Below are positions 1 to 55,149 of a stretch of 55,149 nt of DNA, piece by piece. Numbering within the stretch: position 1 is the first letter of the stretch; the number at the start of each line of letters is the position of its first letter. Made by a program: the position numbers and the translations under genes. The stretch is from a virus. The notes under the pieces were generated by a model. The model saw nothing but the letters and a program-made list of their open reading frames with translations. It was not told the origin of the DNA and did not search any database. The stretch is from IMG/VR virus record IMGVR_UViG_3300037149_000085, positions 1 to 55,149 of that record; one strand, given 5' to 3'.

Positions 1-1
1 G

Positions 2-1450
2 AAGTTTGGGAGACTTCAAGGGGATAAACCTGCCAATGTGCTTACCCATAATTTAGGAGACGCAATCAAACAAGCGCTGATCGATTCTAACAACCTCGAT
101 ATGCACCAGAAGTTGCAAGCTAATGGGAATTTAGTTCAGTATGGTGCTTCTCGCCAAATGACTCCAACAAACCCCATGCTTCAAGCACTGGATAATAGCG
201 CAATAATAAAATTCATCGCTCAAAAATCTGAGGTTCGGGAGGAGGACCTGTTGAATGATCCTCATAAGATGAATTCCGCAGCCGCACCACTCATGTCGTT
301 ATTGATGGAAAAATTTCACGTCACCCAAGATCAAGTAGCGAGTATAAGCCCAGCCTTCCATGGGGGTGTGTCCACTTTTGTTAACGAAGCGACAAAAGCG
401 CGAGGGGAAAATGAGTATGATCCAGTTACCAATGAGCAATACAAGAAGCTCGCGGCCATTGCAGAACACGAAGCCAAGATAAAAAGAGAGAAAGGGCTGG
501 ATGATAAGTCATTCGTAAAGTCTATTAAGGGGGAAGATATAGACAAACTGATGGGGGCGGTATCGAAGACGGCGGATGCGTTCCAGCTTGTAATGAAGGA
601 AGTTCAGGAAGTCATGGCGAAGGAGGTGGCGAAGGGGGAGACTAAGAAACAAATGGAAGTAGCAGAACAAACTAAGTTGGCAGCCGATATTTTTGCAAAT
701 GCGTTCCAGCATATGTTTAACTGGATTTCCGATGCTATTAATTTGTTCTCTCGTCCGTTACTTGACTTCCTTCATGCCCGTGGGGCAAAAGATGACACAG
801 CAGGTGAGGGCGCTGTAAATGAGTACAAAACTTATGCCAATGATGAGTACGTGGGGAAAGGTATCGGGTTTTTAACCAACCAAATCAAACAGTTGAATGA
901 GGATAAGAACACCGAATCCAATAAGAGCGCCCCAGATAAAAAGCTCTTATCCACATATGATGAGGCGATAGCAAATTCAAACTTTGCGCTTAAACAATTA
1001 ACTGAGGGTAGGGATTTAGCTAATCGCGGTAGTGTGATGACGAATACAGAAATTAGGGATAATCATAAAAAATTAAGTGAAGGGAGAGAGTTTGTTAATA
1101 CGCAGTTGACAAACACCACCTCTATTCCGGGGACAGTTTTTGATCTTCAGCAAAAGGCGAATAGAGAGCAGAATGCTACTGCAGCGGCACAACAGCAAGG
1201 AGCGGCCACTGCAGCGGCGGACGACCAAGCTAAGACTGACAAGACAGCGCCGTCTGGGACAGCGTCCTCCGGTGCTACAACAAAAACTCCTGACCAACCA
1301 AAAGGCCCGGTCACCTATAACAATTTTGGCACCGCGTACCAGCAGGTTCATATGAATAATGATTTGACCACTCGTCCGGCTGATTATCAGTCGAGTCCCA
1401 CTACAGTGGCGGACCATATGACAGGATTGAAGTTGGGAGGTACTCCGTAA
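2..1450 (+). CDS. Probable C-terminal part of tail tape-measure protein (5' partial)
   Basis: The frame is open from base 2 with no stop, so the gene begins upstream of the window; a GTG at 38 is an in-frame codon and need not be the start. The visible product is hydrophilic and largely helical, rich in Lys/Glu/Ala/Gln. It has one more hydrophobic patch near residues 225-245 of the visible part (FNWISDAINLFSRPLLDFL) and a low-complexity Ala/Gln/Thr linker near residues 380-425. It lies directly upstream (stop next to the ATG at 1451) of the transglycosylase/tube-initiator gene. In contractile-tailed phages that is where the tape-measure gene sits. The function is inferred from position and composition only; no catalytic motif is seen. 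Confidence 0.5.
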   Translation, partial: KFGRLQGDKPANVLTHNLGDAIKQALIDSNNLDMHQKLQANGNLVQYGASRQMTPTNPMLQALDNSAIIKFIAQKSEVREEDLLNDPHKMNSAAAPLMSLLMEKFHVTQDQVASISPAFHGGVSTFVNEATKARGENEYDPVTNEQYKKLAAIAEHEAKIKREKGLDDKSFVKSIKGEDIDKLMGAVSKTADAFQLVMKEVQEVMAKEVAKGETKKQMEVAEQTKLAADIFANAFQHMFNWISDAINLFSRPLLDFLHARGAKDDTAGEGAVNEYKTYANDEYVGKGIGFLTNQIKQLNEDKNTESNKSAPDKKLLSTYDEAIANSNFALKQLTEGRDLANRGSVMTNTEIRDNHKKLSEGREFVNTQLTNTTSIPGTVFDLQQKANREQNATAAAQQQGAATAAADDQAKTDKTAPSGTASSGATTKTPDQPKGPVTYNNFGTAYQQVHMNNDLTTRPADYQSSPTTVADHMTGLKLGGTP

Positions 1451-2962
1451 ATGTCAAACCCCTTTTCAGCGTATGGGATGCCTGATAGTTACTGGCAGAT
1501 GGCCCAGACAGCCGGGGCTAATTATGGGGTGGACCCTATGGCCATAGGTACCATAATGTGCTTAGAATCCGGGTGTGTTAATAGTAATACAGGTAGTTTC
1601 CAGATGGGAAATTTCAACCCCCTCGCTGTGAATTCAGATTCAGGAGCAACGGGGTTGATGCAGATCATGCCTGCGAACTTTGCACACCTCGGTCTCGACG
1701 CGGGTAGCGCATTAAACGCGCAAGACAGTATAGATGCGGGAGCTCAGTTTCTAGGAGATAGACTCGATAGTAATGGTGGAAATATTGTTGCGGCAGCTCA
1801 GTCTTACATGGGTTCCGGCCCTGTGGCAGTAGCGTATGCAAATAACTTCTCTACACTTTATAAGACGGCAGGGGGGTCAGACCCATCAACTCTCGCCCAA
1901 GCACAGAACGCTCAAGCATCTCAGGCTCAGGGAACCCCCACAGGAACCTCAGCTAATTTCAATCGGTCTATCGTAGCGGCTACAGGGCTGCCCCCAGTCT
2001 CAGCTAGCGCTGATGATGTCGCAGCGTTAATCCCTAAGCTGTACATCGAAGCCGGACTCGATGTAACCCCGTGGTATAAAGACCCCAATCTTCTAACAGG
2101 GAATCCAAGAGTCAGCAAGACTAAGGCACCCGTTGTTTTCAAGGTTATGCTGAAGCGAGACGGTAGTCAGTGGCTCCCGGTTAATCCCTCAGCTAATCCC
2201 ATCAATCAGATTCCGTTAGAGATTCGTTTGAACGCTTCTATGAAAGAGTTCAACATTACATCGAAGCATAATTTTCATCAGCAACAAACGCGCACCGGAT
2301 GGCACCTCACAATGTGGGGGATGCAGGCTGATACGATTGAGGGTCAGTGTACAACGGGTGTATTCATGAACCAGATGGGGTTGACTGATTTCTACAGTAC
2401 TTCGACGGTGAGCGATACCCTCCAGCAGCTACTTATGAGCGGGTATCGCTTTCGCTCAGCCCCTAATGGTCAGGTGATCACTACTTACGCCCCAGCGGGG
2501 ATGGGAGGAGCTCCAGCAGCAGGGCCTGTCCAACCGGGAGCGGCCTCTCCCACCACTCCCAGCGATTACACAATGCTGATGCAAAACGAGAGAGTTCCGG
2601 ATATTTCGGAGGCTATGCGTGTGGCAGCTCAGGACGCGTTCGTAGAATTTCTGTCCCTATTTAAGATGAACGGGAATGTGTGGTATCACAATGCGGGGTA
2701 CCAGAATACCGGACAGGATTTAACCCAAGCCGGGACTTCACTGTATTCTTCTACAACTGGTATATCAAATACTCAAATGAACGCCCGAAATAATGACATC
2801 CTGACCCGTGGGTATGTCACAATGCGGTACAAGTCAAACACGTATTATGGATTTTTTAAATCGCTCTCGTGGCAAATGAGCGCGGAAAAACCATTTCAAT
2901 GGACGTTTTCCTTTGTGTTTCAAGTGGAACGGACGATCAACCAGCTTTACTTACCGAGGTAG
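1451..2962 (+). CDS. Baseplate/tail-tube initiator protein with N-terminal lytic transglycosylase domain
   Basis: This 503-residue protein begins with a lysozyme-like SLT domain. The catalytic Glu39-Ser motif (CLES) is followed by the GATGLMQIMP motif at 65-74 and QSYMGSGP at 117-124, the signature order of soluble lytic transglycosylases that cleave peptidoglycan glycan strands. After a Gln/Ala/Ser linker (about 145-175), the C-terminal two thirds resembles the next gene. Both end in a beta-rich segment with an AEKP(F/Y)xxTFxxxF motif (here near 480-490), typical of tube-initiator or hub-adaptor proteins. It probably opens the cell wall locally when the tail contracts. An ATG preceded by GGGAGG supports the start, one base after the previous stop. 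The enzymatic domain is secure; the tube-initiator role is inferred from context. Confidence 0.8.
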   Translation: MSNPFSAYGMPDSYWQMAQTAGANYGVDPMAIGTIMCLESGCVNSNTGSFQMGNFNPLAVNSDSGATGLMQIMPANFAHLGLDAGSALNAQDSIDAGAQFLGDRLDSNGGNIVAAAQSYMGSGPVAVAYANNFSTLYKTAGGSDPSTLAQAQNAQASQAQGTPTGTSANFNRSIVAATGLPPVSASADDVAALIPKLYIEAGLDVTPWYKDPNLLTGNPRVSKTKAPVVFKVMLKRDGSQWLPVNPSANPINQIPLEIRLNASMKEFNITSKHNFHQQQTRTGWHLTMWGMQADTIEGQCTTGVFMNQMGLTDFYSTSTVSDTLQQLLMSGYRFRSAPNGQVITTYAPAGMGGAPAAGPVQPGAASPTTPSDYTMLMQNERVPDISEAMRVAAQDAFVEFLSLFKMNGNVWYHNAGYQNTGQDLTQAGTSLYSSTTGISNTQMNARNNDILTRGYVTMRYKSNTYYGFFKSLSWQMSAEKPFQWTFSFVFQVERTINQLYLPR

Positions 2963-2965
2963 TTT

Positions 2966-4165
2966 ATGTCGATCATCACAAATCCCGATGGTACTACATC
3001 CACTGTTCTCCCTAATGGGCAGGTGGTGCCGAACGTTCAGCCGACCGTGGGAAGCATTACTCCCGCAACAACCCCCGCCATCGGGACGCTACCCCCGGCT
3101 GCTTCCTCCCTATATATTGACCCCACGGCAAACCCCGATCCTAATGATCTTAGCGACTTCTCCAAGGCAACGTCGGGGGCTACCATCCAGTTACCAATTA
3201 GGGGTGAGAAACAATTCATTCCAAATCAAGTATCGATCCCTAACCAGAGCACCACACCGAGTGGTGGTATTAACGCGTTTAGTGCTCAGCCTAACAGTAT
3301 CTTGGCTGCAGGACAAACGAACATATCCCGAGCTAACCCAAATACAGTAACCGCTAGCAGCTTCTACCTTAAAGCGGCGAAGGCAGCGTTTAAAGACTAT
3401 ATAACAGTTCGCATCCCACATCGAGGATTTGATTCGAGCGGAAACCCGAATCTTAATAACACCGCTACTTTTCGGTTTCTAGTCAACCCCACCACCATAC
3501 AGGTTAACAGGGAGACCATTGATCAACAAGCACTAACCCGCGATGGATGGCAGTTTGGAGTATGGGGAGAAGGGCTTGGACGAGTTAGTATGTCAGGAAC
3601 GACGGCGGGAGAATATTTCTCTCTAGGGTTGGCAGATGAATATTCCTATTTTACCAAATCATATCGCAACCTCATGGCCTTGACTTCCTTTTATGAAAGT
3701 AATGGGTATTTCTGGGAAGGGGAGCAGGCATTCTCGGGGACGTTACAAGGGGTGTCTCGCAAATTTATTAAATGCCATCAGGATGTGTTGTTGACAGTAG
3801 GGAACTTTGTTTGGAGCGGGATGTTCGACTCTTTCAGTGTCCATTTTGACGCCGAGAAGCCCTACTCTGCAACCTTTGAGTTGTCATTTATCTCATGGAG
3901 GGAACGATTCCTCTCAACATCCCCCTACGATAGCAATTTGTTGGACACAGATACTCGGAGAGGGCACTCTTACAGCAATTACTATACAACAGCAACACAG
4001 CAGGAGATGCAGAGACTTCAACAAGGAACACCTTCTATGACTGCATTACCTTCACCCAACTTCCACATGCCTAATACGCTGTTGAGCTCCACCGCTGCTG
4101 CAGCGATGCAAGCAACATTGAATTGGTCTCCAGCCCAGATAGCAGCTAAGGTAGACGGCAGTTAA
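2966..4165 (+). CDS. Baseplate tail-tube initiator/hub adaptor paralogue
   Basis: This 399-residue protein starts with about 130 residues of Pro/Thr/Asn-rich low-complexity sequence. A folded domain follows, with an FRFLVNPTTIQV strand near 169, reminiscent of the NP-x-I strand of XkdP/gp53-type baseplate proteins. The segment near 295-315 (DAEKPYSATFELSF) matches the end of the preceding protein. The two genes therefore look like tandem paralogues, one of which gained a transglycosylase domain. It lies 3 bp after the upstream stop with a GAGG element, in the same operon as the hub genes. The role in joining tail tube to hub is inferred from order and shared motif. Confidence 0.6.
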   Translation: MSIITNPDGTTSTVLPNGQVVPNVQPTVGSITPATTPAIGTLPPAASSLYIDPTANPDPNDLSDFSKATSGATIQLPIRGEKQFIPNQVSIPNQSTTPSGGINAFSAQPNSILAAGQTNISRANPNTVTASSFYLKAAKAAFKDYITVRIPHRGFDSSGNPNLNNTATFRFLVNPTTIQVNRETIDQQALTRDGWQFGVWGEGLGRVSMSGTTAGEYFSLGLADEYSYFTKSYRNLMALTSFYESNGYFWEGEQAFSGTLQGVSRKFIKCHQDVLLTVGNFVWSGMFDSFSVHFDAEKPYSATFELSFISWRERFLSTSPYDSNLLDTDTRRGHSYSNYYTTATQQEMQRLQQGTPSMTALPSPNFHMPNTLLSSTAAAAMQATLNWSPAQIAAKVDGS

Positions 4166-4182
4166 AAGGAACTTATTACTAA

Positions 4183-6969
4183 ATGAGTACAAGTAATACA
4201 ATTCGCAATATTTCTCAAACGGCGCAATCTCGCGAAATAATCAAAACGAGTCCCGACGTCTTGGTGTACCTAGATAATTCTCCCTACATCAATAACTACT
4301 TTGTGAAAGATGAGGGTCAGCCGTACACGACCGTCAGCTTTAACGATCACCTCAGCTCGTTCCAAGCTAGTTATGACGTAGATAATCTAACCCCCTCGTG
4401 TAGCATCACCTTGATTGTGCCCGCACAGGATAAGCATCTTTATATGGCTCCGGGGGGAAACAATCTCATCGAGAGCATGATGCATGTAAAAGCGTTCGCA
4501 AAAGGATATTATCCCTCTAAATCGGGATTAGCGACGTCGTCTTCAGGGATTATGGTCAAGAACACAATTTACTATAGAGTCTTCAACGGTGTGACTACCC
4601 ACATTTCTCATCAGGATACAGGGTCTACCTTGACTATTTCTATTCAATGCATTGGAGTACTACAGTTTCTAGCGTTCACTTACCAAGACTTGAACCCCTC
4701 CGGTATGTCCAACTCACCTAATAAGATGACTGGGGCTATTACTCGTTACAACAATATGAATGTGTATGATCAGCTTGCGGCAGAGTTCGCTGAGGCACTT
4801 TCTTTTGATCAATTTCAGTTGAATGCGTTGACAGGGGTAAAGGCAAGTAGAGATGAGTTTTCAAATGCAGTAGAGAAGGGGTATATTAATAAATGGAACG
4901 GCATTCTCCTAAGTGTGCTTAAAGATACTAGGGTACTAGGTAACACTCTATTCAATCCGAGCAAACAGTCACCCGATAACCCCATACATCCTGTACCTTT
5001 ATCTAAAGATCAGTGCACAAATGCAACCGATGCCAAGGGAAGTGCAAGTAGTTCAAAGATGGCGTCGGAGTCCGACCGTGTGGGGAAGAAAAGCCCCACA
5101 GACGCTCGCTATGGGGATGGCTCTGCAGCAGACCCATTCTTAGCTACATTAAGGGAGTATTTACCAGACTACGGCGTTGGAGATGTAACTCTCGTTAATG
5201 GAAACATTACGTGTCGCCTCGACCGAATTCGCACTCTTACTCAAATTATTGGATTCGAGGGGTACCAAGATATTGATGGGATGATTATCTTCAAGCCCCC
5301 TCTCTATAATCTGGACGTGACTAAACTCGGAAATGAAAAATCACCTGCAGGGGGAAACACCCCCGTGGATAACATCACCTCCGATAACAACCCGTTTATA
5401 GTGCATCTATCAGAGATAGAGAGTGAGTCGGAGTCCGAGGATCAGGCTGCGATTAAATTCACTCGTATTAATATGCAGCCCGCGTGGACAAACTCGGGGA
5501 TTGGGCCAACTGTGGATATGACCAATCAAATTGTCACTCACACAGATATCCCAAAATTAATTAGATTCGGGCTTCGAGAACAACCCGCTACTCCCATTCC
5601 CTGGTTAAGATATCATGATAAGGTTGCCGCCTATGCATTTGCTGTAAGCGAAATGAATCGTCAGAACAGGGGATTCCGCACCTACAGCATCACGATTCCT
5701 ATGCGGCCTGAGTTGCGTCTTGGGTTTCCCATGTACATCCCTCACAAAGATATGTACGGGTACATAAAAATGGTCAGCCTAAATTATCAACAAGGTGGTG
5801 TTGCTACAATGACAATCACCTTAGACACCATTCGTAAGCGGCCAATGTTCAACACAACTAGCGCAGAGACGGGGAAGGATGTCTTGGCAACTCAACCAAA
5901 CTTGGTAATGCAGTGGTCAACTACCACGTCTGCAGCGGCGGGTGCGTATACCGCCGCCGCTAATGCAGCCTCTAACCCAACAGCTTTGTTCAAGCAGACC
6001 CCGTTTAAAGTGTCCATTGATCCAAACTCACTTTTGACAAACCCCGTGGCGACTTTGAAAACTCTGCCACAGGAGCAACCTACTCCGTCTCAACAAGCTT
6101 TAAGCGATTTCTATAAGAAAAATATGGGGACATCGTGGGCTACTGCGTCAGATACTGATGTGGCGTGTTTCCGCCCACAGGTGGATAAAGTAGTTGCTAG
6201 CGATTTGACATACAAAGCTGATAAATCTGTTGGGGGGGCTACTGTTACTGCAAGAAATGCTTCAGGTGGGGTGCTTAAGGTTGGAGCCCCATTCTTTACT
6301 AAGGAGAACTGGACTGGTGGTGGGTTGAATATGACCTATTACCAAAAAATTCTATCCTCTCAGCCTTACACTGATGAGAAGGGGTATGAATTGGTGACCC
6401 CGTTCCCGTGGGGTCGATGGCGCAGCCTTAAAAAGGCCTACTATGAGACCCGTGCAGGTATCATCCTAGACGCCACGGGGGGTAAGGGGTATTCGAATCC
6501 TGCAAATGCGGTGATCTTGGACGGAGTGAACGCCTTCTTATTTGCTGGTGTTAGTAACCCAACCTCATTAGAAGCGGGAGCACAACTCAGTGACGCTCTC
6601 ACTAAGGTAAGCCAGAGTGTTGTTGAGAATACTTCATTCGAGTTGAGTGACAACACCCCAATTTCCCCGACTTCGTCTTCGACACCCTCTTACGCCAACC
6701 CAGTCAGTGCCGCTACGGCTGCCGATAACACCAGCGCTAGGTTGAATGGGAATTCAACATCAGACGCACTCAATATGTTCTTAGCTGGAGGGACAAAGCC
6801 ATCCACCCCAATGATGAACGCCCTTAACACAGTATTAAATGAGAATGGCACAGGGGTAAACAGTCTACCAAGCACAGCCACTGTAAATGGAATAGGGGTT
6901 GCCCCAACAAACAACTCTTCTTCCTCTTCCCCTACGACCAACATGCTCACTAAGTTATTCGGAAGCTAA
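4183..6969 (+). CDS. Baseplate hub protein, gp27/XkdQ-like
   Basis: This 928-residue protein has an N-terminal part (about 40-170) that reads like the first barrel of gp27/XkdQ/gpD hub proteins: a beta-rich region followed by VFNGVTTHISHQDTGS-type text, a typical description of a displaced tail-protein barrel. A central region (about 380-580) contains the second barrel (RPELRLGFPMYIP, then GYIKMVSLNYQQGG). The C-terminal 250 residues are Ser/Thr/Asn/Pro-rich and may be flexible. It sits between the tube-initiator genes and the spike gene, exactly where the hub trimer gene is expected. It probably forms the ring on which the gp5-like spike is mounted. The start is ATG 4183, with AAAGGA about 12 bases upstream. 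Confidence 0.65.
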   Translation: MSTSNTIRNISQTAQSREIIKTSPDVLVYLDNSPYINNYFVKDEGQPYTTVSFNDHLSSFQASYDVDNLTPSCSITLIVPAQDKHLYMAPGGNNLIESMMHVKAFAKGYYPSKSGLATSSSGIMVKNTIYYRVFNGVTTHISHQDTGSTLTISIQCIGVLQFLAFTYQDLNPSGMSNSPNKMTGAITRYNNMNVYDQLAAEFAEALSFDQFQLNALTGVKASRDEFSNAVEKGYINKWNGILLSVLKDTRVLGNTLFNPSKQSPDNPIHPVPLSKDQCTNATDAKGSASSSKMASESDRVGKKSPTDARYGDGSAADPFLATLREYLPDYGVGDVTLVNGNITCRLDRIRTLTQIIGFEGYQDIDGMIIFKPPLYNLDVTKLGNEKSPAGGNTPVDNITSDNNPFIVHLSEIESESESEDQAAIKFTRINMQPAWTNSGIGPTVDMTNQIVTHTDIPKLIRFGLREQPATPIPWLRYHDKVAAYAFAVSEMNRQNRGFRTYSITIPMRPELRLGFPMYIPHKDMYGYIKMVSLNYQQGGVATMTITLDTIRKRPMFNTTSAETGKDVLATQPNLVMQWSTTTSAAAGAYTAAANAASNPTALFKQTPFKVSIDPNSLLTNPVATLKTLPQEQPTPSQQALSDFYKKNMGTSWATASDTDVACFRPQVDKVVASDLTYKADKSVGGATVTARNASGGVLKVGAPFFTKENWTGGGLNMTYYQKILSSQPYTDEKGYELVTPFPWGRWRSLKKAYYETRAGIILDATGGKGYSNPANAVILDGVNAFLFAGVSNPTSLEAGAQLSDALTKVSQSVVENTSFELSDNTPISPTSSSTPSYANPVSAATAADNTSARLNGNSTSDALNMFLAGGTKPSTPMMNALNTVLNENGTGVNSLPSTATVNGIGVAPTNNSSSSSPTTNMLTKLFGS

Positions 6970-6973
6970 TTAA

Positions 6974-9355
6974 ATGTCAGTACATGTAAAAGACAACTCG
7001 TTGATGTACCGCCCCGGCCCCACTGATGTTAGTAGGACAGAACATGCGCATCAAGTATTTCGCGCCCGAGTTCTCACCGTCGATAATGAGCGTATTGTGT
7101 GCACAATTCAAGATGTGCGTTCTAGAGCAATCTACTCCGACGTTGATGCTGTTCCGTCCCACGCCTCTTGTTTAGAAGGCACGGATATCCAGATGCCAGA
7201 AGTTGGCTCCAGCGTGCTCGCTGTCCCAATCGCCTACGACTCGGGCTACATGCAAATTGCTATTCTCACCTATGTTGCAGAGGGCACCATCCGAGGACTC
7301 GGAGCGATTGCCACCCGAGGTCCGGAGGATGTGGGGGGGTATAACGTACGCCACCGTAGTATTTATCGGAAGGCTTATCCCGGACAGAAGTCAGCCACAT
7401 ATTCAGGTGGGTACACAGAAAAATTTGACACAGGGTGGGATAGATCAAGTCGTGACCTTTCTCGTGACAAACTTGATCCCGACCGTCGCGAGTGGACTCG
7501 GATCACGGGTCGTAAGGTTTCCTACACCGACGCAGGGGTCTGTTTTACAGGCGCAGTAGATCGCGATGAAGCGGCAGGGTTGCAGCCGACAATGATGCCC
7601 GATGGAAGCCAGCAATACCCTGTATTCCTACAACCGGGAGCCGCCTTAACCGACCGCTATTTTCTTGGAAAGAATGATGTTATTCAGTTCTCAGAACACA
7701 TTGAACGAATTCAAGAATTCTCCCTCGACTACCCGCTTCCAGTAGAAGTATTGGAGACTGATCTTTTCGACGAGGTTCTAGGTACCACATCCAGCCCCTG
7801 GGGAAAGACCTCCATCACCAAAACGGGAACAATGTCTCACGACGATCAAACCTACGGGATTGATCAGAGTGTGGACAGCCCGTATGGAAAAGCGGGGCGT
7901 CTCGTCGTTGGACCCTCCACAAATGAGGGCACCACACCTCAACGCAGGGCATTCATTGTAGAGCGCTCCACAGGCACACTGGTGGGCTACAACCGCTTCG
8001 ACAAGGATACCTACGGCAAAGTCCTCAAGCCGACGTTGTTCACCCCCACAAACACAACCCAACCGAAGATGGGTCGCTTCTCGGCCAATACATCCTCCGG
8101 TTACGCCGTCGTCGTAGATTCCGCCGACCATTTAGAGGCACGCCTCGCAGCCTCTTGCCACTCGGTGAGGTTCCCCCACGAGTACAACAGTACACGCTGG
8201 GACATCACAAAAGAAGGGTTTGTTTCTATGGAGATAGGCTCTACTATCCCTAAGGAAAATATTGGCTGGAGCGGTACCTACGAACACCCTCACGGCGCTG
8301 GGCGTTCCCTTGAAGCACACTTCGTGGGGAGCGTGAAAGCGGTGATCGGAAAGAATCGGGATGAGGAGGAAGCCATTGATTTACAGGCACTTGGGCAGGT
8401 GGTTATTCGCCTCGGTGCCGACGACACTTCACTCCCAACCTCCGGTCGAACCGTGCTTACCCAGATTCGCGGCAGCAAAGACCTCGTTCAACCCCGCTCC
8501 CTTCAATACTGGACGGCAGCAAATCGAGCCCTTAGGAATCTAGGAGATGCGGGTTCGCTGACCAATAAACAAGCGGGGGAGAATATCAGCCTTCGTGGAG
8601 CGTTGGATGGGGGTATTGTGCTCCGTGTGGGAGGACGGGATAAGAATGTCAAGCGTAGGCATATTCAGAATGGGTACGATATTAGTGGAAATTACCTTGC
8701 TCCCGGCATCCCCGTCACCCCCGGCACCCCGGGTCGCCTTGACTCTAAGAGCCCAGATCGACCGACGTACCCACCGGGCGATAGTAATTATCAATTCCAT
8801 GATTTAACAACTGCGGGGCAATCCCAACTCATCAAGTCCAGTCCTCCGGGGCCTTTCAGCCCCTACTACTGGAGCGGAGCCCCTATCACTAACATGGACG
8901 CCCAAGGGCAGTCGGCTGATCTACATTTTGTCCGTGATATCTTACTCCGTATTGGCAAGAACGAAATCTCACAGCAGTCCCTGACGATGGACTTAGACGG
9001 TGGGATGGTGATGTCGGTCGGCATGGACGCACAGAAGCGTTCCTTCACTTTCTCCGCCGATGGTGGCGCTGAGATCGTCATCGGTGCCAACTCCCAGAAC
9101 CGTGGACTCCAACTAGAGATCAATGGCGACGTCAACATGTTTGTTAAAGGCAACTGGCACCAGACCATCTCTGGGGACTATGTTGTCGAGTGCACTAACA
9201 AGTTGAGCGTAACGAAAGTGAACAGCATTGAGACTTGCCAGAATAAACGAGTAGCGGCGTTGGGTTCCTGCGTAACTGAATCTCCAGTACTAGGGAATCT
9301 AGAGGGCGGCAACTACGACAAGATAAATGAATTGAATGTGATGGGTAGTGATTAG
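6974..9355 (+). CDS. Baseplate central spike protein, gp5/gpV-like
   Basis: This 793-residue protein starts with an OB-fold-like region (about 25-110: FRARVLTVDNERIVCTIQDV, then MPEVGSSVLAVPIAYDSGYMQIA), the arrangement of phage gp5/gpV and VgrG spikes. The C-terminal region (about 640-765) has short repeated strands such as LTMDLDGGMVMSVG, FSADGGAEIVIG and LEINGDVNMFVKG. These match the intertwined triple-stranded beta-helix of membrane-puncturing spikes. The middle (about 130-600) is unusually long and lacks a recognisable lysozyme domain; wall degradation is presumably supplied by the SLT protein at 1451. It starts 4 bp after the hub stop without a clear ribosome-binding site, suggesting coupling to the hub gene. 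Confidence 0.75.
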   Translation: MSVHVKDNSLMYRPGPTDVSRTEHAHQVFRARVLTVDNERIVCTIQDVRSRAIYSDVDAVPSHASCLEGTDIQMPEVGSSVLAVPIAYDSGYMQIAILTYVAEGTIRGLGAIATRGPEDVGGYNVRHRSIYRKAYPGQKSATYSGGYTEKFDTGWDRSSRDLSRDKLDPDRREWTRITGRKVSYTDAGVCFTGAVDRDEAAGLQPTMMPDGSQQYPVFLQPGAALTDRYFLGKNDVIQFSEHIERIQEFSLDYPLPVEVLETDLFDEVLGTTSSPWGKTSITKTGTMSHDDQTYGIDQSVDSPYGKAGRLVVGPSTNEGTTPQRRAFIVERSTGTLVGYNRFDKDTYGKVLKPTLFTPTNTTQPKMGRFSANTSSGYAVVVDSADHLEARLAASCHSVRFPHEYNSTRWDITKEGFVSMEIGSTIPKENIGWSGTYEHPHGAGRSLEAHFVGSVKAVIGKNRDEEEAIDLQALGQVVIRLGADDTSLPTSGRTVLTQIRGSKDLVQPRSLQYWTAANRALRNLGDAGSLTNKQAGENISLRGALDGGIVLRVGGRDKNVKRRHIQNGYDISGNYLAPGIPVTPGTPGRLDSKSPDRPTYPPGDSNYQFHDLTTAGQSQLIKSSPPGPFSPYYWSGAPITNMDAQGQSADLHFVRDILLRIGKNEISQQSLTMDLDGGMVMSVGMDAQKRSFTFSADGGAEIVIGANSQNRGLQLEINGDVNMFVKGNWHQTISGDYVVECTNKLSVTKVNSIETCQNKRVAALGSCVTESPVLGNLEGGNYDKINELNVMGSD

Positions 9356-9379
9356 AGGGGATAGTCTAAAGGATAATTT

Positions 9380-12300
9380 ATGAGTAGTGCAATTAACCCG
9401 ATTACAGGTGCAATTAGCTCCGCCACCAGCTTGCTTACCAACACGCTGACGTCCACTAATGGAATTATTAACACGGCTTCAGGAACGAGCGGGGCGGCTA
9501 CACCAATCTCTGACCTTAACGATAAGTTGATGTACCCCATCAGGTGCAAGGGTAATCTTACGTTGGTACGGGACGTCCAGAAATTTAATCCGCTGGGTGA
9601 TCCTACAATTGAGACCTATTACCACAAGGCATTAGAGGCGGGCCGATTCTCCGAGAAAAGCATTGCGGATGCCCAGCACTTCCTACAGCAGAAACAGGCC
9701 CTTTTGATGAAACACATCGAGGGGTATTTCCATATGAACTCCCTCGCGGTGGACGGGCAGCTTTCGGACAAGCCTAGGGCTTTTAAATACGTCATTGATT
9801 CAATCAACATTTTAAAGACAGTGCAAGCATATCAGAAGGAAATCATTGGGCTCGTCGGAGCTCTTACAAAGAATATTGGCATCCTCTCGATGATTGAGCA
9901 GAACATGTTGGGGGTGATTCAGCAGAATCTTAACAGCATCGCAATGCTGATGAATGAAATCTGTAATTGGTGTCTCCCAAAAAACATCTCTCTTCCTAAT
10001 ATTCTCGGAGCTGGTTTATGGAGGTTCAATGGTTTTAATTTTCCCCTATCCGCGTTCAAACCAAATCTGAAGTTCGATTTGAATTTTGCATTTAGTTCAT
10101 GTAAGTTGAGTGCACCTAGTGTCAGCTTGGGACAATCTTGCCCAAGTTCGGTTGTGATCTCTGGGCTTTCCTATGGCTCTGCTCCCTTTGCTCCCCCACT
10201 AGGTGGGGTGATGCCTACTGCTGATCAATTATCTGACCCCACATTTGTGGCGAGCTTGCTGGCTCCTTCTACATCAGCGCCAGTGTATAACCCGAGTACG
10301 AATCCCGCCGTGTTGCTGATGGGTAGTGTGCCGAACCCGGTTGCAATTATTTCAAACTACTCCATGCCTCCGGCTACCTACGCGGAGAACATAGTCTCCA
10401 TTTTACCAAGCACCCAGCCGCTCGTTAGTGATGTTGCCCCAACTGCAGCCACTTATGCAGATTTAAGAAAATTGCTGGTACAGAATGTAACTCTTAATGC
10501 GGTGGTGGCTTCGGAATTTGAACCAGTGTTAACCTCAACTTGGCTGCTGTACATAAACTCATGCCGTACCGGGAGAGAGGGTCAGTGGTTGCAGGAGTTT
10601 CAAGCATCATACGATCAATGGCTTCAGCCTGCTATTACCGAGTTGGCTCAAACCCCAGTACCGTGGAATAATGTGGTAGATGGAACAGGAACTGTCGCCG
10701 GACCCCGATCTACTTTATTAGGATCACTGCTGCTCCCCATGTCAATTGGGGACCAAGGTGCAATCCTGTGGAAATTGTCCTACATTGAAGCCGCCGTGTT
10801 GGGGTACCCTCGCAGCACGGCATGGGACGCTTACTCAGACTCTCGCTACATTTCTAGTTTCACTCAACAGGATTTGGATTATTCAACTACGGTGCTCACT
10901 TCCGCGACAGCCTCTATCTCCCTTGGCGCAAATGAAGCAACATACCCGGTCACTTGCACATACCCCACTGCCATCGGAAATGTACTTCAACAGGTGATCG
11001 CGATGGCAGATAAAAACATCCAAGCCAACTCCTCTTGGAAGAGCAGTCAAGCCCAGTTACGCTATACGTATAACCAATTCGCTGAAGCGGTAGAAGTGGA
11101 TCGGTTCTCTCAGTTCTGGCGCGAGTTTAATTCAAACTTGGCTACCCTCCTGGTGCAGGACCCTTATGTAGTAGGGTTTGTGGTGAGTTACCCGGCCTCG
11201 CTGGATTCTGCCATAGACCCACTCGGGGACTCATCTATCTACAATAGAATACAAACAGATGCGGCAACTCGTAATCGAAGCTGGACGCCGGGGACTCCTT
11301 TATTGCCTATCCCTACGGCACCTTATCTGACGAGCAACGCAATATCTTCGTACATCTGCCTGCAGGGGAACACAGATGAAGCGCCGACTAACACCCAGTA
11401 TTGGAGACCGTTTACTCCAGCCGATGATGCTTCTCTATTCAACTGGGTGGGAATTTGGGGAGCTAGTGGGGTGTACAATGTCAACGACGCTGTGTATTAC
11501 ACACCCACTGGGTGGACAGTTAACCAAGGGGAGTATAATTTTGACCCAGCAACGTTTCTCCTACGCCCGGATGTACAGTCACTTTCGATACCAACACAGA
11601 TGGCAATGTTGGACACCAACCAGACTTACGCCAGTTTGCTGCTGCAACAGAATAATATCTCTACCGTGGTTCAGAATGCTATCGCTACCTCCCAGCAACA
11701 ATTGGCAACTTTCCAAAGCTTCGGGTTTGGGGTGGAGTTAGATGGTAACCCATTTTTAGTGCCCGTGGGCAACGGGATTCCAGTTACGTTTGACACAGTT
11801 GATTTTGATTTGACCGGAAACGTGACTTCACTCTCCCAATTCACTATCCAAACAGCCGGAAACTATGCGGTCACCGGAGCTCTTAATTGGGATATCGGGG
11901 ATACCGGAACTCGCTCGGTTATTGTGCTAAATGGCACTACTGTGATGGCGTCCGCGTCTCTCACGGGGGCAGGACCAGAAACTTTGTCGTTTAGTGCTAA
12001 CTATTATTGTAATCAGGGAGATGTAATCACAGTTGTTGCCAGCCACAGTTTGTCTGTTGGGCAACAAGTAATTGCGGGGAGCGCCTTTAGCATGATGCAG
12101 GTCTCCACAACTGCAGACACTCCGGTTCCAGCACAAGACAACACCCCCGCACCCTCTTCAGGTTCTACCACAGCCACGTTTACATCCTCAGAAGCGTTCC
12201 CGGCACTTACAGTCGTGGGGGTTTCCTCTACGGGAACTATTGCTCCGATTGATCCCACTACAGTGCAATTTGATAGCAATGGTAACGCAGTTTATCCATT

Positions 12301-12565
12301 CTCCGATGGCGTTGCCTTGACCGCATCCACAGCAGCCGGGGCTAGTGTTAGTGTGGCCACTCAGTATGGAGTTGTGTACACAGCAACAGGGGCGAACTTC
12401 ACTACAGGTGGGTTGCTCTACGCTACGGTCGGTGGGGCTTTGACTCAGGACTTCAGCAACTTGACGACTTCGGTACAGTGGGTTGTTTGTGTGGGCAAGG
12501 CCTTGTCTCCCACCACATTCCTGTATGAACCACAAGTGCCGACTCGAATAATTGTTGGATTCTAA
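9380..12565 (+). CDS. Large baseplate/tail-associated protein with C1q/TNF-like domain
   Basis: This 1061-residue protein is not recognised as a whole. The N-terminal 220 residues are helical (LNDKLMYPIRCKGNL, then long amphipathic helices near 80-200). The centre is rich in Ser/Thr/Pro/Ala. Residues about 784-905 form a typical jelly-roll of the C1q/TNF type found in phage receptor-binding proteins (FTIQTAGNYAVTGALNW, then RSVIVLNGTTVM, then CNQGDVITVVASHS). The last 150 residues look like another beta-sandwich. AAAGGATAATTT precedes the ATG. It closes the hub operon and ends exactly where a TnpB element begins. A structural, possibly receptor- or wall-contacting role is inferred. Confidence 0.55.
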   Translation: MSSAINPITGAISSATSLLTNTLTSTNGIINTASGTSGAATPISDLNDKLMYPIRCKGNLTLVRDVQKFNPLGDPTIETYYHKALEAGRFSEKSIADAQHFLQQKQALLMKHIEGYFHMNSLAVDGQLSDKPRAFKYVIDSINILKTVQAYQKEIIGLVGALTKNIGILSMIEQNMLGVIQQNLNSIAMLMNEICNWCLPKNISLPNILGAGLWRFNGFNFPLSAFKPNLKFDLNFAFSSCKLSAPSVSLGQSCPSSVVISGLSYGSAPFAPPLGGVMPTADQLSDPTFVASLLAPSTSAPVYNPSTNPAVLLMGSVPNPVAIISNYSMPPATYAENIVSILPSTQPLVSDVAPTAATYADLRKLLVQNVTLNAVVASEFEPVLTSTWLLYINSCRTGREGQWLQEFQASYDQWLQPAITELAQTPVPWNNVVDGTGTVAGPRSTLLGSLLLPMSIGDQGAILWKLSYIEAAVLGYPRSTAWDAYSDSRYISSFTQQDLDYSTTVLTSATASISLGANEATYPVTCTYPTAIGNVLQQVIAMADKNIQANSSWKSSQAQLRYTYNQFAEAVEVDRFSQFWREFNSNLATLLVQDPYVVGFVVSYPASLDSAIDPLGDSSIYNRIQTDAATRNRSWTPGTPLLPIPTAPYLTSNAISSYICLQGNTDEAPTNTQYWRPFTPADDASLFNWVGIWGASGVYNVNDAVYYTPTGWTVNQGEYNFDPATFLLRPDVQSLSIPTQMAMLDTNQTYASLLLQQNNISTVVQNAIATSQQQLATFQSFGFGVELDGNPFLVPVGNGIPVTFDTVDFDLTGNVTSLSQFTIQTAGNYAVTGALNWDIGDTGTRSVIVLNGTTVMASASLTGAGPETLSFSANYYCNQGDVITVVASHSLSVGQQVIAGSAFSMMQVSTTADTPVPAQDNTPAPSSGSTTATFTSSEAFPALTVVGVSSTGTIAPIDPTTVQFDSNGNAVYPFSDGVALTASTAAGASVSVATQYGVVYTATGANFTTGGLLYATVGGALTQDFSNLTTSVQWVVCVGKALSPTTFLYEPQVPTRIIVGF

Positions 12566-12623
12566 AATTTCTCTCTTTGTATTTGTATCAAGGTGTATAC
12601 TTAAAAAACGGGAGGAGGGTCAA

Positions 12624-13715
12624 ATGCTAAAGACATACAAATACAAGTTAGAACCAAACAAGCAACAGCGATACGCACTTGCCCGCACTCTCGATGTGTG
12701 CCGCGAGTTGTACAATGATGCCCTCTATGAGCGCAAGATGCACCGAGTTAGTTGTTACGATCAGTGTAAAGAATTGCCAGCACTCAAGGCTGCTTTTCCT
12801 GTTCACAAGAATGTCTACTCGCAAGTGTTGCAATCAGTACTGGATAAACTGGATAAGTCATTCAAGAACTTCTTTCGCTCTGGCTTCGGCTTTCCGAGAT
12901 TCAAGAGTGCTCGACGCTTTGACTCATTCACATATCCGCAAAGTGGATTTGAACTATCAGGTAAGCAACTGTCGCTGTCGAAGATTGGCAACATTCGCGT
13001 GCATCTCAGTCGTAAACCCCCTGCCGACGCCGTAGTCAAAACCTGCACCGTAAAGCGCTCTGTCAACGGATGGTTTGCAACACTCGTATTTGAGTACACA
13101 GCACAACCCCTCCCCGCGTCAGACTTGGCTGTCGGCATCGACGTTGGTGTCACGACCTTCGCAACGTTCTCTGACAGCACTGAGATACAGAACCCTCGAA
13201 TCTACCAGAATGCGCAAGCAGAACTGCGTGTGGCCCAACGTCGTGTTGCTCGACGTGTCAAAGGCAGCAACCGAAGACGCAAAGCAGTCATACTGCTTAA
13301 GAAGTTGCACGAGCGCATTGCGAACTCTCGTAAGGATTTCCTGCATAAGCACTCGACCGCTGTCATCAGAAAGTACGGAACAATCGTAGTCGAAGCACTG
13401 AACGTTTCAGGAATGTCACGCGGCACCCTTGCTAAACAGATACTAGATTGCAGTTGGTCGGAGTGGTTTAGACAGTTGACGTACAAAGCGGAAGATGCTG
13501 GTCGCCAGTTCACTGCCGTAGACCCGAAGTACACAAGTCAAACTTGTCCTAAGTGTAGTTTCGTCAGTCGTGAGAATCGCAAGACGCAAGCAGACTTCGT
13601 TTGCATCTCTTGCGGATACTCAGCGAATGCCGACTACGTTGGGTCAGTCAACATATTGGCTCGGACAGAGCCATCAGGCGCTAACGTCGGGAGATTAAGC
13701 CCATGCGTAGCCTGA
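12624..13715 (+). CDS. tnpB: RNA-guided nuclease TnpB (IS605 OrfB), catalytically intact
   Basis: This 363-residue TnpB has a full active site: RuvC Asp173 (GIDVGVTTFA), Glu257 (TIVVEALNV) and Asp337 (NADYVGSVNI). The zinc ribbon is Cys308/Cys311/Cys327/Cys330. The N-terminus MLKTYKYKLEP is the classic TnpB opening. The ATG at 12624 is chosen over an upstream in-frame ATG at 12552 because GGAGGAGGG lies 5 bases before it, and the earlier ATG overlaps the previous gene. TnpB proteins are guided by a right-end transcript to cut DNA next to a short motif and so keep the element in the population. In a phage it could act as a homing-like factor. The guide would be read just past 13788. Confidence 0.9.
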   Translation: MLKTYKYKLEPNKQQRYALARTLDVCRELYNDALYERKMHRVSCYDQCKELPALKAAFPVHKNVYSQVLQSVLDKLDKSFKNFFRSGFGFPRFKSARRFDSFTYPQSGFELSGKQLSLSKIGNIRVHLSRKPPADAVVKTCTVKRSVNGWFATLVFEYTAQPLPASDLAVGIDVGVTTFATFSDSTEIQNPRIYQNAQAELRVAQRRVARRVKGSNRRRKAVILLKKLHERIANSRKDFLHKHSTAVIRKYGTIVVEALNVSGMSRGTLAKQILDCSWSEWFRQLTYKAEDAGRQFTAVDPKYTSQTCPKCSFVSRENRKTQADFVCISCGYSANADYVGSVNILARTEPSGANVGRLSPCVA

Positions 13716-13753
13716 GAAGTGTCCCGCACACATTGGTCGCCGCGAGGCGACTA

Positions 13754-13788
13754 GAATCTCCGCTATTTTTAGGGCGGGGGAGTGTCAC
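13754..13788 (+). other. Right end of element 1 with GAAT-hairpin-TCAC layout (omega-RNA 3' scaffold)
   Basis: GAAT at 13754-13757 is followed by a hairpin (CTCCGC/GCGGGG with one G-T pair) and then TCAC. This matches the guide-hairpin-cleavage arrangement known from IS608 right ends. In related elements this region also forms the 3' scaffold of the TnpB guide RNA, which would start inside tnpB and run past this end. Confidence 0.55.
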
Positions 13789-13829
13789 CGATGCTCTAAG
13801 AAAGCTAACTGCTCGCGTTTTCAGTTACA

Positions 13830-13861
13830 TACAAAAATAGTCTCGGTCGTGGTATTATACA
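13830..13861 (+). promoter_or_regulatory. Possible promoter for the double-psi barrel gene
   Basis: TATTAT (13853-13858), overlapping TATACA (13856-13861), lies in a 220-base gene-free stretch after the TnpB element; TACAAA at 13830-13835 is a poor -35 match with 17-base spacing. Between it and the gene there is an AAGGAG at about 13880, a small hairpin GGCGA/TCGCC near 13911-13924, and the real AAGGAG just before the ATG at 13938. Weak evidence. Confidence 0.35.
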
Positions 13862-13937
13862 GAGTGCCTTAAATTGAAAGGAGTACGCACGCACAAGCGC
13901 CAACCACACCCGGCGAGACTTCGCCAAGGAGATTGTT

Positions 13938-14513
13938 ATGACAAAGATCACACTTTTAGCAGTAGTATTAGTCGCAATTACATTAGGGTTTCCGGCTCAT
14001 AGGTTGATGCAGAAGAATAGAGCGCTAACCCACCAACTAGAACAGAAGGACAAACAGCTCAATCAGGTGCAGGTTGAGCTGATGCAAGTGAAGCACCTTC
14101 TAGAGACCTCGGAGCAGAAGCTCGGATATCTAGCGGCTCATAAGACTCCGGTGCAGGTCACTGCTTTTTGCAAGCAGCCACACTCTAATCGATTCGCGAA
14201 CGGACACAATGTTCATTCCGCTTATGCTGTTAAGAAGCGTACTCTTCCCGACGACGTCATCGTAAACGTCGCCCTCTCCCCTACTACTCAGCGGAGACTG
14301 AATGCACGGATGGGGGATTTGATCGTGATCATGGATAAGAATGGACATCGGAAGACTGTTGCCCGGTTTGTGGATACTACATTTGCCGGAGAGTCTCGTG
14401 CGGTTATCGACGTGTACTTCGCCAATCCCGAGAACGCTCGTCACTGGGGTCGAAAAGACGGGTATTACGCCGTAAATATTTCAGGAAAGGCGTCCCCATT
14501 CAGGGTGAACTGA
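13938..14513 (+). CDS. Membrane-anchored double-psi beta-barrel (3D-domain-like) protein, putative lysis or wall enzyme
   Basis: This 191-residue protein has one N-terminal transmembrane helix (residues 4-19) and a coiled coil (about 24-66). The C-terminal domain (about 71-185) reads like the 3D/RlpA-type double-psi barrel: VQVTAFC, then VARFVDTTFAG with Asp146-Thr147, then IDVYFANPENARHWG with Asp158. In bacterial and phage proteins this fold binds or cleaves peptidoglycan glycan strands (MltA/YabE group). The anchor-plus-coil layout puts the domain in the periplasm or cell envelope. It lies beside the minus-strand lysozyme, so a joint lysis role is plausible. AAGGAG six bases before the ATG fixes the start. 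Fold assignment is from motifs only. Confidence 0.6.
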   Translation: MTKITLLAVVLVAITLGFPAHRLMQKNRALTHQLEQKDKQLNQVQVELMQVKHLLETSEQKLGYLAAHKTPVQVTAFCKQPHSNRFANGHNVHSAYAVKKRTLPDDVIVNVALSPTTQRRLNARMGDLIVIMDKNGHRKTVARFVDTTFAGESRAVIDVYFANPENARHWGRKDGYYAVNISGKASPFRVN

Positions 14514-14525
14514 GTATTAGGTAAC
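14513..14525 (+). promoter_or_regulatory. AGTATTAG box, 5 bases before ATG (copy 1 of 4)
   Basis: AGTATTAG at 14513-14520 is followed by exactly five bases and the ATG at 14526. The same box-to-ATG spacing recurs at 42587, 51984 and 52432. It resembles a -10 element (TATTAG), which would place transcription start at or next to the ATG. No convincing -35 is present. Confidence 0.5.
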
Positions 14526-14759
14526 ATGAAAATCATTTCACTAAACGACGACTTGTACGATTACCTAGGGTTGGTGGTTAAGCGGTACGCAGGCGGGGGT
14601 ATAGACCCGGATGAAGGTTTGGGCCTTTACCATCTATGGCAAGCGCTTAAAGGCGCGGTCGATACGGCAGAGCTCCTCCCTCAAAGAGAGAACTCGATGA
14701 AGCAGGAAGAGGGGGACTCGGAACCTATCACTGCCAAGTCCCCGTCCGGAGCTGTGTAG
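14526..14759 (+). CDS. Small hypothetical protein
   Basis: This 77-residue acidic protein is not recognised. The first 45 residues look folded (ISLNDDLYDYLGLVVKRYAGGG) and the tail is Ser/Glu/Pro-rich. It has no Shine-Dalgarno; instead the AGTATTAG box lies five bases upstream. Its 3' end runs 32 bp into the 3' end of the convergent lysozyme gene. Confidence 0.6.
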   Translation: MKIISLNDDLYDYLGLVVKRYAGGGIDPDEGLGLYHLWQALKGAVDTAELLPQRENSMKQEEGDSEPITAKSPSGAV

Positions 14760-15183
14760 CCAGCCTAGTTGCCCTATCTCCAACTTCAGTTGCCCATTTA
14801 CTGTCAAGTAATTGGGCGGCGGCAGCCGCATACTGGCCTTCTTTTATGAAGTCCAGTGTGTGGGTGAACGCCAACAACCCTGATTTGCTGGGGATTCCTA
14901 TACCCATATTGAAAACTAGGTTTGTTATGACCCCTCTATACACATCGGGGAGCGCTAGTGCCCATGGCAGGTGTGTTGTGATTTCAGCCGTTGCGTGCGC
15001 GATGTCAGCCGTCAGGAAAGCCTCAGCTTGTGCCAGTGTAATGGGAACTAATGCCCCTCCGTCATCGGTTAAATTATGACCCCACCCTACCGTGATGCGC
15101 GGGGGCGTTGCCGTGTCCTTATACGGAACCAATCTCAGGCCTTCGTCCCTACGTAGCTGATCGTTAATGTTAGAAATTTTCAT
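14728..15183 (-). CDS. T4-type lysozyme (glycoside hydrolase family 24), probable endolysin
   Basis: This 151-residue protein is slightly shorter than T4 lysozyme (164). The family active site is present in order: Glu14 in LRRDEGLRL, Asp23 in PYKDT, and Thr31 in ITVGWGH, matching T4 E11/D20/T26. It hydrolyses the MurNAc-GlcNAc bond of peptidoglycan. No signal peptide or membrane segment is seen, so release would need a holin, which is not identified here. AGGAGA about eight bases upstream on the minus strand fixes the start. It is the second gene of a two-gene minus-strand unit set against the surrounding + strand operons, and converges on the small gene at 14526. Confidence 0.92.
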   Translation of the reverse strand: MKISNINDQLRRDEGLRLVPYKDTATPPRITVGWGHNLTDDGGALVPITLAQAEAFLTADIAHATAEITTHLPWALALPDVYRGVITNLVFNMGIGIPSKSGLLAFTHTLDFIKEGQYAAAAAQLLDSKWATEVGDRATRLATQLRTGTWQ

Positions 15184-15200
15184 ACAATTCTCCTAAAGTT

Positions 15201-15698
15201 TTATCCCGGGGGTAATGCACTGGTTGAATATATTTGATCCGTCGAAAAATCGAGGGTAATAACCAAGCTGGTCTGTATTGCACTCCCTGCCTCGGGGGTG
15301 TATATAACCGATAACTTCCCATTTGCGTAGGTAAGCCCACTAGGGGTATACCCAGCCAGCAGCCCACTATTGTTTCCCCCAAGAGCTAGCCCATCGGACA
15401 CCAACGCCTGCATCCAAAGGTTTAGAGCGGGGGTGGTTTCATCAAGAATCACTAGTGATACTTCGGACAAAAGAACGAGGCAAGCCGCAGGGAACGTCTG
15501 GGAGCTACCCCGATAGGTTCCGAATGCTTCGCTGTACCATGAGGCTGGGGAATCCCCTGTGGGCTCCCCATCGAGATACTTCTGTCCGTCTGCCGCAAAC
15601 CCGGTGTGGTTTCCTAGCGGGTAGAAAAATGAGTCGGCAGGGTTTGGCGAGATTACGAGGGTAGAGATTATTGATTGATTGAGATACGAGTACGCCAT
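15201..15698 (-). CDS. Hypothetical protein in the minus-strand lysozyme unit
   Basis: This 165-residue protein of beta-rich appearance (SYLNQSIISTLVIS, LSVIYTPEAGSAIQTSLVITLDFS) has no transmembrane helix, so it is not an obvious holin. The start at 15698 is preferred over an upstream ATG at 15731 because GGGGAG lies just before it on the minus strand. That element sits in a small hairpin. The stop is 17 bp before the lysozyme ATG, suggesting one transcript. It could be a virion or lysis accessory protein; nothing in the sequence decides. Confidence 0.6.
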   Translation of the reverse strand: MAYSYLNQSIISTLVISPNPADSFFYPLGNHTGFAADGQKYLDGEPTGDSPASWYSEAFGTYRGSSQTFPAACLVLLSEVSLVILDETTPALNLWMQALVSDGLALGGNNSGLLAGYTPSGLTYANGKLSVIYTPEAGSAIQTSLVITLDFSTDQIYSTSALPPG

Positions 15699-15705
15699 TG
15701 AGACT

Positions 15706-15719
15706 CCCCTATAAAGGGG
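15706..15719 (-). promoter_or_regulatory. Small hairpin over the ribosome-binding site of the 15698 gene
   Basis: A perfect 5-bp stem (CCCCT/AGGGG) with a 4-base loop holds the GGGG of the minus-strand ribosome-binding site, 8 bases from the ATG. It could damp translation of the lysozyme unit. The stretch 15720-15787 between the divergent genes is AT-rich and should hold both promoters, but none is clear. Confidence 0.35.
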
Positions 15720-15787
15720 GTGTATAGACAAAACGCAGGCGCTGTAATGAAAACTGACTATCTAATTCGTTAGAGAGGTCAAGACCT

Positions 15788-18700
15788 GTGATTCAATACG
15801 AAAATACTTCGCGTACGCTGGACGCCACCGGGAAAAGCCTTCTCGGACTTATCTATCTTCATGATCAGGAAGCTGCAGACTGCGACCTTAATCTTTCGAG
15901 TGCAATACAAACTCTTGCTCGTCAGCGGCTGTTGAATGACCAAGTAACTTCCGGATGTTTGACTTACAGCCCTATGGTTTTTAACACATCAGTAGAAAAC
16001 ACGTTCACAATTCCCTCGTTTGACGTCCTATTTAACGGCGAGGTAGTGACTATTACCGGAAGCCAGTCCACAGACTTAACTTTGAACCGGATTATTATTC
16101 CTCCCCCCTCGATGTATTTACCCGAGACCCCCGCTAGTCTCTACGTTGTATTCCTCGAAATTTGGTATCAAAACCTTGACCCTACGACTGGGCAGGGGTA
16201 CTACACTGACCCAGTATCCGGTGCACTTTATTACTTTCCATACGGGGGTGTCAGCCCAGACCCTTCAGCATTTACAGGCACTACATGGGACGACGATTCA
16301 TTATCGTTAGACGCAAACAACCAATCCGTGTACACCACTGCCCGGGCTCAAATACAGTGGAGATTGAATGTGCAGGAAGTTGCCCTCACCTACGATTTCA
16401 CGAAGTACCAATACGGTATTGATCCCGGCGCTATTCCTACAGAGATTGTTTATGCACAGGCAGCTTTACCCACGGCTACGCTTGGGATGTCTCCCCTTAA
16501 TGGAGACCCCACTTATCAATTCATTAATATGGGTACTGTGACAGGGGATACCGGATTATGGCAAGCCGGAGATGGGAATGTTAATAATTCTCTAGGCACA
16601 ATGGATGGTTACTCTTATGCCATGCCAATTGCGGTGGTTTTTCAAAAGAATTCTGGGGCATTCGATCTTTCAACTAACATTTTCGGCTGCGCCGACGCTC
16701 AAAGCTCCACTCCTACCGGATTGATTGCATACGGAGTGTCCGGAAGGTTTGACTCAAAACTTGCTGACCAGATTTTTGCCGATGATGTTGTGGATACTAG
16801 ACAGACGGTGCAATTAGATGGCTGGGACTACGATAAACTTGTAAGAGATGGGTTCTCCGATCTTGTGCTAGGTAACAGTCGAAACAAGATAGCCAGAGGC
16901 GAGGCCCCCGGTATGAATTCAACAGCGCTGGGATCAATCCTTGATTATTACGTAAGTGTCGCTCCCGTTAATACCTCGGGAGGGGTTGATATTGTCGGTA
17001 CATGGGATGGGTTTGCAAATGGCTTTAGTTCTGATGCTCGTTCTTATACAGTGTCAAAACGAGTAGTCACTACACAGAAGACTACGGGCATTATTGGGGG
17101 CAACTGGGCACAAGGAGATACCTTTATCGTCGCCCTGCCTGTATCTTCCTCCGCAGCGATTACTTCGTTGAGTATCCAAGCGTTAGTTAGCAGATTAGGG
17201 GGTGGGGTAACCCCCGTGACTATTCTTCCGGGACAGGTGACCATCACAGGATTGGGGACAACATCGGTTGCCGTAAACTTGTCATCCAACTTGACCAACA
17301 CCCCCTTTGATCCGGGATCGAATCCAATCTATGTTGCATTGACCGTACAATATCCCGCAGGAACGGGAATTGATCTAAGGAAGACCCTAATATCAGTCCA
17401 AGGAGGGGTACTTACAGACTCAACTTTAGGGCAAGGCATTCCGATTTTCGGGGTCTCAGAGTACGCGGTTCAGTCCGACCATAAACCTACACAGGCGTTG
17501 CGGGTTACCAGCATCAATCCCAAGTACTCCGATACTTTTCTAGGGACTAAAATTTGGGTTACAGTTGCGGGGGCACTCGGGGTTTCCATTACAACAGGAG
17601 GGGTTACTCTAACCACGTTCTCAATAGACAGAACTGGAGGAGGAAACGGACTAGATAACGGGATTAACGGGTTTTACCCCACCCATGTTTGGGACTATGC
17701 AACGGGAGCACAGTACACGATTTATAAGTGTGCGATGAACGCAAGTCAGTGCGTCATTACCCTTCAAGGCGGAGTTCCTACAACTTCTACGTTAGTGATG
17801 AGTTTCCTTGCTCAAGGGACCGCCCAGCTCGCATACAATGCCCCAGTACGAGGCGTGACGGAAATTGAAGAGACAGTGTTGTTCGGAAATTACACGGGAA
17901 CTACTCAGTTCCCGATGGACACTCGCGTTACTGTTCCCTCGGTTAGCTATGATCCTTTGTCTAACTCATCTACTGTGGTTCTAGCGGCTACCGAATGTGT
18001 TATCAAAGGAATCTCAGGTAACAACATCAACAAATACATCTGGCTGTCGGATAGTGTGGGTAACTTAACCTGCTGCCCCGTTGCCCAACCTAATTTCAGC
18101 GGTGGGGTGGTGTCGGTAGTAGTTCCGGGGGTCAATTTAATCCCTTCTACGGGTGCGATTAATTTCCTGTTTTGCGGTTCCATTCTTCCCGCACTTTCTG
18201 CCGCGTCTTCGCTGGTGATTCAAGAACAGTATGTTCCCTACCAAGGTGTAGGTGTATCGGGTCGGGATTATGAAGTGGTTCATACCGAAGACAATGCTCT
18301 TATTACTACAAATGGGACAGGGGCCGCGCCCGTTCCCGGGATTTCCGATGTTTATCCCTACAACCGAGAACTGCCTATTGTCACCATGCTGCCTGCACAA
18401 GTCACGTGGCAGGATTCTACATTGACCAATTCCCCGTTGTCCACATATTTTGATTCTAACTATGTGGCAATGAGAATGAGTAACGTTGAGCACACATTCT
18501 TAGCGCCACTTCATGTGAATGATTTTATTCAGCCAATTACTCGCGATATCAAGAAATCTATACGGTTGGTGACTGAGGGGGGTAATCGAGGATTTTCTAT
18601 TGCCACTCCACACGTTGGTTTTGCCATTGCTCCTCCAGCACTACGCTCGGTGCTGGGACAGAACCTTCAAGCCACTACGACACCAGTGACGCTGTACGTG

Positions 18701-19588
18701 GATAACGTGAATGGCAACGATACATACGACGGTGCAAGCAGCCAAACAGCCAAGGCAAGTTTTATGGCCGCAGTGAACGCTCTGCCTAGTGCTCTTCTAC
18801 ACCCTTGTGCTATTCGTATAAGGAACACTGGGGTTGCTTACTCTCTTACTAATCTTCAAACTATAGCATTAGGAGATGGGGCGATTCAACCGTTGAAATA
18901 TTATGCGTTGGCTAATATAGCTTTTACTATTCAACAAGAAGGGCGCTTGATTATTACTAGGGACACGGATAGTTCCGAGGGAACAGTGACGATTGACGCA
19001 ACTGGGTTTGCGGGGTTTGGAGATGGACAAACAACAGCGTTTTTCATTAATGACAGCAGAGTGTTGTTCAATGGAATTCAATTCAAAGGGTTCTCCACTG
19101 CTACAACCTCCACTGCAGTCACAGCAATTGATTCAGATGTAGAGTTTATCTCATGCTCATGGGTGGGAAACTTGCAAGCGGGGGCGTTTGAAGAAGGTTC
19201 GGGGGTCATCATTTCCAACAGCGCTATTACCCTCTCCGATAATACTAACGGTATTGTAGTGTCTCAGTCTTCTCTGACTGTCTCTAACACACAGTTAGAG
19301 GTCGATGCGGTAACTTCGATCCCGGGTGGATTTTTTGTTGGAGAGAGAAATTCTTCAGTTAGTTTACAAACCCATTCAGCCTCCGCTGAAATTAATGTGT
19401 CTAACTCTACAGTAATCGCAGAAGCTCAGTTCAATAGCAGTATTGAAGTAACAGGGGATTTTTCGTCCAACGGTATGGCAGCGCTGCAAGCTGCTTCAAC
19501 CCTTTCACGTACGATGAAGGTGACCCCGTTTGCGGGTGGCATTACATCTGATGCCTCATGTAGCGTGGTAACTCAATTGCAAGGTTAA
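15788..19588 (+). CDS. Tail-spike/fibre-like protein with C-terminal right-handed beta-helix
   Basis: This 1266-residue protein has an N-terminal region (about 10-120) with YLHDQEAADCDLNLSSAIQTLARQ and a strand-rich sequence, similar in layout to phage baseplate-attached fibre proteins. At about 970 a VDNVNGNDTYDG segment appears, the usual opening of phage pectate-lyase-like parallel beta-helices. It is followed to about 1235 by short repeating strands (VLFNGIQFKGF, VEFISCSWVGN, VIISNSAITLSDN). Such domains bind or cut surface polysaccharide; no catalytic residues could be assigned. The start is GTG with GAGAGG upstream. It heads the adhesin block and is 3 bp from the next gene. Confidence 0.65.
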   Translation: MIQYENTSRTLDATGKSLLGLIYLHDQEAADCDLNLSSAIQTLARQRLLNDQVTSGCLTYSPMVFNTSVENTFTIPSFDVLFNGEVVTITGSQSTDLTLNRIIIPPPSMYLPETPASLYVVFLEIWYQNLDPTTGQGYYTDPVSGALYYFPYGGVSPDPSAFTGTTWDDDSLSLDANNQSVYTTARAQIQWRLNVQEVALTYDFTKYQYGIDPGAIPTEIVYAQAALPTATLGMSPLNGDPTYQFINMGTVTGDTGLWQAGDGNVNNSLGTMDGYSYAMPIAVVFQKNSGAFDLSTNIFGCADAQSSTPTGLIAYGVSGRFDSKLADQIFADDVVDTRQTVQLDGWDYDKLVRDGFSDLVLGNSRNKIARGEAPGMNSTALGSILDYYVSVAPVNTSGGVDIVGTWDGFANGFSSDARSYTVSKRVVTTQKTTGIIGGNWAQGDTFIVALPVSSSAAITSLSIQALVSRLGGGVTPVTILPGQVTITGLGTTSVAVNLSSNLTNTPFDPGSNPIYVALTVQYPAGTGIDLRKTLISVQGGVLTDSTLGQGIPIFGVSEYAVQSDHKPTQALRVTSINPKYSDTFLGTKIWVTVAGALGVSITTGGVTLTTFSIDRTGGGNGLDNGINGFYPTHVWDYATGAQYTIYKCAMNASQCVITLQGGVPTTSTLVMSFLAQGTAQLAYNAPVRGVTEIEETVLFGNYTGTTQFPMDTRVTVPSVSYDPLSNSSTVVLAATECVIKGISGNNINKYIWLSDSVGNLTCCPVAQPNFSGGVVSVVVPGVNLIPSTGAINFLFCGSILPALSAASSLVIQEQYVPYQGVGVSGRDYEVVHTEDNALITTNGTGAAPVPGISDVYPYNRELPIVTMLPAQVTWQDSTLTNSPLSTYFDSNYVAMRMSNVEHTFLAPLHVNDFIQPITRDIKKSIRLVTEGGNRGFSIATPHVGFAIAPPALRSVLGQNLQATTTPVTLYVDNVNGNDTYDGASSQTAKASFMAAVNALPSALLHPCAIRIRNTGVAYSLTNLQTIALGDGAIQPLKYYALANIAFTIQQEGRLIITRDTDSSEGTVTIDATGFAGFGDGQTTAFFINDSRVLFNGIQFKGFSTATTSTAVTAIDSDVEFISCSWVGNLQAGAFEEGSGVIISNSAITLSDNTNGIVVSQSSLTVSNTQLEVDAVTSIPGGFFVGERNSSVSLQTHSASAEINVSNSTVIAEAQFNSSIEVTGDFSSNGMAALQAASTLSRTMKVTPFAGGITSDASCSVVTQLQG

Positions 19589-19591
19589 AAT

Positions 19592-22500
19592 ATGACGCTT
19601 TCGTTGCTAGGTACTTTTGTTAATTCCGTTAATTCTACTCTACCCTTGGCTCAAAATGCCAATGGGCTCGCCATCCGTGTAGCTACACAAGCCAGCGGAA
19701 CCCTCGGAAGTCTAACAGCGGTTACCCCGGTGTCGGCCCCTACGTGGACACTATCCAACAACCCCAGTTGGTTGACTCTTTCATCCACGGGTAATGATTG
19801 CATTCTAAGCTTTTCTAGCGCAGCGTATTCTCCGACTCCTTACGAATTTTATGTGACGTGTACAGATGGGGTGAGTACGGTGTTTTACCCCATCTTTATG
19901 GAGGTGCGAGACCCTTTCATTATCGCTCCGGTGGCTGTGAATGAGCCGAATTTGATGGTGAGCGGAAACTCTGTTTCTATTCAATCAAATGATAGTACGG
20001 TAGCTGATGTGCAGATTCGCGGGTACGGGGTGTTTAATACCCCGTTGAGCGGTGTGAATTTCATTCTCCCCTCAAACCTCCCGTCCGGGTTGAATTTTGT
20101 GACCTCAAACGGGGGTGATTTAGTTCTACGTGTTCAGCAACCATCAGAGTCTAACACTGTTGGAGGGCTCCAACTCTACTCAGGTGCCCCCGCTGCTACG
20201 ACAGTAACTATTCAGGCGTACCAACCCACTTCGTTTTACGATACACCTGCACGCGCCTATAATCTTACACTGACAGTAGGCTCCCTTGCCCAGAGCCAAG
20301 GTACGTTGGATTTTGGGTTAGGCGCTCAGTACAACAGTGCAAGCAATTACTTGGAGGTAGACGCTGACGTCGCCGTGTTAAACGGAGTTCTTCAGAACGG
20401 AGGAGCAGCAGTCTCCCTTCCGCTTCAATATATTTGGAGTAGTACGGGGCCACTTTCATTGGTGAGTTCTACCAGTACTCACGCTCTCTACTCAATCACC
20501 GGGTCAGCAGCAGCGGCAGTAACCCTGACAATTGAAGATGCCCACAGCAACCCAGTTTTGAATGGGTCAAAAACAGTAAACTTCCTAGCAGTCTCTCCCA
20601 GCAACACGAATTGGCTGTCGGGTGCGGTTAAAGTTCATATATCCGAGACCAACTCATTGGGAGCTCTAGTAGAAGCGAATGTTATTCAAGGGTATGCAGG
20701 TAGCGTCGTTCCGGTCACAGTCTCAGTGCATGCTGCTGATATTAATTCAGGGGAATCATTCACATTTACCCCTTCCGCAATTCCGATGTCATCCTTAGAG
20801 CCTGCGGGGAGTTTTTCCTTTTCTCCGGTTACGATCAACGCAACCCAACTGTCTCAGGTAGTAAACTTCACGATTCCTACTACTGCTGCATTAGGAACAA
20901 AGTGGGTGCTAGAGGTCGCTACCGCTGCGGGAGCAAGAGCGGGTAACGCTCAGGTTGTGGTAGAGAGTTTGGGAGCTCCAATTCTAACCATAGCCGTCCC
21001 GTCAAGCGTCACTATGAACACTGGGACTCCATTTACTACTCAGGCACTAGCCACGAACGGGACCTTAGCAGTGTCAAATGTGGTGTATGAGTTACAAGGA
21101 GCACCGGATGGTGTGACAATAAATGCGGCGGGTCAGATCACGTGTAATGTGTTAACCCCCGGAGTTTACTCATTTAGTGTGCTTGCTACGGCATCAGGGT
21201 ACGCTCGTAGTCAAAGTGCAGCCATTGCTTTGGTCGTTGTTGCGACTAATAGCCCCCTCTCGATCATGACGGCTTCATCTTCTTTATCCGCTGTGACCAG
21301 CAGTACGGTATTTCAGATTTCATGGGCCTCAACAGGAGTTGCCGACGCGTTATTTCTAGCACAGTATCCCTCCCCGTCTCCAGTAAGAATAGTTACAGGG
21401 GGGACATCAGCGAGTGTTCAGCAGGCAGCGACTTCGGTGTACGCAGTGTACGGCAGTAATTATTACGGGTATACATATTCGGTCCCACTTCTGTGCACCC
21501 TAAGTTCAATTCAACAAGGAGCCGCACTTCTCCCCTCCCCCACGATTGCCAGTATCGACGTTACAAATACACTCAGGGTGAATTGGATGCCTTATCCGGT
21601 TGATGGTGGGTATAGTATCTATCGTGGTTGGGATATTATATTAACTACAGGGGGAGTCACCACCACTACCTTGGTTGGAGGGGGAGCCCTATCAGCGTTA
21701 GCCGCTGCTTCTTACACCACAGTCGTGCCCTCGGGGGACTACATGATGGATATGGTCGCTTTATCCAGCAATCTAGTAGAGGCCCTGAATAGCCCGAACT
21801 GGGATAATCCCCATGCATTCCCCTCCGCGCTTCAGTCGTCATCTGTGCTGTTTTCTTCAGCTACAGTGCAGCTCGGCCAATCTTTCAATGTTTCCCTAAA
21901 TTCCTCCTACACGACGGCAGATATGTGGCGAGTGGACTTCCCGGATAACACTTCTACGGGGTGGATACCTGTAAGTAGTAGGACGGTGCCAAAGTCATTT
22001 GCTTCAGTTCCTCCTAGCACCACTGTGGTCGTTACAGTGCAAAAAAACTACGGCACAAATAATCCTCCAGTGTACCTTCAGAGATCAATCGAAGTTCCGA
22101 TTGTTGTTTCTCCCTCTCAGTACGTGTCCCCCACAGCAACTGAGGATACGTTAACAACCATGGAAGGAATGGGGGGCAACCAAGGGTTTGAAATTACAAG
22201 TTCAATTACAAGTACGGCTCCTCCGGAGCCATACGAGGTAATTGTTCGTATGCTTGTACGGGACACAGTGACCAACGAGCTGGTTTTAATGTTGCCGACG
22301 TCGCGTTATTCGAATGCTAGCTCCCTCGAAGGCACTATGGCGATTGATGTATTTCCAATTTACGGGCGTCCCCATGTTAAGGAGTTGATCAAACCCACAT
22401 TAGCTTTATCCACCAACTCCAACTCATCCATAATCCCGGTGAGTATTGAAACCATATCGCTACCTTCAAATTATTACATAGGCAAGCCAATTCCCTCTGC

Positions 22501-25500
22501 ATTTACTATGTCAGCAGTAGGTGGTACCGCTCCCTATTGCTGGTACGCAAGCAATTTACCCTCAGGGTTAGAGATCAACATTGATGGAACAATATCGGGG
22601 GTTCCCACCCAGTTAGGTAATTTTAGTGTGACATTTGTAGCGATGGATAGTAGTTCTCCTGTTTACATCGCCGAAACTACACTTGTGTTTCCTATTCTCA
22701 CTGATCTTGGAATTGTAACATCCTCCCTATCTTCCATGACTGTGGGTACTCCCTACGCTTGTCAGTTGACAAACACAGGGGGAATCTTACCGTTCTCTTG
22801 GAGCTTGGTAGGTGGCAGTCTGCCCCTAGGATTGAGTGTGAATAAGAACACAGGGTTGATTAGCGGGACTCCGTGCACCTACAACTCTACAGTGGATTTC
22901 ACTACTCCTTATACACCTACGATTCAAGTACAGGACGCGGTCGGGGCAATCGCAACTCAGACCTATAACTGTTCGCTCCAACCCACTGCACTAGGGTTTG
23001 GTGTATTGGATCAGCCGCGAATCAGTGCACAGGAAGAATTCAAATTAGTAGTTCCGGTTAAAGGAGGGGCGTCCCCTTATACTTTGACCCAGTTCACGGA
23101 TAAGGGAATAATCGGGCAGGGATTGCAGATTATCAACCCGTCCAAGATTTCGGTGTTAGCAGGAGTAAATCCTGCCGCTCTGCAATTAACTACAGTGAAT
23201 CAGACGGTGTACCCACAAGGATACCCGGCCAATGTGGTTATAGAGCTAGCCGCGTCAGGTGGAGTTCCGTGGAATTCGGGTCTACCGACTGCACAAAGTT
23301 ACAAGTTCTATGTTGATCCGACAGCTATTGCGGCCAACAATACGTTACCCGGAGCAGCGGTATACGGCTCTCTACTCGTAGCAAGCCCAACGTCAAATGG
23401 AGTTTACACCGTCACTATCAAGGTGATTGACAGCGCGGGGCATTACACAACCCAAACACTCATAATCACCGTGCAGCAGTTAAATAGTGGGACATACACT
23501 CTAGCCCCTTACAGCATTAACACAAATGGTAATGTATCCAACCCGACTACGTGGACACTAACTCCTATTTCCGCGTTTCCAGATGCAACCACCGGGTCAG
23601 CGTATACACCGGGTTCTGGGCAGTACTATGCCCTCGTGCTGATGAAGAACGGAGCCCCGCTGGTAAATCTTAGCTCAGCTCCTTCTTTCTCAATTATTAA
23701 CGGTAGTATCCCAGTGGGAATTAATTTTGCGTCTCCTTCGACAAACGCAAATTCCGTACTCGTGTTTAGCGGCACCCCCACTGTCTTAGGGTCTTCAAGT
23801 TTTGAATTCCAGATTACAGGGGTAGACGCCGCTGTGACATTTGCAGCAGCTACACGACAGAGTATCACATCTACGGTAACAGGGGGTGGCACCACCACTG
23901 TAGTGACCCTTACGCGGAATATGGAACTTGATCTTGATCTTAATATGGTTCAAGTGGGTGCGGTGAACAATACTTATAATTGGGCATATCCTATAATTAT
24001 GGAAGGCGGAACTCCTCCATACAAACTCAATGTTCTAACAGGCACCACGTTACCCGGGGTGAACACAACCACAGTGAACCAGCTCCCCGTCATAGTATCC
24101 AACACTTCGATTGTGGGGGATTACACTGTGGTGGTGGCGGCTACCGATAGTACGGGGGTGTCTTCACCTTCCGCGAGTATTCCTGTGCGTATTGTTCAGT
24201 CTACTGCACAATTAACCTACGTGATTAATAACAACATCCCGACCTATTGGTACGTGGACTCGCCCTTGCCGGAGAATACTTACTATATGGATTCAAATCA
24301 GGTGTCCAGTTGGTCAGCATCTGGGCTTCCGACGGGCGTAAGTTTGCGTAGTACAATTGGAACTCGGGTCTATCTAACGGGAACCCCCACAGTGGTTAGT
24401 CAGAGTAACTTATTTACGATTACAGCTACCTCGATTGTTTATGGAACCAGTGGGTCATCTACTTCCACGAATTTCGAAATCAATGCTCAGTCGGCAGTAG
24501 TTGTTGTCACTCCCACAGCTTTTACTCCAATCGTCGGGAATACCTACCGGGCAATTAACGGAAGTTCCTTCTTATCGGTAGTGTACACCGGGTACCAGCC
24601 CAATAGCCCCAACCTTCCCATACTAACTAATTCTCTTGTGGGCGCAGTGCTGGGCTCCCCGTCTACTACCAGCGGTGGCCAACCTACTACAGAAAATGTG
24701 AACGTCACATTTGACGGGTTCACCATGCTCTTCGACTACACTACAACTACGGCAGGAACCGATGTTATAACTCTGAGTCAAAGTGGGATTCCGATGACTT
24801 CGGTAAACCTTACGGATATGTATTCAGCTCTCTTAGCAATTCCTCAGAATATCGTACAGAGTGTTAGTGAGTACACAGCCTCCGCCATCCTCCCCCTACC
24901 TGTTACCTTATCGGGTGGTGCTGCCCCCTATTCAATCATTATCCCGGCGATAAATGGCATATCGGATGCTCGATTTATTCCAGTTAACTCCTTGGGTGTG
25001 CCTGTGGAGGCAAACACTCCGTGTACGGGAATTATGATTTCGGCCAGTGGGTTCACTGCAGGGGGGACGTACTCCTGTACTGTTCCTATGTTAATCACAG
25101 ACAGCAGCAATCAGTCGGCTGCGGTCTCAGGCTCCCTTACTGTGAGCATTACTCAAGGGACGACGATTCAGGTTGCGTTTACCAGTGCGGTATGGAACAT
25201 CGTACGGAGTTCTGTTGAACCTTACACAGGATCGTTCGTGCCTAACTTTTCCATGAGCACCCCCACAGTGGGTCACAAACCCTATAGTTATTATGTTACA
25301 AGCCTACTAATTCCTACAGGACTGGTAGGGTTTATTCACCCGTCTCCCTCAAATCGAGTGTTGGCATTTAATGAGAATGAGACTAGCACATCCATTAGTG
25401 TGGTTGATCTAGATGCCACGTTGACAGGGACAGTTTTATCAGGAAGTTACGCGGTCCCAGCGACGAACCATGCATCACTTCCCGTTGCAGGAACCTACCA

Positions 25501-25582
25501 GATTACGGTTGGGCTGAAAGTTACAGATAGCTTGGGAATTTCATCTACGTCAACTCAGACAATTAACGTTGTTGTGAGTTAA
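19592..25582 (+). CDS. Giant Ig-like repeat adhesin (He_PIG type), 1996 residues
   Basis: The protein is a chain of immunoglobulin-like domains. Several carry the putative-Ig signature LPxGLxxxxxxGxIxGxP, for example LPSGLEINIDGTISGVPTQ and LPLGLSVNKNTGLISGTP, interleaved with DSxG strands (VTVxVTDSxG). No signal peptide, membrane anchor or enzyme motif is seen. In phages such chains decorate tails and hold carbohydrate or cell-surface receptors. It starts 3 bp after the spike stop and lies 14 bp before the next adhesin, so the three adhesin genes are probably co-translated. Function is inferred from repeats and location. Confidence 0.6.
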   Translation: MTLSLLGTFVNSVNSTLPLAQNANGLAIRVATQASGTLGSLTAVTPVSAPTWTLSNNPSWLTLSSTGNDCILSFSSAAYSPTPYEFYVTCTDGVSTVFYPIFMEVRDPFIIAPVAVNEPNLMVSGNSVSIQSNDSTVADVQIRGYGVFNTPLSGVNFILPSNLPSGLNFVTSNGGDLVLRVQQPSESNTVGGLQLYSGAPAATTVTIQAYQPTSFYDTPARAYNLTLTVGSLAQSQGTLDFGLGAQYNSASNYLEVDADVAVLNGVLQNGGAAVSLPLQYIWSSTGPLSLVSSTSTHALYSITGSAAAAVTLTIEDAHSNPVLNGSKTVNFLAVSPSNTNWLSGAVKVHISETNSLGALVEANVIQGYAGSVVPVTVSVHAADINSGESFTFTPSAIPMSSLEPAGSFSFSPVTINATQLSQVVNFTIPTTAALGTKWVLEVATAAGARAGNAQVVVESLGAPILTIAVPSSVTMNTGTPFTTQALATNGTLAVSNVVYELQGAPDGVTINAAGQITCNVLTPGVYSFSVLATASGYARSQSAAIALVVVATNSPLSIMTASSSLSAVTSSTVFQISWASTGVADALFLAQYPSPSPVRIVTGGTSASVQQAATSVYAVYGSNYYGYTYSVPLLCTLSSIQQGAALLPSPTIASIDVTNTLRVNWMPYPVDGGYSIYRGWDIILTTGGVTTTTLVGGGALSALAAASYTTVVPSGDYMMDMVALSSNLVEALNSPNWDNPHAFPSALQSSSVLFSSATVQLGQSFNVSLNSSYTTADMWRVDFPDNTSTGWIPVSSRTVPKSFASVPPSTTVVVTVQKNYGTNNPPVYLQRSIEVPIVVSPSQYVSPTATEDTLTTMEGMGGNQGFEITSSITSTAPPEPYEVIVRMLVRDTVTNELVLMLPTSRYSNASSLEGTMAIDVFPIYGRPHVKELIKPTLALSTNSNSSIIPVSIETISLPSNYYIGKPIPSAFTMSAVGGTAPYCWYASNLPSGLEINIDGTISGVPTQLGNFSVTFVAMDSSSPVYIAETTLVFPILTDLGIVTSSLSSMTVGTPYACQLTNTGGILPFSWSLVGGSLPLGLSVNKNTGLISGTPCTYNSTVDFTTPYTPTIQVQDAVGAIATQTYNCSLQPTALGFGVLDQPRISAQEEFKLVVPVKGGASPYTLTQFTDKGIIGQGLQIINPSKISVLAGVNPAALQLTTVNQTVYPQGYPANVVIELAASGGVPWNSGLPTAQSYKFYVDPTAIAANNTLPGAAVYGSLLVASPTSNGVYTVTIKVIDSAGHYTTQTLIITVQQLNSGTYTLAPYSINTNGNVSNPTTWTLTPISAFPDATTGSAYTPGSGQYYALVLMKNGAPLVNLSSAPSFSIINGSIPVGINFASPSTNANSVLVFSGTPTVLGSSSFEFQITGVDAAVTFAAATRQSITSTVTGGGTTTVVTLTRNMELDLDLNMVQVGAVNNTYNWAYPIIMEGGTPPYKLNVLTGTTLPGVNTTTVNQLPVIVSNTSIVGDYTVVVAATDSTGVSSPSASIPVRIVQSTAQLTYVINNNIPTYWYVDSPLPENTYYMDSNQVSSWSASGLPTGVSLRSTIGTRVYLTGTPTVVSQSNLFTITATSIVYGTSGSSTSTNFEINAQSAVVVVTPTAFTPIVGNTYRAINGSSFLSVVYTGYQPNSPNLPILTNSLVGAVLGSPSTTSGGQPTTENVNVTFDGFTMLFDYTTTTAGTDVITLSQSGIPMTSVNLTDMYSALLAIPQNIVQSVSEYTASAILPLPVTLSGGAAPYSIIIPAINGISDARFIPVNSLGVPVEANTPCTGIMISASGFTAGGTYSCTVPMLITDSSNQSAAVSGSLTVSITQGTTIQVAFTSAVWNIVRSSVEPYTGSFVPNFSMSTPTVGHKPYSYYVTSLLIPTGLVGFIHPSPSNRVLAFNENETSTSISVVDLDATLTGTVLSGSYAVPATNHASLPVAGTYQITVGLKVTDSLGISSTSTQTINVVVS

Positions 25583-25596
25583 GTACAGAGGATTAA

Positions 25597-28500
25597 ATGG
25601 CTACTTCGAATATTATCACAATACAATTGACGGGAGTCGGCGGGACAGCTCCCTATGTGTTCCTAGCACCATCCAGTCCGAACACCTCACTCCAAGTGGG
25701 GACATATAGTATATCAGGGATTAACTCGGATCAATTAACGGTGAATGCCACCACCCTGACCCCCGGACAATATGTCGTGTACGTCATTGTAATTGATAGC
25801 AATTTAAACACCGCAAGTAGTCTCGTCAATGTGAATGTCGTTCCGGCTGACGTGTTCACCATCCTGAACGAAGACCAGAATTTTGAGCCAGCAAGTTTTC
25901 CCTATAACGCAACAATCCCGTTGTTAAGTAGTGGACAAATGGGAACAGGGGCAGTTACTTGGTCTCTCATTCCTGCAATCACTACCATGCCGGGGGCTTC
26001 AATAGCGGCGGCTTCCCTTACGTTTAGTTTGACAGCGTTTGGGTCTTGGACGGTTGGGGTGTCGGCAACAGATTCCTTTGGTAACGTAGTCAACAAAGTT
26101 CTGGTGTTTCAGGTGTTATCTTCGGCAGTCTATCAGTTGGTCGATGGGCAAGTAGAATTGAAAGTGACAGCCCCCGTTACAAAGGTGGGAGTACAGAGTT
26201 TTTCGTTGTCAGTAACCGACAGCAATAATACCGTGGCTACTCAGACGTTTAACTACACTGTGGCACCCCCAGTAAGTAGTATTGATATCTCGGAGTACAG
26301 TTTTGACCATTATTGGGGTGCAGGAGATACCACTACGGTAGCCCTTCCGGTATTCGGGGATTTATCCGGGTTTTCTTTTGGAGAATTATCTCTCCCATCC
26401 TTATCGGATGGGCTTACAGTGTCTTTCGATGCCCTCGATGCCATCGTTGAAATCGGCGGCCCTCCCGCGCTGTTTCAAAACACCGAATTAGCTATCCCTA
26501 TCGCGGTCATGCAGGGGGGAATTCAGGTGGCCACTATCACCCGTGAATACACGTTACTCAGCCATAACGGGACTAACAATTTAGGCCAGTTTGCTTGCTA
26601 CACCAAGCCATATTTTGTAGGGGATAGTGTTGGGCTCAACCCATTAAAGCCGTTCTTTAACTCACCCACCGTTTCCAAGCCTGCGGGCGCGGTAGTATCA
26701 ATTCCGTTCGGATCAGCACTTCCGGCAGGGCTCTCACTGGACGCTAACACAGGGTTGATCTACGGTACGATTGTCTCAACCTTTAGCGGTTCATGCACCC
26801 TGCAATACAACGATTCAAATAATACCGCACTCGGCACGGTTAGCATTTATTGGGATATTCAACAGAATAGCTTTTCATTGCTGGACAATCTCACGGATGG
26901 GCAGATTCAGCAGGCGTACAACGGAAGCCTCCTGATAAATGGGGCTTCATCATTTGCACTGGCTTCTGTTGGTGTCTATCGAGGCCGATTACCAGCAGGA
27001 CTATCCTTGACAATTTCAAGCAACCAGCAAGCAGTCAACCTAACGGGAGTACCACAAGAAGCAGGTCAGTTTGATTTGTGGATTCAGGTGGTTAATAATT
27101 CGGGGAGTACGTCCTGCGTTTACCATCGTCTATTGATTGAGTATATTCCAGTTTTATCAGTACTGACCACTTCCCTCCCTCCTCTAACTACCGGGGTATT
27201 CTACCAACAAGTGCTTCAGGGATTTGGTGGAATTCACCCTTATACTTGGTCTTTGAATCCAGCGTCCCCGGTGCTTCCTGCGGGGCTTTCACTCACGTCG
27301 TCAGGGGTATTATCAGGAACCCCTACGGGCTCCTCTTACAACCAAACCATTTTGGTGAACTTGACAGATAGTCGGTCACCTGCTGTGGTGTCATCTCAAG
27401 GGCTCCCTCTAGTGATGGACAACTCATTAAAGATTTCAACTACAGCCTTGCCTAATATCATTCCCGGTCAGTGGTACTCCTTCCAGTTGTCTGCGACGGG
27501 GGGAACCGGAAGTTATTCATGGTCACTCCCGGTCAGCGGATTTACATTGCCTGCTGGGATAACGTTCAGTAGCACCACGGGAGTATTTACCGGAGTATTC
27601 TCCGGCGTTCCGACCCCTAACTACAGCAGCAGTGTAACCATCACGGTAACGTCCGGAAGTTCTACTCAGACGAAAGTATTCACTTTAGCCACGGGAACAG
27701 CCGAACTTCTCATCGACACAAGCGGGGTGGGGTTGATCAATAGGGGCAATCCCTACCAAGGCATTCTGCGTTCGTTCAACGCGGTTCAGCCTCCAGTGCA
27801 ATGGCAAGTCACCCCCAACTCCCCTAATGTGCTGCCTGCAGGGCTGTCCTTACAAGCAAACAGCGGCGACAATGGCGTAACTGCAATTATTTCGGGTACA
27901 TCGGTAGTCAAGGCGGATGGCTCTACCGGGTACCCCCAGATTCCGATCACTGTGAGTGCGGTGGATAGTGCTCAAAACTCCGCTCAGACCTTTTTGTTGC
28001 TAACCACTACCAGTAGTTTGGCAATCACTACCCCCGCTTTGCCTATTGCAACGGTTGGAGGTATTTACAACGTAACGTTGAACGCTACCGGAGGTGCCCC
28101 CCCGTACACGTGGGATGTTGACCCAACTTCTCCCAATACTCTAGCTGGGTCGGGTATGACGCTAACATCCGCAGGGGTGTTGTCGGGGTCCGGGGTATCA
28201 GTAATGTCACCTAACATCCTGTTTAGGGTTAGGGATAGTTTGACTCCCGCCAATGCGGACAGCCAAATGCTTGCGCTTAAGATTGTGAGCTCTACCTTGG
28301 CTATCGCAACGACCGCGCTGCTTCAAGCGGAGGCTAATCGCACATACACCATGCAATTAGTGGCGACGGGGGGAACCGGAAGTTATTCATGGTCAATTAC
28401 AGGGGGGCAACTTCCACTGGGGTTGACCTTAAACCCGGCTAGCGGATTAATCTCGGGACTTACTCAAGTGGTGGGGACTACTTCATTGACGTTAACTATT

Positions 28501-28950
28501 AGCGATACAGTGAATCAAATTTCAATCACCTTACCGCTGGTTGTAACCAACGGTCTAGCCCTTTTATCCGGAATAGACTATATCCAAGGGGGTACGCCTA
28601 CAAACAGTTTAGGTTTTGTGGGGTTAAACGGCGTGGTGAGCGCAATCAACCCATGCCCCAACTTGTCGTTCTTCGTAGTTGCGACAGGGGTTGTTTCGAC
28701 TGCCCCCGAAAGTATTGTGGTGTCGTTACCTACAGGATTTAGCTACACCATCAGCAAACTAACGGGCGGGGTAGCTTATATCCAGCTAGCGGGGGGGTTC
28801 AACACATACCCTCTTGGTTCGAATTCTATAACTGTAATTGTGAATGACGCAGGTGTGGTTGTGACTAACAGTTTTTCATGGACGGTGTATAACGATGGAG
28901 TCTTATCGGCTGCGCCTACTAATACGCTTCCAGTGCGGACTTTGGCTTAA
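25597..28950 (+). CDS. Second Ig-like repeat adhesin, 1117 residues
   Basis: This is made mostly of He_PIG-type repeats: LPAGLSLDANTGLIYGT, LPAGLSLTSSGVLSGTP, LPLGLTLNPASGLISG and GGTGSYSWS strands, in the same style as the preceding gene. A 33-base stretch encoding ATGGTGSYSWS is identical at 27493 and 28363, pointing to recent domain copying. AGAGGA precedes the ATG. The final 120 residues (LLSGIDYIQGGTPTNSLGF onward) differ from the repeats and may be the attachment or tip domain. The role in host contact is inferred. Confidence 0.6.
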   Translation: MATSNIITIQLTGVGGTAPYVFLAPSSPNTSLQVGTYSISGINSDQLTVNATTLTPGQYVVYVIVIDSNLNTASSLVNVNVVPADVFTILNEDQNFEPASFPYNATIPLLSSGQMGTGAVTWSLIPAITTMPGASIAAASLTFSLTAFGSWTVGVSATDSFGNVVNKVLVFQVLSSAVYQLVDGQVELKVTAPVTKVGVQSFSLSVTDSNNTVATQTFNYTVAPPVSSIDISEYSFDHYWGAGDTTTVALPVFGDLSGFSFGELSLPSLSDGLTVSFDALDAIVEIGGPPALFQNTELAIPIAVMQGGIQVATITREYTLLSHNGTNNLGQFACYTKPYFVGDSVGLNPLKPFFNSPTVSKPAGAVVSIPFGSALPAGLSLDANTGLIYGTIVSTFSGSCTLQYNDSNNTALGTVSIYWDIQQNSFSLLDNLTDGQIQQAYNGSLLINGASSFALASVGVYRGRLPAGLSLTISSNQQAVNLTGVPQEAGQFDLWIQVVNNSGSTSCVYHRLLIEYIPVLSVLTTSLPPLTTGVFYQQVLQGFGGIHPYTWSLNPASPVLPAGLSLTSSGVLSGTPTGSSYNQTILVNLTDSRSPAVVSSQGLPLVMDNSLKISTTALPNIIPGQWYSFQLSATGGTGSYSWSLPVSGFTLPAGITFSSTTGVFTGVFSGVPTPNYSSSVTITVTSGSSTQTKVFTLATGTAELLIDTSGVGLINRGNPYQGILRSFNAVQPPVQWQVTPNSPNVLPAGLSLQANSGDNGVTAIISGTSVVKADGSTGYPQIPITVSAVDSAQNSAQTFLLLTTTSSLAITTPALPIATVGGIYNVTLNATGGAPPYTWDVDPTSPNTLAGSGMTLTSAGVLSGSGVSVMSPNILFRVRDSLTPANADSQMLALKIVSSTLAIATTALLQAEANRTYTMQLVATGGTGSYSWSITGGQLPLGLTLNPASGLISGLTQVVGTTSLTLTISDTVNQISITLPLVVTNGLALLSGIDYIQGGTPTNSLGFVGLNGVVSAINPCPNLSFFVVATGVVSTAPESIVVSLPTGFSYTISKLTGGVAYIQLAGGFNTYPLGSNSITVIVNDAGVVVTNSFSWTVYNDGVLSAAPTNTLPVRTLA
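27493..27525 (+). repeat. 33-bp direct repeat, copy 1 (pairs with 28363-28395)
   Basis: This base-identical stretch encodes ATGGTGSYSWS within two Ig-like units of the same adhesin, 870 bp apart. Identity at silent positions implies recent duplication or gene conversion. Confidence 0.85.
28363..28395 (+). repeat. 33-bp direct repeat, copy 2 (pairs with 27493-27525)
   Basis: This is identical to the copy at 27493 and in the same reading frame. The flanking bases differ. Confidence 0.85.
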
Positions 28951-28959
28951 GGGGGAAAG

Positions 28960-30804
28960 ATGGCAACAGAGTATATGACAGGTGTAGTTACAGTTACGGG
29001 GGCGAACCCACAATCCCTCCCCTTCACGGCCAGTGTTGACACCACGACGGGAGCGGGCTCCACCTCGGTTTCTTACACAGGCTCATCGGTTGGAAACGAT
29101 AACTTGGTAGCTACGGCTACAATTGCGGGGGCTCCTTACACCTCCAACCCTGTCGGGATTGGTTGGCAGATTCCAGATGTTACGGGTTGGTGCACTGTCA
29201 ACGAGGGGTCAACGGAGTTGTACACTTTTGTTGTCATTGCATACTTCCCTAACGGAAATACGGGCGCTTCCAAACCGTTCTCTGTTAACGCCCACCACTT
29301 TAACGTGGCTTGGACTAATGTACCCGGTGCCACGTCCTACGAAATCTACTGCACCGTTTCAGGAGGAGGTACAGCGTCGTACGGGAGGCTCACCGGAGTC
29401 GGCAGTAAGACTGGGGGTGCCAACTCATGGTCAGTATGCCCAACACAGAATGGAGCATTAGGGGTTTATATGGATGATGGTACGTGGTATCCATATTCCG
29501 GGGATGGAAACCTCCCTCCTAATAACACGACCTGTACTGTTCCGGTCAATAACAGTGGGACAGGGAATCTGGTGCTTTCTCCCTCGGGTGCTTCGGTTCT
29601 TTTAGAAGGTGGCACCGTATCCTTGAACATTGTAATTTCCAACATTCCTTTTACCTTCACATCGTACGTCCCCCTTTATGAAGGAGTGGCGGGGTCATTA
29701 TTCATCACCAACAACCCTAATGGTGGGGAGCTGATGTCTTTTCAGACTTACAATGGGAATACGGTTGACCCTGCAGCCGCGCTACAGACCTTTCAATTGT
29801 CAGGTGATAACTCCGCGTATCAAGGGTTGTTGACAGTCAACTACTCCGCCCCAAACTATCAACTGGCATACAACGGTGGAGCTTTCGTGGGAAACACAGC
29901 TACCACTACAGTGACCCTCACTAACTCAGATGTGGCTTGGTACAATTCAGCTAATAAGAGCTTTGATTTATACACAGTATCTTCCACCGGAGGGGGAGGT
30001 ATCGCTTCGGTGGAATTTGATTATATGGTCGCTCCTGTTGTGGTTAGTATGTTCCCCACGTTTGTGGTCAACGGGGGTTCTTACCAGTTTAAAGTTATGC
30101 TAGAAAAGCCCCTGTCCCCTCAACAACAAGGTGCGTTTGCAACACCAAATTCGGTAACAGCCTCTGCATCACTGACCAACGGAACAGTCCAATCGGTAAA
30201 CCCTATCTGGGTCAATGGGTGGCTTACAGGGTGGACGGTGAACGCCACGATTCCAGCCTCCACTACCACCACCACCTGCCAGTTAAGCATGACGGTCACG
30301 GGGGTGCTTACATACCTGCAGGGAACCACGATTCAGGCGTCTCAGAGTATGACCTATATTACTGGCGCAGTGGGGGCTCCTATCACAGCCGTAAGTGCGA
30401 GTGCAACTCCTCCAATGTACTACAGTTTTTCCGTTACCCCTGTGACTGCGGGGACTGCTCCAGTCGTCATCCCATCGACTTGCACTATGACTGCGACGGT
30501 GTATCTTCCAACTCAGGACGCGGTATCTCTTAACTTCATCTCGCGAACAAATGGAGTACAGAGTACTCTCGGGCCGGGGCGGCAGATTAGTGCTACTACA
30601 GGTACCGTACAGGGGTCAACCGTATACTTGAAGACGTTCCAGTTAACCGGAGTAAACCCTTTAGCATTTTCGGGAACATACCTCGGGTACACAGCTACAG
30701 ATTCAGTGAATGGGCAAAGCGCCACTTGGTTTAATTCTCAAGATTACTCAGGGGTCTCAACCTCAGGTAACCAGTCTACCGCACCATCTGGAAGTGGGTT
30801 TTAG
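28960..30804 (+). CDS. Beta-sandwich structural/adhesin protein, 614 residues
   Basis: This is the third member of the adhesin block. It contains an FN3-like stretch near residues 110-160 (FNVAWTNVPGATSYEIYCTVSGGG), the usual B-to-C strand pattern of fibronectin III domains. Further Thr/Ser/Val-rich sandwiches follow. The GGTGGA linker-type runs and lack of enzyme motifs suggest a structural fibre component. GGGGGAAAG precedes the ATG by a few bases. It could be the fibre tip or a connector to the wedge genes downstream. Confidence 0.5.
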   Translation: MATEYMTGVVTVTGANPQSLPFTASVDTTTGAGSTSVSYTGSSVGNDNLVATATIAGAPYTSNPVGIGWQIPDVTGWCTVNEGSTELYTFVVIAYFPNGNTGASKPFSVNAHHFNVAWTNVPGATSYEIYCTVSGGGTASYGRLTGVGSKTGGANSWSVCPTQNGALGVYMDDGTWYPYSGDGNLPPNNTTCTVPVNNSGTGNLVLSPSGASVLLEGGTVSLNIVISNIPFTFTSYVPLYEGVAGSLFITNNPNGGELMSFQTYNGNTVDPAAALQTFQLSGDNSAYQGLLTVNYSAPNYQLAYNGGAFVGNTATTTVTLTNSDVAWYNSANKSFDLYTVSSTGGGGIASVEFDYMVAPVVVSMFPTFVVNGGSYQFKVMLEKPLSPQQQGAFATPNSVTASASLTNGTVQSVNPIWVNGWLTGWTVNATIPASTTTTTCQLSMTVTGVLTYLQGTTIQASQSMTYITGAVGAPITAVSASATPPMYYSFSVTPVTAGTAPVVIPSTCTMTATVYLPTQDAVSLNFISRTNGVQSTLGPGRQISATTGTVQGSTVYLKTFQLTGVNPLAFSGTYLGYTATDSVNGQSATWFNSQDYSGVSTSGNQSTAPSGSGF

Positions 30805-30807
30805 CAC

Positions 30808-31470
30808 ATGGCAGAATACCCTTATAAGTACGCGCAGAAGACAGCTCCTTTCGACTTCTTAGGCACCTTCTGTGTCACACAGAAGGCGGCGTTGAAATCA
30901 TGGATAGCGGCTCGAAAGGGCAATTTAGGGGACATTCAGAAGTTCCACCAGATTAGAGCCCAACAGTTGCGTAAATCGGCGGGGTTGCTGGAGGAGTACT
31001 ATGCCGTCTACAACGATCAGATGATGACTCCTACTTTTAAAAAAGACTCTTGGCAGCCGGGTCCGTCGGGGCATTTCCCTAGTAACGTCGATAATGATCA
31101 TCTCCCCATGGTTGTTATGAGCAAAATAAAAGATAGGTTTAAGGAGCAGCTACAGCGGGATGAAGAGGGTATGTTCTCGATGAACCGGATTCGCTGTTTG
31201 ATTGAGAAACATGAAGATGCTGCTCAGTACGCGAACGAGGCGACCGACTCTGCAAATACAGAGAACATCGCTGCATTACTCGCGAGTATTGATAGCTACT
31301 TCAACAAGCCAGAGTACACAAGTGTTCTCGTGGATGACACATTAATGTACCCGGCAGGAGGGACTCAGCCCTATTTCCGGGTGAATCCGTTTGATACACC
31401 GACTCAGTTTGAGTTGGAGCAGATGAACCATAGTGCACCAGGTGTACCAATCAAATTGAAACAGGGGTAG
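30808..31470 (+). CDS. Hypothetical structural protein upstream of wedge genes
   Basis: This 220-residue, largely helical and charged protein (FGTFCVTQKAALKSWIAARKGNLGDIQ, RFKEQLQRDEEGM) has no recognised domain. It sits between the adhesins and the W-J-I-like block with spacings of 3 and 5 bp, so it is part of the baseplate transcript. A chaperone or wedge component is possible. Confidence 0.5.
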   Translation: MAEYPYKYAQKTAPFDFLGTFCVTQKAALKSWIAARKGNLGDIQKFHQIRAQQLRKSAGLLEEYYAVYNDQMMTPTFKKDSWQPGPSGHFPSNVDNDHLPMVVMSKIKDRFKEQLQRDEEGMFSMNRIRCLIEKHEDAAQYANEATDSANTENIAALLASIDSYFNKPEYTSVLVDDTLMYPAGGTQPYFRVNPFDTPTQFELEQMNHSAPGVPIKLKQG

Positions 31471-31475
31471 GTATA

Positions 31476-32246
31476 ATGGCTTTTGACCTAAATACACAAA
31501 TGGTTAGTTGCGATCACTCCATTAGTTTGGAGAGATACTATGTCGATTCTGCCGATTTTCGCACCCTAAAATTAGCCGCTAACCCCTCATTACGGTTTCG
31601 TGCCCCCATTAACGGGCAGGCACTGGTTAAACTTTTTGTGTCAGGGGTGTCAGTACCTCCCGGTCACCCAACTCTTGGGTGGTCGATTCTACCTGATACA
31701 AATAGGGTGGGGACTTCTGACCAATTTTACAAAATAATGTTTAACAACCCAGTGAGATGGTTTATTCCGCTAATAGAAATAAGCTACACAACCCTACAGG
31801 ATTACTGCTTGAAGTGCAGTACAACGGGACAGCTCAATGATTTGGTCCCCTCTAATTCCGGGAGTGTTTTGCACGTAACGGATACCAGTAAGTTGGTGCA
31901 ATCAGTCTTAAAGTTAGTGCTTACGAGTGTCTGTCCGTTTTACCCTCAATTTACCTGTCCGGTGAAGACCTATATCGGACGGAAGATGACAGGAAGCGTG
32001 TCCGAAGATGACGTCTCCTCTTCCATTGTCACGGCTCTGGGTAATTTAATCAACATACAGAGCGCTCAGCAGGCGTTTCAAGCATTGACCCCGTTGGAGA
32101 CGCTGCGCGATGTGACTAACATTTCAGTAAATATGCCCGACCCTATGACAATCGAGGTTGCGGCCAGTATTGTATCTTATGGGACACTTAATTCGGTGCC
32201 TGTCAATTTTTTGCTTTCGTCTAACTATGGTTTGGTGGGAAATTAA
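31476..32246 (+). CDS. Possible gp25/gpW-like baseplate wedge protein
   Basis: This 256-residue protein has a C-terminal half (about 165-250) that runs helix-loop-strand (DVSSSIVTALGNLINIQ, then PLETLRDVTNISVNMPDPMTIEVAASIVSYG). This is compatible with the gp25/gpW fold. It lies directly before the J-like and I-like genes, matching the W-J-I order of P2 and Mu-type baseplates. The conserved Glu-x-Arg motif of gp25 is not obvious, so the call rests mainly on order. Confidence 0.45.
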   Translation: MAFDLNTQMVSCDHSISLERYYVDSADFRTLKLAANPSLRFRAPINGQALVKLFVSGVSVPPGHPTLGWSILPDTNRVGTSDQFYKIMFNNPVRWFIPLIEISYTTLQDYCLKCSTTGQLNDLVPSNSGSVLHVTDTSKLVQSVLKLVLTSVCPFYPQFTCPVKTYIGRKMTGSVSEDDVSSSIVTALGNLINIQSAQQAFQALTPLETLRDVTNISVNMPDPMTIEVAASIVSYGTLNSVPVNFLLSSNYGLVGN

Positions 32247-32249
32247 CTT

Positions 32250-35200
32250 ATGTCAACACCTTTAGCTAACCTCGTGTTCATTACCCCCGTTGTTCCTTCG
32301 GGAACTAATGTCATTTCGGTGGATTCTTCTGTCTTCCCGTTTACCATTCAAGCGGACTTGAACACAGTTAGCCTGACTATAACTTATGGGAATACCTCAT
32401 TTAGCTTTGCTCAACCTACTCAAGTAGGGGGGTACAACCAATTTACGGGCTCAATACCGCTGGTGCTAGGGGATAGTGCACTCCAGTGTATTGGATGGAA
32501 TTTTGATCGAAGCCTTAACACACAAACCAGCACGTTGAATATCTTGTTCGTGTCCACCGGGGATGCAGTGGTGATTGGGCCTCCCTCCGGAGTTAGCTCA
32601 TATAAAGCACAGAATTTGTGTCAGTTGGAGTGGGTTCAGCCTATTTACACGGGAACAATCGGGGTTAGGGTTATGCTTTCCACTGACCCGACTGGGGTGA
32701 CCACTCCATTCACTCAGTATGGTGACCTCGTCCCTCCGAGTGCAGTTTCACGCACTCAAAACGCTGTAATAAGTACTAATTCAAACACTGTCACTACCAC
32801 GAACTCTACCACGACTACAACCGTGCAGAACACTGTTCCAGTTACTTACTGCAGTGTTACAATCCCTAGTTCCAGCATGAACGGGGTGACCCAGTTTTAT
32901 GCTATGCTCTCCACAGTCATTCAAGACCCTAATAGCGGGGCTATTTATGAATCGCAGCAAATAGGTCCGGTTACATGCGGATTTGTTTCCCTTAATGTTG
33001 TCGCTCCCACCGACTTCTTAGCCCTTCAACGGAAAGAGGATGTGGCCGGACGTTACATGGGTCACGTATACAACATTTACCCTAATCTGGATATGACCCC
33101 GCGAAAGGAACTGCGTGATTTATTCATCGACCCGTTCTCTCTGGAAGTCTCCAACCAAAGTGTGCGAGAGTGGTTCTCTAGAGTCTCAGTTTCAGTCTCA
33201 GCCCTAAGTCAAATTGACGATGCAAATGCGGATGGAATCAGCGATTCCTTCGATTCGTCACCTATTAAGCAGCAGATTGCTCGGGCGTACGGGCTTACCA
33301 ATTCGACCGACGTTCAAAATTTTATTGATCAGCAGTTCGATATCAACGGAGAGAAGGTAGGACGCCCGCGTAAAGGGGAGGTGGCGTCCGTTGTAACTTT
33401 GACTTGTTACACCTATATCTTACCTACTAGTACCGTGACAATTCCCGTAGGAACGCTTGTTGGCACCTCCGCCAATTCGGAGACTACGGCTCTTACGTTT
33501 GTTACGACGGGAAGTGCAGTGGTTACGGCTGCTAGTGCTGCAAGTTTTTACAATTCGGCGTATGGGTGGTGGAGTGTCAACATCCCAGCTCAGTGCACAT
33601 CAACAGGCAGCGTTACGAATGTCAACGAGGGGGCTATCACTAATACAGTCACCCCATTGCCAGCAGGATGGGGTGTCACCAACCTGAACGCGGCTGAGTT
33701 CGGAGATGATCAAGAACTGAACTCCAAGTATGCTGCTCGAATTGAGAATCGCTACATCACTGGGATTGACAGCGGAACCCGTGGTGGGCTTTTAGATACT
33801 GCACTAGCAACCCCGGGAATTATCTCGGCTCAAGTTGTAGCGGCGGGCGATCTGTACATGTTACGCGACTGGGATTCATTACGTAGAAAGCATGTGTACG
33901 GGTGTGTAGATATCTATACACAAGGTACCAGCTCTTCGCAGCAGACAGACTCCGTTCCGTACAGCTACGTTAATAGCAGCCCGGATACCGCAGCTTGGGT
34001 GAATTCACTAACGTTCACTATCTCTCCGGCTGTCTCGGACCCAAGTTACCCCTATTACACTCCGCTGGAGTTTGCAGTGAATCGGACAGGGTCTGCAACG
34101 GTGTATTTCGGGGTTACCTCAGCCCAGTACAATAATTCAACAGGGCAGATCATCCTGAATGGGAATGACTTGGCGTATCAGTATGTAGGGGATGCTAACT
34201 CCCGAGCAAAGGTACCAGTTCTCATCACATTACCGGGGGCCTCAGTCGCGACCGCCGCGACGAACACTCAGCTTTTAAGTATCGTTAAGGCTTCGGGTTC
34301 CTACCAAGTTACATCGCGTTATCTATCTCCGCTACTGGATACGCCGGGGTACCAACCGTTGTTGAATGTTAACTCTGTGGTTGGGGCAGGGGTTACAGGG
34401 GCGGTTGCTACCAACCTTATCACATTAACTCACACCTCAGATTTTCTTCTGTACGGGGGCTCTAATGAGGCGGGCGATTATGTTAACGTCGCTACCAACT
34501 CTTCAGTCCCGGTGACTAAGACGATTACAGTCTCAGCTTCAACCCCGACTGTGATCGACAGCGCCATGGATGTCCCCTTGAGCACCGTTGGTGTTCCTTT
34601 AGGCATCAATTCGGTGTTGAGCACAGACTTGTCCACGGTATACAGCAGTGGAATTGATTACAATATTGTCCCTATGGGGTTATACCATCAGTATGGCATT
34701 GAGCTTATTCCTGTAACCACAAGTATCACAGGACTTTCGGTGTCTAATAATATGCTCACCCTCGTGACCAACAATAATTTTCAAGTGGGGTCAGTGGTTA
34801 CAATTGAGGGTATTCCGGATACTCCAAGCACAAACCCAACCTATCTTAATGGGGCTAGTTTTACAATAGCGACAAGCAACAATGCGGGGGTGACAGGTAT
34901 TTGCCCCGTTCAGCCGGGTGTTCCGGTCTCCCTCACTTCCCTAACCGCAACTTTGACCGGAACTCGGATTCTGCATGGGCAGCAACTAACTGTTGGGTAC
35001 AACCAATTTCCAATCAGCGAGAATCTGACATTCCAAACAGAGTCACTTCAAGTACTCGCATCAGGGGTGCTGTTGTCAAACACCGGATTTGTGTACAACG
35101 TCGCCGTTCCAGAGAGTTACGGTTACACCGCGCTTACGCTGGACGGTTGGAATGGTAATTTTACCCACGACAGTAATGGTAATATAACTGGATTAGACAC

Positions 35201-36194
35201 TACTAATTCCACGGGGTTGGTTGGAAACGGGGTTCCTTACACAAGTCGCTATATTAAAGTGGTGTACAACGGCAGCATCATGCGGGAGAATACAGATTTC
35301 ATGTTGTCAGTGGATGCTGCAACAGGGACAGCAGGGGTCGCGAGAATCGTTGGTGGTGGAATCCCGGAAGGTGGGCTATGTATCATCAGTTACTATACTA
35401 ACGAAGTATTTTCCATAAGCACACAATATCCTGCGTTTGTTGAAGCACTAGTGACCCAAATAGCCCAGACACAACATGCTTGCGGGGACGTGATTGTAAA
35501 ATCAAAATTAGCTTCCCCTGTAGACATTACATTAATGGTGGTGCTTGAAAACAACGCAACCCCGGAGACTATGGACCCGATTATCCGGACGGCGGTGGGT
35601 GTTTGTTTGAGTAACGCCAACGGCACTCTTGACCAATCAGAAATTGTGGGTCAGGTGCGAGCCTTGACGGGAGTGAAGAAGGTCGTCCTACCCCTTATCA
35701 AGTGTGCAAAAAGTGATGGGGCGTATGACGTGGGAGTGACGATTCCAACTCAAACTAATTGGATTCCAATCGGGCAAGACCCGGCATTTGCGAAGTACAC
35801 AGGTAGCTCATACTCGACGTTCTACATCAGCGCCAATCAAGTATTGAGTGACAGCACGATTCCATCAGGAGGTGCAGCGGGCGCATTTGTAAACATTCTT
35901 GATCAAGGGGATGGGTACACTCGCACAATGTCAATAACGGAGTTCTTAACTAGCCCTCCTCAAAGTTTCTACATCATCGGATCGAACGACAGTATCAACG
36001 CTTCGACACCACTAGATTACAGCTATTCCCGCCGTGTGATGCTTCACACGCCCGTGGGAATCACCCCTGCGTTGGAATCCTTTTTGGTCACGTACCAAGT
36101 GTATGGTGAAGGCGGGGTTAGTGACATCTCGATTTCTCCCATTGAATACTTGAGCGCAGGTAGGATTACAGTATTGTATGGGACGGGGAATTAA
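32250..36194 (+). CDS. Baseplate J-like wedge protein (gp6/gp47 type), enlarged
   Basis: This 1314-residue protein has a core that reads as baseplate J: GEVASVVTLTCYTYILP, then AAEFGDDQELNSKYAARIENRYITGIDSGTRGGLLDTALATPGIISAQVV (about 480-530), and a C-terminal arm near 1090-1150 (ITLMVVLENNATPETMDPI, then LTGVKKVVLPLI). An N-terminal 260-residue region of Ig/FN3-like strands and inserted sandwiches make it two to three times the usual J size. J proteins form the inner wedge ring that couples receptor binding to sheath contraction. It is followed by a gpI-like gene, as expected. Confidence 0.75.
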   Translation: MSTPLANLVFITPVVPSGTNVISVDSSVFPFTIQADLNTVSLTITYGNTSFSFAQPTQVGGYNQFTGSIPLVLGDSALQCIGWNFDRSLNTQTSTLNILFVSTGDAVVIGPPSGVSSYKAQNLCQLEWVQPIYTGTIGVRVMLSTDPTGVTTPFTQYGDLVPPSAVSRTQNAVISTNSNTVTTTNSTTTTTVQNTVPVTYCSVTIPSSSMNGVTQFYAMLSTVIQDPNSGAIYESQQIGPVTCGFVSLNVVAPTDFLALQRKEDVAGRYMGHVYNIYPNLDMTPRKELRDLFIDPFSLEVSNQSVREWFSRVSVSVSALSQIDDANADGISDSFDSSPIKQQIARAYGLTNSTDVQNFIDQQFDINGEKVGRPRKGEVASVVTLTCYTYILPTSTVTIPVGTLVGTSANSETTALTFVTTGSAVVTAASAASFYNSAYGWWSVNIPAQCTSTGSVTNVNEGAITNTVTPLPAGWGVTNLNAAEFGDDQELNSKYAARIENRYITGIDSGTRGGLLDTALATPGIISAQVVAAGDLYMLRDWDSLRRKHVYGCVDIYTQGTSSSQQTDSVPYSYVNSSPDTAAWVNSLTFTISPAVSDPSYPYYTPLEFAVNRTGSATVYFGVTSAQYNNSTGQIILNGNDLAYQYVGDANSRAKVPVLITLPGASVATAATNTQLLSIVKASGSYQVTSRYLSPLLDTPGYQPLLNVNSVVGAGVTGAVATNLITLTHTSDFLLYGGSNEAGDYVNVATNSSVPVTKTITVSASTPTVIDSAMDVPLSTVGVPLGINSVLSTDLSTVYSSGIDYNIVPMGLYHQYGIELIPVTTSITGLSVSNNMLTLVTNNNFQVGSVVTIEGIPDTPSTNPTYLNGASFTIATSNNAGVTGICPVQPGVPVSLTSLTATLTGTRILHGQQLTVGYNQFPISENLTFQTESLQVLASGVLLSNTGFVYNVAVPESYGYTALTLDGWNGNFTHDSNGNITGLDTTNSTGLVGNGVPYTSRYIKVVYNGSIMRENTDFMLSVDAATGTAGVARIVGGGIPEGGLCIISYYTNEVFSISTQYPAFVEALVTQIAQTQHACGDVIVKSKLASPVDITLMVVLENNATPETMDPIIRTAVGVCLSNANGTLDQSEIVGQVRALTGVKKVVLPLIKCAKSDGAYDVGVTIPTQTNWIPIGQDPAFAKYTGSSYSTFYISANQVLSDSTIPSGGAAGAFVNILDQGDGYTRTMSITEFLTSPPQSFYIIGSNDSINASTPLDYSYSRRVMLHTPVGITPALESFLVTYQVYGEGGVSDISISPIEYLSAGRITVLYGTGN

Positions 36195-36195
36195 A

Positions 36196-37608
36196 ATGCC
36201 TACGCCAGATAGTTTTTACTCTTTATCACGCGAAAATTTATTGCTTTACGAGGACGCATTATTTACTAGTCTCATTAACTCGATGGCCGATTACTACTCG
36301 ACCCGTAATGATCAAAGCGTATGGGGGGCGTTTCTTCGCGGAGCTGCGATGGAGATGGCGAGGTTAGAATTTGACTACGCATATGACTTGGTCAGCAAGA
36401 ACCCCCAATACTTGACACCTCCAGATATCAAACGTCAGTACGCAGACTACCTTCAGCTCCCAAATAACTACCCGCAACCTACTCAATTTGACGCGGGCGA
36501 CTTAACAGGCTCCACCACCCCTATGCAATACCCCATCGGGTACCGTGATATGATCTTGAACCTCATTAATGCATACCAACAGGGAGCAACGGTGGGGGCA
36601 ATTGCAGATATCATTTATGCATATACGGGAAAAACCATCGTCGTGCAAGAGTTCTTTCGGAATATCCCTAGGAATGGCACTTCGGGTTACTATGACGCGA
36701 GTTACCGCAACACGCTAGGTGTTGCAGTGAACGTAGGTGGAAGCAACCTGTCCAGTGATATTCAGAATGTAAACCAGCTTCAACAGATTACCCAATCACT
36801 CTACGCTGCAATGGACCTCGCAAAGCCTGCTCATGTGGGTATTGATTTCTCTTTAGTGTTTGGAGAAGGTGAAACTCTCGATACTTATATTAGTGGCATC
36901 ACCGATACATTAAAGATCACATTCAACTTCGTTGACGGTGGGAACTTTAATCCCATGCTCAATGTGGCTCCTATTCGTAATTTGAAAAATCCGACTACAA
37001 CATTAGCAGCGTGGGGATTGGCATTCACTCCAACGTTGAGTCCGGCAGCGTGGACTGCATTAGCCCCGGCTGCTTGGAGTTCCTCTACGACGTATATCAA
37101 AGGCAATGTGGTGCAAGAAGGTTCAGTAGTCTACCGAGCCAAGAAGGCGTCTACGAATGTAGCCCCAGCCACAAATAATGCTGCATGGTTAGCACTCGCA
37201 TGCCCAATTCCACAGCAAGCGTACACTTTTGATGGGACTAATTATAACGTAGGTGTTGCTCCGTGGACGCCGAGTACGAACGTCTTCCTCGGACAACTGG
37301 TGGTGGATGTAAATGGTAATACTCAAGTGGCTACAACAGCGGGGATGACGGGAAGCGAGACGCCTACATACGAGACATTTAGTACAGAAGTCGGTGGGGT
37401 AACGAATGAGGGTAGTGTTACTTGGGAATGCTTGGGAGTGGCTGCGTATACCAACCCAGCGACATGGATTCTCATCGCGGATAAGAACGGTAATCCGACT
37501 GGGGAAGTATCGAATTGGTCGATGGAACACCCCACAGGTTTGCTTGCACCTCGGATGGACACTGTCTGGGAAATAAAAAATGACAGTTTTGATGGAGATG
37601 TGTTTTAG
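36196..37608 (+). CDS. gpI-like baseplate wedge protein with C-terminal carbohydrate-binding-like modules
   Basis: This 470-residue protein has an N-terminal part (about 5-220) that follows the P2 gpI/Mu gp48 pattern (FLRGAAMEMARLEFDY, then GYRDMILNLINAYQQGATVGAIADIIYAYTG, then AKPAHVGIDFSLVF). At about 290-340 there is a CBM5/12-like module (AAWSSSTTYIKGNVV, then YRAKKAS). Another W-rich module follows at about 355-415 (VAPWTPSTNVFLGQLVVD). The ATG at 36196 is chosen over one at 36178 inside the J gene, because it lies just after the J stop. The modules may position the wedge or bind host polysaccharide. Confidence 0.7.
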   Translation: MPTPDSFYSLSRENLLLYEDALFTSLINSMADYYSTRNDQSVWGAFLRGAAMEMARLEFDYAYDLVSKNPQYLTPPDIKRQYADYLQLPNNYPQPTQFDAGDLTGSTTPMQYPIGYRDMILNLINAYQQGATVGAIADIIYAYTGKTIVVQEFFRNIPRNGTSGYYDASYRNTLGVAVNVGGSNLSSDIQNVNQLQQITQSLYAAMDLAKPAHVGIDFSLVFGEGETLDTYISGITDTLKITFNFVDGGNFNPMLNVAPIRNLKNPTTTLAAWGLAFTPTLSPAAWTALAPAAWSSSTTYIKGNVVQEGSVVYRAKKASTNVAPATNNAAWLALACPIPQQAYTFDGTNYNVGVAPWTPSTNVFLGQLVVDVNGNTQVATTAGMTGSETPTYETFSTEVGGVTNEGSVTWECLGVAAYTNPATWILIADKNGNPTGEVSNWSMEHPTGLLAPRMDTVWEIKNDSFDGDVF

Positions 37609-37617
37609 TAAAACAAC

Positions 37618-37648
37618 TATGAACTCCTTCTTATAGGAGGAGTTCATA
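37618..37648 (+). promoter_or_regulatory. Hairpin sequestering the ribosome-binding site of the GIY-YIG gene
   Basis: A perfect 11-bp inverted repeat (37618-37628 with 37638-37648, 9-base loop) contains the AGGAGG ribosome-binding site (37635-37640) and the first base of the ATG. Folded, it would block ribosome entry in read-through transcripts from the tail operon. It might also help end that transcript, though no U-tract follows. T4 I-TevI is controlled by a similar device. Confidence 0.8.
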
Positions 37649-38514
37649 TGTTCGTCTATCTCATCACCAATTCCGTCACAGGTAAGATTTATGTTGGGCA
37701 ACACAAGGGTAACAACTTAAAGAAGTACCTTCAACAGAAAATTTCCCACGCTAATGCTAAGAATAAGCCCAGCGGTAGTTCTCACCTCTTTGCTTCTATG
37801 CGCAAGCATCCGAAGGAAGTGTGGGAAATTGCCCCTCTAGTATCCGATGTTACGACCCGGGAAGCGCTCAATGCTTGGGAACAAACGTTAATTGAGTTGT
37901 TTAATACTCAAACCCCTGAGGTCGGCTACAACGTCTGCCGAGGTGGAGAAGGTTTTACGGGTCCCCACTCCCTTGAAACCAAACTGAAGATGTCTGAATC
38001 CCATATGAGGTACTATTTAGATAATCCTAGGAGTGCGAATCCCTGGGTGACTAAGGTTTGCCCCGAATGCGGTAACCCTTTCTCTCGTCCATTCAGTGAA
38101 AGAGACTCTATCCTATGCTCCATCTCCTGTCTTACTAGTAAATTCAGAAGTGAAGAGGTACAAAACAAGCGGAAGGAAAATCAACGTACTGCCATGCAGT
38201 TGCCGGAGGTTCGCGCCAATTTATCTAAGGGACAACTCCTTAGACGGGCACAGGAAAGAGAGTTAGGGATTAAACCTATTGTACCGAATTACGTCTGGAC
38301 GGAAGAGCACCGACAAAAAATGAGCGATAGGATGAGGTTGGTTAACACCGGAAGGGTTATGCCAGACTCCCAGAGGGCTGCTATTTCCAAAGCACTCCAT
38401 GGGTTGGTTTGTGACAATAAACGGAAGGATACGTTGGATAAGGGTCGGCACACTCGTTGGCACTCGTCTAAGGGTATAGTCAAAGATGGCTGCAAGTTCT
38501 GCCTTTCGGGGTGA
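37648..38514 (+). CDS. Free-standing GIY-YIG homing endonuclease
   Basis: This 288-residue protein has GIY-YIG signatures: VYLITN (Tyr4) and KIYVGQ (Tyr15-Val-Gly), a conserved Glu78 in NAWEQTLIELF, and GYNVCRGGEG at 93-102. A zinc finger follows (Cys138, Cys141, Cys157, Cys161). NUMOD3-like DNA-binding helices come next (SLETKLKMSESH; TEEHRQKMSDRM near 218-229; DSQRAAISKALHG). A HTRWHSSKGIVKDGCKFC tail is usual in phage homing enzymes. It nicks or cuts DNA at intron-less or allele-less sites to spread itself. It lies between the tail operon and the Nudix gene and is not within an intron. Its translation is probably gated by the hairpin at 37618. Confidence 0.9.
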   Translation: MFVYLITNSVTGKIYVGQHKGNNLKKYLQQKISHANAKNKPSGSSHLFASMRKHPKEVWEIAPLVSDVTTREALNAWEQTLIELFNTQTPEVGYNVCRGGEGFTGPHSLETKLKMSESHMRYYLDNPRSANPWVTKVCPECGNPFSRPFSERDSILCSISCLTSKFRSEEVQNKRKENQRTAMQLPEVRANLSKGQLLRRAQERELGIKPIVPNYVWTEEHRQKMSDRMRLVNTGRVMPDSQRAAISKALHGLVCDNKRKDTLDKGRHTRWHSSKGIVKDGCKFCLSG

Positions 38515-38539
38515 TTAGTTGACTTTTGGATTCATAAGT

Positions 38540-40219
38540 ATGGAAAAGCAAAGTTATTTATCGCCAAGTTTAGGCTTACTCGAACTGACTATCATCAGGG
38601 ATGCTCACCCCACCGTCTCTATTTTACTTGATCTGGGGATTCCAAATTTCACTGTATTTTCTTTAAAATTTCCTTTCATTGAAGAGGAGCCTACGTCAAC
38701 GAGCGCCTTGGTTGCGGAGAGTATCCATATTCTCCTCGATGAGATGAGTGCATTCATGCTTAGCATGGAGTTTGATAACGACGTCATCGTCAGCATGTAC
38801 AGCACGATACTTGACTGCTTCAAGAATATGACGGCAGAGTCTGATCCCAATGCCAACAATTCCCCCGCCAGCCAAGATGCTTCCATTAAAATGTTCGAGG
38901 GCACGTTTAAGTTGCCTATGGCATTCGTTAACGAGACTTATGACAAAGTGGTAACAGCGGCTACGAAGATTCAACGTACTCCGGCTGTACGGCACCTCCA
39001 GTTGGATTATTCTAAGCCAATTAAACCTAGTGTGAGTGATGCGCAGCGGATCATCCGTCAGTACCAGCACCGCAGCCTGAAGACACAGCCCCAACCCCTT
39101 TACGTTGTTGTGTACGACACCAAGGGACGTCCTCGGGGAACAATCCCATTCGACAATACCCTAAAGAATAAGCTCCTCAAGTCCATTTATGCTGCTAAGA
39201 CTCCAGAATACACCGCTACGGTGAAATTCCTAACCGAGATGGATATGAAGCTCACTAACGTAGACGGAATCCCTAAAAATCTTTTCGTGGGTGAGGTTCA
39301 ATTTGATCCCGAGGCTTACTGTGGTAATGACATGGCGCTGTATCGAGGAGGAGGAGGAGATACATATATTGTAAAACTCCCGGACGGTCGCTGTGTCGGC
39401 TTCCCGTTGAAGCGCCCCTCTATTCTGTTTTTGAAAGCCAACAACTTCCCGGTTCCGGGTGAGTACGGGCGCTGGAGAATGATTCACGAAGAAGAACCCG
39501 AAGAACAGAGTGAGGACGCTGTTGATAGTGTGGGTAAGGAGTTGAATGAGACTGATCCAGAGTTTGACGCAGGCACAGAAGGTAGTAAGACTGCCGCCTC
39601 TGGCTATGGGTTCAAGCGACAGAGCCCTGAGAACTCGTATCTACCCCAACTAGAGCTGATGCGGATGGGTAAGAACGTAGGGGTAGGCGATGCGGTACAG
39701 GCGTCGGCGAAGACTGGAGATTACCACGACTCCCAGGGATTCTGGGCAGGAGAAGGGGGAGGTGCAAGTGGGATTCTACCCATATGCTCTAAAACCAAGC
39801 GTATCTGCCTAGCATGGCGCTCATCAGCGGTGCAACAAGGAGATTGTTGGGGCACCTTGGGTGGGGCCATTCAAAGGGGGATGGAACCTGCCGCCAGCGC
39901 CCAGGAAGAGATGGCGGAGGAAACCGGGTATCGAGGAGCTGTACAACTTCACCCGGCATTCGTGTTTAAAAGTGGAACATTCTCCTATTTCAACTTTATC
40001 GGAATCGTACCCAACGAATTTGGATTCCACCCCCACTCGGGCGCGAGTTGGGAAACTTACGAAATAAGATGGGTTTCATACGAAGAGGTTCTAGAAATGA
40101 TGCGGATGGAGCCCGGGCTATTTCATACGGGGCTTATCGTGTTATTCAAAAATTCAGGTGAATTAATCAGGAATTTATGTGCAGAGTCCAGTACTAATCA
40201 GAAGGAGAACTCCAAGTGA
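38540..40219 (+). CDS. Large protein with C-terminal Nudix hydrolase-like domain
   Basis: This 559-residue protein has an N-terminal 400 residues that are not recognised and include an acidic linker near 320-350. A Nudix box lies at about 441-464: GGAIQRGMEPAASAQEEMAEETGY. It keeps the metal-binding EExxEE core, but Arg of REUxEExGU is replaced by Glu and the first E position is Met with Glu next to it. Nudix enzymes hydrolyse nucleoside diphosphate-linked compounds. Start ATG 38540 is preferred over TTG 38519. Its stop overlaps the next GTG (GTGA). The substrate is unknown; a phage NAD- or cap-related role is only a possibility. Confidence 0.65.
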   Translation: MEKQSYLSPSLGLLELTIIRDAHPTVSILLDLGIPNFTVFSLKFPFIEEEPTSTSALVAESIHILLDEMSAFMLSMEFDNDVIVSMYSTILDCFKNMTAESDPNANNSPASQDASIKMFEGTFKLPMAFVNETYDKVVTAATKIQRTPAVRHLQLDYSKPIKPSVSDAQRIIRQYQHRSLKTQPQPLYVVVYDTKGRPRGTIPFDNTLKNKLLKSIYAAKTPEYTATVKFLTEMDMKLTNVDGIPKNLFVGEVQFDPEAYCGNDMALYRGGGGDTYIVKLPDGRCVGFPLKRPSILFLKANNFPVPGEYGRWRMIHEEEPEEQSEDAVDSVGKELNETDPEFDAGTEGSKTAASGYGFKRQSPENSYLPQLELMRMGKNVGVGDAVQASAKTGDYHDSQGFWAGEGGGASGILPICSKTKRICLAWRSSAVQQGDCWGTLGGAIQRGMEPAASAQEEMAEETGYRGAVQLHPAFVFKSGTFSYFNFIGIVPNEFGFHPHSGASWETYEIRWVSYEEVLEMMRMEPGLFHTGLIVLFKNSGELIRNLCAESSTNQKENSK

Positions 40220-40437
40220 TCACACAAATGTTGTTGCACCACGGTATTAGTTTGGATGAAGTGCATTGGGTAAAGCATCACCCCTATGACGGTGAAATTA
40301 TAAAAGAAGGCTACTCGATCACGTTAGTAGGGAGCTACCCAGTGTGGACAGTGAAGCAGATTTTTATCTCTGTACCAGATGGTACGGTGCTTCCCCCAGC
40401 AAAGGTATCCCAAGTTTTTGAGATTCACGAGGTCTAA
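40216..40437 (+). CDS. Small hypothetical protein, translationally coupled
   Basis: This 73-residue protein starts at GTG overlapping the Nudix stop (GTGA). Strand-rich sequence (GYSITLVGSYPVWTVKQIFISVP) suggests a small beta-sheet fold. It is not recognised. The stop is directly followed by the next ATG. Confidence 0.6.
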   Translation: MITQMLLHHGISLDEVHWVKHHPYDGEIIKEGYSITLVGSYPVWTVKQIFISVPDGTVLPPAKVSQVFEIHEV

Positions 40438-41061
40438 ATGAAAGAGACATTCAAACTAAAGTTGAAGGGCCAAGTACGTATCTACCGAATGGATAACGGA
40501 GTCGTTCTATTTGAATCACCCAATGTTATCTGTACAGGCAGTAAATATTTATTCTCTCAATTACTAGCCAATATAAACCCCACAGGAGACTACGTTCCGC
40601 CGTACCCTTTAGGTCATACGGTTCAGTACGCGGTATGGGGGTTGGCTATTGGGGCAGGTTCATCCAGTTGGGCACCAGACCAGCCCCCACCGAGTGCCGT
40701 AGCCAGTCAGACATCCCTTATTACGGAGTTTCTCAGGAAGCCGCTTAGCCAAGTAACCTTTGTGGACGACCCAGTCTCCAGAAATCCTCTTACCACCATT
40801 TCAACTAATGTCAATTTTCAGACGACAGTCAATGCTACCTCGGACAACATCACACAGCCGATTAGAGAGATGGGACTCATTGGAGGTGGATCAGCGGGAA
40901 TTAATATGTGGACAGCTCCGTACTTTAACGGAAACCCAAGCTCCTATAGTAGTGCATCGGCGTCTCAAGCGACTGTAATACTTATCAATGCACTTAACAT
41001 TCCTCCTCTTAATTTACCTAGTGGTATAGATGTTAATTTTTCTTGGGTACTCCAAATGTGA
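40438..41061 (+). CDS. Phage structural (tail/fibre-like) beta-sandwich protein
   Basis: This 207-residue protein has the pattern (ITEFLRKPLSQVTFVDDP, then TVNATSDNITQPIREMGLIG) of phage tail-associated proteins with the GxGxxxxxT...ExxR...IxExGL layout. It starts at ATG immediately after the previous stop. A tail accessory or decoration role is inferred. Confidence 0.55.
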   Translation: MKETFKLKLKGQVRIYRMDNGVVLFESPNVICTGSKYLFSQLLANINPTGDYVPPYPLGHTVQYAVWGLAIGAGSSSWAPDQPPPSAVASQTSLITEFLRKPLSQVTFVDDPVSRNPLTTISTNVNFQTTVNATSDNITQPIREMGLIGGGSAGINMWTAPYFNGNPSSYSSASASQATVILINALNIPPLNLPSGIDVNFSWVLQM

Positions 41062-41237
41062 CCAATCATTTTAAAGAGGGTATACGGCGCTGTGTCTTCT
41101 GGGCGATTGTACTGTTTGATCTAGGGGATGAGTTTGTCGCTTACCCAGGAACCTTGAAATTTAAATTTTTGAATTGGTTGTACGACGGCGGTGCAGAGCC
41201 GGAGTTTGATTGCCAGTGGCCGGAGGACGAGTTGTGA
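41058..41237 (+). CDS. Small hypothetical protein, GTGA-coupled
   Basis: About 59 residues from GTG 41058, which overlaps the preceding stop (GTGA). It contains a hydrophobic helix (VFWAIVLFDLG) and an acidic tail (PEFDCQWPEDEL). It is not recognised; a TTG at 41043 is an alternative start. Confidence 0.5.
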   Translation: MTNHFKEGIRRCVFWAIVLFDLGDEFVAYPGTLKFKFLNWLYDGGAEPEFDCQWPEDEL

Positions 41238-41686
41238 ACGAGAATGTGCTCTGTGTAAAAGTTGGCGAAGATCAGGAGTGGGGCAACGGTGTTGAGGACA
41301 CCGGGTGCCGCGCTGTTCTCGGAGTCTCCAAAATCGTGGGGAAAGTTCAATCTACCATTTTTTACGGCAATACATTGAATCTCCTCTGGATGGAAACGGC
41401 TGTCATGAATCCAGTGCTTGCGTTCCAGTTCTTCTGTAATCAGTTTATCGGTAAACCAAAGCAATGGTCTCAATGGGCAGCGCCCCCGCCGAACCCGATT
41501 GTTCTCTCTCGTCAAATATACCTGATCCCGACTCCCGAGCCCGAGCCACCTGTCTCCAAAGGCAGGATGACAGTGATGGCAAGTGGGTACGATCCACTTC
41601 GCGGTTACTGGGTTGAGTTCGAGGGTAATTTCTGGCTGCACATTCCAATCTTTGGTGGGTTCTCTAACCTAGAGAGGGTCTTCTAA
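41234..41686 (+). CDS. Hypothetical protein, GTGA-coupled
   Basis: This 150-residue protein starts at GTG 41234 overlapping the previous stop; an upstream start at 41210 would overlap more. It is Trp/Pro-rich with a strand-rich end (MASGYDPLRGYWVEFEGNFWLHIPIFGGF). It is not recognised. Third of three successive GTGA-coupled genes. Confidence 0.55.
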   Translation: MNENVLCVKVGEDQEWGNGVEDTGCRAVLGVSKIVGKVQSTIFYGNTLNLLWMETAVMNPVLAFQFFCNQFIGKPKQWSQWAAPPPNPIVLSRQIYLIPTPEPEPPVSKGRMTVMASGYDPLRGYWVEFEGNFWLHIPIFGGFSNLERVF

Positions 41687-41725
41687 TTCTTCCAATACGG
41701 AACCCCTATACAGAGGCTCCCGTGT

Positions 41726-42559
41726 ATGCGTAATCCCCTGCTTCAAAAACAAGCTAACGGTTGGACGGTTCCCATCAGAGGGGACAAACAGTATGATGGG
41801 TACTACCCGGAGGCAGTTGGGGGTAAGTGGAATCCCAGTGATGGGAATGACATTTCATCCTCCATTTCAGCCCAATGCGGCGGCTACATGGGCGGCACGC
41901 GTACCTCTACCCCCCTGCATAACTATATTGATGATACGTACCGCGCCTCGCAAGACATCTGGGATAAGAATGAAGACTCGGAGCATGCCAAGGCTCAAAC
42001 AGTGCCTATGGTGCAGAAGAAAACAGCAGAAGACTATGCGAGTCCTTCCGGTCGTTATCGAATGAATGTCACTCCGGAGACTTTTGAAAAAGAAATGCAG
42101 GACCTCCAGTACCAGTCTAGCCATTGTGGACAAAACGCGCGCCTTTACTACCAATCCCAGTTGAGGGAAGTAATGTCTGATTACGATGAGTATAAGCGAT
42201 CTCACCCACCTCTCAAGGTAGGCCAACGTCGGTCGTCGGTAAAGAAGGCGGAAATAGATGAGTTCATGAAGAGCAGGTCCCCAGAGGATTTGTCGGCGCG
42301 TCTGGAGTATCTTAAGTCTCGACGTGATCTCGGTGGAGATAAGCAACATCAGTACTGGCAAAAGAAGGTGGATGAAGTCGAATCCCTGTTGGTGACCGCC
42401 TCTGTCCCTACTGCTATCAAGCGCCATGGTCTTACCCCAAAATGGATCAAGGAGAACAAGGCGGGAAGGTTGGTGTTGGTAGCGGGTAAATACGTTGTTC
42501 GAAGTGACGCCGACACCGCTACACGTAGAATGGCGAAGTTGGCAAATAAGAATATGTAG
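41726..42559 (+). CDS. Hypothetical protein, 277 residues
   Basis: This is a charged, mainly helical protein (SPEDLSARLEYLKSRRDLGG, VDEVESLLV) with a basic C-terminus. There is no recognised domain. A TATACA at about 41708 could be a -10. Structural or DNA-binding roles are open. Confidence 0.6.
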   Translation: MRNPLLQKQANGWTVPIRGDKQYDGYYPEAVGGKWNPSDGNDISSSISAQCGGYMGGTRTSTPLHNYIDDTYRASQDIWDKNEDSEHAKAQTVPMVQKKTAEDYASPSGRYRMNVTPETFEKEMQDLQYQSSHCGQNARLYYQSQLREVMSDYDEYKRSHPPLKVGQRRSSVKKAEIDEFMKSRSPEDLSARLEYLKSRRDLGGDKQHQYWQKKVDEVESLLVTASVPTAIKRHGLTPKWIKENKAGRLVLVAGKYVVRSDADTATRRMAKLANKNM

Positions 42560-42573
42560 GGCAATCTTCTCTC

Positions 42574-42586
42574 AGTATTAGTGGGT
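42574..42586 (+). promoter_or_regulatory. AGTATTAG box, 5 bases before ATG (copy 2 of 4)
   Basis: CTCAGTATTAGT, with TATTAG at 42576-42581, is followed by five bases and ATG 42587. The 12 bases CTCAGTATTAGT recur exactly at the 51984 gene. Confidence 0.55.
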
Positions 42587-43150
42587 ATGGAACATCCATC
42601 ACCCGTTATGCAAAGTATCCTCGAAAATATGTCCGACCTTTATGAGGCTGGGCTCTTCACAGGTCAGGAACACACCTCAGCTAAAACATGCGTCCGGCAG
42701 ATTCCCGCCGCCTTCAAGAAGATCAATTGGGAGCCCGACACCATCAACCTCGACTACGGCGGCGGCTGCTACTGGGACACTACCGAGTACCTTTTCGATC
42801 TGGGTGTTGCCAACATCGTGATCGACCCCTACAACCGCCCACCTGAACATAACAGACTCTCCATAGAGATGCTGACCTCGACTCGCCTCGCTGATACGGC
42901 GACGATCTGCAATGTTCTCAACGTGATTAAAGAACATATTGTTCGCCTTGGAGTACTTTTCCGGGTGAAATGTCTCGTCTTGCCGGGCGCTACCGTGTAC
43001 ATTAGCTGCTACCGTGGAAACGGCACCACGCCTACTTTAACGTCGCGAGGTTGGCAGGAGAATCGACCGCTTAAGACCTACCTTGACGAGGTGAAGGAAA
43101 TTTTTCCCGATGCAGAAATAAAAAACGGAATGATCATTGCAAGGAACTAG
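42587..43150 (+). CDS. SAM-dependent methyltransferase-like protein
   Basis: This 187-residue protein carries a class I methyltransferase motif I, INLDYGGGCYWDT (DYGGG 56-60), then VIDPYNR (acidic residue 80) and a CNVLNVIKEH motif IV-like segment (109-117). The substrate is unknown; nucleotide, DNA or small molecule are all possible. The ATG at 42587 is five bases after the AGTATTAG box; GTG 42581 is an alternative start. Confidence 0.7.
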   Translation: MEHPSPVMQSILENMSDLYEAGLFTGQEHTSAKTCVRQIPAAFKKINWEPDTINLDYGGGCYWDTTEYLFDLGVANIVIDPYNRPPEHNRLSIEMLTSTRLADTATICNVLNVIKEHIVRLGVLFRVKCLVLPGATVYISCYRGNGTTPTLTSRGWQENRPLKTYLDEVKEIFPDAEIKNGMIIARN

Positions 43151-43207
43151 AATTGTGGTACTATCTTTTTGATGCCTACTTCACCGCTGTACTAGACGGC
43201 TATTGAA

Positions 43208-43345
43208 GGGAGGCAGGATCATGTATTCTAGTTGATGCATGGCTGGATCAGGCTGCCCGTCCTCATTACCTTGGGGCTAGCGGGGCTTCGTTACCGGGAG
43301 GCGACGGGCTTAAACCGAGAAAACCCTGAACGAGTAGCGCCTCCC
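43208..43345 (+). ncRNA. Structured intergenic region, ncRNA or 3' UTR candidate
   Basis: The 253-base gap after the methyltransferase holds two long-range pairings. GGCAG-GATC (43212-43220) can pair with GATC...CTGCC (43246-43257). GGGAGGCG (43296-43303) pairs perfectly with CGCCTCCC (43338-43345), enclosing a GGG/CCC inner pair. No ORF is visible. It ends just before the 43368 promoter. It may be a regulatory RNA, an attenuator, or the methyltransferase 3' UTR. Confidence 0.4.
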
Positions 43346-43367
43346 AGTAATTTTATTTAAATTTATC

Positions 43368-43396
43368 TTGAAATTCTCTCTCACCTGTTTTATACT
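43368..43396 (+). promoter_or_regulatory. Sigma70-type promoter, apparently leaderless
   Basis: TTGAAA (43368-43373), 17 bases, TATACT (43391-43396), then 7 bases to the ATG at 43404. Transcription would start at or next to the ATG, giving a leaderless mRNA. No ribosome-binding site is present. Confidence 0.75.
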
Positions 43397-43403
43397 AATC
43401 TAC

Positions 43404-43913
43404 ATGGAAAACAATGCCCCTTTAGCCGCTCGGTGTCTTCACTGCAAGAAGCAACGTGGTGTACACAAGGCACGTAAAGTGACTATTACCCCCGACGAGT
43501 TGCTTGACGAGGACTTAACCGACGGGGCTAAAGCCCTACTCCGCCCGCTGTATGAGCGTTACCTCAAACGGGCGCAGGAAGTTTGGTGCGGGCGGAATCG
43601 AGCAGTCTTCGATATGGGCTCTTATGTGGTGAAACTACCGCGTAATAGTCAGGGCTTTGGTGACAACGACTGGGAAGGCAGCATCAGCAACGGCCCGGAC
43701 TCCGACCCTGCGGAAGACATCCAATACGCCCGGACGCGCATGTTCTACGTAAAGCTTCCGGAGCACGACTACATCCCCATCCTATTCATGGAGAAAGTGG
43801 TGTACGCCGAAAGGCAGGAACACCTCCCAGACTGGGTAATGAGTGTGGACTGTGGACAGGTCGGCTGGAGTAAGAACGGAAAATTAGTCGCTTTTGATTA
43901 TGGGTACAACTAG
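43404..43913 (+). CDS. Hypothetical phage protein with kinase-like strand pattern
   Basis: This 170-residue protein has an N-terminal CxxC (Cys11, Cys14) and a segment RNRAVFDMGSYVVKLPRNSQG that recalls the glycine-loop and Lys strand of protein-kinase-like folds. It is followed by YVKLPEHDYIPILFMEKVV and ends in DCGQVGWSKNGKLVAFDYG. I know this end motif from uncharacterised phage proteins. No catalytic Asp can be assigned. The ATG at 43404 is fixed by the leaderless promoter. Confidence 0.6.
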   Translation: MENNAPLAARCLHCKKQRGVHKARKVTITPDELLDEDLTDGAKALLRPLYERYLKRAQEVWCGRNRAVFDMGSYVVKLPRNSQGFGDNDWEGSISNGPDSDPAEDIQYARTRMFYVKLPEHDYIPILFMEKVVYAERQEHLPDWVMSVDCGQVGWSKNGKLVAFDYGYN

Positions 43914-43950
43914 GAATTGAGGACGATTTATAATTATTTTTTAAAATGCC

Positions 43951-43979
43951 TTGCAAATTTGTTCTGACTCCCGTATAGT
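43951..43979 (+). promoter_or_regulatory. Sigma70-type promoter, apparently leaderless
   Basis: TTGCAA (43951-43956), 17 bases, TATAGT (43974-43979), 6 bases, ATG 43986. Same design as the promoters at 43368, 46375 and 50246. Confidence 0.75.
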
Positions 43980-43985
43980 AATCAT

Positions 43986-44300
43986 ATGGCACTCGGAAAC
44001 AATCGCGACTACGTCAAGACCGCCCGCATCGCCGAACAGAGCTTAGCCAAGCATGCGGCACGGATGGCTGCGCTGATTGCAGGGGGCATGAGTAAGGAAG
44101 ACGCCTCTAAGCAGGCATATGATGAGATTGTGGCGTCGGGACGAGCCAAAACGGTAGCTCGTATAGAACGCGAGATTAAGAAGCGGGAACGGATGATCGT
44201 GATGGGGATATACGACTGTTGCACCACAAACGAGGTTGAAGCCCGGGAAGAAATTGCCCGGTTGAATCGCTGGAAAGAACGCAACGGAGGGAAGGTATAG
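43986..44300 (+). CDS. Hypothetical helical protein
   Basis: This 104-residue protein is rich in Ala/Lys/Arg/Glu and mainly helical (KHAARMAALIAGGMSKEDASKQ, ARIEREIKKRERMIVMG). It is not recognised. It heads a run of tightly coupled small ORFs. Confidence 0.6.
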   Translation: MALGNNRDYVKTARIAEQSLAKHAARMAALIAGGMSKEDASKQAYDEIVASGRAKTVARIEREIKKRERMIVMGIYDCCTTNEVEAREEIARLNRWKERNGGKV

Positions 44301-44302
44301 TT

Positions 44303-44545
44303 ATGGCACATACTTATATTACAATTGACGACAAGCGCGAGTTGGCGTGTGACGACGACTGCCGCGACTGCGACCATGAGTTTTCCCGGTTCAGCCGTGA
44401 GACCATCTTGCGGAAGGCCATTGCCTTTATGCTGGGCGAGTGCCAAGACAACGAATGCTCTATTTACACTTCCGCTAAATCTGATTTTAGTGAACCTTGT
44501 TACTCGTGTGCAGTAGGCTTGAAGGCGCTAAGGGAGACGCGATGA
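44303..44545 (+). CDS. Cys-rich small protein
   Basis: This 80-residue protein has seven Cys in short pairs (CDDDCRDC, CQDNEC, CYSC) and may bind metal. It starts two bases after the previous stop. It is not recognised. Confidence 0.55.
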   Translation: MAHTYITIDDKRELACDDDCRDCDHEFSRFSRETILRKAIAFMLGECQDNECSIYTSAKSDFSEPCYSCAVGLKALRETR

Positions 44546-44595
44546 ATCGCGAAGATTACCTATTCGAACACCCGGTCTCCGAGGAGTGGAACTAA
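44542..44595 (+). CDS. Very small ORF between coupled genes (17 residues)
   Basis: The ATG overlaps the previous stop (ATGA) and the stop overlaps the next ATG (TAATG), leaving no gap. Sequence MNREDYLFEHPVSEEWN. Coupling is the only support; it may be a leader or spacer. Confidence 0.4.
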   Translation: MNREDYLFEHPVSEEWN

Positions 44596-44819
44596 TGACT
44601 CAAAATTATATGCAGTTCCGCTGCGGGCTCACGCGGTTTGAAAAGCAGCTACGCAAGGCGAAGCCCTCACCTGAGGCCCTATCTGCCTTCCTTTTGTGCC
44701 GGGATGACGCAGTCCGAGCCTACGGGCGGAAGGAATACGAGCTGGCGCAAGGACACTACATCGTGTGCAGCAACATGGCCAAGGGCGAAATCATCCCCTA
44801 CGCCGAGGAGAAGAGATGA
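44595..44819 (+). CDS. Small hypothetical protein
   Basis: This 74-residue protein starts at ATG 44595, overlapping the previous TAA (TAATG); an upstream GTG at 44586 is an alternative. It contains helices (LTRFEKQLRKAKPSPEALSAF). It is not recognised. Confidence 0.55.
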   Translation: MTQNYMQFRCGLTRFEKQLRKAKPSPEALSAFLLCRDDAVRAYGRKEYELAQGHYIVCSNMAKGEIIPYAEEKR

Positions 44820-45031
44820 GCAACGAGTGGGTACCTGTGAAGCAGAAGGCGCACCCCGAACACGGTGGTCAGGTTCTTGTGACCTTCCACATCAACGATG
44901 CATCCAAACCCGCCGTCACCTCAGCTCGTTATGATTGTGGCCGCTGGGATTGGGGCACCGCACACGCGAACGCCTCGCGTAAAGATAGCGACATCCTCGC
45001 ATGGATGGAGTATCCGAGCCCCCCTACGTGA
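44816..45031 (+). CDS. DUF551-like small protein
   Basis: This 71-residue protein starts at an ATGA overlap. The WVPVKQKAHPEHGGQVLVTF opening and ILAWMEYPSPP end fit DUF551, a common phage accessory family of unknown function, in which such small proteins often occur singly. Confidence 0.7.
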   Translation: MSNEWVPVKQKAHPEHGGQVLVTFHINDASKPAVTSARYDCGRWDWGTAHANASRKDSDILAWMEYPSPPT

Positions 45032-45126
45032 CCCCCGGCATCCTGCCACACACCTACATCAACGCCAGCGGTGACATCGCCGCCTATATGGCGGGACCAG
45101 TGTGGACGGCAGGCGGTAACTGCTGA
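45028..45126 (+). CDS. Very small GTGA-coupled ORF (32 residues)
   Basis: GTG 45028 overlaps the previous stop (GTGA). The product MTPGILPHTYINASGDIAAY plus 12 residues ends at 45126. It overlaps the presumed 5' end of the next ORF in another frame; one of the two starts may be wrong. Confidence 0.35.
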   Translation: MTPGILPHTYINASGDIAAYMAGPVWTAGGNC

Positions 45127-45520
45127 GTTCGCCTACGAGCACCTTTGTGACGAGGCTCTTTATGTATTTATGCAGGGTGGGTATGAGGTAGGCATGGAGC
45201 CGTGGCTCACAATCGAGGGGATGGATAAAGTCCCCTCAACCCGCGAGTACATTCTGGAATATGGGAGAACCGGAGAAAAGGTTGTATCCCCATCTTTCAG
45301 GGTTTTTGTTGCCAAGAAGGTGTTGGCAAAGATTATTACGCCTGCCCCGAACCCGTTCCTGCTCTACACAACTCAGGAGCAGAAAGCCACGGAATGGCGT
45401 TGTTTGGACTTCTCCATGGCGGCATCGATCATCAACGCTGTTCAGCCTGATACATGGGAAGTGCACGACGAATTCAGACCCGGTTTGACCGAGGAATTGA
45501 AAGCTTGGATGAAATCATGA
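45071..45520 (+). CDS. Hypothetical protein
   Basis: This protein of up to 149 residues has a mixed alpha/beta pattern (EFAYEHLCDEALYVFMQGGYEVGMEPW, LAKIITPAPNPFLLYT). The only plausible starts are GTG 45071 or ATG 45171; the N-terminal dozen residues up to the stop at 45126 may be non-coding. It is coupled to the next gene by ATGA. It is not recognised. Confidence 0.5.
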   Translation: MTSPPIWRDQCGRQAVTAEFAYEHLCDEALYVFMQGGYEVGMEPWLTIEGMDKVPSTREYILEYGRTGEKVVSPSFRVFVAKKVLAKIITPAPNPFLLYTTQEQKATEWRCLDFSMAASIINAVQPDTWEVHDEFRPGLTEELKAWMKS

Positions 45521-45897
45521 AGAAGCTAACCAAAGAGGAGTGGAAGTCAGTGAGGGTCACCAACTCTCACAACCTCTGTACCCTTGGAGGTGGGGACTTG
45601 TTTATTTCCTACGGTACCCGTGTCACCGGACGAGGGGGTTCTCCTCCTAAATGGCAAGTTATCGGGATAACCAAGAAAACTGATCCCACCGCACCTTGGT
45701 ATGACTATGGACAAAAAACATGGAACATCTTCGACTACACAAAAAAGGCCACCCTGCTTGCTGAGGCTAAAGAGTGGGTCGCGCAGACCTACGGAATCAA
45801 GGAGTGGGTTCGCGATGTGTTCGGTGACTGGCAGGCGGCTGAAGTATATGCCAAGGCTGACGTCAGGGCTAGGGAGTTGCTTGAGGAGAAGAAATGA
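45517..45897 (+). CDS. Hypothetical protein
   Basis: This 126-residue protein starts at ATG 45517 (ATGA overlap). It is rich in Trp and Lys (WQVIGITKKTDPTAPWYDYGQKTW) and ends in a basic-acidic helix (AAEVYAKADVRARELLEEKK). It is not recognised. Stop overlaps the next ATG. Confidence 0.55.
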   Translation: MKKLTKEEWKSVRVTNSHNLCTLGGGDLFISYGTRVTGRGGSPPKWQVIGITKKTDPTAPWYDYGQKTWNIFDYTKKATLLAEAKEWVAQTYGIKEWVRDVFGDWQAAEVYAKADVRARELLEEKK

Positions 45898-45956
45898 AGA
45901 AATGTGAAATCCAAGAGCTAGTCAGTTTGCAGCAGAGGGTGCTCAGCTCCTTATAA
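45894..45956 (+). CDS. Very small ORF (20 residues)
   Basis: The ATG overlaps the previous TGA (ATGA). Product MKKCEIQELVSLQQRVLSSL, a possible helix. Coupling is the only support. Confidence 0.35.
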   Translation: MKKCEIQELVSLQQRVLSSL

Positions 45957-45991
45957 GATTGAGACGCCAGACGACGAGGAAGGAGTAGCTT

Positions 45992-46342
45992 ATGAATATC
46001 GTATACGATACTTTCGGTGGGGCCGAGGGAATGACCGATGCCGTCTTCATTATGGATGGTGACCGGATCGTCGCCACCATTGACCTCGCTGGGTTTGGGC
46101 AGGAACCTTGTCAGTATATCCCGGACGAGAAAACAGCCAGAAGACTGTATCCCGAGGCGTTTGTCTATGCGCATAAGCTGGCAGCCGCCGACGACTTGTT
46201 GGACGCCCTGAAAGAGATTGCGGCGTTCTACGGCTCTTATCATGAGGTAGAATGCCCATGCGATGATACCTGTCGCTGCAAGCACAAACCGTTCAACGAC
46301 CGGGTAAACAGGGCGATTAATAAGGCCGAGGGTGAGGATTAG
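45992..46342 (+). CDS. Hypothetical protein with Cys cluster
   Basis: This 116-residue protein starts with beta-rich sequence (MNIVYDTFGG, FIMDGDRIVATIDLAGFG) and has a CPCDDTCRC cluster near 89-97. A good ribosome-binding site (AAGGAG) precedes the ATG. It is not recognised. Confidence 0.6.
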   Translation: MNIVYDTFGGAEGMTDAVFIMDGDRIVATIDLAGFGQEPCQYIPDEKTARRLYPEAFVYAHKLAAADDLLDALKEIAAFYGSYHEVECPCDDTCRCKHKPFNDRVNRAINKAEGED

Positions 46343-46374
46343 GGAAAATTTCGTAAAATTAATTAAAAATTATC

Positions 46375-46403
46375 TTGCTTTTCCAACTACTCAGTACTAT
46401 AGT
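46375..46403 (+). promoter_or_regulatory. Sigma70-type promoter, apparently leaderless
   Basis: TTGCTT (46375-46380), 17 bases, TATAGT (46398-46403), 6 bases, ATG 46410. A degenerate copy (TATAGC, 46624-46629) lies upstream of the paralogous gene at 46650. Confidence 0.7.
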
Positions 46404-46409
46404 AGAGGT

Positions 46410-46610
46410 ATGGAAAACATGACGAAAACGAAGAAGACCGCAGCCGAGAAGCTAGCCGTGAGGAAGTACGCTGCAGAAGTGAAAGCCGCCGAGGAATTGT
46501 TAGCCCCTGCATTTGCCGAGCGTGACGCAGCTCCTGAAGGCTCACCCGAGCGAACCGCCGCTGCTGAAAAAATCCTCGGCATTATGTTTTCCTATATGAA
46601 GAAGGGTTAA
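46410..46610 (+). CDS. Small basic helical protein, tandem paralogue 1
   Basis: This 66-residue protein is rich in Lys/Ala/Glu (EKLAVRKYAAEVKAAEELL). Its end EGSPERTAAAEKILGIMF resembles the next gene's PGSPEEAVLAEKLANLTF. Two ATGs, 46410 and 46419, are usable; 46410 fits the promoter spacing and 46419 matches the paralogue start. Confidence 0.6.
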   Translation: MENMTKTKKTAAEKLAVRKYAAEVKAAEELLAPAFAERDAAPEGSPERTAAAEKILGIMFSYMKKG

Positions 46611-46649
46611 GATGGCTGCCGTGTATAGCAGAGGTACTGGAGAACAGGT

Positions 46650-46832
46650 ATGAAAAAGGACTTCAAGAAAATCGCCGCCCAGAGGAAAGCAGCCACCGAG
46701 CGTTCCGACTCTATCCGAGTTAAGATTGAGGCAGCTTTTGCCCAGATGTGTGAGACCCAGCCGGGCTCCCCGGAGGAGGCCGTTTTGGCAGAAAAACTAG
46801 CCAACCTGACCTTTATGGGAAGGGAAAAGTAG
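46650..46832 (+). CDS. Small basic helical protein, tandem paralogue 2
   Basis: This 60-residue protein, like the preceding gene, has a basic N-terminus and the GSPE...AEKLA end. GGAG seven bases before the ATG supports the start. Upstream DNA resembles the promoter of the first copy, as expected after tandem duplication. Confidence 0.6.
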   Translation: MKKDFKKIAAQRKAATERSDSIRVKIEAAFAQMCETQPGSPEEAVLAEKLANLTFMGREK

Positions 46833-47434
46833 TGTCGGTCTGCAGGGTAGACAAGAATCTTGATAGGTACCCTCCCGAGTTGAGGAAGCACATCAACGAA
46901 CGTATGACCGACCGCACCTTCCTCCCTCCTATGCGCGTCGAGCTTCAAAATTGGTTAGATACTCTACCCATCGCTCCCGACCTAGATGAAGCCCCTCAAG
47001 GTATGGGGTGGAAGCAAAAATTCGAGTCTTTCACCATTTACGGTGAGGGTAAGCTGGTTAAGACCTTAGGCACCATCTATAACCCGATTACCGACCGCCC
47101 TGCCGCTATTGATCTTCGAGAGTGGGTAATGAAACAAAAGGCGGGCAGGTATGAGCATATTATGGTGGCAAATGAGTACCTTGATGGGCTGCGCAAACAA
47201 GGATATAACAAGGCATACGTCTACCACACATCCGGTGACAGCGTTTACATCGCGCTCTTTTCTGACCCTAATAACAAGAATAGACCCGGTGTTGTCAAGC
47301 TTAACGGAAAACCTGTACAGGTGTTGGTCCGATTCAGCAACGACACCAGCGGAATCAAGGAAAAAGAATGTCTACAGGAGTGGAAGGGTGAGACTGCTTC
47401 CGCTTTGGTGGAGCGCACCATGAACGGTAGTTGA
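46832..47434 (+). CDS. Hypothetical protein, 200 residues
   Basis: The start is GTG overlapping the previous TAG (TAGTG). The protein is mixed alpha/beta (YEHIMVANEYLDGLRKQGYNKAYVYHTSG, KPVQVLVRFSND). It is not recognised. Its stop is two bases before the left end of element 2. Confidence 0.6.
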   Translation: MSVCRVDKNLDRYPPELRKHINERMTDRTFLPPMRVELQNWLDTLPIAPDLDEAPQGMGWKQKFESFTIYGEGKLVKTLGTIYNPITDRPAAIDLREWVMKQKAGRYEHIMVANEYLDGLRKQGYNKAYVYHTSGDSVYIALFSDPNNKNRPGVVKLNGKPVQVLVRFSNDTSGIKEKECLQEWKGETASALVERTMNGS

Positions 47435-47444
47435 GGAGCGCAAT

Positions 47445-47463
47445 CCCAGATTTTTAATCTGGG
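47445..47463 (+). repeat. Left-end hairpin of element 2
   Basis: An 8-bp stem CCCAGATT/AATCTGGG with TTT loop sits within GCAAT...TAAGCGA, the same layout as the left end at 52647 and, less perfectly, at 54637. Confidence 0.8.
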
Positions 47464-47497
47464 TAAGCGACGACTTTGATTGAGAAAGGAGGATACC

Positions 47498-48544
47498 GTG
47501 ATTCAGACACAACTAAAACTTCGGATGTGCAAGACGCAAGAGAAGACTGCTGAGTCATGGCTTCCTATTCTCGGCTCTGTTTTCAATTTTGCAGCCAGGA
47601 AGGTAGAACTCAACGCCAAAGACAAAATCTATTTCTCCAAGAACGATTTCCAGAACCTACTGGCGAACCACGGAGAGCGACTGGGGATTCCTAGCCACAC
47701 GTTGCAGGGAGTTCTCTGCACTGTGCACGATGCGTGGAAGCGTTGCTTCAAGAAGACTGCTGGCAAGCCACGTCTTAAAGGAATGCGGAACAAACTCACC
47801 AGCATTCCGTTTCCTGACCCCATCAAGGCTCCGAAAGGTAATCGCATCACTCTGCCGAGTCTGGGTAGTGTCCGCTTCTACAAGATGGACATTCCAGATG
47901 GTAAAATCAAGTGCGGTCGCATGGTCAAACGTGCATCGGGTTGGTATCTCTGCCTGTTCATAGATGCAGAGCCGAGGAAGATTGAGCGGACTGGGTATGG
48001 AGAAATTGGAATCGACTCAGGCTTCTCGAATCTACTGACAACTTCGGACGGAGAAATCATCGAACACCCACGGGAGTTGGAAGCCAGTGCAAAACGATTG
48101 GCACAAGCACAACGTGGCCACGACAAACAGTTGGCAGCAAGGATTCAGGAACGGGTTGCCAACCGCAAGAAAGATAGAAATCACAAAATCACGACACGGC
48201 TAGTCAGTGAGAACGTGATAATCGTATGGAGCAAAGATAACCACAAGGGAATAGCCAAGAAGTTTGGGAAGAGCGTAGCGAGTTCTGCTCACGCACAGAT
48301 TCGAGGAATGCTGTCGTACAAGTCGCCCACAAGCGGTACGACGTTCATCGAGACTGCTTCAAAAGATTCCACCAAGACTTGTAACGAATGTGGTAAGCCA
48401 ACTGGCCCCACAGGACTCGCAGGATTGTCGGTAAGAAGTTGGGTGTGTAGAGACTGTGGAGCCTCGCACGATAGGGACGTAAACGCCGCTATCAACACCC
48501 TCAACATCGGGGCAGGATGTGCCCACGAGGTTGCCTATGTCTAA
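47498..48544 (+). CDS. tnpB: TnpB with a missing canonical RuvC-II glutamate
   Basis: This 348-residue TnpB starts at GTG 47498, seven bases after AAAGGAGG. RuvC Asp173 (GEIGIDSGFSN) and Asp327 (HDRDVNAAIN) and zinc ribbon Cys295/298/317/320 are intact. The position of the RuvC-II Glu (usually VVExLN) reads IIVWSKDN, with Trp244. In some TnpB clades this Glu is relocated, so activity cannot be ruled out; in others loss gives a nuclease-dead RNA-guided binder. The protein is otherwise complete. The guide RNA would come from the 3' end of the gene through the right end at 48589. Confidence 0.85.
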   Translation: MIQTQLKLRMCKTQEKTAESWLPILGSVFNFAARKVELNAKDKIYFSKNDFQNLLANHGERLGIPSHTLQGVLCTVHDAWKRCFKKTAGKPRLKGMRNKLTSIPFPDPIKAPKGNRITLPSLGSVRFYKMDIPDGKIKCGRMVKRASGWYLCLFIDAEPRKIERTGYGEIGIDSGFSNLLTTSDGEIIEHPRELEASAKRLAQAQRGHDKQLAARIQERVANRKKDRNHKITTRLVSENVIIVWSKDNHKGIAKKFGKSVASSAHAQIRGMLSYKSPTSGTTFIETASKDSTKTCNECGKPTGPTGLAGLSVRSWVCRDCGASHDRDVNAAINTLNIGAGCAHEVAYV

Positions 48545-48558
48545 CATCGGCAAGTCAG

Positions 48559-48589
48559 GAATCCCAGACTTTAAGTCTGGGAGCATCAA
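48559..48589 (+). other. Right end of element 2 (GAAT-hairpin-TCAA)
   Basis: GAAT guide (48559-48562), CCCAGAC/GTCTGGG hairpin, AGCA, then TCAA cleavage tetranucleotide, as in IS608, where GAAT and TCAA are the known right guide and right cleavage site. Confidence 0.8.
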
Positions 48590-48632
48590 GTGGTTTAAAA
48601 CTCTCAAGAATGCTTCACAAAAGAAGGTAAGT

Positions 48633-49979
48633 ATGGCGGATATTTTAGGCTCAATGGAAGAGGACAATTTCGATGGTGTAAACAGCCATCCCAGTGATCT
48701 GGGATTGAGTAAGAAGCCCGAAATTAGAGGAGACGAGGATAACGACCCCTGTTTCCTATCCCTTCCCAATCGCCGGAAGTCGAAGAAAGCATCCACTCAG
48801 CCGTCTACATATGTGCTGACAGTTAAAAATAAATTTCCAAAGGCGTTTGTAAAGCCTTCCTTTCCTTCTCCCTATATTCGCCGACCAAAATCCTACACCG
48901 TGATGGATGGTGTGGTTACAAGTCCGGAGATTGATGAAGAGGGCTTTCCTGCATGCACCCAGATTTCCGATGAGTGTGACACTGCAATCGCCGCTTGGGA
49001 GAGTGCCGCTTCTCGCTTGAAGGCGGTAGAAGACCCACCGAAGAAAGCACCGGAAGTGACCGAGGTTGTGTTTACTAATCTCGCTGTGGCCAGTACAGTA
49101 GTGAACACGTATCAACACCTCGGGATGACCAAAGAGATGCTCCCTAAGAAGGGTATGGCTGTATGGCTGGTGCCCCCAATCGCCTCCGGTTATATTCCAG
49201 TGAAGGTTAGTTGGACAGATACCAAGTCTACTCATGGCGAGAGACTCTATCGCTGCGAGCACTGTAAACCTATGTCAGAGAAGCACCTTGAGCAGGGGAA
49301 AGCGGCTACCAGCCGCATGGAGAGCAAGATGACAACTACTACAATCACAGTTGGAGAGGTAACAGCGGAAGTCCGGCCTAGCGGCTGGAATATCTCGCTC
49401 GACATCTACAAATCCGGAAAGCGCGTTTTTAGGGTTTTGATGGCCAACGGCCAAACCAGCCGAGAGCCCAGCTCTTCCGAAATCGCTAAAATCAAAGCCG
49501 CTGGATTTGACCCGGCCACCAAGCGTGTGTTGATGAGCAACCCGCCTTGCACACTAGGTACTGAGCTTGCGCTCGCTATCGATGCTGTGAGTTTGCAGAT
49601 TAAGGCCGATGCCGACGCTGCCACCGCCGAGGAGAAGGCAGCTATCGATGGTATCGAAGGGCTCAAGGAGCTGCGTGCAGCACTCAATGAGCGTGAGCGC
49701 TACAGCGAGCAATTCGCGAAAATGATGGACGATGAGCACAATGATGGCGTCCGGCCTCCTCGGCCCGCCGCCGGAAACACTGACGACCTTCGCGCCCGCT
49801 ATCCCCGCGCCGCTGCCTACATCCTCGCTGAGGCTTGGGGCGGAGCAGCTCACGATGTCAAAGCATCGGCTGGTAACAAGGCCGTCAAACGCATCCTAGC
49901 TGGGGACGATTATGCGGAAGCAATTGCCGAAATGAAAGCCACCTGGGCCGCGCATTGCGATCAGCACGTTTGGGACTAA
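48633..49979 (+). CDS. Fusion ORF: hypothetical phage protein joined to an acquired cassette gene
   Basis: 448 residues from ATG 48633 (preceded by AGAAGG); an upstream in-frame ATG lies inside element 2. Residues 1-221 are an unrecognised phage protein ending in CEHCKPMSEKHLE. Residues from about 233 (MTTTTITVGEVTAEV) look like a separate gene with its own possible start (49329), ending in a helical module (RYPRAAAYILAEAWGGAA, then AGNKAVKRILAGDDY) seen in many phage and mobile-element proteins. A 26-bp repeat encoding NLMSEKHLE-type text at 49267 and 50014 marks the join. The C-terminal part is GC-richer than its neighbours. Read as one ORF it is a translational fusion. Confidence 0.6.
   Translation: MADILGSMEEDNFDGVNSHPSDLGLSKKPEIRGDEDNDPCFLSLPNRRKSKKASTQPSTYVLTVKNKFPKAFVKPSFPSPYIRRPKSYTVMDGVVTSPEIDEEGFPACTQISDECDTAIAAWESAASRLKAVEDPPKKAPEVTEVVFTNLAVASTVVNTYQHLGMTKEMLPKKGMAVWLVPPIASGYIPVKVSWTDTKSTHGERLYRCEHCKPMSEKHLEQGKAATSRMESKMTTTTITVGEVTAEVRPSGWNISLDIYKSGKRVFRVLMANGQTSREPSSSEIAKIKAAGFDPATKRVLMSNPPCTLGTELALAIDAVSLQIKADADAATAEEKAAIDGIEGLKELRAALNERERYSEQFAKMMDDEHNDGVRPPRPAAGNTDDLRARYPRAAAYILAEAWGGAAHDVKASAGNKAVKRILAGDDYAEAIAEMKATWAAHCDQHVWD
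49267..49292 (+). repeat. 26-bp direct repeat, copy 1
   Basis: This is identical to 50014-50039. Here it lies inside the fusion ORF at the end of the original N-terminal gene. Confidence 0.9.
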
Positions 49980-50013
49980 TTCTATTCCGGGGCGCGACGG
50001 ATACGCGCAGAGC

Positions 50014-50039
50014 AACCTATGTCAGAGAAGCACCTTGAG
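50014..50039 (+). repeat. 26-bp direct repeat, copy 2
   Basis: This is identical to 49267-49292 but out of the ORF. Followed by GGGTAA, it would restore an in-frame end (PMSEKHLEG, stop) for the N-terminal gene if the 747 bp between copies were absent. Confidence 0.9.
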
Positions 50040-50050
50040 GGGTAATCAAT

Positions 50051-50224
50051 ATGAGTGACCCAGCAGAACACAGCGAAGCCATCATCAAAGAAATTGAAAT
50101 GCGGTCAATTACGTTTGTCCACGACAACATCAAAGAGCCCACTTCTATGGACTTTCTGATGATCAAGAATGCGATGTTGGTTGGGGCGTCGGTTGCGCTG
50201 GAGCGGGAAGCGGATGAACTATAG
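50051..50224 (+). CDS. Small hypothetical protein
   Basis: This 57-residue helical protein (SEAIIKEIEMRSITFVHDNI, DFLMIKNAMLVGASVALE) starts with GAGGGG about ten bases upstream. It is not recognised. Confidence 0.6.
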   Translation: MSDPAEHSEAIIKEIEMRSITFVHDNIKEPTSMDFLMIKNAMLVGASVALEREADEL

Positions 50225-50245
50225 GGTTTATTTTTAAACTAGTCA

Positions 50246-50274
50246 TTGAAATTTTTTAGGGGTACAGGTATAGT
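50246..50274 (+). promoter_or_regulatory. Sigma70-type promoter, apparently leaderless
   Basis: TTGAAA (50246-50251), 17 bases, TATAGT (50269-50274), 6 bases, ATG 50281. Confidence 0.75.
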
Positions 50275-50280
50275 AATTTT

Positions 50281-51246
50281 ATGGTTGAGACACCCAAGAT
50301 CGACGCTTTCGCCGCTACAAGCCACTACGCGGCCTCATTCTCCGAAGCTAAGAATGCCCTTGTTTCCGGAATTGCCGACCAGCAAATCTTCAACGCAGAC
50401 TTTGTGGCTGCAAAAGACGTCATCGTGCACGTTGTGGAAGCAGCTATGGACAAGGCCCAAGACGAGTCCCGGTCTCTCCGTCGCAGCCTCGGCCTCGACT
50501 ACCCTCAGTGGGAGAACAACGACCCTCGTTGGAGCATCATCTACCCCCCGCAGCTCAATAACATGCCCGGGGCGGCGAAGAAACTTCAGAAGTTCAAAGG
50601 TGAGGGGTACATCGGCGTTGTCCTTCAGATAATGGAGGAGGCTGCAGTTCTGGCTGAGTTAGTCAAGAACGTAAAACCCTACATCGTGAAGGGCCGCAAA
50701 CCTCCCGTCCTCACTGATGAACAGAAAGTTCAGGCTGAGCGTGACAAGCTGAACACGGGCATCTGCCCAGTGTGTATGCGTCGGCAGAAGCTGACCTTCG
50801 ATGGAAGCCTGGTTGCCCACGGCTATGAATTGAAGTGGGGCATGCGCAACGGTGTTTGCTTCGGACACGGTTACAAAGCGTGGGAACTGTCTCCCGAGGG
50901 AGCTATCGAGTTCGTCACCGCGTTGAAGAACAGCCTCAAGAATCTTAAAGCGCACCTGATTAAGTTGGAGGCCGGAGAGGTCGATTTGGTGATGGGGACG
51001 AAGCGCGTGAAGGAAAAGCAGTTTGGGTACAGTCGGGAAGTCCCCTGCGAGTATCACAAGGGTGAGGAAGGGTTTGAGGAAGCGCTGGTGACCACTATAG
51101 CGATGACCCGCCGCGATATTGTGGGTATCAAAGGTACCATCCCGGAAGTTGAGACCCGGGTACAAAGCTGGAAAGCGCAGCCGCTGCAGTTCGGCGGAGC
51201 TGAAACACAAGATCGTTGGAAGAGTCGGCTTTTGAATAAGAAATAA
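50281..51246 (+). CDS. Hypothetical protein with zinc-ribbon-like CxxC motif
   Basis: This 321-residue protein has an N-terminal helical half (SFSEAKNALVSGIADQQIF, GVVLQIMEEAAVLAELV). A CPVC (about 162-165) is followed by a HGYELK...CFGHG stretch resembling a phage zinc-ribbon accessory protein. No function is recognised. The leaderless promoter decides the start. Confidence 0.6.
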   Translation: MVETPKIDAFAATSHYAASFSEAKNALVSGIADQQIFNADFVAAKDVIVHVVEAAMDKAQDESRSLRRSLGLDYPQWENNDPRWSIIYPPQLNNMPGAAKKLQKFKGEGYIGVVLQIMEEAAVLAELVKNVKPYIVKGRKPPVLTDEQKVQAERDKLNTGICPVCMRRQKLTFDGSLVAHGYELKWGMRNGVCFGHGYKAWELSPEGAIEFVTALKNSLKNLKAHLIKLEAGEVDLVMGTKRVKEKQFGYSREVPCEYHKGEEGFEEALVTTIAMTRRDIVGIKGTIPEVETRVQSWKAQPLQFGGAETQDRWKSRLLNKK

Positions 51247-51261
51247 ATATTTGCTAGTAGA

Positions 51262-51291
51262 TTGACAAAAGATGACTTTCAGCAGTATTGT
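51262..51291 (+). promoter_or_regulatory. Promoter for non-coding RNA candidate
   Basis: Consensus TTGACA (51262-51267), 18 bases, TATTGT (51286-51291). It lies in a 430-base stretch with no gene longer than 27 residues. Confidence 0.6.
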
Positions 51292-51467
51292 TAGAGAGTA
51301 CCTCTTCGAGACCTCTTGACTGGGTGGGACTCGGAGATATAAGCCCAGCGGAGGATGGTTCACTCCAGAGTAAGAACCTTGCAAGGGAATTCTGAGATTG
51401 CAGGAATCCTTGCGAAAACAAAGCAATCGGGATCAGCTCCTGCCCAAAATGGGGGCACACCAAAATC

Positions 51468-51551
51468 ATGACGATGACTACACAAACTCGAATTACGAAA
51501 ACCACTATCCAAACGGGTAGCGGCTTCGAGTTTTGGTTGGGCAACTGGTAA
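51468..51551 (+). CDS. Possible very small ORF (27 residues)
   Basis: ATG 51468 to TAA 51551, MTMTTQTRITKTTIQTGSGF plus seven residues. No ribosome-binding site. It may be fortuitous within the RNA candidate. Confidence 0.25.
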   Translation: MTMTTQTRITKTTIQTGSGFEFWLGNW

Positions 51552-51578
51552 TAGTAGCCCGAGTCAAAGAGCTTGAAG

Positions 51579-51602
51579 CCGCCCTTAACCGGGCGGTTTT
51601 AC
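51579..51602 (+). terminator. Intrinsic terminator
   Basis: CCGCCC, 6-base loop TTAACC, GGGCGG, then TTTT. A strong GC hairpin with a U-tract, just before the tRNA-Ile gene. Confidence 0.85.
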
Positions 51603-51676
51603 TTTGACCCATACAGCGGGTGTTTAAGCTGTAAATGACCCCTATATGGGTACAGTCGTACCTAATTAGGGGTTAC

Positions 51677-51753
51677 AGGCGCATAGCTCAGCCCGGTAGA
51701 GCCCTCCGCTGATAACGGAGAGGTCGGTGGTTCGAATCCACCTGCGCCTACCA
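51677..51753 (+). tRNA. tRNA-Ile(GAU)
   Basis: 77 nt with complete cloverleaf: acceptor AGGCGCA/TGCGCCT, D arm GCTC/GAGC, anticodon arm CTCCG/CGGAG with loop CTGATAA (anticodon GAT), T arm GGTGG-TTCGAAT-CCACC and encoded CCA. Confidence 0.95.
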
Positions 51754-51778
51754 AGATTATGGGCAGATGACTTGGTTC

Positions 51779-51867
51779 CTCACTGCCAGAGCCGGGGGCA
51801 ATGGTGCCGCACGGTGAGCAAATGAGGCACTCGACTCCTGCGGCGTGAGTTACGCCTCTGCCGTAGG
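51779..51867 (+). ncRNA. Structured stretch between tRNA and small ORF
   Basis: CTCAC (51779-51783) pairs with GTGAG (51814-51818) enclosing GGCA/TGCC. CCTGCGGC (51837-51844) pairs with GCCGTAGG (51860-51867), with an inner GCGT/ACGC hairpin possible as an alternative. No ORF. It could be a tRNA-operon trailer or small RNA. Confidence 0.35.
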
Positions 51868-51892
51868 AGAAACGTTATTAAGGCGCAAGTAT

Positions 51893-51945
51893 CGCGCAAT
51901 ATAAATATGATACGCGCAATATACGACAAGTTTAATTGCGCGTAT
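51893..51945 (+). repeat. Direct and inverted copies of CGCGCAAT
   Basis: CGCGCAAT occurs at 51893 and 51913, exactly 20 bp apart, and inverted (ATTGCGCG) at 51935. The inner pair extends to an 11-bp perfect inverted repeat ATACGCGCAAT/ATTGCGCGTAT (51910-51920, 51935-51945). A two-helical-turn spacing suggests a protein-binding array or a terminator-like hairpin (no U-tract, A-run follows). Confidence 0.6.
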
Positions 51946-51970
51946 AAAAAGGCCGGGTTAGCTCACACTC

Positions 51971-51983
51971 AGTATTAGTCCTA
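51971..51983 (+). promoter_or_regulatory. AGTATTAG box, 5 bases before ATG (copy 3 of 4)
   Basis: CTCAGTATTAGT with TATTAG at 51973-51978, five bases before ATG 51984; matches the box at 42574. Confidence 0.55.
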
Positions 51984-52148
51984 ATGAGGACAAAGGTACT
52001 GTGGGCCATTAGAGCGAAGGATGGACGCTGGACTATACGTAATGACGACGAGGTTGACCCCAGCAAAGTGAACCCTGATGAATGGGCACTCACAAAGTTC
52101 GAGCTCCTCGTGTTCAAAGAAGACCCTCCCAAGTGGAGACCAAGTTAA
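51984..52148 (+). CDS. Small hypothetical protein
   Basis: This 54-residue protein (MRTKVLWAIRAKDGRWTIRN onward, rich in Trp/Lys/Asp) has no Shine-Dalgarno. It ends at the base before the tRNA-like gene. It is not recognised. Confidence 0.55.
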   Translation: MRTKVLWAIRAKDGRWTIRNDDEVDPSKVNPDEWALTKFELLVFKEDPPKWRPS

Positions 52149-52227
52149 GTTGGCGTGGCACAGTGGCCGACTGCACCTGATCCGTACTCAGGAATCACCG
52201 GGGGTTCAAATCCCTCCGCCAGCTCCA
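52149..52227 (+). tRNA. tRNA-like gene, anticodon reads CGU (Thr?) with unusual loop
   Basis: 79 nt cloverleaf: acceptor GTTGGCG/CGCCAGC, T discriminator and CCA encoded, T loop TTCAAAT with stem GGGGG/CCCTC, D arm GCA/TGC, anticodon stem CCTGA/TCAGG. The 7-base loop is TCCGTAC, so position 33 is C not U and the anticodon reads CGT. Variable region is 7 bases. It may be a tRNA with altered decoding or a degenerating copy. Confidence 0.6.
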
Positions 52228-52237
52228 AAGGACACAT

Positions 52238-52426
52238 ATGAACGACAGACAGTACTGGAATAAACGGTTGGATGAAGCGTACGCAAAGCGACCTAGGACC
52301 GCCGAGGAGTTCGCGGATGAACAAGTTCGCGAAATGCTTCACGCTATTCATCAACGATACGACGCTGATAAGGTGACTAAATCTTTAGCCGCCCGACTTC
52401 AGGGATTAAGGGCAGCACAGTATTAG
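52238..52426 (+). CDS. Small hypothetical helical protein
   Basis: This 62-residue protein (KRLDEAYAKRPRTAEEFADE) starts with AAAGGA 7 bases upstream, right after the tRNA-like gene. Its end CAGTATTAG is also the AGTATTAG box for the next gene. It is not recognised. Confidence 0.6.
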   Translation: MNDRQYWNKRLDEAYAKRPRTAEEFADEQVREMLHAIHQRYDADKVTKSLAARLQGLRAAQY

Positions 52427-52431
52427 ATCGT
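52419..52431 (+). promoter_or_regulatory. AGTATTAG box, 5 bases before ATG (copy 4 of 4)
   Basis: AGTATTAG (52419-52426), whose TAG is the stop of the previous gene, then five bases and ATG 52432. Confidence 0.5.
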
Positions 52432-52668
52432 ATGTCATATGAAAGTGAAACTCGAAGAACGTTTAACCGGAATCGCAAGCTGTACCTCAACACAGTGAAG
52501 GTGGGTAATAAGCATTTACCCGACCCGGTTCATATGATATATGGCTATGATCCGGACGGTACCAGAGGAGCCGGGACAAGGTTATCGGTGCGGCAGGCGA
52601 ATAAAGTTCTGAAGCCCTTCAACATGAACGGCTCGACGAGCGCAATCCCAACCTTTAGGTTGGGTTAG
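52432..52668 (+). pseudogene. 5' part of a phage gene interrupted by element 3
   Basis: 68 phage-encoded residues (to 52637), then residues read through the element's left end to a stop in its hairpin. Joining 52637 to 54153 restores one frame, giving a 117-residue basic protein. The native part (YESETRRTFNRNRKLYLNTV, DPVHMIYGYDPDG) is not recognised. Unless the element excises, the product is truncated. Confidence 0.65.
52647..52664 (+). repeat. Left-end hairpin of element 3
   Basis: CCCAACCT/AGGTTGGG, 8 bp, 2-base spacer; placed in the same GCAAT...TTAGCGA context as the end at 47445. Confidence 0.8.
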
Positions 52669-53141
52669 CGAGTGCCTTGGTTCTCAACATAACGCTTGAG
52701 GACCTCAAGAGTCACGCCGCCAGTAGAGGCGGCAAAGTAGCCAGAGTTCCAAAGAGTGCGGGAATGGTCGCCCCAGAACATTGAGCCGTAGCGGTTAAGG
52801 AAGAATTTTGAGGACACGGATTTGAGTCTAGCAACCACAGTGGAAACAGAAGCGGACGGCGGAACCTCCAGCAGAAAATGTATGTGGTCAGACTCACCAT
52901 TCACTTCGATTATTCGGTACTTGTAGTAAGAGGCGATGCGAGGAAACAGGGCAAGCAGGTATCTGAGACGGGAAGGAGACAACACTTGGCGACGGAATTT
53001 TACGACGAAAACGATGTGGAAAATCAGCCGATGGACACTGTGGCTACTTGTTGCGTAATCGGCGTTCCCGATTCGTTTGCTCCCGTACTTGATGTCTTGC
53101 TGGTTCGGACTCGGAAGGACGTTCTGCCTCGTATGCTTCAT
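52665..53141 (-). CDS. tnpA: TnpA, HUH single-strand transposase (IS200/IS605)
   Basis: Up to 158 residues; the HUH motif is His86-Ile-His88 (ESDHIHFLL) and the catalytic Tyr is Tyr151 (VLKRYVENQG). FVVKFRRQVL and LWNSGYFAAS are family motifs. The conserved fold starts near residue 34, so the N-terminal 33 residues, antisense to tnpB, may not be native; no other standard start codon exists in frame. It excises and inserts the element as a single-stranded circle using hairpin ends. Confidence 0.9.
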   Translation of the reverse strand: MKHTRQNVLPSPNQQDIKYGSKRIGNADYATSSHSVHRLIFHIVFVVKFRRQVLSPSRLRYLLALFPRIASYYKYRIIEVNGESDHIHFLLEVPPSASVSTVVARLKSVSSKFFLNRYGSMFWGDHSRTLWNSGYFAASTGGVTLEVLKRYVENQGTR

Positions 53142-54110
53142 CTGCGGGAATGCTCCTCATCCAAGTATTACCCAGAAATCCCTTGTGTCATAGCAAAATC
53201 GCTCATCACCAAATACCAGCGTAACAAGAAGCTGGTTACGGTCAGCCACATCGTTCTGCCCATCTGCGGGGACAAAGGTAAGCAAATCAAGCGGGAGAAG
53301 AATGGACTCAGGATTCCTGCGCTGTTCAAGAAGGAAATCTTGCCAATCACATTCCCTAAGCCTGTAGTTGGTTGGGTGAGAAGCATCGAGTTTTTCAAAC
53401 GCAAAGGTCAATGGCTTGCATCGGTGTGCTATAACACCCACGCCCAGCCGCAAATCGAAGTCAAAGGTTGCATCGGAGTAGACCGTAATTCTGTTGGAAA
53501 TGTCGCTGTATTGGCAGACCCACAGAACGGTCAGGTCAGACACCTTGGCTTCAATCCCGCTGCGACAAAGGACAACTGGCGTCGTCGCAGGGCAACACTC
53601 AAGAGTCAAGGGAAGATTCGTACTCTGCGACAGTTGAGCCAAAAGCAGTCAAGACGTACAAAGCACGAGAATCACATAGTGTCTAAAGCAATCGTTTCCT
53701 ACGCCAAAACACACCGCAGAGCAATCGCCGTGGAAAACCTTGAGAGCGTCCGCAAGCCTAAGAGCAAAATCCGTGGCTATGTCGAGCGTTCACAGTGGGC
53801 TTTCTACCAGCTATTGCAGTACATCACGTACAAAGCTGCCTTGCTTGGCGTTCCCGTAATCAAGGTCAATCCCGCTTATACATCGCAGGATTGCTCAAGG
53901 TGCGGACAGCGGACAAAGCCGAACGGGAAAGCATTCGTTTGTGCTTCTTGCGGACACAAAGACCACAGGGATAGCAACTCAGCCTTCAACATCGGCATGA
54001 GTGGCAATCGGACAATCGACGTGGAATTACTTGCGGACTCAGCGAGCCGCAGGTCGGGTGTACTGGTGACCCCGTTTCTGGCGACTACGGAGGCATACGC
54101 TTATGCCTAA
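53031..54110 (+). CDS. tnpB: TnpB, RNA-guided nuclease (IS605 OrfB)
   Basis: 359 residues from ATG 53031; ATG 53133 is an alternative and the region before 53031 is antisense to tnpA. RuvC Asp151 (GCIGVDRNSVG), Glu235 (AIAVENLES), Asp314 (DHRDSNSAFN) and zinc Cys288/291/304/307 are all present. The N-terminal domain before RuvC is shorter than in the TnpB at 12624. Guided by right-end RNA, it would cut DNA lacking the element. Confidence 0.88.
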   Translation: MDTVATCCVIGVPDSFAPVLDVLLVRTRKDVLPRMLHLRECSSSKYYPEIPCVIAKSLITKYQRNKKLVTVSHIVLPICGDKGKQIKREKNGLRIPALFKKEILPITFPKPVVGWVRSIEFFKRKGQWLASVCYNTHAQPQIEVKGCIGVDRNSVGNVAVLADPQNGQVRHLGFNPAATKDNWRRRRATLKSQGKIRTLRQLSQKQSRRTKHENHIVSKAIVSYAKTHRRAIAVENLESVRKPKSKIRGYVERSQWAFYQLLQYITYKAALLGVPVIKVNPAYTSQDCSRCGQRTKPNGKAFVCASCGHKDHRDSNSAFNIGMSGNRTIDVELLADSASRRSGVLVTPFLATTEAYAYA

Positions 54111-54122
54111 CCAAGGTTCAAA

Positions 54123-54152
54123 GAATCCCAGAGTTTACTCTGGGAGCATCAA
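54123..54152 (+). other. Right end of element 3 (GAAT-hairpin-TCAA)
   Basis: GAAT 54123-54126, CCCAGAG/CTCTGGG hairpin, AGCA, TCAA; same as the end at 48559. Confidence 0.8.
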
Positions 54153-54300
54153 TCCAAAACTTAGAGCTCGGTTATTGCGTGCATGGCGACGGAAGCAAGC
54201 GATAGAGTATTTCACAAACGCCAACTTTGTAAATTTTCGGCGTTGTGGAAAGTCTGGGTTGCAGGCGAGATTGTTCTGTTATCACTTGAGGTGGCTGTAG
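54153..54300 (+). pseudogene. 3' part of the phage gene interrupted by element 3
   Basis: Reads PKLRARLLRAWRRKQAIEYF onward to a TAG directly before the next ATG. It is in frame with the 5' fragment when the element is removed. A start at 54103 inside the element could give a chimeric 65-residue protein. Confidence 0.6.
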
Positions 54301-54618
54301 ATGAGCCCAAAGGTTAAGAGCATGTTCAATCAGCAGAAACAGAACCCTTGTGGAGGATGTGGTGGGTGCCTAGATTGCCTCTTGATTGAACGGCATGCAG
54401 GGTTTAGTATGGACGAGCATCTGGAAGCTTTTGGTCGGCAGCTTGATGTTAAAACTGCAGAAGATGTACAACGACAGCAAGATGAGGATAGGTTTACTGA
54501 GTTCCTCCGCGCACAGAAGATTGCAAGGTTCCCGCGAGCGTATGTGGAGTTACTGGTGCAGTGTGGAGAGATCAGTCAGGAAGCGGCAGAGCAGATGTTA
54601 AGGGAGAACGTGGAATGA
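54301..54618 (+). CDS. Hypothetical protein with N-terminal Cys cluster
   Basis: This 105-residue protein has CGGCGGCLDC near 17-26 and helical remainder (TAEDVQRQQDEDRFTEFLRA). The ATG directly follows the previous TAG. It is not recognised. Confidence 0.6.
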   Translation: MSPKVKSMFNQQKQNPCGGCGGCLDCLLIERHAGFSMDEHLEAFGRQLDVKTAEDVQRQQDEDRFTEFLRAQKIARFPRAYVELLVQCGEISQEAAEQMLRENVE

Positions 54619-54698
54619 ACCAATTCGCCCCGCAATCCCTCCGCTTGCGGTGGGTAAGGGGCGAGGCTATTTACCTTGATTCTCAATATATTTCTTGA
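54615..54698 (+). pseudogene. Start of a gene truncated by element 4 (27 residues)
   Basis: ATG overlaps the previous TGA (ATGA); MNQFA then runs into the left end of the tnpA element and stops at 54698. Probably the coupled start of a phage gene cut off by the insertion, possibly the gene now starting at 55015. Confidence 0.4.
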
Positions 54699-55011
54699 GA
54701 ACTTCCAAAGTAGCTCCTCCTACGGAACAAAGGAAGTAACCGCTGCTCCACATGGTTCTTTTATGGTTGCCCCAGAAGAAAGAGCCGTAGATGTTAAGGA
54801 TAACTTGAGCGGACTTGGATTTGAGGATGGAAACGATTGTGGATAACTGGACGGTGGGCGGATAGGACAAAAGAAAATGGATATGGTCTGCTTCTCCATT
54901 TATTTCAGTAATAGAACAGTGTAGTTCTTTAGCGAGTTCACCAAGCACAAAGTAAAGAGACTTGCTAATTGTAGGTGTAAGGATTTTTCTACGGAACTTA
55001 GTGCAGAGCAC
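54626..55011 (+). mobile_element. tnpA-bearing IS200/IS605 element 4, right part not seen
   Basis: Left end CGCCCCGCAATCCC has an outer CGCCCC/GGGGCG pair and an inner CCC-T-CCGC/GCGG-T-GGG hairpin (54637-54654), in the same GCAAT...TAAG context as the other left ends. No right-end hairpin with TCAA is visible before the window end, so the right limit given here is a guess; the element may be decayed. Confidence 0.55.
54667..55011 (-). CDS. tnpA: TnpA, HUH transposase, N-terminus unclear
   Basis: 114 residues from GTG 55011; HUH His43-Ile-His45 (EADHIHFLL) and Tyr108 (VLKKYIENQG). It is a homologue of the TnpA at 52665. The family's first strand (CIYHLTVHVV) continues in frame upstream on the minus strand, overlapping the gene at 55015 in antisense, but no ATG/GTG/TTG is present there. 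It may be truncated or start with CTG. Confidence 0.75.
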   Translation of the reverse strand: MLCTKFRRKILTPTISKSLYFVLGELAKELHCSITEINGEADHIHFLLSYPPTVQLSTIVSILKSKSAQVILNIYGSFFWGNHKRTMWSSGYFLCSVGGATLEVLKKYIENQGK

Positions 55012-55014
55012 AAC

Positions 55015-55149
55015 ATGGACAGTGAGATGATAAATACAGTGAAATTTCAGAGCCTCGTTGAGCAGTGGAAGAAAGAGCGGGGCGCGAGATCGTCAATCTC
55101 GGAAGCGGCAATATTGAATCCTTATCAGAGGATCATCGGAATGGGCGAA
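55015..55149 (+). CDS. Start of a conserved hypothetical protein (3' partial)
   Basis: ATG 55015 or 55027; the protein KFQSLVEQWKKERG, then SSISEAAILNPYQRIIGMGE matches the opening of a widespread uncharacterised family (LVEQWxxExG...YQRIIGMG) found in bacteria, including many cyanobacteria. It runs off the window. Its first codons are antisense to the conserved start of the tnpA at 54667. Confidence 0.65.
   Translation, partial: MDSEMINTVKFQSLVEQWKKERGARSSISEAAILNPYQRIIGMGE

Follow-up and report, generated by a model that had tools for sequence, protein, structure and literature searches.

In bacterial TA-led genes (BMC Genomics 2011 12:361, PMC3160421), a TA signal resembling a -10 element lies about 12 bases ahead of the start codon and a Shine-Dalgarno sequence is lacking; such genes are taken as leaderless. 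The genes described here likewise combine a -10-like signal, some 10-12 nt ahead of the start codon, with the lack of a Shine-Dalgarno; however, the TA-led signal is the TANNNT of host sigma-70, whereas the present one, GTATTA[G/T], is phage-specific and shows no enrichment in the phylum that probably includes the host. According to the accessible part of the account of phages phiEco32 and 7-11 (PMC4331800), their phage-sigma middle and late promoters also occur in many copies, are overrepresented, are attributed to a phage sigma factor and are separate from host-like promoters, but their core is TGATGT, unlike GTATTA, and leaderless geometry is not among the features found in that part. The late promoters of T4, read by gp55 (PMC2988020), share with the present class -10-only recognition, a number of about fifty copies and a reader of the sigma family; they differ in sequence, the GTATTA class avoids virion genes, and phage Tunturi_5 adds a conserved upstream element. 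The early promoters of the giant phages AR9 and phiKZ (PMC5312081) have an AT-rich element that similarly stops 6 nt short of the start point, but they are read by a virion multisubunit polymerase, of which no subunit was found in the records searched here; AR9 leaders are 26-491 nt long.

The DNA analysed (the window) is a stretch of 55,149 nucleotides from the virus record IMGVR_UViG_3300037149_000085, and it covers part of the genome of a giant myovirus, a relative of the Tunturiibacter phage Tunturi_5 (309 kb; PMC11924767). Tunturi_5 is the nearest sequenced relative of the window phage and has the same box, although it has 58% GC and its baseplate protein is about 41% identical; the text describing it mentions neither promoters nor sigma factors. 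The phage group probably infects Acidobacteriota.

Four genes of the window, all on the + strand, are preceded on the coding strand by AGTATTAG-N5-ATG, as originally predicted. The first box (14513..14520) precedes a 77-aa gene (14526..14759) conserved in four relatives; if the A of its ATG is the +1, GTATTA occupies -12 to -7. The second (42574..42581) precedes a 187-aa gene (42587..43150) weakly matching PHROG 14016, and the third (51971..51978), 218 nt 3' of a tRNA-Ile gene, precedes a small gene of 54 aa (51984..52148) for which no relatives were found. The fourth (52419..52426), 192 nt 3' of a tRNA-Thr gene, precedes a 78-aa gene (52432..52668) weakly similar to Tunturi_5 gp167 (34%, E 0.004). 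All four genes are predicted to be leaderless, and the absence of a Shine-Dalgarno before each of them was confirmed, as was the longer identity CTCAGTATTAGT common to two copies (42571 and 51968). A fifth AGTATTAG (13964..13971, + strand) lies within the gene 13938-14513 and has no ATG at the fixed distance, and was therefore not counted as a promoter. Five copies of AGTATTAG compare with 1.28 expected, a number reached in none of 100 shuffles, and the four copies at N5 from ATG compare with means of 0.007 (order-1 Markov) or 0.02 (order-3 Markov). Since a count of four was reached in 0 of 300 simulated windows when all 8-mers and all spacings from 0 to 20 were allowed, the box survives the search implicit in its having been noticed.

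One explanation would be that host sigma-70 reads these sites as normal promoters whose -10 (TATTAG) is degenerate, the genes being leaderless because such genes are tolerated by the host. Host-like leaderless promoters do occur in the window, all on the + strand: TTGAAA-N17-TATACT-N7-ATG(43404) at 43368..43403, TTGCAA-N17-TATAGT-N6-ATG(43986) at 43951..43985, TTGCTT-N17-TATAGT-N6-ATG(46410) at 46375..46409 and TTGAAA-N17-TATAGT-N6-ATG(50281) at 50246..50280. Moreover, TATTAT at N5, common in the relatives, fits TANNNT. However, the box is one base off the TATANT register, and a -35 is missing at all four box sites, where the TTGACA-like score is 2.50 against 2.43 at random positions and TTG is present at none of the four. 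Nor did inspection by eye and position counts reveal a -35 shared by the four sites, which have no upstream element in common. In 99 Acidobacteriota genomes (395 Mb), AGTATTAG-N5-ATG occurs 24 times against 46 in the control, with no enrichment. On the missing -35 and these counts, the host promoter was rejected as the main explanation, and we consider it unlikely; by sequence, the GTATTA class is separate from the host-like promoters.

A search for relatives with the window proteins alone found none, while an alignment including Tunturi_5 gp241 as query found 80 metagenomic contigs; the Tunturi_5 gp241 alignment found no relatives in the bacterial genomes searched. A wider scan with a control had been suggested along with the original prediction, and on these relatives it was strongly positive. 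[A/G]GTATTA-N6-ATG occurs 117 times against 13 in the reversed control (22 records), and AGTATTAG-N5-ATG 29 times against 1 (50 records). Among non-redundant metagenomic relatives (1.9 Mb, the window excluded), GTATTA-N6-ATG was found 49 times against about 9 at other spacings, and ranked first among all pairs of 6-mer and spacing. Only 8 of 61 GTATTA-N6 sites (relatives plus the four of the window) have a Shine-Dalgarno.

Tunturi_5 reveals a fuller layout. It has three exact copies of the box, all at annotated starts (gp4, gp47 and gp170), against none in the reversed control, and 64 copies of GTATTA, 49 of which lie within 100 nt upstream of gene starts. In the last 45 nt before starts there are 39 copies against 1.45 expected, 14 of them at exactly N6. 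The consensus is bipartite, with ATA[A/T]TC at -27 to -22 from the G of GTATTA, followed by TGGGTATTAGC, and the spacer between ATA[A/T]TC and GTATTA is 21 bases; judging from this pattern, GTATTA is the -10 part of a Tunturi_5 promoter present in about 55 copies. Such a partner is not the TTGACA with a 17-base spacer that the host sigma-70 explanation calls for, and the TTGACA-like score in Tunturi_5 is 2.00 against 2.34 at random. The claim that there is no -35 thus holds in the window and, loosely, in most relatives, but not in Tunturi_5, which has a clear, non-canonical upstream element; ATA[A/T]TC is absent at -27 of the window sites, and the window does not show the complete Tunturi_5 promoter.

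When the Tunturi_5 sites are divided into leaderless (gene start 6-7 bases past GTATTA) and leadered (start further away), a Shine-Dalgarno is present at 1 of 15 of the former and 31 of 34 of the latter (Fisher p 1.4e-8). Among the leadered sites, 28 have a G at the predicted +1, 8 an A, 5 a T and 2 a C (p about 1e-6 for G). These data bear on the idea that the box is an unusual ribosome-binding or enhancer sequence acting at a fixed distance from the start codon, as the constant distance to ATG and the lack of a Shine-Dalgarno at the box genes might suggest. Against it, the same box lies 15-60 nt upstream of the Shine-Dalgarno genes of Tunturi_5, and the upstream ATA[A/T]TC and the purine at +1 are promoter features.

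The box is also kept by orthologues of two of the four window genes. Before the orthologue of the 42587 gene in contig G029 it reads CAGTATTA-N6-GTG, and before that of the 14526 gene in G041 it reads AGTATTAG-N6-ATG. In G015, the 14526 orthologue has AGTATTA further upstream, then a Shine-Dalgarno, then ATG; because a Shine-Dalgarno intervenes, the box must be a promoter rather than a signal to the ribosome, and the ribosome-site reading, which we regard as scarcely credible, was rejected on this orthologue.

The sequences establish the motif and its register, together with its enrichment and its conservation before orthologues. The proposal of a promoter driving leaderless genes finds good support in the exact -10 register and a Shine-Dalgarno missing only in the leaderless subset, in the purine at +1 of the leadered sites together with orthologue conservation, and in enrichment across the phage group with none in the chromosomes of the host phylum. 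We therefore favour, with a probability of roughly 0.8, a phage-specific promoter with a leaderless start, probably read by a phage sigma factor and serving mainly non-virion genes. AGTATTAG, with its core GTATTA at -12 to -7, would serve as the -10 element of a promoter class conserved across giant myoviruses related to Tunturi_5. At the four window genes, transcription would start at the A of ATG, yielding an mRNA with no leader, on which translation would begin at the 5'-terminal AUG, so that the reading of these genes probably involves no ribosome-binding leader of the usual kind. A more specific proposal seems to us evenly balanced: that this is a new promoter class, with a reader from a divergent, gp3-like sigma family lacking a Pfam model and with an unusual layout of ATA[A/T]TC, 21-base spacer, GTATTA and +1 six bases on; that each genome has tens of genes under its control, roughly one third of them leaderless with the start codon as transcription start; and that in evolution the promoter before orthologous genes switches between a leaderless and a leadered position. 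The varying distance from promoter to ATG between orthologues would let leaderless and Shine-Dalgarno initiation be compared in a natural experiment.

The reader is most likely the host RNA polymerase with a phage-encoded sigma factor. This part of the original prediction remains plausible, as Tunturi_5 encodes two candidates, the ECF-like gp211 and the second, very divergent gp3; the window contains no sigma gene. Of 22 large records, 12 contain a gp3-like protein; the ECF-like gp211 is found in 4 of 22 records. The best candidate would be the divergent gp3-like protein of the phage group. Its assignment as a sigma factor is a weak one, drawn from a low-confidence predicted model (pLDDT 70, pTM 0.47) whose top Foldseek matches in the PDB are nearly all sigma factors, with E-values of 0.02 or worse. 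Profile comparison of gp3-like proteins with ECF sigmas gave a non-significant probability of 4.6%, gp3 had no Pfam match above threshold, and its profile found only chance matches among PDB sequences. Motif and gp3-like gene co-occur imperfectly: G040 carries the gene but lacks a site, while G030, G020, G045 and G046 have sites and no gp3-like gene was found in them, all possibly being fragments. Alternatively, the box might belong to a phage-encoded RNA polymerase, of the phiKZ/AR9 multisubunit type or single-subunit, instead of a sigma factor on the host polymerase. The AR9 early promoters (AAATATATATTAT-N6-G) likewise have 6 nt to +1, an AT-rich -10 and no -35 (PMC5312081). However, RNA_pol_Rpb2_6 (PF00562) had no match in 11 large records while all controls matched, although very divergent phage subunits could escape, and Tunturi_5 has its ECF-like sigma and second sigma candidate; a search for a single-subunit RNA polymerase gave no match, but its controls were unmatched too. 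We consider a phage polymerase improbable, and a phage-encoded sigma factor the likely reader of the box. The findings suggest two phage-specific promoter classes and two candidate sigma factors. They give the transcription programme of an entire group of giant soil phages, read from sequence alone, and each claim can be tested in the cultured Tunturi_5.

Late promoters of the T4 type have a TATAAATA-like element and serve virion genes. The sequence here is AGTATTAG, and in Tunturi_5 virion genes rarely have a site of the GTATTA class nearby (1 of 43, against 48 of 307 other genes), so that the suggested resemblance to a phage late-promoter core was not borne out. As a candidate late promoter in the window, CCCCTATA was rejected (3 versus 1.54, not above chance). 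The GTATTA class would mainly serve non-virion genes, for replication, nucleotide metabolism and unknown small genes, and is probably a middle class. It suggests that replication and nucleotide genes systematically use leaderless messages, and phage regulons with leaderless translation are little described. The Tunturi_5 sites are mostly at DNA-replication, nucleotide and unknown genes.

The sequence AGTATTAG lies exactly 5 bases before an ATG at four places in the window, all on the plus strand (box starts 14513, 42574, 51971 and 52419), while a fifth copy, at 13964, is found within a gene. The expected number of AGTATTAG-N5-ATG copies per simulated window is 0.007-0.02, and in none of 300 simulated windows did any 8-mer, whatever its spacing between 0 and 20, occur as many as four times. 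Therefore, the four-copy observation of the original prediction is real even allowing for free choice of the motif. Defining an upstream element would need more than these four sites. It should be noted that a AGTATTAG gene is present about 200 nt after each of tRNA-Ile (51677-51753) and tRNA-Thr (52149-52227), and that some GTATTA sites of related metagenomic contigs likewise seem to follow directly on tRNA 3' ends (G030:133140, G029:63909 and G029:148075).

The window is a 55-kb IMG/VR fragment coding for a large contractile-tail system, whose baseplate protein (32250-36194) shows about 41% identity to gp241 of the Tunturiibacter phage Tunturi_5 (PP885688.1). This phage is 309 kb long and has an Acidobacteriota host. 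A search with the window protein aligned to gp241 identified 80 related IMG/VR contigs. The association with start codons also held beyond the window when a reversed control was applied: Tunturi_5 contains three exact copies of AGTATTAG-N5-ATG, one each at gp4 (primase), gp47 (dUTPase) and gp170 and always at the annotated start, versus none in the control, and 50 of the related records (6.0 Mb, some overlapping) contain 29 versus 1. For [A/G]GTATTA-N6-ATG, the counts were 117 versus 13 in 22 large records. In a non-redundant set of 1.9 Mb, with the window left out, GTATTA-N6-ATG occurred 49 times versus about 9 at other spacings, and ranked first in a blind ranking of all 4096 6-mers at 25 spacings. 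A Shine-Dalgarno sequence was present at 8 of 61 sites in the relatives and the window; most of the relatives' sites had no strict -35, showing only a weak preference for A around -17.

In Tunturi_5, GTATTA was the top enriched 6-mer upstream of all annotated starts, with 39 occurrences in the last 45 nt (1.45 expected). Forty-nine of its 64 copies in the genome lie within 100 nt of a same-strand start, and 14 have the exact N6 spacing. When the sites were aligned on GTATTA, ATA[A/T]TC emerged as a second element (-27 to -22) with an AT-rich stretch above it, and TGG was seen immediately 5' of GTATTA; on this sequence evidence, the sites appear to be a bipartite promoter, whose 21-base spacer is unusual. 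Promoters are not mentioned in the Tunturi_5 paper, and a literature search confined to open papers yielded no earlier description of the motif. With +1 taken to be the A of the ATG, GTATTA at the N6 sites would span -12 to -7, where a -10 element normally lies. This register is supported by two independent observations, namely the bias of the predicted +1 base at leadered sites, where the start codon is further off (G 28, A 8, T 5, C 2), and the distribution of Shine-Dalgarno sequences, present in 31/34 leadered but only 1/15 predicted leaderless genes (p 1.4e-8).

The orthologues of the window genes bear on whether the box could instead be a ribosome site. The gene at 14526 has an orthologue with AGTATTAG-N6-ATG in G041, one with AGTATTA about 19 nt upstream and a Shine-Dalgarno (GGAGA) in between in G015, and one with a degenerate AGTATCA plus a leader in G030; before the G029 orthologue the box is absent. 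The G029 orthologue of the gene at 42587 (52% over 164 residues) is preceded by CAGTATTA-N6-GTG. In these comparisons, then, the box is retained before orthologues whose proteins are roughly 40-50% identical, and where there is a Shine-Dalgarno it can shift off the start codon. Such behaviour is that of a promoter rather than of a ribosome site.

A promoter of the host type was also considered. Four other genes, in the non-structural region of the window, do have host-like leaderless promoters (43368-43403, 43951-43985, 46375-46409 and 50246-50280), with the layout TTGAAA/TTGCxx, 17 bases, TATAGT/TATACT, 6-7 bases, ATG. However, the host-type -35 was not found at the AGTATTAG sites, and 99 Acidobacteriota genomes (395 Mb) showed no enrichment of AGTATTAG-N5-ATG (24 versus 46 in the reversed control), with a density about 80 times below that in the phages; a host promoter was therefore rejected as the main explanation. 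This phylum is that of the Solibacteraceae peat-soil genome containing the sole match (51%) in the bacterial genome collection to the TnpB-like ORF at 52878-54110, a hint at the host lineage that fits an Acidobacteriota host. Similar hairpin-forming sequences (GCAATCCCA...TGGGT.AGCGA) at 47436-47470, 52636-52670 and 54625-54660 each directly precede one of three IS200/IS605-like transposase stretches, and resemble the ends of elements or the scaffolds of guide RNAs.

Two sigma factors are annotated in Tunturi_5. The first, gp211, is clearly ECF-like (Pfam region 2, E 2e-11) and has relatives in crAss-like phages, but its family was matched in only 4 of the 22 records searched. The second, gp3, has no Pfam match, whereas gp3-like proteins (family A3, e.g. 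L007:3240-4220) were found in 12 of the 22. When one member was modelled with AlphaFold2 (pLDDT 70.5, pTM 0.47), the best PDB matches of the model in Foldseek were almost all sigma factors, with weak E-values of 0.02 and above, so that the gp3-like proteins may possibly be a new sigma family. Since the GTATTA promoters span the whole group and gp3-like proteins are widespread in it, we infer that the latter are better candidates than gp211 for reading these promoters. A search of 11 records for an RNA polymerase beta subunit found none, and the window, itself a fragment, contains no sigma gene. The homologues of the window gene 50281-51246 in G024 (L183) and G041 (L185) adjoin an ECF-like sigma gene.

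As to the genes served, the box lies within 100 nt of just 1/43 virion genes of Tunturi_5 versus 48/307 others (p 0.017), the latter including those for primase, helicases, dUTPase, thymidylate synthase, dCMP deaminase, SSB and RuvC, and a GTATTA site is located 186 nt upstream of gp3 itself. This distribution argues against the late promoter envisaged in the original prediction, and suggests that the GTATTA promoters would belong to a middle class. Tunturi_5 has a second promoter class, in which TCATCTTT occurs with GTAGGTTGA, at about 30 sites, of which eight lack a leader; its layout is TCATCTTT, about 16 bases, TTTGTAGGTTGA (e.g. positions 18187, 53579 and 54777 of PP885688.1). Thirty of the 37 copies of GTAGGTTG in this genome lie no more than 100 nt from a start, with the start codon about 5 bases on in 8 of these, and no second-class sites were found at the 43 virion genes. 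A leaderless promoter of this second class precedes Tunturi_5 gp41, the homologue of window gene 50281-51246.
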